A DNA stretch of 31,285 nucleotides, taken from positions 1 to 31,285 of the IMG/VR virus record IMGVR_UViG_3300006810_000225; one strand, given 5' to 3'. This DNA comes from a virus. Under the pieces are notes generated by a model. The model did no database searches and was not told the origin of the DNA. It worked only from the letters and a program-made list of their open reading frames with translations. Positions within the stretch are counted from its first letter, which is position 1. Each line of letters starts with the position of its first letter. This document shows, one piece after another, positions 1-31,285 of the stretch. The position numbers were made by a program, and so were the translations under genes.

Positions 1-108
1 GATGCACCCGAAGCTGATGCACCCGAAGCTGATGCACCCGAAGCTGATGCACCCGAAGCTGATGCACCCGAAGCTGATGCACCCGAAGCTGATGCACCCG
101 AGGAGGCT
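1..108 (+). repeat. 15-bp in-frame tandem repeat (DAPEA)
   Basis: Six perfect back-to-back copies of GATGCACCCGAAGCT occupy 1-90. A seventh, altered copy (GATGCACCCGAGGAGGCT) follows to about 108. In the frame of the downstream membrane protein each unit reads Asp-Ala-Pro-Glu-Ala. The array touches the window edge and probably continues upstream. Absence of any silent difference between the six copies suggests recent slippage or recombination. Confidence 0.97.
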
Positions 109-507
109 GCTGGGTCGGAAGATGAGATCAAGGATGCCGCACCTGTTCCGGCTGAGCCTTCCACCCCGTCCGCTGATCAGATCGACGCGACTGCGGAGAG
201 TGTGTCTCTCCTGGTCGATGCTCTTCAGAGCAAGAACTGGGCTCTCGCCTTCGGAATCCTTTTGAGCATCTTGGTCGCGTTTGCGAACAAGTTCGGCCTC
301 AAGGACAAGGTGGGTGGTCAGGCTGTTCCGTGGGTCACGGCTGGTGTAGCAGTCTTGGGTGCAGTTGGTGCTGCACTCGTGGCAGGCGTTTCGGTCGTTG
401 AGGCTGTCTCGCAGGGTCTTGTTGCTGGGGTTGCGGCCATCGGCGGTTGGGAGATGCTTCTCAAGCATCTGCTCGCTGTTCCGAAGGGCGAAGCCGCATC
501 CGAGTGA
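1..507 (+). CDS. Membrane protein with DAPEA-repeat N-region, possible holin (5' partial)
   Basis: The reading frame is open from base 1, so the start lies upstream; it ends with TGA at 505-507. Residues 1-36 (window numbering) are acidic DAPEA repeats, followed by a Pro/Glu/Ser-rich linker to about residue 75. Three hydrophobic stretches follow at about 80-98, 108-130 and 138-150, ending in a short charged tail (KGEAASE). An extended acidic N-region in front of a small hydrophobic hairpin domain, next to virion genes, fits a holin or another phage envelope protein, but no diagnostic motif is present. An internal ATG at 202 in this frame could give a 101-aa form without the repeats, a dual-start arrangement known for some holins; this is speculation. 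The next gene starts 14 bases downstream. Confidence 0.75.
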   Translation, partial: DAPEADAPEADAPEADAPEADAPEADAPEADAPEEAAGSEDEIKDAAPVPAEPSTPSADQIDATAESVSLLVDALQSKNWALAFGILLSILVAFANKFGLKDKVGGQAVPWVTAGVAVLGAVGAALVAGVSVVEAVSQGLVAGVAAIGGWEMLLKHLLAVPKGEAASE

Positions 508-520
508 TCGTGGAGAAATC

Positions 521-1156
521 ATGAGCATCGTTCGAGATCAGTTCAAGCGCCCCGGCGAGTCCGCCTCTCTCGGGATGCACCTTCCCCACGCGGTTGCCAT
601 GCGGCCCGCCAAGGGGGAGGTGTTCATCGAGATGGTTGATGCCTCGACCGGAGAGGTGCTCCACAAGGACCATCGTCAGAACGTGATCACGCTCGATGCT
701 GGCATTCTCGCCGCCATCCTGTTTCGTGATCCGTCTTCGCGGACCCACGGGTTCAACATGCTCTCGGTGGGTACCGGTGCGACGGGGGCTATCTTGTCTC
801 CCGATGCTCCCGATGCTCGTCAGCGCAAGCTGAACGCCGAGATTGCACGCAAGCCCTGGTCGAGCACCACGTTCCGTGACGCCAGCGGTGCTGCGGTAGC
901 TATCCCAACGAACGTGGTGGACTTCACCTGCACGTTCGATGAGTCGGAGGCGGTTGGTCCTCTCAATGAGATGGGGATTCAGAGCACCATCAGTGCGAAT
1001 CCGGCTGTGACCAATCCGAATCCGGATGCCTTCCCGAACCGGGACCTGACTCGTGATCTCACGACGTTCGACATCCTTGGAAATTACCTCACGTTCGCGG
1101 TCATCTCTAAACCGAATACGGCTCGGCTGACCATCACGTGGCGGATCACGTTCTGA
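521..1156 (+). CDS. Predicted virion protein, beta-rich (211 aa)
   Basis: Starts at ATG 521, preceded by TGGAGAAATC, which supplies a GGAGA ribosome site. The frame is open further upstream, but that part overlaps the membrane protein and has no better start. The protein has no Cys or membrane segment and is rich in short beta-prone stretches, with an NVITLDAG segment followed by LSVGTG. That pattern recurs in phage tail and baseplate-associated proteins in my recollection, but I cannot name the family. It sits 14 bases after the membrane protein with no promoter-like element between them, so the two are probably co-transcribed. Function beyond 'virion-associated' is inference from location and composition. 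Confidence 0.75.
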   Translation: MSIVRDQFKRPGESASLGMHLPHAVAMRPAKGEVFIEMVDASTGEVLHKDHRQNVITLDAGILAAILFRDPSSRTHGFNMLSVGTGATGAILSPDAPDARQRKLNAEIARKPWSSTTFRDASGAAVAIPTNVVDFTCTFDESEAVGPLNEMGIQSTISANPAVTNPNPDAFPNRDLTRDLTTFDILGNYLTFAVISKPNTARLTITWRITF

Positions 1157-1170
1157 TTAGGTTCTCTATC
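1156..1170 (+). promoter_or_regulatory. Late-type element (TTA-N7-TAT) before the first zinc-ribbon gene
   Basis: GATTAGGTTCTCTATC has its TA at 1158 and TAT at 1167, a 9-base offset shared with seven other late-gene leaders. The first half is the weakest match of the set (ATTA instead of GGTA). A GGGTATC core also occurs further down at 1193-1199 and could be an alternative start signal. Confidence 0.4.
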
Positions 1171-1218
1171 CATCATCCATGATGGATGAGGCGGGTATCA
1201 TCACCGAAAGAGGTGATG
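1169..1218 (+). promoter_or_regulatory. Two consecutive leader hairpins, the second covering the ribosome site
   Basis: The first inverted repeat is TCCATCAT/ATGATGGA at 1169-1186 around a CC centre. The second is CATCACC (1199-1205), a 6-base loop and GGTGATG (1212-1218), a perfect 7-bp stem. Its right arm contains the AGGTGA Shine-Dalgarno of the GTG start at 1220, so folding would block translation. A transcript starting just after GGGTATC (1193-1199) would lose the left arm and free the site. Confidence 0.6.
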
Positions 1219-1219
1219 C

Positions 1220-1606
1220 GTGCCAACATACTCCTATCGTTGCGATTCCTGTGGGTTTGAGTTCGACAAGATCCTACCGATCTCTCGGTACGACGACCCC
1301 CAGGACTGTCCCGAGTGCAGCGTAGGACCTGCACGCAAGATTCTGACGGCGACCAACTTCATCCTCAGGGGTGATGGATGGGCCGGGAAGAACAACAGGA
1401 TCGCGGGACAGATGCGCAAGAAGAACCAGCGTCTCGACGCCAAGCAGGCGGAGCGCAAGCGCGACGGTTCCGGAGGCGTGCGCCTCGCTCCGAACGTAGA
1501 GGGCCAGAGAGTCGACTCCTGGTCGGAAGCGAGCAAGCTCGCGAAGTCGAAGGGGAAGGACACAAGCGGGTACGACCGTCTGGCGGCAACGGAGAAGAAG
1601 CAGTGA
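1220..1606 (+). CDS. FmdB-type zinc-ribbon protein (128 aa)
   Basis: Begins with GTG 1220 after an AGAGGTGAT ribosome site. The N-terminus, MPTYSYRCDSCGFEFD, is typical of the FmdB/CxxC_CxxC_SSSS family: Cys8-x2-Cys11 and Cys30-x2-Cys33 form a four-Cys zinc site. The remaining 95 residues are strongly basic and Lys/Arg/Gln-rich, unlike cellular FmdB proteins, which usually have a short Ser/Gly-rich tail. FmdB was named as a regulatory protein, but the biochemical role is not established. Here the gene lies among virion genes, so binding to nucleic acid or a virion partner is possible. A second member is encoded at 29158. The stop codon overlaps the next start (TGATG). Confidence 0.85.
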   Translation: MPTYSYRCDSCGFEFDKILPISRYDDPQDCPECSVGPARKILTATNFILRGDGWAGKNNRIAGQMRKKNQRLDAKQAERKRDGSGGVRLAPNVEGQRVDSWSEASKLAKSKGKDTSGYDRLAATEKKQ

Positions 1607-1779
1607 TGTCCCCAGAAGACGATGGGGACATCATGGATCAGTGCGCGGAGACTTTCGATAGGTCTTTTGCGCAGTCTTTCGTGTTTTTCTTCTTGTTCTT
1701 CGTCGTCATCGGACGGTTGATCGTTGGGGTTCGGAGTCGTCTAGCACAACAACGGAACGTCATCGACGCGAAGCCTTGA
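1606..1779 (+). CDS. Single-helix membrane peptide (57 aa)
   Basis: ATG 1606 overlaps the stop of the zinc-ribbon gene (TGATG), which suggests translational coupling. The peptide has an acidic N-terminus (MSPEDDGDIMDQ), one Phe-rich hydrophobic helix at about residues 25-41, then a basic tail (VRSRLAQQRN). This predicts an N-out, C-in topology by the positive-inside rule. Size and topology resemble small phage membrane proteins such as spanin or holin accessory factors, but no motif allows a specific name. The frame is open further upstream inside the zinc-ribbon gene, but I consider that extension a shadow. Confidence 0.6.
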   Translation: MSPEDDGDIMDQCAETFDRSFAQSFVFFFLFFVVIGRLIVGVRSRLAQQRNVIDAKP

Positions 1780-1784
1780 GTTGG

Positions 1785-1818
1785 CGATAGCTCGTCTATA
1801 CACCCGTCATGGGGTGTA
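1785..1818 (+). promoter_or_regulatory. Late-type element followed by a leader hairpin
   Basis: GCGATAGCTCGTCTATAC has TA at 1788 and TAT at 1797 (offset 9). It is followed by TACACCC (1799-1805), a 6-base loop and GGGTGTA (1812-1818). The ribosome site AGGGAG (1818-1823) begins at the foot of this stem. Confidence 0.5.
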
Positions 1819-1829
1819 GGGAGTAGATG

Positions 1830-2507
1830 ATGGCGACACTTCACCTCGGCGAGCGATCCACGAATATCGCGCAGTTCATCCTCATGAACCGTCCAGCGGT
1901 CTCTCAGTACCGCTTTTCTGCGGCGAACACGGTGAACGGTGCCTTCACCGCGCCCACCGTCTTGTTCACGATTCCCCGTGGGGGGAGTTACCGGTCGCCG
2001 ACTCTTCAGACGAACTCGATCGGTCGGGTTGAGGAGAACTACCGAGGCCGGACGGTCGCCCAGGTGGACTTCGATGATTACGCGTCCGCAACAGTCCATG
2101 GGGACTCTGGGATCAACTTCGTTGTGGTCAACGAGATCGACCATTCTGGAGCGGTCCTCCCCGCAGGTCCAATCGCGATCGTTCCCCCTCCCTACTTCTA
2201 CTCGTCTCCTCACCGAAGCATCTCCCTGTCGGGAACCGCCCCTGATGTGGCTTCAGTTGCCTCGGGTCTCCCACCCATTGGTGCGATGATCTTGAGCTTC
2301 CCTCGGATGTGTGATGACCTCGCCATCACAAACACGGGTGCGGCTGGAGATCTCTATGTGTCTCTTGGGGCAGGGCTTCCTGAAACTGTGGTCGCTCCCG
2401 GTGGGTCGCTGAACTTCGCTTTCGGTGGAACCGCCGTCTACCTTCATGGGGATGGCGCTACTCCGGATTTCTCTTTGACTACGACCGTTGTGAGTGGTCT
2501 TCGATAG
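1830..2507 (+). CDS. Predicted virion protein, beta-rich (225 aa)
   Basis: Two in-frame ATGs occur at 1827 and 1830. The AGGGAG ribosome site at 1818-1823 is 6 bases from the second, which I prefer. The product is rich in Ser, Thr, Gly and aromatic residues, with repeated short beta-strand patterns and no Cys-pair motif. The C-terminal part (residues 165-225) has Gly-rich turns and alternating hydrophobics, as in phage fibre or decoration domains. I do not recognise the family. It has its own promoter-like leader and is followed by another separate leader, so it may be regulated individually, as abundant virion proteins often are. Confidence 0.75.
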   Translation: MATLHLGERSTNIAQFILMNRPAVSQYRFSAANTVNGAFTAPTVLFTIPRGGSYRSPTLQTNSIGRVEENYRGRTVAQVDFDDYASATVHGDSGINFVVVNEIDHSGAVLPAGPIAIVPPPYFYSSPHRSISLSGTAPDVASVASGLPPIGAMILSFPRMCDDLAITNTGAAGDLYVSLGAGLPETVVAPGGSLNFAFGGTAVYLHGDGATPDFSLTTTVVSGLR

Positions 2508-2512
2508 TCTTT

Positions 2513-2537
2513 CGATACCGCCCTCTATGTGTGAGGG
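2513..2537 (+). promoter_or_regulatory. Late-type element with overlapping hairpin
   Basis: TTCGATACCGCCCTCTATG has TA at 2516 and TAT at 2526 (offset 10, one longer than the other sites). CCCTC (2521-2525) and GAGGG (2533-2537) form a 5-bp stem around the TAT. It lies 44 bases before the ATG at 2570. Confidence 0.4.
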
Positions 2538-2569
2538 TCCGACCTCTTCCACTTTTTGGAGACAACACC

Positions 2570-3220
2570 ATGGCAAACGAAATCTACATCGTGCGGCGTG
2601 ATTCCACGCTGGCAACCGGGGTCACCCAGATCACCGACCTCAAGCCGAACACTTCTCGCCGGTCTCTGACCTACGACAAGGTTCCGCAGAGCGGCTACGT
2701 CCCCGCCTACCCCACCAGCCAGGCTGTGACTGGTAACGTGGCGGCCAACGTGACGACCAAGGTCCTCGAAGGTCTGGCCATCTACTTCGCCGACGTCATT
2801 GACGAGGGTGCTGCTGCTGGTGGAAACGGCCTCGATGCTACCCAGTCGGATGCCATCGCCGCTGCGGTTCTGGCTATCTCCGACGCCGGAACGACGCTGG
2901 GTACCACGGAACTCAACGCTGCAATCATCGCTGGTGGTGCTGCTGCCGGAACCACGATCAGCGGCGGTGGGTCGCTCGGCTCGCTTACCGATGTTCTCAA
3001 GATTCTCAGCGGAGGCAAGTACAGCGTCCCCGCTGGAACTCAGGTCAATGGTGCGGCAGCCTTCAAGGCGTCGAAGGCTGGTTCCTTCGACGAAGGCGTC
3101 TACCGCCAGATCTACTCGACCGGTGCCCTCACCCTGAGCTTCAACGAGGGTGACCTGGCTACCCTCGTCTCTCAGAATAAGGTCGCTCTCTACGACCAGA
3201 ACGGCACCGCCCTCTCCTAG
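2570..3220 (+). CDS. Predicted abundant virion protein (216 aa)
   Basis: Starts at ATG 2570 after TTTTTGGAGACAACACC, which contains GGAGA; an open stretch further upstream lies in the leader and lacks a ribosome site. The protein is rich in Ala, Gly, Thr and Ser, has no Cys, and contains a Gly-rich segment (ISGGGSLGSL) around residue 135. Codons are strongly biased toward C-ending forms (GTC, GCC, ACC, AAC, AAG), more than in neighbouring genes. This suggests high expression, as for a capsid, decoration or tube protein. Promoter-like and leader structures precede it. I cannot assign a specific structural role. The next gene belongs to the replication block. Confidence 0.75.
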   Translation: MANEIYIVRRDSTLATGVTQITDLKPNTSRRSLTYDKVPQSGYVPAYPTSQAVTGNVAANVTTKVLEGLAIYFADVIDEGAAAGGNGLDATQSDAIAAAVLAISDAGTTLGTTELNAAIIAGGAAAGTTISGGGSLGSLTDVLKILSGGKYSVPAGTQVNGAAAFKASKAGSFDEGVYRQIYSTGALTLSFNEGDLATLVSQNKVALYDQNGTALS

Positions 3221-3267
3221 TTCGGTTGTGGTGGGGGTTGGACCCTCCCTACTCCTTCCCTTATGCT

Positions 3268-3280
3268 CCGGGTACATTGT
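3268..3280 (+). promoter_or_regulatory. GGGTA core before the 85-aa gene
   Basis: CCGGGTACATT carries the GGGTA core (T at 3273) 25 bases before the TTG start at 3298. The TAGGGGGG half seen at six other sites is not at the usual distance; a GGGGG run lies at 3233-3237, about 11 bases too far upstream. It is best called a possible weak or variant copy. Confidence 0.3.
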
Positions 3281-3297
3281 GCTCGGAGCATTTTGGG

Positions 3298-3555
3298 TTG
3301 GACACGTACCGAACATCAGATCTCTACTACGCGGCATACCTGAAGACAGCGGGTGTGCCGTTTGTCGGTGTTGACCACACCGATCACCGCGTGGTGTTTC
3401 TCTTCGGGCCGGAGAGTGGTATCTCGGATCTGAAGTCGGGGTACTTCACGGGATCCTCGCGGGTTTCCGCTCTTGCGTTTGTACAAGAGATCCGTCATCT
3501 GAAGTCCTTGGTGCATCGGGCTTTAGGGGGGAACTTTCCATCCCCTAACGGGTAA
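3298..3555 (+). CDS. Small phage protein resembling the DUF5659-type family (85 aa)
   Basis: I place the start at TTG 3298, because GGAG at 3285-3288 is 9 bases upstream and the family-like region (DTYRTSDLYYAAYLKTAGV) begins directly there. Longer readings into the leader have no ribosome site. The order 'TSDLYxAAYLxxxGxxxxGV', 'RVVFxF', then 'LKSLVHRAL' at the C-terminus matches a small family found across phages and sometimes encoded near replication genes; its function is unknown to me. The final codons lie inside the promoter-like element of the next gene, and its stop TAA is the TAA of GGGTAA. Confidence 0.65.
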   Translation: MDTYRTSDLYYAAYLKTAGVPFVGVDHTDHRVVFLFGPESGISDLKSGYFTGSSRVSALAFVQEIRHLKSLVHRALGGNFPSPNG

Positions 3556-3556
3556 G
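3524..3556 (+). promoter_or_regulatory. Bipartite promoter-like element (TAGGGGGG-N18-GGGTA), copy 1
   Basis: TAGGGGGG begins at 3524 and GGGTAAG at 3550, with 29 bases between the two TA steps, the same as four other copies. The -10-like GGGTAA supplies the stop codon of the preceding gene. The next ATG (3564) is 11 bases after the T of GGGTA, so a transcript from here would have almost no leader. Confidence 0.65.
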
Positions 3557-3563
3557 AGGGCCT

Positions 3564-4010
3564 ATGGATTCGCTGCTCTTGCTCGTCGGCATCTTTGATG
3601 CGGAATCAGTTCACACTGATTCCGGACAACAAGTCCTCCCCTCTGCACTCGCGTCATGGGTGCAGAGAGAGGTGACGGTGCATCTTCATCACTTCCCTCG
3701 GGGGGAAGTAGACCCGAACCTTCCCGGTGGTGGGTCCTGTATGTGGAACGGTCATTGTCCACATGGACATCAGGAGAAACCTGGCTGGCTGTTTCAGCAA
3801 ACCCTAACAGGAGTGCTTTCCATTTCGGATGGGAAGGCTTTGGTAGGGGGCGCTCATATCCGGTTCGATCTGATGGAAGGCCATCATGGTCGGCTACTCC
3901 TCTGGGGCGAGGAAAAGCCAGATCGGCTTGAGGATGCGTCGTTTGACGACCTCTTGGCTGATGCGGCCCAGATGCAGAATCTCCTGGAAGCTCTCAAGAA
4001 GGTCCTATGA
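3564..4010 (+). CDS. Unrecognised protein (148 aa)
   Basis: ATG 3564 follows AAGAGGGCCT. An AGAGGG ribosome site may act at a very short distance, or the mRNA may be nearly leaderless given the promoter-like element just upstream. The protein has a Cys/His-rich centre (CMWNGHCPHGH, about residues 59-69), which could bind metal, and an acidic C-terminal helix region. I do not recognise the fold. Its stop overlaps the helicase start (ATGA), so it is probably translated together with the RecD2-like helicase and may be a partner of it; that is inference from position only. Confidence 0.65.
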   Translation: MDSLLLLVGIFDAESVHTDSGQQVLPSALASWVQREVTVHLHHFPRGEVDPNLPGGGSCMWNGHCPHGHQEKPGWLFQQTLTGVLSISDGKALVGGAHIRFDLMEGHHGRLLLWGEEKPDRLEDASFDDLLADAAQMQNLLEALKKVL

Positions 4011-6298
4011 AGAAGGTACGCTCTTCACCCGAGAACTACACTGGTCGGATCGTTCGCATCACGTATCAGAGCGAGGACTTCAGGATCGCTCAGGTGCTCT
4101 TGGACGGGAAATCCAATCCGGTCACTGTCACCGGCAACTTCCCTGGTCAGAACGTAGCTGTGGGTAGCTGGGTCTCTTTCGAGGGGGTCTGGAATGTCCA
4201 TCCCAAATACGGGAAGCAACTGAAGGTCACTCGCAGTCCGGTGTCTGTGGACACTTGGACGGACAAGAAGGTCATCAGCGCGCTTACCGGCAACGGTGTG
4301 GGTCCGAAGTTGCGGCAGGACCTCCAAGTACACTGCTTGAAGGGTGATCTTGATCTGGCAGACTTCCTCGACATGGATGACTTCAGTTCTCTGGGCTGGG
4401 ATGAGATGACGACGCTCTTCGTCTCTACTCGGTGGAGGTCGTTGAGGACGCATCTGGACGCCACGCGGTTTCTGGCAGAGTCGGGCGTTCCCTCTCGTGT
4501 GGTCAACCGCGTCTGGTCCACGTTGGGTGAGGAGCTTGAGGAAAAGATTCTCCACGATCCTTGGGTTCTGGTTCGAGTGGCTGGGATCAAGTTTGAGGAG
4601 GCCGACAAGGTCGCCGAAAGGCTCGGCGTCTCGAAGTCAAACATAGGGCGTCTGAACGCAGCCGTACTCTCCGTCATTCAGCAAGTTGCTCGGGATGGGC
4701 ACGTCTACGCGATGACGGGTCAGGTGATCTCGGCAGTTCCTTCGATGTTGAAGGAGGATGTGTCGCCGACTCGGGTGGCTGAGGCCATTCGCGATCTCCA
4801 CCAACAGGGGAAGTTGGTGGTGGCTCGTCATCCGGAGACTCAAGAGGTCTTGCTCTATGAGCCTTGGGTGTGGGAGATGGAGACGTTCAGTGCAGCGAGT
4901 CTTACTGACCGTATGGTCAGGGCTCAATCCACCATCTCCCAGAAGTACGCTGAGGAGGAGTTGGGCAAGTGGTCCGAGGGGCGTCAGATCTCTCTGACCG
5001 AGACTCAACGTCTCGGCATCCTCCGCGCATTGACGGAGCCTGTGTCTGTCTTGACTGGGCTTCCTGGAACCGGCAAGACGACCGCTCTCCGTGCGGCGGT
5101 CAGCGTTTTCCAAGAGGCTCGGGTGCCGTTTCTTCTCGTGGCACCCACGGGAATCGCAGCGAAGCGACTCGCGTCGGTGACGGGTGCGGAAGCCTTCACG
5201 GTTCATCGTGCTTTCTCTGCGAAGGGGTGGAGCGATGATGATGAGAAGGATGCCAACTACATTGGCATCCTCAACACATCCGAGAAGACGGACTCAGACA
5301 CGCGTTCCCAGGAGTGGGAGTACGGCCCACAGAATCCACATCCTGCGAAGGTGGTGGTTGTCGATGAGAGTTCGATGCTGGACCAGCACATGCTCTATCG
5401 GATTTTGTCGGCCACACTTCCTGAGTGTCGGTTGGTCTTCGTTGGTGATCCCTACCAACTACCGTCGGTCGGAGCGGGAGATGTTCTTCGTGATCTCTCC
5501 AACTCTGGATTCTTTCCTCACACCCACCTGCACGAGATCTTCCGCCAACAGGGGTGCTCTGGCATCGTTGTGGCGGCGCATGATGTCCATGCGGGCAGGA
5601 TTCCAGACACCAAGCAGTCGGACTTCATGCTCCTCGATGCCCAGGAGGATTACGACGCTGCCGACATCATCGTTCACCTGGCGGAGCGTCTCTACGACAA
5701 GAGGATCAACTTCCAGGTCTTGAGTCCTCGTCATGGGGGGGATGCTGGGGTGACCGCTCTCAATGAGATGCTTCGCATGAAGCTCAACCCCCCTACTCCG
5801 GGAGTGGCCGAGCGGAGGGTGGGTGGCGTCATCGTTCGTGAAGGGGATCGGATCATGATCACCAAGAACGACTACCAGAACGGGGTCTTCAACGGAGACA
5901 TCGGGAAGATTCATCGCATCGACTACAAGAGCAAGTCTCTCGCGGTTCACATCTTCGGCGCACCCGATGAGGCTCGCCTTGAGGTCACCTATGACCTCAA
6001 GAAGGGCACTCCTCCGATTCGGTTGGCGTATGCCCAGACCATCCACAAGTCGCAGGGTCAGGAGTACGATGTCATCGTCGTCCCACTTCTGAGGAGCTTC
6101 GGCAGACAGCTTCAGCGAAACTTGATCTACACCGCGATCACACGGGCGAAGAAACGTGTGTTCCTCATTGGGGAGCAGCAGGCGGTCATGAGAGCGGTGC
6201 TCAACAACCGATCCGAGCGTCGGAACACGCTTCTAGGTGTACGCCTGGGGGGTCTATCTGATGCGGATTCTGGTACTTCGGTTGAAGGAGGTAGGTGA
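4007..6298 (+). CDS. RecD2-like superfamily 1 DNA helicase (763 aa)
   Basis: Predicted 5'-3' DNA helicase of the RecD2/TraA group. The N-terminal region (about 15-75) has the OB-like 'VTGNFPGxxVxxGSWVxFEGxW' pattern of RecD2. Helix-hairpin-helix segments follow (ALTGNGVGPKLRQDL near 95). The ATPase core has Walker A GLPGTGKTT at about 350-358 and Walker B VVVVDESSMLD at about 448-458, followed by GDPYQLPSVGAGDVL. The motif VI region is AYAQTIHKSQGQEYD at about 672-686, followed by NLIYTAITRAKK. Length is typical of RecD2 proteins. All key motifs are intact. Its start overlaps the preceding gene by four bases and its end overlaps the next one. It is likely used for fork remodelling or end processing alongside the recombination proteins downstream. 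Confidence 0.95.
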   Translation: MKKVRSSPENYTGRIVRITYQSEDFRIAQVLLDGKSNPVTVTGNFPGQNVAVGSWVSFEGVWNVHPKYGKQLKVTRSPVSVDTWTDKKVISALTGNGVGPKLRQDLQVHCLKGDLDLADFLDMDDFSSLGWDEMTTLFVSTRWRSLRTHLDATRFLAESGVPSRVVNRVWSTLGEELEEKILHDPWVLVRVAGIKFEEADKVAERLGVSKSNIGRLNAAVLSVIQQVARDGHVYAMTGQVISAVPSMLKEDVSPTRVAEAIRDLHQQGKLVVARHPETQEVLLYEPWVWEMETFSAASLTDRMVRAQSTISQKYAEEELGKWSEGRQISLTETQRLGILRALTEPVSVLTGLPGTGKTTALRAAVSVFQEARVPFLLVAPTGIAAKRLASVTGAEAFTVHRAFSAKGWSDDDEKDANYIGILNTSEKTDSDTRSQEWEYGPQNPHPAKVVVVDESSMLDQHMLYRILSATLPECRLVFVGDPYQLPSVGAGDVLRDLSNSGFFPHTHLHEIFRQQGCSGIVVAAHDVHAGRIPDTKQSDFMLLDAQEDYDAADIIVHLAERLYDKRINFQVLSPRHGGDAGVTALNEMLRMKLNPPTPGVAERRVGGVIVREGDRIMITKNDYQNGVFNGDIGKIHRIDYKSKSLAVHIFGAPDEARLEVTYDLKKGTPPIRLAYAQTIHKSQGQEYDVIVVPLLRSFGRQLQRNLIYTAITRAKKRVFLIGEQQAVMRAVLNNRSERRNTLLGVRLGGLSDADSGTSVEGGR

Positions 6299-7107
6299 TG
6301 AGTCTTCCAAGCGTTTCCGAAGAGTTCGTTGATGGGGTGTTCACAGCACTCTCTCGGATGGAGGTTCATCTCGATTCCGATCCTCTACAGTTCGGGCCAA
6401 AGCGTCTGTCCGGTAAGGTCGCCGAGGCACGTGGGATGCTCACGGAGTGTGAGTCTCTTTTCCTGATGGTCAGCCAGGCTCTTCAGAAGTACCGGACTGC
6501 ACATCGGACGATGGAGACCGAGATCACCATCGAGAAGAAGCATCTCTTCGCCAACGATCCCGAGGTTCGAGCGGGTCGCAACGTGGCGGATCGAGATGCG
6601 CTCGCGACGGTTCGTCTTCAAGACCGCGTGCGGGACTTGGCTCTGATTGCTCAGAGCCAAGCAGACCTCGAAGCCCTGATTACGGTTATCAAGGCGAAGC
6701 GCACCGACCTCAAGGATGTGCAGGGTCGGTTGAGAGATCAACTCAAGCTCTGTCAGGAGGAGATCGGCCTCGGAGGTCGGTGGGGGTCCAAGCCAGTTCC
6801 CGGAACCAGGGCTCCAGATCTGGAGGACTCTCCCAACGTCGACAAGCAGACCCTCAAGGATCTGCACGAGATGTTCTCCGGCACGGGCGTGAAGGAGCCT
6901 GATCTTGCGGCGGTCGTTGCAGAAGAGGACGTCGTGAAGCCAGATGTTCTTGAGCGGCCCGACTCCGAGACCGACGAGCCTGCTCTCATTGGTAGTGATG
7001 AGGCAGATCAAGACCTCGATGCGTTGCTGGGTCAGATCTCAGAGTCGGCATCGGATTCCCGACCAGCCCAGACCCTCGATGAGCTTTTGGGCGACCTTGA
7101 CCTCTAG
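6298..7107 (+). CDS. Helical protein with gp32-like acidic tail (269 aa)
   Basis: ATG 6298 lies 5 bases after AGGAGG and overlaps the helicase stop; an in-frame GTG at 6295 would be only 2 bases from that site. Residues 1-155 are helical with a coiled-coil-like, Lys/Glu/Gln-rich middle. The C-terminal third is acidic and low-complexity, and carries two similar short motifs, DLDALLGQI and, at the very end, TLDELLGDLDL. The final motif resembles the acidic tail of T4 gp32 (DLDDLLNDL), which recruits replisome partners. The next gene ends in a similar motif. I do not recognise the N-terminal domain. Roles such as helicase loading or mediating access to ssDNA are inference. The TAG stop opens promoter-like element copy 2. 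Confidence 0.75.
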   Translation: MSLPSVSEEFVDGVFTALSRMEVHLDSDPLQFGPKRLSGKVAEARGMLTECESLFLMVSQALQKYRTAHRTMETEITIEKKHLFANDPEVRAGRNVADRDALATVRLQDRVRDLALIAQSQADLEALITVIKAKRTDLKDVQGRLRDQLKLCQEEIGLGGRWGSKPVPGTRAPDLEDSPNVDKQTLKDLHEMFSGTGVKEPDLAAVVAEEDVVKPDVLERPDSETDEPALIGSDEADQDLDALLGQISESASDSRPAQTLDELLGDLDL

Positions 7108-7139
7108 GGGGGGTCATTTTCTTTCGGGCCGGGTAATAC
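7105..7139 (+). promoter_or_regulatory. Bipartite promoter-like element, copy 2
   Basis: TAGGGGGGG begins at 7105 (the TAG is the stop codon of the preceding gene) and GGGTAATAC at 7131. The distance between TA steps is 29 bases. The following leader to ATG 7203 is about 60 bases, the longest of the six copies. It shows no strong hairpin. Confidence 0.7.
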
Positions 7140-7202
7140 GAACTCGGCGCACATCATCACAAGTACTTCGGATACATAAACTCGCGCCTTTGGAGAAATG
7201 AG

Positions 7203-7922
7203 ATGGATGGATTTGAGACCTTTTCCTTCGGTTCCGGTGACACTTCTGTTGGTCAGCGGTCCAAGCGGTTCAAGGCTGAGACCGGTCGCAGCTACCGGGT
7301 TTCGTTCGTGTGGTTCAACAACTACACTGATGACGGTCTGATTGCTGACGGTGCGTCCATGGCCTTCGCCGGTTGTGAGCGCATCTACAAGCCTGGTTTG
7401 AGCTACGTCCTCATCGACAACAGCAACCGGGCAGCGATGATCGAACTGCTCGGTGAGCAGCCTCGTCAGGCCATCGCGTCGATCATCTGTGTCTGGCCGA
7501 CCGACAAGGACGGTGAGATCGACGTCGCCTCCTTCAAGGCGGGCAAGGGGTACACGCTTCAGCCCTGGGTCTTCAGCCCGGACAAGTACCGGACGATCGG
7601 TCAGGTTCACAAGCGGTTCTCCCTCATGTCGCATGACGTCACCCTCTCCTGCTCGGATGGGCAGTACCAGAAGATGACGTTCACGCCGGAGTCCGAGAGC
7701 CTCCTCCACAAGTACCTCTCTGCCAAGAATGAGGACTTGCAGGCGGTGGGTCGCAAGATCATTTCGGACGCTCGCCTCATGGCGAACAACATCAACGGCG
7801 AGCTTGCCCGTTCCCTCACTGTCGATGAGGTCCGCGAGAAGCTCGGGGGATCTCCGACTTCTCCGACGGGGAACCACTCCTCGAAGAATGTCGATGATCT
7901 CCTCGACGGCATCGGCATCTGA
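7203..7922 (+). CDS. Candidate single-stranded DNA-binding protein (239 aa)
   Basis: ATG 7203 has GGAGA 6 bases upstream. The body (1-200) is rich in aromatic and basic residues (for example VSFVWFNNY and YTLQPWVF). A Ser/Gly/Asn-rich linker then leads to the C-terminus KNVDDLLDGIGI. Globular basic domain, flexible linker and acidic 'DDLL' tail is the layout of T4 gp32 and functionally of bacterial SSB. It has its own strong promoter-like element and is followed by the best terminator in the window, as expected for a protein needed in large amounts. It sits between the helicase and resolvase genes. The fold cannot be confirmed by eye, and no canonical OB motif is obvious. The alternative is another abundant replication accessory protein. 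Confidence 0.6.
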   Translation: MDGFETFSFGSGDTSVGQRSKRFKAETGRSYRVSFVWFNNYTDDGLIADGASMAFAGCERIYKPGLSYVLIDNSNRAAMIELLGEQPRQAIASIICVWPTDKDGEIDVASFKAGKGYTLQPWVFSPDKYRTIGQVHKRFSLMSHDVTLSCSDGQYQKMTFTPESESLLHKYLSAKNEDLQAVGRKIISDARLMANNINGELARSLTVDEVREKLGGSPTSPTGNHSSKNVDDLLDGIGI

Positions 7923-7971
7923 TGTTGCTGGTGAGCGGCCTCGTTGACATCGGCGGGGTCGTTCGCACTTC

Positions 7972-8005
7972 AAACCCTCGCGCGGTTCGCCGTGCGGGGG
8001 TTTTT
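7972..8005 (+). terminator. Rho-independent terminator
   Basis: AAACCCTCGCGCGG and CCGTGCGGGGGTTT pair into a stem of about 14 bp, with two G-T wobbles, around a TTCG loop (7986-7989). A run of five T (8001-8005) follows. It ends the transcript of the candidate SSB gene. CGGTAGGGGGG follows directly and leads into the resolvase gene. Confidence 0.9.
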
Positions 8006-8019
8006 CGGTAGGGGGGTGG

Positions 8020-8682
8020 ATGAGAGTTCTCGGATTTGATCCCAGCCTCACCAACTACGGATGGGCCATTCATGATGACTCATATCCAGTGGGTGATTCC
8101 CGCCGTTGCGAGGCTAGTGGGAGGTTTCAGACCAAGTCCAAAATGGAGTTTGTTACCCGCTATATGTTCATGCGGGATTCCCTTCTTGCTCTGATACGAG
8201 AGCACAGACCCGACAGGGTGGGGGTCGAGTATCCGATCATGAACGCCCTCTACTCGGAAGGGATGTGGGGCCTGTTCTTGTACTCATGTGAAGCCCTCCG
8301 TGCCGAGTGTATGGATGTGGTCTTCTGGACTCCTCTCCAAGTCAAGGCACATGCACGCGACACCATCGACCGTCCCAAGGGGTGGAAGATGGACAAGACC
8401 GACATGTGTGAGGCAGCCAAGGCGGATGTGGGATCAGGTCGTTGGAATCACAACGAGGCTGATGCGTACCTTGTCGCTGTTCTCTCTGCGCGTTTCTGGC
8501 AGTTCTACGACGGAACCCTGAGCGAGGGGGGGCTAACTCCTACCGAGAACCGGTACTTCAATAAGGTTCACACCTTCGTCCGTGGGGCGAAGGAAGGCAA
8601 AACAATCAAGACCGGTATGATTCACCGTGAGTCTGACCGGTTCTTTCTGTGGTCTCGTCTGAGGGACGTTTCGGAGAAGTAA
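8020..8682 (+). CDS. RuvC-like Holliday junction resolvase (220 aa)
   Basis: Predicted RNase H-fold endonuclease that resolves branched DNA. The N-terminus MRVLGFDPSLTNYGW carries the first acidic residue, Asp7. Glu70 lies in VGVEYP, and the C-terminal motif HNEADAYLVA provides His144 and Asp148. This order (D, E, then H-x3-D) is that of RuvC-type nucleases. Length slightly exceeds bacterial RuvC (about 170 aa); the extra part is C-terminal and basic. ATG 8020 follows TAGGGGGGTGG, which may act as ribosome site. The gene lies directly after a terminator and its stop overlaps the recombinase start (TAATG). A role in processing recombination intermediates before packaging is the established role for phage RuvC-like enzymes and fits the neighbours. 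Confidence 0.85.
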   Translation: MRVLGFDPSLTNYGWAIHDDSYPVGDSRRCEASGRFQTKSKMEFVTRYMFMRDSLLALIREHRPDRVGVEYPIMNALYSEGMWGLFLYSCEALRAECMDVVFWTPLQVKAHARDTIDRPKGWKMDKTDMCEAAKADVGSGRWNHNEADAYLVAVLSARFWQFYDGTLSEGGLTPTENRYFNKVHTFVRGAKEGKTIKTGMIHRESDRFFLWSRLRDVSEK

Positions 8683-9923
8683 TGGCGGCAAGGAAGAAGA
8701 ACACCGGAGCGAGGTCAGTAGACTTGGCGGGGGCTTCAAGCCCTCTCGCGGCGGTTCGCGAGTTTCTGATCAAGAAGAAGGGCAAGGAGTTCACCGACTG
8801 TCGGGTGGTCCTCGATGAGGAGTCTCTGAAAGAGTCTCTGCCTCACATCTCGACGGGATCGGACGTGGTGAACTACCTGATCGGTGGTGAGCCGAACACC
8901 TTCGGGGTGGCACCGTGTCCTGGTTGGCCCCGAGGCCGCGTGGCGCAGGTCTGGGGTCATGAGTCGGCAGGCAAGACCACCCTCTGTCTGGAGACGGTCG
9001 CGGCGGTCTGTCAGGCTGGAGGCACGGCGGTCTACATCGACTGGGAGAACGACATCGTTCCCGATTACGCTGCGGCGCTGGGCATCCCGGTCACTGATCC
9101 CGACCGCTTTGAGCTTCTCCAGCCCGAGACGCTGGAGGACGGGATCAAGTACGCGATGGCTTACGCGACGGCAGGCGTGGACGTGATCATCTTTGACTCG
9201 GTGGGTGCCGCTGTTCCTCGTCGCATCGCCGAGCGTGACGCGCTCGACGTGGCTGAGCAGGCGAAGGTCGCAGAGCTTCAGTCTGTGTGGTCCCAGGAGC
9301 TTCCGAATCTCAAGAAGGTGATCGCCAAGAGTGGGACTGCGATTGTGGGAATCAGCCAGATCCGGTCGACCTTGGCGTCGATGCCGGGTGCCAAGACCAC
9401 AAAGCCCCAGGGCGGCAACGCATGGAAGTTCTACGCCTCCGTCCGGCTGGAGTTGCGTAGGGTCAAGAATGAGAAGTCGCGGGAGCACAATGTGTTGACC
9501 CACAAGACCGATGAGCGTGTCGTCGGCGGGATCATCAAGGTCACTGCCATCAAGTGCAAGCTCTCTCGGGCTCAGGGTCGAGACGAGATCTTCTACATCC
9601 GGTGGGGTGAGGGGATCGACAACGTGCGGACGATGATGGAGATCGCCAGCAACCACGGGATCATCAAGAAGGGTGGTGCTTGGTTGTCCTGGAATGACTG
9701 CCCGAGCGGTCCGCTCAAGATTCAGGGCACGGAAAAGCTCCGCACCCATCTGATGGAGAACGAGGAAGACTACCTCGCCCTTCGGGATCGGGTGATGCCG
9801 CTTCTGGGTCACGATGCGGATGTCGTCTACGTTGATGAGGATGAAGACGGCGGCCCGACTTCAGATCTCGATGCCATCTTTGATGAGCCGAAGAAGTCGA
9901 ATGTTCCCGATTTGGATGAGTAG
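8682..9923 (+). CDS. RecA/UvsX-like recombinase (413 aa)
   Basis: Strand-exchange ATPase. ATG 8682 overlaps the RuvC-like stop and has GGAGAA 5 bases upstream; an earlier in-frame start lies inside the neighbour. Walker A GHESAGKTT is at residues 92-100. YIDWEND (about 125-131) is where RecA has YIDAEHA. Walker B VDVIIFDSVGAAVPR is at about 176-190. GISQIRS and the Gly-rich PQGGNAWKFYASVRLEL segment match the L2-flanking and core motifs of RecA/UvsX. The tail is very acidic (DEDEDGGPTSDLDAIFDE), as in RecA, where it tunes access to SSB-coated DNA. Its TAG stop opens promoter-like copy 3. Confidence 0.93.
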   Translation: MAARKKNTGARSVDLAGASSPLAAVREFLIKKKGKEFTDCRVVLDEESLKESLPHISTGSDVVNYLIGGEPNTFGVAPCPGWPRGRVAQVWGHESAGKTTLCLETVAAVCQAGGTAVYIDWENDIVPDYAAALGIPVTDPDRFELLQPETLEDGIKYAMAYATAGVDVIIFDSVGAAVPRRIAERDALDVAEQAKVAELQSVWSQELPNLKKVIAKSGTAIVGISQIRSTLASMPGAKTTKPQGGNAWKFYASVRLELRRVKNEKSREHNVLTHKTDERVVGGIIKVTAIKCKLSRAQGRDEIFYIRWGEGIDNVRTMMEIASNHGIIKKGGAWLSWNDCPSGPLKIQGTEKLRTHLMENEEDYLALRDRVMPLLGHDADVVYVDEDEDGGPTSDLDAIFDEPKKSNVPDLDE

Positions 9924-9956
9924 GGGGGGTCTTTCCTCCTTGGTTTCCGGTATCAC
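9921..9956 (+). promoter_or_regulatory. Bipartite promoter-like element, copy 3
   Basis: TAGGGGGGG starts at 9921 (TAG is the recombinase stop) and CCGGTATCACC ends at about 9957. The TA-to-TA spacing is 30 bases, one more than the other copies, and the core is CGGTA rather than GGGTA. It lies 23 bases before the ATG of the Rad50-like gene. Confidence 0.65.
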
Positions 9957-9969
9957 CAGACCAAGGAGG
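9935..9969 (+). promoter_or_regulatory. Inverted repeat that can cover the ribosome site
   Basis: CCTCCTTGG (9935-9943) is the perfect complement of CCAAGGAGG (9961-9969), and the right arm is the Shine-Dalgarno for ATG 9974. The left arm lies upstream of the -10-like CGGTA. Only transcripts reading through from the recombinase gene would contain both arms; transcripts from copy 3 would have a free ribosome site. Confidence 0.65.
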
Positions 9970-9973
9970 CTCA

Positions 9974-11326
9974 ATGGCTGTTCGTGTTCGTGTTCAGAAC
10001 TTCCAGAGCATCGAAGATGCGACTCTTGAGATCGACGGTCTCACTGCCATCACAGGAACGAACAACAGCGGCAAGACAGCCGTGATGCGGGCCATTCGGG
10101 GTGTTTTCACGAACGCTCCGGCTGGCCCGCTCGTTCGTCATGGGTGTGCTCACCTCACCGTGACGCTGACGTTCGATGATGGCACCACGATCGTCTGGGA
10201 GAAGGGCTGGGAGAAGCCAGGCCGGAAAGGTAGGACCGTCAACCAGTACACGATCAACGGGATGAAGATTGCTACCGTGGGTCGTGGGGTTCCCCCCGAG
10301 GTAGAGGCTCTGGGAGTCCGTGAGGTTCGAGCGGCATCGGATAGGATCTGGCCTCAGATCGCTAGTCAGCACACCGGGAATCTCTTCCTCGTAGATCGCC
10401 CCGGCTCCGCTGTGGCAGAGGCGCTTTCGGATGTGGAGCGTGTAGGCAAGCTGACCTCAGCACTCAAGGCGTCCGAGAAGGACCGTCGTGCGGTCAACTC
10501 CGAGTTGAAGGTCCGGCGTAAGGATGTCGAGGTCTACAAGACAGAGGTGTCCAAGTTCGATGGTCTGGATGCTGTCGGAGAGGAGATTCGTGATCTGGAT
10601 GTCATCCAGAAGGACCTCTTCGGTCGACAGAAATCCGACCTCGATGAGGTCTCTGACCTCCTTGGTCGTCATCAGACGGCATCATCTGTGACCGAGGCTC
10701 TGGCTGGGTTCGACCCCGATGTCGTGCCGGATCAACAACACGCAGAGAAGCTGTCCGACTGGTCTCGGAAGATTGGTGTAGTGCAGGGCTACTCTGATCA
10801 GTACACAAGGGCACTCGCGAGCACGAAGGCTCTGGAGTCCTTTGACCCGACAGTGGTTCCTGACTCCCAGCGGGCGGAGAAACTTCAGAGGGCTGTGGAG
10901 ACGGTCGGGGACTACCGCGACCAACACCGAAAGGCGCGGGGCGTGGTCGATGCGCTTGATGGGTTCTCCGGTGTGGTGATTCCTGACGCGGACGACCTCG
11001 TTTCGCGGGGTCAGCGTATCGAGACGGTGCGTACCTATGCAGTGCGGCACCAGGAGGCAGCGGACCTGGTTCAGAGCTTTGCTGACTTCGTGTCCCCCGA
11101 TCTTCCGGGGTCAGATCTTTTCGATGACCTCCGCGAATCCATCGAGTCTGCGATCTCGCTTCGGGATCGTCTCAACGCGGCTCGGGAGAACCTTGAGGAG
11201 TTGAAGTCCAACATTCAACAGACGGCAGACGATCTGGCCGAAGCAGAGGCGGACGTGATCCGCCTTCTTGGAGACCGTGGCGTCTGCCCCACATGCAACA
11301 CCGTACATGAGGGAGGTCACTCATGA
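9974..11326 (+). CDS. SbcC/Rad50-like ATPase, N-terminal half (450 aa)
   Basis: The N-terminus VRVQNFQSIEDATLEIDGL followed by Walker A GTNNSGKT (about 29-37) matches the N-lobe of SbcC/Rad50-type ATPases. From about residue 145 the chain is helical and coiled-coil-like, with four 41-44-residue repeats starting near 242, 286, 327 and 368 (pattern AL-x-GFDP-x-VVPD). The zinc-hook motif Cys438-Pro-Thr-Cys441 lies only 9 residues from the end. The C-lobe (ABC signature, Walker B, His loop) is absent; a separate gene at 17185 encodes it. The start has AAGGAGG 4 bases upstream. No frameshift is evident, since the downstream DNA encodes unrelated overlapping genes. The presumed partner nuclease is encoded at 13631. 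Confidence 0.88.
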   Translation: MAVRVRVQNFQSIEDATLEIDGLTAITGTNNSGKTAVMRAIRGVFTNAPAGPLVRHGCAHLTVTLTFDDGTTIVWEKGWEKPGRKGRTVNQYTINGMKIATVGRGVPPEVEALGVREVRAASDRIWPQIASQHTGNLFLVDRPGSAVAEALSDVERVGKLTSALKASEKDRRAVNSELKVRRKDVEVYKTEVSKFDGLDAVGEEIRDLDVIQKDLFGRQKSDLDEVSDLLGRHQTASSVTEALAGFDPDVVPDQQHAEKLSDWSRKIGVVQGYSDQYTRALASTKALESFDPTVVPDSQRAEKLQRAVETVGDYRDQHRKARGVVDALDGFSGVVIPDADDLVSRGQRIETVRTYAVRHQEAADLVQSFADFVSPDLPGSDLFDDLRESIESAISLRDRLNAARENLEELKSNIQQTADDLAEAEADVIRLLGDRGVCPTCNTVHEGGHS

Positions 11327-11400
11327 GTGACAAAGAGAACAGCATCGCCGCTTATGAGAAGGCAAAGGAGTCCGAGTATACGGGCAGAGGTGAGGAGTGA
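11323..11400 (+). CDS. Possible 25-aa peptide
   Basis: ATG 11323 overlaps the preceding stop (ATGA), with GGGAGG 6 bases upstream. It encodes a hydrophilic peptide beginning MSDKENSIAAYEKAKESEY. Its own stop overlaps the next start (GTGA). It may be a real micropeptide or only a bridge that carries ribosomes to the following gene. No function can be inferred. Confidence 0.4.
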   Translation: MSDKENSIAAYEKAKESEYTGRGEE

Positions 11401-11657
11401 GTGACGCATACCTCGTCCTCAACGGACCCCACCGAGGCAAGCGATACCCGGCCATCGCGGGACCTGTGTTGCGTCTGGAGGACTACGGGGTCCTGTGGGG
11501 GGAGGCCCGGATCATCACCTACACGCTCCAGACGCTCGCCGTTGCAGACGGGGACACCCGGAAGACCCACCGCTTCTGGATGACCGAGGGCACGAAAGGG
11601 GGTGCCGTCACGATGGTTGACCTGCTGATCGACCTCGTTGGAGGTGAGGGTGAGTGA
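11397..11657 (+). CDS. Unrecognised small protein (86 aa)
   Basis: GTG 11397 overlaps the preceding stop and follows AGAGGTGAG. The product (MSDAYLVLNGPHRGKRYPAI...) is a compact beta-rich domain, with a Gly-Pro-His-Arg-Gly-Lys segment near residues 10-15 and an acidic C-terminus. It is the first of a run of overlapping small genes of unknown role between the Rad50-like half and the Mre11-like nuclease. The run shows no internal promoter-like element, so all probably share a transcript from copy 3 or from upstream. Confidence 0.65.
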   Translation: MSDAYLVLNGPHRGKRYPAIAGPVLRLEDYGVLWGEARIITYTLQTLAVADGDTRKTHRFWMTEGTKGGAVTMVDLLIDLVGGEGE

Positions 11658-12084
11658 TCCAACTCCACCGAAGCGGAACGTGTGGGTCAGTCCTGCGTTG
11701 TTCTCGGAACTGAATCGTGCTTGCATGGAGGTGTCCCGTTGGCAGGGGTGGCCTCTTTCCGAGGAGGTCGCGGGTCGCCTTCGTCTGTGGCCGGATACCG
11801 GCTGGTCCTTGGCAGAGCGGATCATCCTCGCGGAGACGGTGTGGATGGACGACCCGATGCCAGATCACGGCGGCGGGAAAGGAAGCCTCCAATCCCGGCT
11901 GGATCACTGGCTCGCATTGGCCGACGAACGGTTCAGCTTGCACGAAGGGTTTGGGGCGGTCGAGGCGGTAAAGGCTCTCGGAACCATTGAGGTGCATGTG
12001 GACCGTGATGGTTCGTTTGAGCCATGGCACCCAGCCCCTAGTACAGCACGTGCTAGGGGCTTTTCTTTTTGGAGGACAGAATGA
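11650..12084 (+). CDS. Unrecognised protein with a terminator inside its 3' end (144 aa)
   Basis: I choose GTG 11650, 6 bases after GGAGG; an in-frame TTG at 11638 lacks a ribosome site. The protein is Trp-rich (about eight Trp in 144 residues) with a helical middle, and I do not recognise the family. Its last 17 or so codons run through a rho-independent terminator hairpin and T-run, so the tail STARARGFSFWRTE is encoded by terminator DNA. The stop overlaps the next ATG. The hairpin may therefore attenuate, not end, transcription, or the true protein may have been extended when the terminator was captured. Confidence 0.6.
   Translation: MSDPTPPKRNVWVSPALFSELNRACMEVSRWQGWPLSEEVAGRLRLWPDTGWSLAERIILAETVWMDDPMPDHGGGKGSLQSRLDHWLALADERFSLHEGFGAVEAVKALGTIEVHVDRDGSFEPWHPAPSTARARGFSFWRTE
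12033..12070 (+). terminator. Intragenic terminator-like hairpin
   Basis: AGCCCCTAG (12033-12041) pairs perfectly with CTAGGGGCT (12053-12061). The loop includes the palindrome AGCACGTGCT shared with the stem edge. TTTTCTTTTT follows. It lies inside the end of the 144-aa gene and just before the GGAGG ribosome site of the next gene. Confidence 0.75.
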
Positions 12085-12413
12085 GTGAACTAGCAAAGAG
12101 AGCCGTCGCCTGCCGTCACTGGCGGTGGATGCCGGGGATGCTGGACGAGCACGGCAACCGCTATGTAGCGGAGGGTCGATACCCCCGCCGCTCCGTCTTG
12201 CCCGATCTTACCGACCCCGCCACGCTCGGCGCATTGCTCGCGCTGGTGCGGGAGGCGTGGGGCGATGATCGGGTGTCATCGGTCGCTAATACCGTCTATG
12301 GCACTCGAATGATCCTGATGCCGGATGACGCAGCACCAGAAGGTGAGCGTCTGATTGGATGCTCCACGACTGAAGCCGAAGCCCTTGTGATCGCGCTGGA
12401 GGCTGCGCCGTGA
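12081..12413 (+). CDS. Small phage protein of unknown function (110 aa)
   Basis: ATG 12081 follows GGAGGACAGA and overlaps the preceding stop. The pattern ELAKRAVACRHWRWMPGM, then LPDLTDPATLGALLALVREAWGD, and a C-terminal TEAEALVIALEAAP matches a small protein that I recall from many phage genomes, always without a known function. It is complete for that family. Position in the overlapping run suggests co-expression with the Mre11-like nuclease. The only Cys residues (positions 10 and about 93) do not form an obvious metal site. Confidence 0.75.
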   Translation: MSELAKRAVACRHWRWMPGMLDEHGNRYVAEGRYPRRSVLPDLTDPATLGALLALVREAWGDDRVSSVANTVYGTRMILMPDDAAPEGERLIGCSTTEAEALVIALEAAP

Positions 12414-12775
12414 CTGACCAACCAAGTTGCCCAAACTGTTCGATGTGTGCGCTCAAGTCCTACCACGACAAGCGGGACTCGTACTCCCCTGTCCCTCCCG
12501 AGATCAATGGGGATGGCCTGCCCCTCGTGGTGCTGCCGGCCCCCGAGGTGAGGGACAGTCAGGTGCAGGTCCCCCTCATGGGCCGGTACGCACCCGACGT
12601 GGTCGAGGTACTCGACGCCCAGTTCGGGCGTGACGACATCAACGTGGGCCACGCCGTGGCCTGTCCCTATCCGCAGGACGACCGAGGCCAGTTCCTGCGG
12701 GCCAACACGCTGCGGCTTCCTGACGAGAAACGAGTTCGGAATCCGTCTGTTCGGGTGTTGGGGGTCCAGAGATGA
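12410..12775 (+). CDS. Short Cys-containing protein, weak resemblance to the N-half of a family 4 uracil-DNA glycosylase (121 aa)
   Basis: GTG 12410 overlaps the preceding stop (GTGA). The order of elements is CPNCSMCALKS (residues 7-17), a Gly-containing loop GDGLPLVVLPAPE, PLMGRYAPDVVEVL, then INVGHAVACPYP. This order mirrors family 4/5 uracil-DNA glycosylases, which have CxxCxL, a LVVGEAPG active site, PFVGxSG and YVTNxVKCxP. The catalytic 'GEAPG' is replaced by 'LPAPE' and the chain ends where the second half should begin. If related, it is a shortened and inactive version. The alternative is an unrelated zinc-binding protein. This is a visual pattern match only. Confidence 0.55.
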   Translation: MTDQPSCPNCSMCALKSYHDKRDSYSPVPPEINGDGLPLVVLPAPEVRDSQVQVPLMGRYAPDVVEVLDAQFGRDDINVGHAVACPYPQDDRGQFLRANTLRLPDEKRVRNPSVRVLGVQR

Positions 12776-13377
12776 GCATCAAGAACCTGCTCCTTGAGGT
12801 CTACGATGCCGTCTGCCGTGCTCGTCGTCTGGGTCAGACTACGAATCTGGTTCGGGTCGCAACGGGCTACGGCGATCAGCGTTTCACGAGCGGCATCCTC
12901 GTAACGGCCAACAAGCAGCAAGCCGACCAAGTGGAGAGGGATGCTTGGACTTCGGGGTTGCCCAAGCCCAAGTGCGTCTCGGTCTACTCGCTTGCACGGC
13001 AGTCTCGTGGTCGTGATCCCGTCCCCCTCTACTTCGACAACCACACGGTCGGTGATCTGGCGGGGCGTGCTGCCGATGAGATCGGGAAGCTGGAGGCAGA
13101 AATCAAGAAGGTCAGCCGGGATCTCCAGAACATGACCCACAGAGCACAAGTCGCAGAGCGTCAGGTCGAAGTGCTGCGGGAACAACTCCGTCAGTATCAG
13201 GATGCCGTGATCCGGTTGTCCAATGCTATCGCTCCCTTCCGGTCGCCCTCAAACGGGGACACCTCTGTTGAGTCGGTGCGTCACCGACCTCTGGGACTCG
13301 CTGAACTCCTCCGCGAGTTGGAACAGGGGGGTCATCTTCCGCCCGTTCCCGGTAAAGAGGGGGAGGAGGCACCATGA
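12772..13377 (+). CDS. Possible degenerate P-loop protein with coiled coil (201 aa)
   Basis: ATG 12772 overlaps the preceding stop. The N-terminal half shows RRLGQTTNLVRVA, which resembles a nucleotide-binding loop with Lys replaced by Gln. ILVTANKQQADQVER follows, then PLYFDNHTVGDL in the place of a Walker B strand. Residues about 103-150 are a coiled coil (KLEAEIKKVSRDL through RQVEVLREQL). The last third is Pro-rich and likely disordered. It may be a non-hydrolysing relative of small phage P-loop proteins, or unrelated. No enzymatic role should be assumed. Confidence 0.6.
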   Translation: MSIKNLLLEVYDAVCRARRLGQTTNLVRVATGYGDQRFTSGILVTANKQQADQVERDAWTSGLPKPKCVSVYSLARQSRGRDPVPLYFDNHTVGDLAGRAADEIGKLEAEIKKVSRDLQNMTHRAQVAERQVEVLREQLRQYQDAVIRLSNAIAPFRSPSNGDTSVESVRHRPLGLAELLRELEQGGHLPPVPGKEGEEAP

Positions 13378-13634
13378 ACCAGCCCATCCGCGTCACTTGC
13401 ATCAACCCCAACCTCTCCAGTTACGGCATGATCGGCACCCTTGTCGGCTCCGAGTTTGGCGAGGACAACCCCGTCCGCCCCGGCGTCCTGTGCGATGTCA
13501 TCTGGCTCGACTACCTTGACGAAGGTGCAGACGAGATCGACGGTGGCAACCTCGGAAGGGTCACCGAGGCCACCTACCTTGCCGAGTGCGTGCGCTTCGA
13601 CCGTGATGTTGACCTCAATGATGGTGTCTCGTGA
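13374..13634 (+). CDS. Unrecognised small protein (86 aa)
   Basis: ATG 13374 overlaps the preceding stop, with GGGAGGAGG a few bases upstream. The protein is acidic and beta-rich: a basic N-terminus (MNQPIRVTCINP), a Gly-containing SH3-like segment (GMIGTLVGSEFGEDN), and an acidic C-terminal half with several Asp/Glu pairs. The layout could be a small barrel, but I recognise no family. The stop overlaps the start of the Mre11-like nuclease, so translation of the two is probably coupled. Confidence 0.65.
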   Translation: MNQPIRVTCINPNLSSYGMIGTLVGSEFGEDNPVRPGVLCDVIWLDYLDEGADEIDGGNLGRVTEATYLAECVRFDRDVDLNDGVS

Positions 13635-14689
13635 GCATCAACCTCGTCTGGCGCACAGACGTTCACCTGTCCGACCGCGCACCGTCCAGCCGTACCGACG
13701 ACTGGGCTGACGCCGTGTTCGACAAGTTGGGGCAGGTCCGTGATCTCGCCCGTGAGGTCAACGCCGCTGCGATCCTCGACGGCGGTGACTTCTTCCACAT
13801 CAAGTCCCCGACCCGGAACAGCCACGCGCTCGTTCATCGGACGGCGGAACACCACAGCACCTACCCGTGCCCGGTCTACTGCACACCGGGGAACCACGAC
13901 TCCGTGTACGGCGACTACACGTTCCTCCCGCAGCAGCCGTTGGGCGTCCTGTTCAGTACGGGTGTGTTCAAGCGGTTGTACGACGGGTACGAGGTCTTCT
14001 TCGCTGGTCGGGGGGATCAGATGTACGCGAAGGCGTACCCCTACACCAAGCCGAAGGGTGGTTGGGCAGACGCCAACCCCTTCGCCATCCCCATGAATCA
14101 GCGGAACGGTCCCATCGTCCGTGTGGTCGGCATTCCGTACCACGGCACGTCCTACGACATGGAGCGGTTCACCAGCATCGAGAAGGGCGATGAGGACATC
14201 CTGATCTGCGTGGCCCATGTGCTCGCCAGCAACAAGGGCGGCTCCATGTTCGAGGGTGAGGACATCATCAAGTACTCCGACCTCGTGGACACCGCGCCCG
14301 ACGTGTACCTGTTCGGTCACTGGCACAAGAACCAAGGCGTCGAGGAGATCGGCGGCAAGCAGTTCGTGAACATCGGCAGCCTGACCCGTGGGTCACTTTC
14401 GCAGGACAACCTCGACCGGATTCCGTCGGCGGCTGTGCTCCGCTGCACCGAGAAGGGTGTCGAGATCGAGGTCAGGCCGCTCAACGTCCGTCCCGCCGAG
14501 GAGGTCTTTGACGTGGAAGGTCGGGAGCGTCAGGTCAAGCGGCAGGTGGAGATGGACTCGTTCGTCACCGCGATCCGTGATGCCCTCCAGCCCTCTGATG
14601 AGGGTGAGACGTTGGCAGACGCTGTGTCCGGTATGGACATGCCGAATGAAGTCCGAGAACGGGCGTTGGCCTACTTGGAGCGTGTGTGA
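13631..14689 (+). CDS. SbcD/Mre11-like metallophosphoesterase nuclease (352 aa)
   Basis: Predicted Mn-dependent nuclease subunit of an Mre11-Rad50 (SbcCD, T4 gp47-gp46) complex that opens and trims DNA ends. GTG 13631 overlaps the preceding stop. The phosphoesterase motifs are complete and in order: Asp10-x-His12 (RTDVHLSD), Asp53 (DGGDFFH), Asn88-His89-Asp90 (PGNHD), a His near 196 (CVAHVLA) and His230-x-His232 (GHWHKN). A C-terminal region after about residue 260 likely contacts the ATPase coiled-coil base. Unlike T4, its gene lies between two halves of the Rad50-like ATPase gene. Its TGA is followed by a 95-base gap. Confidence 0.93.
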   Translation: MSINLVWRTDVHLSDRAPSSRTDDWADAVFDKLGQVRDLAREVNAAAILDGGDFFHIKSPTRNSHALVHRTAEHHSTYPCPVYCTPGNHDSVYGDYTFLPQQPLGVLFSTGVFKRLYDGYEVFFAGRGDQMYAKAYPYTKPKGGWADANPFAIPMNQRNGPIVRVVGIPYHGTSYDMERFTSIEKGDEDILICVAHVLASNKGGSMFEGEDIIKYSDLVDTAPDVYLFGHWHKNQGVEEIGGKQFVNIGSLTRGSLSQDNLDRIPSAAVLRCTEKGVEIEVRPLNVRPAEEVFDVEGRERQVKRQVEMDSFVTAIRDALQPSDEGETLADAVSGMDMPNEVRERALAYLERV

Positions 14690-14730
14690 GGGTCCGACTA
14701 CTGCGCGGCGACCAACTATTCGACGTGGGT

Positions 14731-14761
14731 GCGTCGGGGGAACCGACGCCAGCGGGTACGG
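14731..14761 (+). promoter_or_regulatory. Hairpin and GGGTA core before the Fe-S nuclease gene
   Basis: GCGTCGG (14731-14737) and CCGACGC (14743-14749) form a perfect 7-bp stem with loop GGGAA. It lacks a T-run, so it is not a standard terminator. AGCGGGTACGG follows with the GGGTA core (T at 14757), 28 bases before ATG 14785. TAGGGGGG is absent at the usual distance. Confidence 0.4.
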
Positions 14762-14784
14762 TGCTTCCTGCAAAGGAACGCCCG

Positions 14785-15726
14785 ATGAACAAAGACTCGA
14801 CTCTCTACTGGAGTCATCTGGCCGCTTTCGAGGCTTGTCCTCGAAAGTTTCTGTGGATGAAGGGATGGGATGGGATCGATCTGGGTCACGGTCCAGGTCA
14901 CCCAATGCCGCGACCAGAACAGGACTCGAAGCATCATGCGGTGATGGGGATCGCGATTCAGTACGCCGTCGAGAAGATGTACAACGACGAACTGTACCGA
15001 GACCCTGCGAATCTGCTTCGTGTCATGTTGCAGATCGGTGAGAAGGAGTTCGCTCGCCAGGAAGCAAAGCCTTGGAACAAGATCGACTACGGCAAGGCTC
15101 AGATGTCTCGCGAGGACATGCTGGACATCGTTCGCGATGGGATCACGGGATACCTTTCCACGATGAAGGCCCATCGGTTCCTTGGTCCGTATGCGAAGGC
15201 CGAGGTCAACCTTCTAGGATGGATCGACAAGTGGAACCCCATCGGGGGTCGTGCTGACACCATCGTGCGTCGGGACGACACCGGGGTCACGATCATCGAC
15301 GGAAAAAACACCAAGCACAAGATGAAGTACACCGACCCGGATCAACTTCGCTGGTATGCGTTGCTGTTCAAGTTGGCGTACCGTCAGATGCCAGATCGCC
15401 TTGCCTACGTCTGGTACAGATTCCCCCACGGGAAGAAGACCCTCGATGAAGAGGGGTCCGAGATCATCGAGACGGGTGTGGAGTGGGTCGACTTCGATGA
15501 GGACGACCTGAAGGGGCTGGCTCAGCGCGCCCTCGATGCCAAGAAGAAGATGATGCGGGGGAAGTTTGACCCCACGCCTACTCCCAAGACCTGTCGGTTC
15601 TGCGACTTCGAGTCCATCTGCGATGCGAGACAGGAACAGAGGGCAGCGAACTCCGCAAAGCGGCGGGCCAAGAGAGAGATCAAGGAGATCTCTGGGGCTG
15701 ATGGGTTTGTGGAACTCAAGCTCTAG
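14785..15726 (+). CDS. Cas4/RecB-like PD-(D/E)XK nuclease with Fe-S cluster cysteines (313 aa)
   Basis: Starts at ATG 14785, 7 bases after AAAGGA; an extension to GTG 14686 is open but lacks a ribosome site and crosses a hairpin. The nuclease core has SHLAAFEACPRKF at the N-terminus, Asp158 in GGRAD, Asp172-Gly-Lys174 in TIIDGKNTK, and DQLRWYALLF (the QxxxY motif). Four cysteines, Cys18 plus Cys270, Cys273 and Cys279 (CRFCDFESIC), match the one-plus-three pattern of Cas4 and AddB-type nucleases, where they hold a 4Fe-4S cluster. No cas1 or cas2 is nearby, so a role in phage DNA recombination or end resection is more likely than CRISPR adaptation. The TAG stop opens promoter-like copy 4. Confidence 0.9.
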   Translation: MNKDSTLYWSHLAAFEACPRKFLWMKGWDGIDLGHGPGHPMPRPEQDSKHHAVMGIAIQYAVEKMYNDELYRDPANLLRVMLQIGEKEFARQEAKPWNKIDYGKAQMSREDMLDIVRDGITGYLSTMKAHRFLGPYAKAEVNLLGWIDKWNPIGGRADTIVRRDDTGVTIIDGKNTKHKMKYTDPDQLRWYALLFKLAYRQMPDRLAYVWYRFPHGKKTLDEEGSEIIETGVEWVDFDEDDLKGLAQRALDAKKKMMRGKFDPTPTPKTCRFCDFESICDARQEQRAANSAKRRAKREIKEISGADGFVELKL

Positions 15727-15758
15727 GGGGGTACTTTCGACTTCCCATCGGGTATCAG
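15724..15758 (+). promoter_or_regulatory. Bipartite promoter-like element, copy 4
   Basis: TAGGGGGG starts at 15724 (TAG is the stop of the Fe-S nuclease gene) and GGGTATCAG at 15750, with 29 bases between TA steps. It precedes the coiled-coil and sliding-clamp genes. A small hairpin, TTCCT/AGGAA (15767-15780), can partly cover the GGAGGAA ribosome site downstream. Confidence 0.7.
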
Positions 15759-15782
15759 ACAGTACTTTCCTCTGGAGGAACA

Positions 15783-16055
15783 ATGAGCGACATGGATGAT
15801 CGCCTCAACACGGCACTCGCCCTTCGCACCAAGCTCGCGGGCGAAGCCCAGCGCATCGCGGGTAAGAAGGAAGCGGCAGAGAAGGCGCTTTCGGATGTGG
15901 AGCAGGAGATTCGGTCCAAGAATCTCGACCCGAACACACTCGACCAAACCCTCACCACCCTTACGGTAGCCTACGAGCAAGCCGTCGAGAACTTTGAGAA
16001 AGATCTCGAAGCCGCCAAGCAGGCTCTCGCTCCGTACCTGGAGAGCAACGCATGA
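15783..16055 (+). CDS. Coiled-coil protein (90 aa)
   Basis: ATG 15783 follows TGGAGGAACA. Nearly the whole protein is charged helix (LRTKLAGEAQRIAGKKEAAE and onward), with one break near SKNLDPNTLDQ around residues 45-55, giving a helical-hairpin shape. This resembles coiled-coil arms of SbcC/Rad50-like ATPases. The gene lies between the separated N- and C-lobes of that ATPase, so it may be a third fragment or an accessory to the complex. It could equally be an unrelated partner of the sliding clamp, whose start its stop overlaps (ATGA). Only the coiled-coil nature is well supported. Confidence 0.7.
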   Translation: MSDMDDRLNTALALRTKLAGEAQRIAGKKEAAEKALSDVEQEIRSKNLDPNTLDQTLTTLTVAYEQAVENFEKDLEAAKQALAPYLESNA

Positions 16056-17188
16056 AGATCGAAATCGCAAAGTCTGACCTTGAGGCAGCCCTCAAGGTCG
16101 TCGGCATCACGGTGGGGTCTGGAAATGACCTTTCGTCTCACTACCTTTTCCGCTACCGCGATGGGGCGTGTGAGGTCATGTCGTATGACATGCGAGTCTT
16201 TTCCCGCGCTCCCCTCCTCGGCAGCCAGGTCGAGGCTTCAGAGGGAGAGGCGTTCACGGCTGAAGCGTGGCGGCTCGACAAGTGGATCTCTTCCGTGGGG
16301 TCGGGTGCCCTGACTCTTTCCTCGGGGGAGGGTGGAGAGGTCATCGCCAAGGGTCCGCGTAGCCGGATCAAGTTGAGGTCTCTCGATGCCAGTCGGTTCC
16401 CGTTCTGGGACGGACTGCTTTCCACTGCAAAGAGCCTGGGCAACGCGAACCCGAGCATCCTTCATCGGGCGATCAACCTGAGCAAGGTGTTCGTGTCTTC
16501 CGACGACACCAACCGCCCCGAGATCTGTCAGATTGAGGCTCGGGATGGGGTTATTCAAGCGACCAATCGGGGGGCGGTCTCGAACGTCACCGTGCAGTCG
16601 GTTCCCGATCTGGCTCTTCGCATCTCCGGAAAGGACCTCACGGTCGCCTTGAAGTTTCTGAACGACAAGGTCACCCAGGCAGGGGACATCGAGGTTCTGA
16701 TTCCTTCGCGGGATGGGGAGAAGCCCTCCGGTACGGTGTTCTCCCGACCCGATGGCTCTTACGTCGGGATCACGATGCCCACCCTCGCGCTGCCCTCTAT
16801 CTCTGTGGATGAGGGTGATCGAGAAATGTCGATCACCCTCGATGTGAAGGAGTTCATGGGGGCGGTGGACGTTCTTCTCGCATCGGCTCCGAAAGGTCAT
16901 GGGGACGTGACCTTCTTCGCGAAGGACTCGGCTCTCGTGGTGCAGATGCCCTCGGCAGCGGGTGGTGAGGATGAGTATCCGCTGGAGGTCTCTTCGGAGA
17001 GTGGTCTGGGAGACACCTCTTTCTCCATCGACTACGCCTACATCAAGTCCCTCTCGGACCTCTTCGATCTGGATACGATCGAGTTGGGCGTCCACAAGAA
17101 GGGACGTGGTGGGTATGTTTCCTTCCTTCACGAGGATGGTGGGGAGAAGGGCAACCGCTACTTTACGGTGATCGTATGGAGAAGATGA
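16052..17188 (+). CDS. DNA polymerase sliding clamp, DnaN/beta-like (378 aa)
   Basis: Predicted ring-forming processivity factor. Size (378 aa) is close to bacterial beta clamps (about 366). The N-terminus (MKIEIAKSDLEAALKVVG) and the repeated beta-alpha pattern are typical: three similar segments begin near residues 1, 125 and 255, the last with SITLDVKEFMGAVDVLLAS. Sequence conservation is low, as usual for phage clamps, so the call also rests on context: a DnaX-like loader is encoded at 20049 and a primase at 18799. It overlaps the coiled-coil gene upstream and the ATPase C-half downstream. A clamp of the bacterial beta type, not the T4 gp45 type, suggests a C-family or host-like polymerase elsewhere in the genome. 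Confidence 0.82.
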   Translation: MKIEIAKSDLEAALKVVGITVGSGNDLSSHYLFRYRDGACEVMSYDMRVFSRAPLLGSQVEASEGEAFTAEAWRLDKWISSVGSGALTLSSGEGGEVIAKGPRSRIKLRSLDASRFPFWDGLLSTAKSLGNANPSILHRAINLSKVFVSSDDTNRPEICQIEARDGVIQATNRGAVSNVTVQSVPDLALRISGKDLTVALKFLNDKVTQAGDIEVLIPSRDGEKPSGTVFSRPDGSYVGITMPTLALPSISVDEGDREMSITLDVKEFMGAVDVLLASAPKGHGDVTFFAKDSALVVQMPSAAGGEDEYPLEVSSESGLGDTSFSIDYAYIKSLSDLFDLDTIELGVHKKGRGGYVSFLHEDGGEKGNRYFTVIVWRR

Positions 17189-17808
17189 CCAACTTGCTCC
17201 AAGACCTGGTTCGAGTCGAGTCCCGTCGGGACTCGGCACTCGCATCTCTGCGTGAGACCCAGGCGAAGGTTCTTACCTTGGAGTCCGAGGGTGAGATTCT
17301 CGATCGGGTCGCAGACCTATTCCGAGCGTTGATCGACCGTGAGGTGGTGGACAACGCCAAGACGGTTGAGAACCTCCTGACGGAAGGTCTTCAGGCCATC
17401 TTTGATGACCTGGACCTCTCCGTCAAATCGGAGATCGACATCCAGCGCGGCAAGGTCGCGGTGGACTTGATCACCGTGCAGAAGCAAGCGGATGGGACGG
17501 TTACCGAGGGACCCTGCACGGATGCCTACGGTGGCTCTGTCGCCACGGTTGAGTCGGTTCTGCTTCGTATCGTCGTGCTCAACCGTCGAGGGCTTCGACC
17601 TCTCCTGTTGCTGGATGAGTCTCTGGCGGCTGTTGCGGAGCACTACGTGCCTCGGGTGGGGAGATTCCTCGCTACGCTCTCGGAGCGCATGGGCCTCGAT
17701 GTTCTCGCCGTCTCCCACAATCCGTCTCTTGTCGAGTCTGCCACAAACGCCTATCGAATCAGTAAGAAGGACGGAAAGGCGACTTTCCGCAAGATCGGAA
17801 GGCCATGA
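17185..17808 (+). CDS. SbcC/Rad50-like ATPase, C-terminal half (207 aa)
   Basis: Start taken at ATG 17185, which overlaps the clamp stop (ATGA); an in-frame ATG at 17176 is possible. The first 45 or so residues are coiled coil. The C-lobe of an SMC/Rad50-type ATPase follows: ABC-signature-like DAYGGSVATVESVLLR, Walker B RPLLLLDESLAAV with catalytic Glu, and LDVLAVSHNPSLVESA with the switch His. There is no Walker A and no zinc hook; both are on the N-half gene at 9974. The two products should assemble into one ATPase head. The coiled-coil arms are very unequal (about 290 residues against 45), which argues against a simple cut at the hook. Confidence 0.85.
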   Translation: MTNLLQDLVRVESRRDSALASLRETQAKVLTLESEGEILDRVADLFRALIDREVVDNAKTVENLLTEGLQAIFDDLDLSVKSEIDIQRGKVAVDLITVQKQADGTVTEGPCTDAYGGSVATVESVLLRIVVLNRRGLRPLLLLDESLAAVAEHYVPRVGRFLATLSERMGLDVLAVSHNPSLVESATNAYRISKKDGKATFRKIGRP

Positions 17809-18239
17809 TGCGTGGGGTGGGCGAGGTCCGTCAGAAGCTCAAGCAAGCGCAGTACCGCCATGTGAAGCGGATACTGCGTGATCGCTTTCCGGCTGGTGAG
17901 GACTGGCCGAAAGAGGAAGTCGAGCAAATCAAGGACGAGTACCGAGAGTTCTTCGCGGCCTCTCCCATCCACATCATCGCCAAAGACTTCCCGGACGTGG
18001 CTGCCCTCATGTGGGTGCTTGAGGAGCAGCCGGATCAACCACTCGCGGTCAACGGTACGCTCGTGGGTCGGATGGATGGGGTCATGTTGTGGGCCGATTC
18101 GGACATGGAAGCCGACCGTGCTCGCGTGATCATCGACCGCATTGTCGAAGCGGCTACCGAGAGTGATTCGGAGCCTGAAATCACCCTCCCGGTTCCTGTG
18201 CCCGTGCGGAAGTCGTGGTGGCAGAGGTTGTTCGGATGA
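17805..18239 (+). CDS. Unrecognised protein (144 aa)
   Basis: ATG 17805 overlaps the preceding stop, with a second ATG at 17808; GGAAGG lies just upstream. The N-terminal 60 residues are basic and helical (EVRQKLKQAQYRHVKRILRDRF), followed by a mixed domain containing PIHIIAKDFPDVAALMWVLEE. The C-terminus is hydrophobic/aromatic (KSWWQRLFG). A short 'WWQRLF' tail could be a docking peptide, but I see no exact clamp-binding consensus. It is encoded in one overlapping group with the clamp and ATPase half, so a replication or repair accessory role is likely. Confidence 0.65.
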   Translation: MMRGVGEVRQKLKQAQYRHVKRILRDRFPAGEDWPKEEVEQIKDEYREFFAASPIHIIAKDFPDVAALMWVLEEQPDQPLAVNGTLVGRMDGVMLWADSDMEADRARVIIDRIVEAATESDSEPEITLPVPVPVRKSWWQRLFG

Positions 18240-18760
18240 ACCCGAATCTGTTGGTCTTGGTGGACTGTAAGACGAAGCATCTGCCTGTGATGTTGGACCG
18301 TGTTCCGGCACCGGAGGGTCCGGATGCCGGTCCGTTCCTGATCACATCCAGCACATCCTTGCTTTGGGTCGAACGTGCTTTTCATGGGGGGTTTCTCCGC
18401 GTTGCCGTCCGTGAGTCGGTTCGCGATTCGCTTTTTCGGGACATCATCGAGGAGATCTCTGGGAGGGGGGTCGAACGTGAGTGGGGGAATGTTCTTCCTG
18501 CCACCGAGGAGGGGCTGCTAGAAGGTCTCGCGCACCTCTCGTACTACGATCTCTCTGATCCCGTTCTGCTCTACGGGGCCGACTTTGACATCGGCGTGGC
18601 GGAGCACGTTGCTCGGGTACCCGCCGACTGGCTCCCCGCGACATGGGCTGTTTTGATCCCCAACGATCGTGGCTTCGTGGGCACGGCGTTCACGTTTCCT
18701 GGGGGTCATGTCGGAGCGATTGTCCACAACCCCTCACGCGGGGTCGTAGTACTTCGGTAG
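18236..18760 (+). CDS. Phage protein of unknown function (174 aa)
   Basis: ATG 18236 overlaps the preceding stop (ATGA). The protein has a hydrophobic N-terminal strand (NLLVLVDC) that is too short for a signal peptide. The second half contains LLYGADFDIGVAEHVARVP, WAVLIPNDRGFVGTAF and, near the end, VGAIVHNPSRGVVVL. I recall similar C-terminal patterns in uncharacterised phage proteins, without a known function. No catalytic motif is visible. Its TAG stop opens promoter-like copy 5. Confidence 0.7.
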   Translation: MNPNLLVLVDCKTKHLPVMLDRVPAPEGPDAGPFLITSSTSLLWVERAFHGGFLRVAVRESVRDSLFRDIIEEISGRGVEREWGNVLPATEEGLLEGLAHLSYYDLSDPVLLYGADFDIGVAEHVARVPADWLPATWAVLIPNDRGFVGTAFTFPGGHVGAIVHNPSRGVVVLR

Positions 18761-18792
18761 GGGGGTTCTCTCGACTTCGGTTCGGGTAGTAG
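18758..18792 (+). promoter_or_regulatory. Bipartite promoter-like element, copy 5
   Basis: TAGGGGGG starts at 18758 (TAG is the preceding stop) and GGGTAGTAG at 18784, with 29 bases between TA steps. ATG 18799 lies only 12 bases after the T of GGGTA, with no Shine-Dalgarno in between (GTAGTAGACCCCT). This suggests a leaderless primase mRNA. Confidence 0.7.
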
Positions 18793-18798
18793 ACCCCT

Positions 18799-19524
18799 AT
18801 GAAGCAGTGGCTCACCAAAGGTCTGTTGGACTCCTCGGAGTACACGCCCGAGTATGCAGAGGGTTTCATTCTCGGGCGGGGTCTTCCTTACCGGATGATG
18901 AGAGAGATGCATGTGGGTGTCTGGACACTTCCGGACTCCCCTTGTCCCGATCCGCTCTTTGCGAGGCGCTACGGTCCTCTGGGCCAGTCCGTCGAGGACT
19001 GGGTTTCGGTTCCGATCTACTCTCCTCGCGGGGAGATCATCGGGGTTGAGTTTCGTCGGTGGGATGGTGAGTACGGAAGCCAGAAGTTCTATCTTCCGGA
19101 TTCATCATGGCTTCCCGTCTTCACGGGGTTGGTGCCGTCGGCGCTCCACCGCATCTGGAGCGGTGGGGACGTGTGGCTTGTGGAGGGTCTGTTTGATCTC
19201 TCTCTGGCTCATGCTGTCCCGGCGAAGGATGTCGTGCTGGCGTGCGGTGGAGCCAAGATCACGCCCAACCAGGTGGCGTTTCTTCAGCGGTTCATGTCTG
19301 ACAAGGCTCAGGTCCACATCGCGTTCGACATGGACGATACTGGTCGAAAGATGGCTTACGGGTATGTCCATCCAGACACGGGCAAGAAGGTCTGGGGTGT
19401 GTCCGAGCGTCTTTCGAGGGCTGGAGTGAGATCACGAGTCGTGGAGTATCGCGGCGGTAAGGATCCCGGTGAGATCTGGGAGAAGTTTGGTACTTCCTCT
19501 CTAAAGAGCGCCTTCTACTTGTAG
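18799..19524 (+). CDS. DnaG-type primase TOPRIM core (241 aa)
   Basis: Predicted catalytic part of a DnaG-family primase. The N-terminal domain contains SVPIYSPRGEIIGVEFRRWDG, as in the DnaG core. The TOPRIM domain has Glu129 in WLVEGLFD, Asp177-x-Asp179-Asp180 in AFDMDDTGRK, and then YRGGKDPGEIW, so the metal-binding residues are intact. The zinc-binding CHC2 domain and the helicase-interacting C-terminal domain of bacterial DnaG are missing. Either the zinc domain is encoded elsewhere or the protein depends on partners. No Shine-Dalgarno precedes the start, and translation may be leaderless. The TAG stop opens promoter-like copy 6. Confidence 0.88.
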   Translation: MKQWLTKGLLDSSEYTPEYAEGFILGRGLPYRMMREMHVGVWTLPDSPCPDPLFARRYGPLGQSVEDWVSVPIYSPRGEIIGVEFRRWDGEYGSQKFYLPDSSWLPVFTGLVPSALHRIWSGGDVWLVEGLFDLSLAHAVPAKDVVLACGGAKITPNQVAFLQRFMSDKAQVHIAFDMDDTGRKMAYGYVHPDTGKKVWGVSERLSRAGVRSRVVEYRGGKDPGEIWEKFGTSSLKSAFYL

Positions 19525-19556
19525 GGGGGTTCGTGGGAGGGGTGCGCGGGTAGAAC
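19522..19556 (+). promoter_or_regulatory. Bipartite promoter-like element, copy 6
   Basis: TAGGGGGG starts at 19522 (TAG is the primase stop) and GGGTAGAAC at 19548, with 29 bases between TA steps. The spacer (TTCGTGGGAGGGGTGCGC) differs from the others, which usually have CTTTC after the G-run. The fixed spacing is therefore not due to simple duplication. Confidence 0.65.
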
Positions 19557-19578
19557 GTACAACACAAGGATGGAACCC

Positions 19579-20040
19579 ATGAACATTTGGCAGGCACCGA
19601 CCGACGTTCACGACAAGGTTCGTGAACTCGTTGGTCAGAACCACCCCGATCTCGCCCTCGTTGTGGATGAGATCATCGTCGTCTTTCGCGAGAAGGCGGG
19701 CAAGCGTGGCGGGCAGGTGGTCCTCGGCAATAGCCGCAAGGTGGCCGCTCTGGCAAACGCCATCGGAAACACCGACTACAAGTTCGTCTTGGAAGTCGCC
19801 GCTGATCAGTGGGACCAGGAGTTGACCTCTCGTCAGCGAGAGGCTCTGCTCGATCACCTCCTCACTGCCTGTCGGTGCGAGGAAGACCCGAAGACCGGAG
19901 ACCTCAAGTGCAGTGTGGCGAAGCCGGACATCTCCGCATTCCGTGAGAACGTCGAGCGATACGGGATGTGGTTCCCGAAGGATGATCCCGACGACGAGGA
20001 TACGTCCCCCGTCGAGGAGATGTTCGGCTCGGATCAGTAG
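19579..20040 (+). CDS. Phage metallopeptidase-fold protein with degenerate zinc site (153 aa)
   Basis: ATG 19579 is 8 bases after AAGGA; ATG 19570 is in frame but overlaps that site. The segment FVLEVAADQWDQELTSRQREALLDHLLTACRC, then KPDISAFRENVERYGMW, matches the small putative phage metallopeptidase family. In that family the sequence is usually ALLDHELxH..., with HDVEEF further on. Here the HExxH is HLLTA, and the later His is replaced by Pro (KPD). The protein should therefore be unable to bind zinc or cleave peptide bonds in the usual way. It may have been re-used as a binding protein. It precedes the clamp-loader gene by 8 bases, and its acidic tail (PVEEMFGSDQ) could be a docking peptide. 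The family assignment is by eye. Confidence 0.7.
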   Translation: MNIWQAPTDVHDKVRELVGQNHPDLALVVDEIIVVFREKAGKRGGQVVLGNSRKVAALANAIGNTDYKFVLEVAADQWDQELTSRQREALLDHLLTACRCEEDPKTGDLKCSVAKPDISAFRENVERYGMWFPKDDPDDEDTSPVEEMFGSDQ

Positions 20041-20048
20041 GAGGCTCG

Positions 20049-21488
20049 ATGGCCCTCGACACGAGGTACCGTCCACAGACCTACGACGATGTCTTGGGGC
20101 AGGAGGCTACGGTCTCCGTCCTCAAGCAGTTCGTGGTAGAGGGGCGGGGATATCACCAGTCATATGTCTTCTGCGGACAGCATGGCTCGGGCAAGACGAC
20201 CACGGGTCGGATCTTGGCGCGAGCCCTGTTGTGCGAGGCTCCTGTTGACGGGGCTCCGTGTGACGAGTGTCCCTCGTGTCTCACGCTTCTGAGGGGTGAG
20301 GTCCACGAGTGCTTCGTGGAACTGGATGCCGCCACCAAGAGCGGCAAGGCAGACCTCGCTCAGATCATCGAGGACGTGTCCTACTCCACGGTGAGCGGAA
20401 AGCGGCGCATCTACCTGTTCGATGAGTCTCACCGCATGTCGAAGCAGGCTCTCGATGTTCTCCTCAAGCCGATGGAGGACAACATCCTCGGCAGCGAGGA
20501 CAAGAAGCTCGTCTGTATCTTCTGTACGACGGAGCCAGAGAAGATGGTGTCGACCATCTTCTCTCGGTGTGCTCCGGCGTTTCGGATCCGCCCCGCTCCT
20601 ACGGAGGCCATCGCAGACAGGCTCGCTCACATCTGTGACCAGGAGTCGATCACGTATGAGTCTGACGCTTTGGTGCTGATTGCGGAGCAGTCGGGGTCTC
20701 ACATTCGTGATGCCATCAAGATGGTCGAGGGGATCTCCATGCTCGGAGGTGTCTCAAAAGAGACCGTCTCCACCTACTTCCACCTCGACTCACACAAGAC
20801 GGTTCTGGACGTTCTTGAGCGTCTTCAGTCGGACCTCCCTGGGGCTATCCAAGCAGCGGAGTCCCTGACCAAGATCATGTCACCGTCTTCCGTCTACGAG
20901 AAGATCTCCGAGGCGGCCATGGTCACGTACAAGGCATCTTTGGGGGTGGGGGCTATTCCGTTTCGGTGGGATTCTGACCAGGTTCAACGTCTCTCGGAAC
21001 AGGGTTCTGTGTGGCTTTCGGTTGCCCAGCGTTTCTCAACGCCCCCACACAGACCCACATCTCAGACATTGATCCTTGATGTTGCTTCGGCTCACCATCT
21101 CTACGGGTCGGATTACGATGTCGGTAAGACCGTTCATTTGAGCGTTCAAACTCCCTCGGTTCCTGCAACTTCACATTTGTCGGAACCGTCTTCATCGGAG
21201 GTGGGTACAATCCCGCATGATCCCACTCCGAAACAACCTCCGGTTCCGGAGATCACGGTTTCTCCGAGAAACCAGGTCCCCGCACCCCGCCTCGAAGGCG
21301 GGGTCTACGTCGATCCTCGTGCGATCGGCCAGGGTCCTCCGGATCGGATCCCTCTGGAAGAGGGTGGATCAAAGCCTCTGGACGTTGATGATTCACGTCT
21401 CTCGGCTTCAGCCTTCCGCGAACTTTTCAGGCATCATCTGAGGTTGGTTCGTGGACGCTCGGGACGAAATCACATGGGTGGTTCTTGA
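20049..21488 (+). CDS. DnaX-like clamp loader ATPase, tau/gamma subunit (479 aa)
   Basis: AAA+ ATPase that loads the sliding clamp. ATG 20049 follows AGGAGGCTCG. The N-terminus YRPQTYDDVLGQE is diagnostic. Walker A GQHGSGKTT is at 43-51. The four-Cys zinc module Cys62-x8-Cys71-x2-Cys74-x2-Cys77 is complete. Walker B is LFDESH at 124-128, with Ser in place of the usual Val. CTTEPEKM is sensor 1, and IFSRCAPAFRIRP carries the arginine finger. The AAA+ lid and a collar-like domain extend to about residue 365, followed by a Pro/Ser-rich tail. It is longer than a minimal gamma but lacks a clear tau domain. No delta or delta-prime gene is in the window. The 3' end overlaps the NusG-like gene by 38 bases. 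Confidence 0.95.
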   Translation: MALDTRYRPQTYDDVLGQEATVSVLKQFVVEGRGYHQSYVFCGQHGSGKTTTGRILARALLCEAPVDGAPCDECPSCLTLLRGEVHECFVELDAATKSGKADLAQIIEDVSYSTVSGKRRIYLFDESHRMSKQALDVLLKPMEDNILGSEDKKLVCIFCTTEPEKMVSTIFSRCAPAFRIRPAPTEAIADRLAHICDQESITYESDALVLIAEQSGSHIRDAIKMVEGISMLGGVSKETVSTYFHLDSHKTVLDVLERLQSDLPGAIQAAESLTKIMSPSSVYEKISEAAMVTYKASLGVGAIPFRWDSDQVQRLSEQGSVWLSVAQRFSTPPHRPTSQTLILDVASAHHLYGSDYDVGKTVHLSVQTPSVPATSHLSEPSSSEVGTIPHDPTPKQPPVPEITVSPRNQVPAPRLEGGVYVDPRAIGQGPPDRIPLEEGGSKPLDVDDSRLSASAFRELFRHHLRLVRGRSGRNHMGGS

Positions 21489-21990
21489 ACTGACTCCTCA
21501 AGGGGAGTCAGCCGCCGAGGATGGTTCTCTGGAATCTCTTCTGCGAGAGCAGCTTACCCTCTCGCCTGACCATCCGGTCTTCATCCCCTGCATCGCCTAC
21601 ACCCACCGGGGCAACCGATCTGTCCTCTCCGTGATGGAGGGCTATGCCTTCCTGGGCTCAACGATAGAGCAAGGCTCGCACCGAAGGTTGAACAACAGTC
21701 CATATATCCGTCGGGTTCTTTCGCGTGGGAAAGGTATCAGGAGGGTGTGGGAGACACTTCCTGATGCCAAAGTACAAGAGCTTCGACATCGTTTGAGTGA
21801 AATGGTCGGTGCAGAAATAGAAGAGGGTATGAAGGTTCAGGTTGTGGGAGGACCCCTACTCGGTATAGTGGGTAAGGTAGTAGAGATCGATGGCGATCAG
21901 GCATCTGTTCTAGTCGAGATGCGATCTCTCCGGGCCGTTAAGGATTTCCCGCGATTCTTCCTCCATCCACTAGAGGACGACGAACCATGA
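21451..21990 (+). CDS. NusG-like transcription elongation/antitermination factor (179 aa)
   Basis: GTG 21451 lies inside the end of the clamp-loader gene, after a weak GAGGTTGG site. The N-terminal part (WVVLELTPQGESA... HPVFIPCIAYTHRGNRSVLSVMEGYAFL) follows the NGN-domain order. A C-terminal KOW-type barrel follows: IEEGMKVQVVGGPLLGIVGKVVEIDGDQASVLVEM (about 123-157). Length equals that of bacterial NusG (about 180 aa). Such phage proteins can replace host NusG or, like RfaH, act on selected operons. It is followed with a four-base overlap by a sigma-like gene, and late genes start directly afterwards. A role in switching to late transcription is inference from that position. Confidence 0.85.
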   Translation: MDARDEITWVVLELTPQGESAAEDGSLESLLREQLTLSPDHPVFIPCIAYTHRGNRSVLSVMEGYAFLGSTIEQGSHRRLNNSPYIRRVLSRGKGIRRVWETLPDAKVQELRHRLSEMVGAEIEEGMKVQVVGGPLLGIVGKVVEIDGDQASVLVEMRSLRAVKDFPRFFLHPLEDDEP

Positions 21991-22595
21991 CCAGCTATTG
22001 GTGCAGCCACATCGTTTTGGACCCGTCTGACCTAGAGCGGATGTTCTCCACCGAGGACAGCATCTCTTCGTACCCGTCGTACCACGAAGAGCTATCGGAA
22101 GAATCCAAGGTGGAGATGGAGAAGGTCAAGGGAGTCCTCGACAAGATCCCTGCGCGCGAGGCGGACTTCGTTGAGCTTTACTTCTTCAACCGAGTTCGTC
22201 AGACCACGATCGCTCAACTCTTCAATATCAGCCAGCCTACGGTTTGCTATCGACTACAACGCGCCGCCGAGCGTCTTCGGTATCTGATTGACATGCCGTC
22301 GTTCGACCCGTGGTTGATGGAGCAAGATCTTCGGGGTGTCCTCACCGATGAGCGGGACATTCAGATCATGTTGGGCATGGTCCGCACCACCTGTCAGTCT
22401 GAAGTCGCCCAAGAGCTTGGGGTCACACAGGGCTTCGTTCGACACCGGTACTTCCGCACCATCTCTCGGCTGAAACCCATGAGGGGCATGGAGCGGTACG
22501 TCGAGGTCTTCGAGCATGTCGCGGCGAATCTCAACATCCTCAAGGAGACCCACCGCAGCAAGTGGTCCGATCCGGTGGTCTTCGTCGTAGCGTGA
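21987..22595 (+). CDS. Sigma-region-4-like double helix-turn-helix protein (202 aa)
   Basis: ATG 21987 overlaps the NusG-like stop. Residues about 47-100 (LDKIPAREADFVELYFFNRVRQTTIAQLFNISQPTVCYRLQRAAERLRYL) have the form of sigma-70 region 4: helix, short loop, then helix-turn-helix. A second helix-turn-helix-like stretch follows at about 125-160 (QSEVAQELGVTQGFVRHRYF). No region 2, needed for -10 melting, is visible in the 46 N-terminal residues. This could be a late sigma-like factor, a co-activator bridging RNA polymerase, or a DNA-binding regulator. A CGGTA-N7-TAT element stands immediately after it, and such elements recur only before late genes. Confidence 0.8.
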   Translation: MTSYWCSHIVLDPSDLERMFSTEDSISSYPSYHEELSEESKVEMEKVKGVLDKIPAREADFVELYFFNRVRQTTIAQLFNISQPTVCYRLQRAAERLRYLIDMPSFDPWLMEQDLRGVLTDERDIQIMLGMVRTTCQSEVAQELGVTQGFVRHRYFRTISRLKPMRGMERYVEVFEHVAANLNILKETHRSKWSDPVVFVVA

Positions 22596-22596
22596 C

Positions 22597-22637
22597 TCGG
22601 TAGACTGTTTATCTGTCTCCAGGAAATGATCCTGGAG
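22597..22637 (+). promoter_or_regulatory. Late-type element plus hairpin covering the ribosome site
   Basis: CGGTAGACTGTTTATCTGT has TA at 22601 and TAT at 22610 (offset 9). It is highly similar to the element at 28065. CTCCAGGA (22617-22624) and TCCTGGAG (22630-22637) form a perfect 8-bp hairpin with a 5-base loop. Its right arm holds the GGAG ribosome site for ATG 22644. Confidence 0.6.
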
Positions 22638-22643
22638 CTTTCG

Positions 22644-22958
22644 ATGAGCCAAGAACCGTCAACACGTCGAGTGGCGATGGCCAAGCGCCTAGCGCGCAAG
22701 TGGCTGTCAGATAACTCCTCTCCGGAGTACCGGTTGACGATCTACCGAGGCGCGTCAAAGTCTTCCGTCAACCTTCCTTCTCTGCTGCGGTCTTTCCGAG
22801 AGGGTCGGATTCGGATCGGGTCGGCACAGCCGATTCCTGATCTCGGAGTCAAGCCCGGATTTGACTACGTGACGGTTCGATCGAGCAACTACGACGCACT
22901 CCTCGAACTGGACTCCGCAGTCCAGAGCCTGGGTTGCGATACGAGTGGGGTTTTCTGA
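22644..22958 (+). CDS. Unrecognised protein (104 aa)
   Basis: I choose ATG 22644, with GGAG 6 bases upstream; ATG 22626 is in frame but lies in the loop of the leader hairpin with a poorly placed AGGA. The N-terminus is basic (RRVAMAKRLARKW) and the rest is a small mixed domain. I do not recognise it. It is the first gene after the sigma-like gene and is headed by a late-type element, so it is probably an early-acting member of the late set. The stop overlaps the next ATG (TGATG). Confidence 0.65.
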   Translation: MSQEPSTRRVAMAKRLARKWLSDNSSPEYRLTIYRGASKSSVNLPSLLRSFREGRIRIGSAQPIPDLGVKPGFDYVTVRSSNYDALLELDSAVQSLGCDTSGVF

Positions 22959-23386
22959 TGGCCGCTTCTCTTGCTCAGTCGGAGTTCGTTTACAGGTCTG
23001 GGGTGACTCCGAACATCTACACGTTCACCATCGTGTCGAACTCGCAGGGGGTCATCTCGGTGCGAGACATCCAGGACCCCTATGGGTTCGTGATCTCGCC
23101 CTACACTCAGATCCCGAAGAGCGTGACAACGGACATCAACACTGCGATGGCGCAGGTGGAGACGATCTTGGCACTCACAAGCGCCGTCAACGGCACCCTC
23201 ACCTTCGCTGCCGAAACCGAGAAGAGCGTCACGTTTGCGGAGGCGTTCTCGGACACCTCCTATCGTGTACAGGTCACCTCGGACGTTTTTGCTCCGTTCC
23301 GGATCACCAACAAGACCACCCTGGGGTTCACGGTTCAGGCTGGTTCCACCATCACAGGTACGGTCGGCTACGACGTTTTCGCCTAA
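22958..23386 (+). CDS. Virion or tail-fibre-associated protein (142 aa)
   Basis: ATG 22958 overlaps the preceding stop, with a weak ribosome site (GAGTGGGG). The C-terminal 60 residues, EKSVTFAEAFSDTSYRVQV then FRITNKTTLGFTVQAGSTITGTVGYDVFA, follow a pattern common in phage tail tip and fibre domains: 'F...F.DTxYxV', 'xxNKTTxGFTV', and a closing beta strand. The N-terminal part is beta-rich too. There is no Cys. A receptor-binding or tail-decorating role is plausible but unproven. Confidence 0.7.
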   Translation: MAASLAQSEFVYRSGVTPNIYTFTIVSNSQGVISVRDIQDPYGFVISPYTQIPKSVTTDINTAMAQVETILALTSAVNGTLTFAAETEKSVTFAEAFSDTSYRVQVTSDVFAPFRITNKTTLGFTVQAGSTITGTVGYDVFA

Positions 23387-23388
23387 TC

Positions 23389-23418
23389 CGGTATTCAGCT
23401 TATGCCCCAGATTGGGCA
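23389..23418 (+). promoter_or_regulatory. Late-type element followed by a leader hairpin
   Basis: CCGGTATTCAGCTTATG has TA at 23392 and TAT at 23401 (offset 9). It is followed at once by TGCCC (23403-23407), a 6-base loop and GGGCA (23414-23418). It lies 34 bases before ATG 23435, the same distance as the element before ATG 22644. Confidence 0.5.
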
Positions 23419-23434
23419 ACAGGAGATCACCGCC

Positions 23435-25504
23435 ATGCGCCTTCCCATCGAATCTGCTCGCAAGACTGCCTTTGGAGAGAAGATGCAGTCTGCCACGGAG
23501 AAGGAGTTTCTCCAGGCCCTCCGTTCTGTCCCGTGGCACCGGAAGGAGCACATTGACGGCGGTAAGCGGTCGATGGACGTGGAGTACAAGGACCGGGGCA
23601 CGCTCATCGCCAAGAAGACCCTGATCTACTCTCGCGGCAAGGTCAGCCAGGTCTACTACATGGTGAATCCCGACTACCTCCCCGGTGGAAGCATGGCTCG
23701 TCAGGCCAAGAAGAATCTCCCCGAAGAACTCAAGAAGCACCAGTTCACCTCGGATGACAACCCGAACCCGAAGGGGAACGACAAGGACGGTGACGGCGAG
23801 ACAGGTGAGAAGAAGCCCTTCGAGACCAAGGGCAAGGGCAAGAAGGCTCTCCTTCCCATCGAGCGTGCCATGCTCGCATCTTCCGAGAAGGTTGCCGAGG
23901 TTCGTCCCGGTCAGAAGTTCGTCATCGTGGACGTTTCGGTTCCCGGTGGGAAATGGGTCGATGGGATCATCTATGATGGGACTCGCAAGGCCGACCGAGA
24001 AGCCGAAAAGATGATGCGTCAAGGCAAGAGAGTTCAGGTGATCGATGCGGTATGGTTTGCCCCCGCTGAAGCCAAGCTCCGGGCACTAGGGATGCGGGCC
24101 GCTTCCGAGCAGCAGGCCGAGAAGTTGGAGGCCGAAGCCGAAGCCAACGAGGCACAGGCCGATGCTGACCGCCAGAAGGCCGACGCCGCTCGCATGAAGG
24201 AGAGTGCTGATCTCCTTCCCATCGAGCGAGCCGCCAAGAAGAAGCTCCCCGACGAGTTGAAGAAGCACCAGTTCACCTCCGACGACAACCCCAATCCGAA
24301 GGGTTCGGACAAGGACGGCGACGGCGAGTCGGGAGAGAAGCCCGACTTCCTCAAGGAGATCGAGGGCAAGAAGGGCAAGAAGTCCGCTGGGCGAAACCCC
24401 TTCCCAGAACTGGGTAGAAGCGTCTTCCCCGGTCAGGCAGTTCAAGCCGTATTCCCCGGCCCCTACGACCGACGAACCAAGGATGTGATGGGAGACACCT
24501 CCCCTCTTGGGTACTGGGCCATCATGTTTGGGGATGAAAACGGATGGTTTCGGTATTCGGATATCGCCATCCTCGCGGGTGAGGACGGCGAGTCCATTGA
24601 TATGGTTCACCGCAAAGACGGCAAGTGGTACTGGGGTGCCAGCGTCGATCTTGAGCCGTGGCGGACTGCTTCTTTGTCCAAGATGCGCGGCAAGAAGGCC
24701 AGCCTCCGCATGGCTGCTCGTCTTCACTTCGCAGGTCGCCGCTACGACTACGATGAGGTCATTGACTTCTTGACCGATGACAAGTCCACGCCTGATCTGG
24801 AGCGCAAGTGGAAGAAGTGGTCGGAGATGGTCGAAGACCTCCACGACCGCTGGTTTGAGGGCTGGGCTGAGGCCAACGCTCCCGAACTCCTCGATGAGTC
24901 CATCGACTACAAGGAGTTGGCATGGAAGGCGTTTGGATCCGTCACGGGTATGGGCATCGGGCTGTGGGAAGGTGACTTCCTCGGTGATGAGCACGACGAG
25001 GCGTTTGAGAAGGTGGTCGAGCGTGACTCCAAGGTCAGTCGCTTTGGTCAGGATCTCGATGACGAGATCTCGATGGCGCGTGAAGGCGACGACGAGGAGT
25101 CCATGCGGATGGCTTCCGAGCAGATGATCCGCAAGGCGTTCGTCCCCGACTCGGTGAACGGCTGGCTGGAGTGGGAGGACGGCTCTCGCACGGCTGCTGC
25201 CCCCATTGACGACTTGTTTGAGATGCGTGATGTCCGGTATCCACCAGAGGTGGGTTTCATCGTTGACCTGTTGGTCAATCTGGGATTCGGGGAGGGTTAC
25301 GGCTCTCCTGATGCAGTCCTTCGGTGGGTGGAGGCTGGCAAGTCTGTCCCCGAAACCATCGCAGACATCACGAAGCACTGGCGTAAGCAGTTCAAGAGCA
25401 CCAACCCGAAGGTGCAGGCTGCGTTTCTGAAAGCGATGGCGTCTATCGAGGACAACGCGGCTCCCGCGAAGGAGTACCCGCCGCCTCGGCGACGCCGTGC
25501 TTGA
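23435..25504 (+). CDS. Large modular virion-like protein with duplicated calcium-type loops (689 aa)
   Basis: ATG 23435 has AGGAG 9 bases upstream; ATG 23402 lies in the leader hairpin and has no ribosome site. Two near-identical modules of about 35 residues start at residues 95 and 271 (LPxELKKHQFTSDDNPNPKG, then xDKDGDGE). The DxDxDG part matches the start of an EF-hand or dockerin-type calcium loop. Between them are a small beta domain and an Ala/Glu/Gln coiled coil (about 225-262). After the second copy come another small beta domain and an acidic helical region, then a basic Pro/Arg-rich tail. No enzymatic motif is visible. It is probably a virion or head-associated protein by location. 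Confidence 0.75.
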   Translation: MRLPIESARKTAFGEKMQSATEKEFLQALRSVPWHRKEHIDGGKRSMDVEYKDRGTLIAKKTLIYSRGKVSQVYYMVNPDYLPGGSMARQAKKNLPEELKKHQFTSDDNPNPKGNDKDGDGETGEKKPFETKGKGKKALLPIERAMLASSEKVAEVRPGQKFVIVDVSVPGGKWVDGIIYDGTRKADREAEKMMRQGKRVQVIDAVWFAPAEAKLRALGMRAASEQQAEKLEAEAEANEAQADADRQKADAARMKESADLLPIERAAKKKLPDELKKHQFTSDDNPNPKGSDKDGDGESGEKPDFLKEIEGKKGKKSAGRNPFPELGRSVFPGQAVQAVFPGPYDRRTKDVMGDTSPLGYWAIMFGDENGWFRYSDIAILAGEDGESIDMVHRKDGKWYWGASVDLEPWRTASLSKMRGKKASLRMAARLHFAGRRYDYDEVIDFLTDDKSTPDLERKWKKWSEMVEDLHDRWFEGWAEANAPELLDESIDYKELAWKAFGSVTGMGIGLWEGDFLGDEHDEAFEKVVERDSKVSRFGQDLDDEISMAREGDDEESMRMASEQMIRKAFVPDSVNGWLEWEDGSRTAAAPIDDLFEMRDVRYPPEVGFIVDLLVNLGFGEGYGSPDAVLRWVEAGKSVPETIADITKHWRKQFKSTNPKVQAAFLKAMASIEDNAAPAKEYPPPRRRRA

Positions 25505-25553
25505 CAGGAGGGTGAGAAGCGGTCGCTTCCCCATCCCCATCCTCACCCTCCTG
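25505..25553 (+). repeat. 12-bp perfect inverted repeat with inner hairpin
   Basis: CAGGAGGGTGAG (25505-25516) pairs with CTCACCCTCCTG (25542-25553). Between them AAGCGGTCGCTT can form a small inner hairpin, followed by an unpaired CCCCATCCCCATC. It begins at the base after the stop codon. There is no T-run, so it is not a standard terminator. It may be an RNA processing or stability element in the space before the Dps-like gene. Confidence 0.85.
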
Positions 25554-25593
25554 ACATTGATGAGTGGAACCCCGCTCTTGAGGACGACGAGAC

Positions 25594-26427
25594 ATGAGCC
25601 AGCACCAGCGCGATAAGCAGGCATATCTGAACGCCACCCCCATGCAGCGGGAGGTGGTGCGTCGTCACCTGTGCGACGTTCTGGCGTGTCTTCGTGCTCA
25701 GTATCTTTCGTACCAGACCTCGCACTGGCAGGTCGTGGGGCAGTCCTTCTACGGCAACCATCTTCTCTTCCAACGGCTTTACGAGTCGGTGCAGGAGCAA
25801 GTTGACCAGTTGGCCGAGAAGCTGGTCGGCTACCTCGGTCGTGAGGTGGTTGGGCTCGACTCTCAGATCAAGCATATCGCCGGGTACACGATGCGGTGGT
25901 CTCAGATCGACTGCCACCACAAGCGGGGCTTGCGGTCGGAGGCAGATCTCCAGGCGGCACTCAAGCGGTCCTACGACGGGATCAAGCAGGTCAACGCGAT
26001 GACCCTCGGTCTGGACGACTGGATCATGGCAACCGCCAACGCCCATGAGGAGAACGAGTACCTGCTCCAGCAGGCTCTGACTCCGGTGCCGGGGCAGAAG
26101 CAGGCGGGGAACACCGCCGAGGACATGTTTCAGTTCAACCCCGAGCGCCGGGAAGTCCTGGAGTTCTCGGAGACCGGTGCGATCAGCAATAGCCCAGAAG
26201 TTGCCGCAGCCGCTTCGGAAGAAGACCAACTCGACATGTCCAAGCAAGAGGCTGTTGAACTGGCCGACGAGGCACCCCCGACCCCTACCGAGATCAAGGA
26301 ACAGCCTGGAGGGGCTGGTGCGAGCACCTTGAATCGTCTCGTGGTCGACACAGAAGATCCTGCCATCGCCCCGGCTGTGAAGATGAATCAGAGTCGTATG
26401 GCCGCATGGCTTCGTGAACTTGAGTGA
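25594..26427 (+). CDS. Dps/ferritin-like protein with C-terminal extension (277 aa)
   Basis: Predicted four-helix-bundle protein of the Dps type. ATG 25594 follows GAGGACGACGAGAC. Residues 43-80 (SHWQVVGQSFYGNHLLFQ... VDQLAEKLVGYLG) match the Dps signature. With E. coli Dps as reference, the ferroxidase residues H51, H63, D78 and E82 correspond exactly in spacing to His44, His56, Asp71 and Glu75; D67 is replaced by Gln60. The bundle ends near residue 165. The remaining 110 residues are acidic, low-complexity and end in a short helix (SRMAAWLRELE). Dps normally oxidises and stores iron and binds DNA. Here the gene lies among virion genes, so iron handling, DNA compaction or a structural cage inside the virion are all possible. 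Confidence 0.82.
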   Translation: MSQHQRDKQAYLNATPMQREVVRRHLCDVLACLRAQYLSYQTSHWQVVGQSFYGNHLLFQRLYESVQEQVDQLAEKLVGYLGREVVGLDSQIKHIAGYTMRWSQIDCHHKRGLRSEADLQAALKRSYDGIKQVNAMTLGLDDWIMATANAHEENEYLLQQALTPVPGQKQAGNTAEDMFQFNPERREVLEFSETGAISNSPEVAAAASEEDQLDMSKQEAVELADEAPPTPTEIKEQPGGAGASTLNRLVVDTEDPAIAPAVKMNQSRMAAWLRELE

Positions 26428-26441
26428 TGGAGAACATCACC

Positions 26442-26765
26442 ATGGCACGCACCCTTACCGCATCGGATCGCAAGGCGCTGATTCGCTTGGCTTCGACTCT
26501 TGAGAAGGGCTCGCCCGAGCGGAAGGCCATTCTGGCTGGACTGGCCAAGACTTCTGCCAAGCTCAAGCGGCAATCCTTCTACGGCAACGACGTCGAGTTG
26601 TACTACCTCACCAGGAAGGGAAAGGTCCTGATCGTTCAGAGCCCGGATCTCCGTCCCGGAGAGGAGTACACGATCACGGACCGCATTCCGGCGAATGCCG
26701 AGAACATGGACGACCTCATCGATCCGTTCATGTGGGATGAGACGGATTCCTGGGACGACTTGTAG
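26442..26765 (+). CDS. Unrecognised small late protein (107 aa)
   Basis: ATG 26442 has GGAGA 8 bases upstream; starts at 26424 and 26427 are open but poorly spaced. The N-terminal half, DRKALIRLASTLEKGSPERKAILAGLAKTS, has a 'LAS-x-LEKGSxERKAILAGL' helix pair that I associate with uncharacterised phage virion proteins. The second half is a small beta domain, and the C-terminus is very acidic (DETDSWDDL). It follows the Dps-like gene with almost no gap and may be co-expressed with it. Confidence 0.7.
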   Translation: MARTLTASDRKALIRLASTLEKGSPERKAILAGLAKTSAKLKRQSFYGNDVELYYLTRKGKVLIVQSPDLRPGEEYTITDRIPANAENMDDLIDPFMWDETDSWDDL

Positions 26766-26778
26766 TCGTTGTCCCGGA

Positions 26779-26832
26779 CGGTATCTCGCCTATCGGTCGC
26801 CACACGGTAGAGTGATCCTCTCACTCGGGAGG
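26779..26832 (+). promoter_or_regulatory. Late-type element, hairpin and ribosome site
   Basis: ACGGTATCTCGCCTATCGG has TA at 26782 and TAT at 26791 (offset 9). A second GGTAGAGTG core lies at 26806. GAGTGA (26810-26815) and TCACTC (26821-26826) form a hairpin, followed by the GGGAGG ribosome site (26827-26832), which is left free. Confidence 0.5.
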
Positions 26833-26840
26833 CTCGTGCC

Positions 26841-28070
26841 GTGTTCGCCAACCTGACCGAAGCCCTCAAGAGGCGTATGATTCAAGAGGTCCGGTACTTC
26901 TGGTCGAAGGACCCGCAGTACAAGGACTCGCTGGTTCCGAACATCCAGGGTCGGTATTCGTTTGAGGAGCGTCCTCAACAGGCGATCATCATGAAAGGGC
27001 AGTCCGCAACTCCTTTTCAGTTGAGTGCCGACCACTTTCAAGGCACCGTCGTCTCGTACTGCTACCTGACCAAGGTGTACGGTCAGAGAGGCACGAGTAT
27101 CGAGTGGGTCCGTGAGAATGGACCCGCGATTCAGGCCAATAACAGCAACTTCCCCTCGGCTCCCGGCGTCTACTACATCGAGGTCCGTGAGGAAGAGGTC
27201 GATGTTCGAGGCGTTCCCGAGCAGCGTCTGGTCTTCTATGTGGACCCGCTGCTCGAAGTGATCGACGAGAAACCCATCGCACTCTCTTCTCTTCTCTACG
27301 AGGTCAGTGCAGGGTCTATCCATCCTGGGAGTCTGCGGGTCTACGAGATGCCTGGCAACATCCCGTACTACGATGGGGTCAACTACACGGTCAACAACAC
27401 CTCGGGTCAGATCACACTGGCTCGACCCATGCGACCCAACACCTACTTGTCGGTGGACTACCGACACACCAGCCCGAGTCGTGGTCCGTTTCCGCTCCCC
27501 GAGAACGGGGCCGATGTCGATGCCATTCCCGGTGTTGTGCTCGCCTTCGGACGGCGTGCCTACGCTGGGGACATCATGGCTGTTGTCGTGAGTGAGAGGC
27601 GCGAGGAAGTCGCTCGGGAGTTCGGTGGTCGGTGGGAGATGAGCATCGACTTCGACATCATGGCTCGTGATGTCTACGCGCAAGGCGAGATCACAGACCG
27701 GACATTGATGTTCCTGTACACCGAGGCGCGCGAACGCCTCTCGACCGAAGGCATCGAGATCACGCAGGCCAGCATGGGCGGCGAGGCGGAAGAGATCTAC
27801 GACGAGAACGGTGATGACTACTTCTACACGGCCAACATCTCTCTTTCCGTGATGACGGATTGGGCGATTCATGTCCCGTGCGGTCGGACCCTTACCCGAG
27901 TCGAGACCAATACCGTCTCAGAGACCGAGATGGTTTCGGGGCTCACCGACGAGGAGTTGGTCGAGATGGGGTCACCCACCGGACTCCAGTACACCGCCGA
28001 TCTTGGGTTGCGGGACATCCGTGATCCCTGGTTCCGGGACCGTACCAAGACCTATGACCTGATTCGGTAG
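26841..28070 (+). CDS. Predicted tail or neck structural protein (409 aa)
   Basis: GTG 26841 lies 8 bases after GGGAGG. The protein starts with a helical segment (TEALKRRMIQEVRYFWSKDP) and then becomes a long beta-rich domain, with YTVNNTSGQITLARPMRPNTYLSVDYRH near residues 190-215. Residues 225-340 are a mixed alpha/beta domain. It has no Cys cluster or catalytic motif. Size, composition and the position four genes before the tail sheath suggest a head-tail connector, tail terminator or baseplate component. I cannot be more specific. The TAG stop forms part of the next late-type element (CGGTAGAGT). Confidence 0.75.
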   Translation: MFANLTEALKRRMIQEVRYFWSKDPQYKDSLVPNIQGRYSFEERPQQAIIMKGQSATPFQLSADHFQGTVVSYCYLTKVYGQRGTSIEWVRENGPAIQANNSNFPSAPGVYYIEVREEEVDVRGVPEQRLVFYVDPLLEVIDEKPIALSSLLYEVSAGSIHPGSLRVYEMPGNIPYYDGVNYTVNNTSGQITLARPMRPNTYLSVDYRHTSPSRGPFPLPENGADVDAIPGVVLAFGRRAYAGDIMAVVVSERREEVAREFGGRWEMSIDFDIMARDVYAQGEITDRTLMFLYTEARERLSTEGIEITQASMGGEAEEIYDENGDDYFYTANISLSVMTDWAIHVPCGRTLTRVETNTVSETEMVSGLTDEELVEMGSPTGLQYTADLGLRDIRDPWFRDRTKTYDLIR

Positions 28071-28093
28071 AGTCCTTATCTGTTCATTCAGGT
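28065..28093 (+). promoter_or_regulatory. Late-type element followed by a leader hairpin
   Basis: TCGGTAGAGTCCTTATCTGTT has TA at 28068 (within the preceding stop) and TAT at 28077 (offset 9). It matches the element at 22597 closely, with shared TCGGTAGA and TTATCTGT. ATCTG (28078-28082) and CAGGT (28089-28093) form a short stem with a 6-base loop. Confidence 0.6.
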
Positions 28094-28116
28094 AGAGACG
28101 TAAGCCGGAGAACAAG

Positions 28117-28941
28117 ATGCCATCTACCATCCGAGTCGGATCCCGTGGAGGCGATGTTGTCCTCTGTCAGGACAGCCTGACGAAACACGGCCACCCGTGT
28201 GAGATTGATGGCATCTTCGGAACGGGGACCGAGAAAAAGGTCAAGGAGTTCCAGTGGGAGTGCGGGCTGACCCCTGATGGGGTGGTTGGTCCCGTCACGT
28301 GGAGCAAGCTCCTCTCCGAGGAGGATGAAGTTCGACCGACTCCTCCCCCGGCACCTCTTCCACCGATCTTGGCTCACGCTCAAAAGCAGGGTCTCACTGT
28401 CTGGGGCGACAAGTGGCGTCTCTGGTTGTTCGGGATCCGCGCTCCAGTCCGCAACGCCAACGCCTTCGATGACATGTTGGGGTGTGCTTACGTCGCAGAT
28501 GACGGGTTGTGGAAGGTCCACTATTGGCCTGGCACGACCGATCCTGGGGCGTACTACCTGGAGCATCCCGCCAACAGTGCGGGATGTGCGATCCTCGTGG
28601 CAGGGCAGTACCTCGACACATGGGAGATCGATCTTCATGCAGGAAAGTACGAGGCGCTGTGTCAGCGGGCCGGTGAGGTCAGCGTGTACCGTGACCCCAG
28701 CATGGACGCCAAGCTGGACCTTGATCCGAGCACCATCGCATCGGGCTACTTCGGGATCAACATCCATGCTGCAACCCAACGGCCCGGTGGCGTCTCGACG
28801 CGGGTAGATAAGTGGAGTGCTGGGTGTCAGGTTCACGCCTCGGCGAACGGATTCGCCGAGATGATGTCTCTTGCCCACAAGCAGTTTGAGAAGACGGGGC
28901 GTGCCACCTTCTCGTACACGCTCCTCGATCAGTGGTGGTAG
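28117..28941 (+). CDS. Endolysin-like protein: peptidoglycan-binding domain plus Cys/His catalytic-like domain (274 aa)
   Basis: ATG 28117 has GGAG 6 bases upstream. Residues 1-72 form a PG_binding_1-type domain (VGSRGGDVVLCQDSL ... DGIFGTGTEKKVKEFQ ... LTPDGVVGPVTWSKLL). After a Pro-rich linker (PTPPPAPLPP), the C-terminal domain contains INIHAATQ with His217, and then DKWSAGCQVHAS with Cys237. A His followed about 20 residues later by S-x-G-C resembles the L,D-transpeptidase (YkuD) arrangement. No signal peptide is present, so export would need a holin, perhaps the protein at the left edge. It could also be a virion-borne cell-wall enzyme, since it sits next to tail genes. Confidence 0.8.
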   Translation: MPSTIRVGSRGGDVVLCQDSLTKHGHPCEIDGIFGTGTEKKVKEFQWECGLTPDGVVGPVTWSKLLSEEDEVRPTPPPAPLPPILAHAQKQGLTVWGDKWRLWLFGIRAPVRNANAFDDMLGCAYVADDGLWKVHYWPGTTDPGAYYLEHPANSAGCAILVAGQYLDTWEIDLHAGKYEALCQRAGEVSVYRDPSMDAKLDLDPSTIASGYFGINIHAATQRPGGVSTRVDKWSAGCQVHASANGFAEMMSLAHKQFEKTGRATFSYTLLDQWW

Positions 28942-28955
28942 ATTAGGAGTTCGTC

Positions 28956-29126
28956 ATGTTGGATGCCTACATCATTGAACGCATCCGACGTGAGCGGGAA
29001 CGTGAGCGGGAACGGAGCCGTCCGGTTCTTCATGTCCCCAAGCCTGAACCTCCTCGGGCTCCTGAAGAACGGTATCGGGAAAAGAGGGACGAGCGGGGGA
29101 TTGCCATCATCGACTTCGACCTCTGA
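28956..29126 (+). CDS. Small charged protein with Arg-Glu repeats (56 aa)
   Basis: ATG 28956 follows TTAGGAGTTCGTC, a good ribosome site. The product has a hydrophobic-tipped start (MLDAYIIERI), an alternating Arg/Glu helix (RRERERERERSR), a Pro-rich middle, and ends GIAIIDFDL. I recall small phage and bacterial proteins of similar layout (short helix, RE-repeat, Pro stretch, 'IIDF' end), but no function. The RE-repeat predicts a single long helix. It lies between the endolysin-like gene and the second zinc-ribbon gene. Confidence 0.7.
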   Translation: MLDAYIIERIRRERERERERSRPVLHVPKPEPPRAPEERYREKRDERGIAIIDFDL

Positions 29127-29157
29127 TCTTGTGGGTATCTTCGCCATAGGAGGGGTC

Positions 29158-29616
29158 ATGCCGATCTACGTGTTCACCTGTCAGGACTGCGGGCTTCGCT
29201 TCGAGAAGTTGTTCCGTCGCATCTCGGACGACAAGGAGTACCCGTGTCAGTGTGGTGGAACGGGTCGGCGTCAGGTCACCGCAGCGGCATTTGCGTTCAA
29301 GCACCCCCAGAGTCAGCTTCGTGGAATGCTCCCCCCCAATACCGGAACGTCCGATGACTTCAACGCGGACAAGGCAATCGGTCGCGATGCCGAGAAGCGG
29401 TGGGCACGCATCCACGAGAACAACGCCAAGAAGGACAAGATGATTCGCGATGAGGCCCAACAAGGTCGTGGCATCACGCGAGATCACCTCGTGAAGAAAC
29501 CCGAGGGCGGCTACCGGGTCATCGGCGAGTCCGAGCGCAAGGTGGTCAATGAGCGCCGGGAAGCCGCGTTCAAGGTTTCCCAGGCAGCCGCCAAGCAGGC
29601 GAAGAAGAAGGAGTAG
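29158..29616 (+). CDS. FmdB-type zinc-ribbon protein, second copy (152 aa)
   Basis: ATG 29158 has AGGAGGGG 4 bases upstream; the frame is open further back but only as an overlap with the preceding small gene. MPIYVFTCQDCGLRFEK is the FmdB-family start, with Cys8-x2-Cys11. The second pair is Cys30-x-Cys32 (PCQCGG), one residue shorter than the usual CxxC. The remaining 110 residues are basic, helical and Lys/Arg/Gln-rich, ending AAKQAKKKE. It shares layout with the protein at 1220 but little sequence outside the ribbon, suggesting old divergence. It directly precedes the tail-sheath gene. Confidence 0.85.
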   Translation: MPIYVFTCQDCGLRFEKLFRRISDDKEYPCQCGGTGRRQVTAAAFAFKHPQSQLRGMLPPNTGTSDDFNADKAIGRDAEKRWARIHENNAKKDKMIRDEAQQGRGITRDHLVKKPEGGYRVIGESERKVVNERREAAFKVSQAAAKQAKKKE

Positions 29617-29621
29617 TTGGT

Positions 29622-29717
29622 CGGTACTTCCCCTATACGGGGGCCTACTGGTGACGGGATCGGATTCCGGTCCTTGTAAATCATCTGCGAGCTTGCACCT
29701 ACCCGAGAAACCTCGGG
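29622..29717 (+). promoter_or_regulatory. Tail-sheath leader: late-type element and two hairpins
   Basis: TCGGTACTTCCCCTATACGG has TA at 29625 and TAT at 29634 (offset 9). CCCC (29630-29633) and GGGG (29639-29642) form a hairpin with loop TATAC. Further down, CCCGAG (29702-29707) and CTCGGG (29712-29717) form a 6-bp stem. At about 100 bases this is the longest leader of the late genes. Confidence 0.5.
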
Positions 29718-29735
29718 GCTCATCAGAGGCGAATC

Positions 29736-31285
29736 ATGGCCAACATCCCCGGATCGATCTACGCGGCCCCAGGCGTCTACACCCGCACTCTCTTTGAGGA
29801 CCCGCTCCAGGGCCTCGCCGCTTCCGTCCGACTCCCGCTTCTCATGGGCACCGGCTCGGAGATCCTGGTCCAGGATTCCCTGGAGGTCGTGCGTGGCTCC
29901 TCGGCATCTGTCGATCAGCGCGTCGTCCAAGAGGACGAGGCCGGTCGTGCGGTCGTCTCCATCAGCGCAGCGGGACAGGTCACGCTGGGAGCCTTCGATG
30001 GTTCTCTCGACCAGGTTCAGGTCAAGCACTTCCCCATCGTGAGTGGTGATGGCACCGGCACCACGGCGACGGATGCCGCCAAGGTCAACGTCACCGTCAA
30101 CGGAACTCCGGTGGTCGTTCTCGCCATCAACGGCGCGAAGGGCATCCTGACGCTCTCGGTCTCCCCCAAGGTCACCGATGAGGTCAAGGTCACCTACTTC
30201 TTCAACCGCACCGACACCCTGATCACGGACACTGTTTCCGATCAGGTCACCCCGGACGCTCCCGAGCTTTACGGTCAGGTGGGTCAGAACTTCGAGATCA
30301 CGACGGGCTTCAACGACGAGTTCAAGTTCACCGTCGACTCGGCAACGGCTGTCACCGCGACGATCTCGGCTTCCCCCGCTGGCGGCTGGACCGCAGCACA
30401 GGTCGCTGCGTTCCTCAACTCGGCGGCGACGGGCACGACTTTCTCGGCGTCCACCGTTGTGGACAACCTCGGTCAGACGGTTCTTTACCTGACGGCAGAC
30501 CGAGACATCACCATCGGCTCCGGGTCGGCCAACACCACCCTCGGATTCTCCAGCGGCGCTTCGACCGCGCGGAGCAAGGTCTTCTACACCTTCCAGCGTC
30601 CCATCGTTGACGGGACCAACGGTGGTGTGACCACGACCGATCCGGCTGACGTGACCGTCAAGGTGGACGGCACGCAGGTCATCCCCACTGCCGTGGATGG
30701 TCAGTCTGGCGCGGTGACGCTGCCTTTCGCCCCCGAGGTCGGAGCGGTCGTCACGGTTCAGTACTACTTCAACTCCTGGCAGGACACCTTCGACTACCTC
30801 GCGCACCGTGGGATCACCGAGGTGACCCAGTGCGGGATCACTCCGGACCGGAACGACTACATCGACGGTGCCGATTTCGTCCTCAAGGACGACAAGCTCC
30901 TCTGGGGCACGGCGGTCACCATCGAGGCCGGTGAGCTTACGGCTGGCGGAACCGTCTTCGATGACACGCAGGTCAGCGCGACCCTCGTGGACGTTCGCCA
31001 GTTCCTCGCCGAGTGTACGGCTGTGGTCAACACCACGGTCGCTCCCCCCGTCGAGGGTCGCGTCGAGTTCACGCTCCCGCTCCAGCCGACCACGGGCAAC
31101 GGTCGTGACACGCCGCTCTCCGCCACCACGTTCGGTGAGGTCTCGAACGGTCGCGTCGATCTTCCGACGGATCGCCCCGATCTCGTCTTCGCGTACTGGG
31201 GATACTCCCTTGAGGATGCTCTGGAGCGTGGACGCGTCACCGTCACCAAGGTGGAGTCCTCGACCAGCACCATCACGCTGGAAGA
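29736..31285 (+). CDS. Contractile tail sheath protein (3' partial, at least 516 aa)
   Basis: ATG 29736 follows CAGAGGCGAATC; the frame remains open to the window end. The N-terminus MANIPGSIYAAPGVYTRTLFEDP is characteristic of tail sheath proteins of contractile phages ('PGVY' start). The region seen is a long series of beta-rich inserted domains: YYFNSW repeats YFFNR, with two 'VTxVNGTPV/VxVDGTxV' strand pairs near residues 125-150 and 305-330. It ends near FAYWGYSLEDALERG. The conserved C-terminal sheath core lies beyond the window. Codons are strongly C-ending, in keeping with high expression. This gene identifies the phage as having a contractile tail. Confidence 0.88.
   Translation, partial: MANIPGSIYAAPGVYTRTLFEDPLQGLAASVRLPLLMGTGSEILVQDSLEVVRGSSASVDQRVVQEDEAGRAVVSISAAGQVTLGAFDGSLDQVQVKHFPIVSGDGTGTTATDAAKVNVTVNGTPVVVLAINGAKGILTLSVSPKVTDEVKVTYFFNRTDTLITDTVSDQVTPDAPELYGQVGQNFEITTGFNDEFKFTVDSATAVTATISASPAGGWTAAQVAAFLNSAATGTTFSASTVVDNLGQTVLYLTADRDITIGSGSANTTLGFSSGASTARSKVFYTFQRPIVDGTNGGVTTTDPADVTVKVDGTQVIPTAVDGQSGAVTLPFAPEVGAVVTVQYYFNSWQDTFDYLAHRGITEVTQCGITPDRNDYIDGADFVLKDDKLLWGTAVTIEAGELTAGGTVFDDTQVSATLVDVRQFLAECTAVVNTTVAPPVEGRVEFTLPLQPTTGNGRDTPLSATTFGEVSNGRVDLPTDRPDLVFAYWGYSLEDALERGRVTVTKVESSTSTITLE

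Follow-up and report, generated by a model that had tools for sequence, protein, structure and literature searches.

What is the G-rich, two-box element that recurs ahead of replication genes in this viral DNA, and what might read it? The window, as we call the whole 31,285-base stretch that was analysed, carries a T4-like gene set: a Dda-like helicase (4007), a RuvC-like protein (8020), UvsX (8649), SbcC-like (9974) and SbcD-like (13631) proteins, an exonuclease (14686), a sliding clamp (16052), a primase (18799) and a clamp loader (20049). A pattern scan of the window located six exact copies of TAGGGGGG-N18/19-SGGTA at the positions originally predicted, every one on the + strand, where chance would give 0.01; none of 100 shuffles gave six. 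The distance between the TA preceding the G run and the TA of GGTA is, also as predicted, 29 bases in five of the six copies and 30 at 9921; the spacer is N18 at 3524, 7105, 15724, 18758 and 19522, and N19 at 9921. The six are genuine but the set was incomplete, since a relaxed scan added a seventh copy with one mismatch at 13324 and an ambiguous match at 8524. We refer to this element as class I:

3524-3554, + strand: class I element; ATG 3564 lies 9 nt past GGTA, apparently leaderless
7105-7135, + strand: class I element, 67 nt 5' of ATG 7203 of a probable ssDNA-binding protein gene, with a putative leader RNA
8524-8555, + strand: ambiguous class I match inside the RuvC gene, at its end; the called uvsX start follows about 126 nt later
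9921-9952, + strand: class I element, the copy whose spacer is longer; the SbcC-like gene 9974 comes 21 nt further on
13324-13354, + strand: seventh class I copy, CAGGGGGG-N18-CGGTA, one mismatch, within the end of ORF 12772-13377 and 19 nt 5' of ATG 13374
15724-15754, + strand: class I element, 28 nt 5' of gene 15783; the sliding clamp gene 16052 comes next
18758-18788, + strand: class I element, 10 nt 5' of the primase-like gene 18799 (9 nt in most relatives), apparently leaderless
19522-19552, + strand: class I element 5' of the metallopeptidase-like gene 19570, with the clamp loader gene 20049, the KOW protein gene 21451 and the tandem sigma-4 gene 21987 downstream

Relatives were gathered through UvsX protein similarity, independently of the motif, giving 36 loci, some of which are duplicates of one phage. 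The coding strand of these loci carried 89 copies of GGGGG-N18/19-SGGTA and the opposite strand none, and the reversed pattern, a control, was nearly absent. We scanned spacing in eight contigs (the window plus seven relatives read as whole contigs, several of the relatives' records being fragments), using approximate gene calls from a simple codon-usage caller. Far from occurring equally often inside genes, GGGGGT-N17-SGGTA had 42 copies in the 80-nt stretches ahead of genes (80.7 kb) and 5 inside genes (738 kb, nine times more sequence); the corresponding counts for GGGGGT-N18-SGGTA were 16 and 2. Neighbouring spacers had 0-4 upstream copies each, leaving a sharp peak at 17-18. Per-contig counts were 6- to 70-fold above the expectation of a second-order Markov model, for example 30 against 5.2 in a 297-kb relative and 11 against 0.15 in contig G004. 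Kinship among the relatives inflates such counts; hence, it is the spacing, strand and inside-gene controls that bear the argument, not the raw numbers. Before orthologous genes, such as those of gene 15783, the boxes are kept while the spacers have diverged, down to about 44% protein identity.

Across 2.9 million viral contigs we found 53 exact class I matches. Most are single, with no other copy in the stretch examined, and are probably due to chance; contigs recovered also through UvsX hold several copies. LR745208.1 (485 kb), the closest among deposited records, lacks class I in the 41 kb around uvsX. Three loci with at least 70% UvsX identity, L061 (36% G+C), L071 and L073, are likewise without any class I element, suggesting that the promoter code evolves faster than the replication proteins.

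A better notation for the element is G5-6-T-N17/18-Y(C/G)GGTA. In a profile of 82 non-redundant sites, whose columns fixed by the search pattern have no independent weight, the sixth G of the run is present in 83%, a T follows in 56%, and the next base is unconstrained. Spacer information is near zero, and the boxes lie about 17 bp apart, as in two-box promoters of the sigma70 family. The pyrimidine 5' of (C/G)GGTA is C in 65% of sites and T in 34%. The TAG that opened the element as first described is not part of it. It is indeed the stop codon of the upstream ORF in five window copies (ORF ends at 7107, 9923, 15726, 18760 and 19524), and in the sixth, at 3524, the TAA within GGGTAA terminates ORF 3226-3555; however, TA precedes the G run at only 22 of the 82 sites, GA at 19, AA at 11 and other dinucleotides at 30. 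TAG is frequent in the window because the element is packed against stop codons there. A G-quadruplex at the G run was considered and set aside, since a single G run per site allows no intrastrand quadruplex.

At eight sites the called start codon lies 9-10 nt past GGTA; at all the others it is 19 nt or more away, and no site falls at 11-18 nt. The eight fall in three gene families: the primase orthologues, the gene 3564 orthologues and one further gene. A start codon 9-10 nt past GGTA is too close for a ribosome-binding site to fit in between; those mRNAs would therefore begin at the ATG. If RNA starts 9-10 nt past GGTA, a gap at 11-18 nt is to be expected, since leaders of intermediate length would be too short for a ribosome site and too long for a leaderless start. 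These distances, an indirect measure to be set beside the sigma70-type start 5-9 nt past the -10 box, are thus suggestive of a transcription start about 9-10 nt after GGTA.

Gene-upstream regions without class I contain a further motif of rigid spacing, CGGTA(G)-N6-CTAT (class II), found 94 times upstream of genes and 3 times inside them, with practically no spacer other than 6. The A of its CTAT is the 9th nucleotide past GGTA which, together with the class I start-codon distances, indicates the same start position for both classes. All five class II sites of the window lie beyond 22.6 kb and all seven class I copies before 19.6 kb, in keeping with the earlier statement that no complete class I copy precedes late genes:

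22598-22612, + strand: class II element, CGGTA-N6-TTAT
23389-23403, + strand: class II element 5' of the 700-aa gene 23402
26779-26793, + strand: class II element 5' of gene 26841
28065-28079, + strand: class II element, 37 nt 5' of the endolysin gene 28117
29622-29636, + strand: class II element 5' of gene 29736, a weak match to the tail-associated DUF2460

The genes behind class II include the endolysin gene and large putative virion genes. Late timing is therefore proposed from the endolysin and weak structural matches; in the search for structural genes the standard sheath and terminase families (PF04984, PF17289) gave no match, and neither did PF07230, though its control was silent everywhere. 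The whole of LR745208.1 (485 kb) holds two class II matches. We also observed, behind a class II element of contig G003 (L096:14816-18583), a protein of 1255 aa that combines a eukaryotic-type topoisomerase I core with a HAD domain, and in the window a ferritin-like/Dps-like protein (25594-26427) that is conserved among relatives.

Taken together, spacing, strand, upstream enrichment, start-codon distances and the existence of a separate late element strongly support class I as a promoter. We favour, at a probability of roughly 75%, a middle-type promoter class served by host RNA polymerase that a phage sigma-type factor has reprogrammed. G5-6-T would be the -35 box and Y(C/G)GGTA the -10 box, with 17, sometimes 18, bases between them counted from GGGGGT, and RNA would begin about 9-10 nt past GGTA. 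A phage-encoded sigma-type factor would direct host core RNA polymerase to class I and so activate replication and recombination genes (DNA polymerase, the UvsX-SbcC region, clamp, primase, clamp loader) as well as late regulators; in G003, a DNA polymerase gene and a DNA-binding-protein gene each have class I upstream. Late genes would be transcribed from class II, which has the -10 core in common with class I and no -35 box. The early, middle and late labels used here are putative, being derived from gene content alone.

The original prediction proposed a phage-specific or modified-polymerase promoter. The first half stands; the second needs refinement, since these phages encode sigma-type proteins, and a beta-type RNA polymerase gene (PF00562) had no match in eight relatives, several of them fragmentary (the control was positive in all 14 genomes), unlike phages of the phiKZ/AR9 type. 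A single-subunit RNA polymerase (PF00940) also gave no match, although its control likewise matched nowhere. Two neighbouring window genes encode proteins that could act in transcription:

21451-21990, + strand: KOW-domain protein, NusG/antiterminator-like, adjoining the tandem sigma-4 gene
21987-22595, + strand: protein with two sigma-70 region 4 HTH domains (PF04545, 48.6 bits, cut-off 24.1), a candidate transcription factor

Among solved structures, SigF region 4 matches the tandem sigma-4 protein best (E 1.4e-4). Most other records that were searched have a member of its family, whether or not class I is present, and since the protein is found in relatives that lack the element (G002, G008 and G009) it cannot alone explain class I. 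An AlphaFold model of this protein was too weak for standalone interpretation (mean pLDDT 42).

A second candidate is a divergent, putative two-domain sigma of about 305 aa, encoded in G003, G005 and L161, which contains a segment resembling region 2 as well as a C-terminal HTH. In all three contigs its gene has a class I element upstream. Its matches are weak (Sigma70_r2, E 0.04; sigma-H 3mzy, E 0.82, colinear across both domains), and an hhalign comparison with another phage's full sigma fell short of significance. The AlphaFold model, with a mean pLDDT of 50, is too weak to be used alone; most of its top Foldseek hits are sigma factors, with no single significant match, and we treat this result as supporting only. 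The protein was detected on these three contigs and is absent from the window, itself a 31-kb fragment. We infer that the likeliest class I readers are the two-domain sigma, the tandem sigma-4 protein or both. No early activator of class I was identified. One contig with few class I copies (G012; L147, 288 kb) encodes a full-length RpoD-like sigma in a 347-aa open frame (PF04542, E 1.8e-18).

A more specific arrangement is possible, and we offer it tentatively: one phage sigma, with a region 4 that reads G6 and a region 2 that reads CGGTA, might serve both classes, first at -35-dependent middle promoters and then at -35-less late promoters with the CTAT initiator, where the tandem region-4 protein would act as co-activator. 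If so, the middle-to-late switch would consist of one sigma ceasing to need its -35 box, and some genes would be expressed from leaderless mRNAs.

Could a host sigma read the -10 box instead? A SigB/SigF-type sigma would recognize GGGTA, and a phage activator would occupy the G6 box, just as T4 MotA substitutes for -35 recognition at middle promoters. The first -10 position is G in 54% of class I sites, and this reading also agrees with the SigF match of the tandem sigma-4 protein; however, that position is C in the other 46%, and the late class, with its tight gene-upstream peak, is CGGTA-based as well. Phages seldom rely on stress sigma factors. Nor is there a GTTT box: the consensus is GTTT-N14-19-GGGTA for M. 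smegmatis SigF (PMC4694148) and GTTTAA-N12-14-GGG(A/T)A(A/T) for B. subtilis SigB (PMC8346170), whereas class I has G5-6-T. The resemblance to SigB/SigF promoters noted at the outset thus holds for about half of the -10 boxes and not for the -35, as had been recognized for the G run. We consider a host SigB/SigF-type sigma unlikely; the host itself was not identified in two attempts at comparing UvsX with 84,980 genomes.

Much less probable is an operator, terminator or RNA-level signal lying between genes. Such a signal would fit the frequent overlap of copies with the upstream stop codon, but the apparently leaderless copies, whose start codons 9-10 nt past GGTA leave no separate room for a ribosome site, argue against it, as do the agreement of spacing and -10/initiator geometry with class II and the lack of any conserved T run or hairpin at the element in the 82-site profile. 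Chance, or a by-product of coding in a genome of 59% G+C, could account for the 8524 match through conserved protein sequence (GGLTPTExRYF), but as an explanation of class I it is refuted by the shuffle, Markov, strand, reversed-pattern and inside-gene controls.

A phage sigma acting on host polymerase, as we favour, has precedents. Late promoters of Salmonella phage 7-11 (GTAAtg-N16-aCTA) are read by the phage sigma gp47 and start 6-9 nt from the element (PMC8948821). Class I resembles them in its two phage-specific boxes, rigid spacing and proposed use of host polymerase with a phage sigma, here a candidate only; it differs in that G6 and SGGTA are wholly different boxes, and that it serves replication genes and a second class the late genes. 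In phiEco32, middle and late promoters consist of a single element, tAATGTAtA, and the phage sigma gp36 lacks region 4 (PMC8948821). This -35-less class is analogous to class II, but phiEco32 uses one sequence for middle and late genes whereas the window phage family has two classes with a common -10 core.

The proposed three-class program, the replication genes, the -35-less late class and the location of late regulators in middle-type operons recall T4 with its middle (MotA/AsiA) and late (gp55/gp33/gp45) systems (PMC6024815, PMC2988020, PMC7892883). The promoter sequences are, in contrast, unrelated. The T4 middle signature, a MotA box at -30 with a TATAAT -10, is absent from the 82-site class I profile, and we identified no homologues of MotA, gp55 or gp33 in these phages, which have the tandem sigma-4 protein in their place. 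Region-4-only sigma-type proteins in large T4-like phages have a parallel in group 2 jumbo phages, described as having "minimal", HTH-only sigma factors (PMC7824862); here there are two tandem region-4 domains, and we found no promoter class assigned to the jumbo-phage factors in that account.

We found no earlier description of class I in the open literature, most subscription journals lying outside our coverage. We regard it as a phage-specific promoter class, unusual in that its -35 box is all G, and with a -10 core common to the late class of the same phages. For large T4-like phages that are uncultured and have been seen in metagenomes only, with contigs of up to 297 kb, it would amount to a promoter code: replication- and late-gene promoters could be marked from sequence alone and start sites predicted with an error of one or two bases. 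The gene-expression timetable of a phage could be read off, and the candidate sigma-type readers can be tested in vitro.

A third class occurs in G003 (L096-L110, 297 kb), with 19 copies (strict pattern) of GGGGGGTTCAACT-N8-16-TCTCCGTAT, with A or AG usually coming next. These yield TTCAAC-N17-TATA, which resembles a promoter of a primary sigma and would be early. GGGGGG stands immediately 5' of TTCAAC-N17-TATA, and an invariant TCTCCG just before TATA; the other contigs scanned held no copy of this combined element. Behind the G003 copies lie genes for a possible ADP-ribosyltransferase, a kinase-like AAA protein, a phosphoesterase and small unknown proteins.

Gene 7203 encodes a 239-aa product with an acidic C-terminal tail like that of an ssDNA-binding protein; a database match was sought and none obtained. 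Its leader (7136-7202, about 67 nt if the transcript is class I) contains a conserved 5-bp stem, GGCGC...GCGCC, that closes beside the ribosome-binding site. Two pairs vary on both sides among eight relatives with pairing kept in every case, and more distant relatives have, by eye, other complementary stems (CGGCAC/GTGCCG, CGACAC/GTGTCG); single-sequence folding was mostly without significance. The stem and the acidic-tailed product together recall the autoregulation of T4 gp32 (PMC535899).
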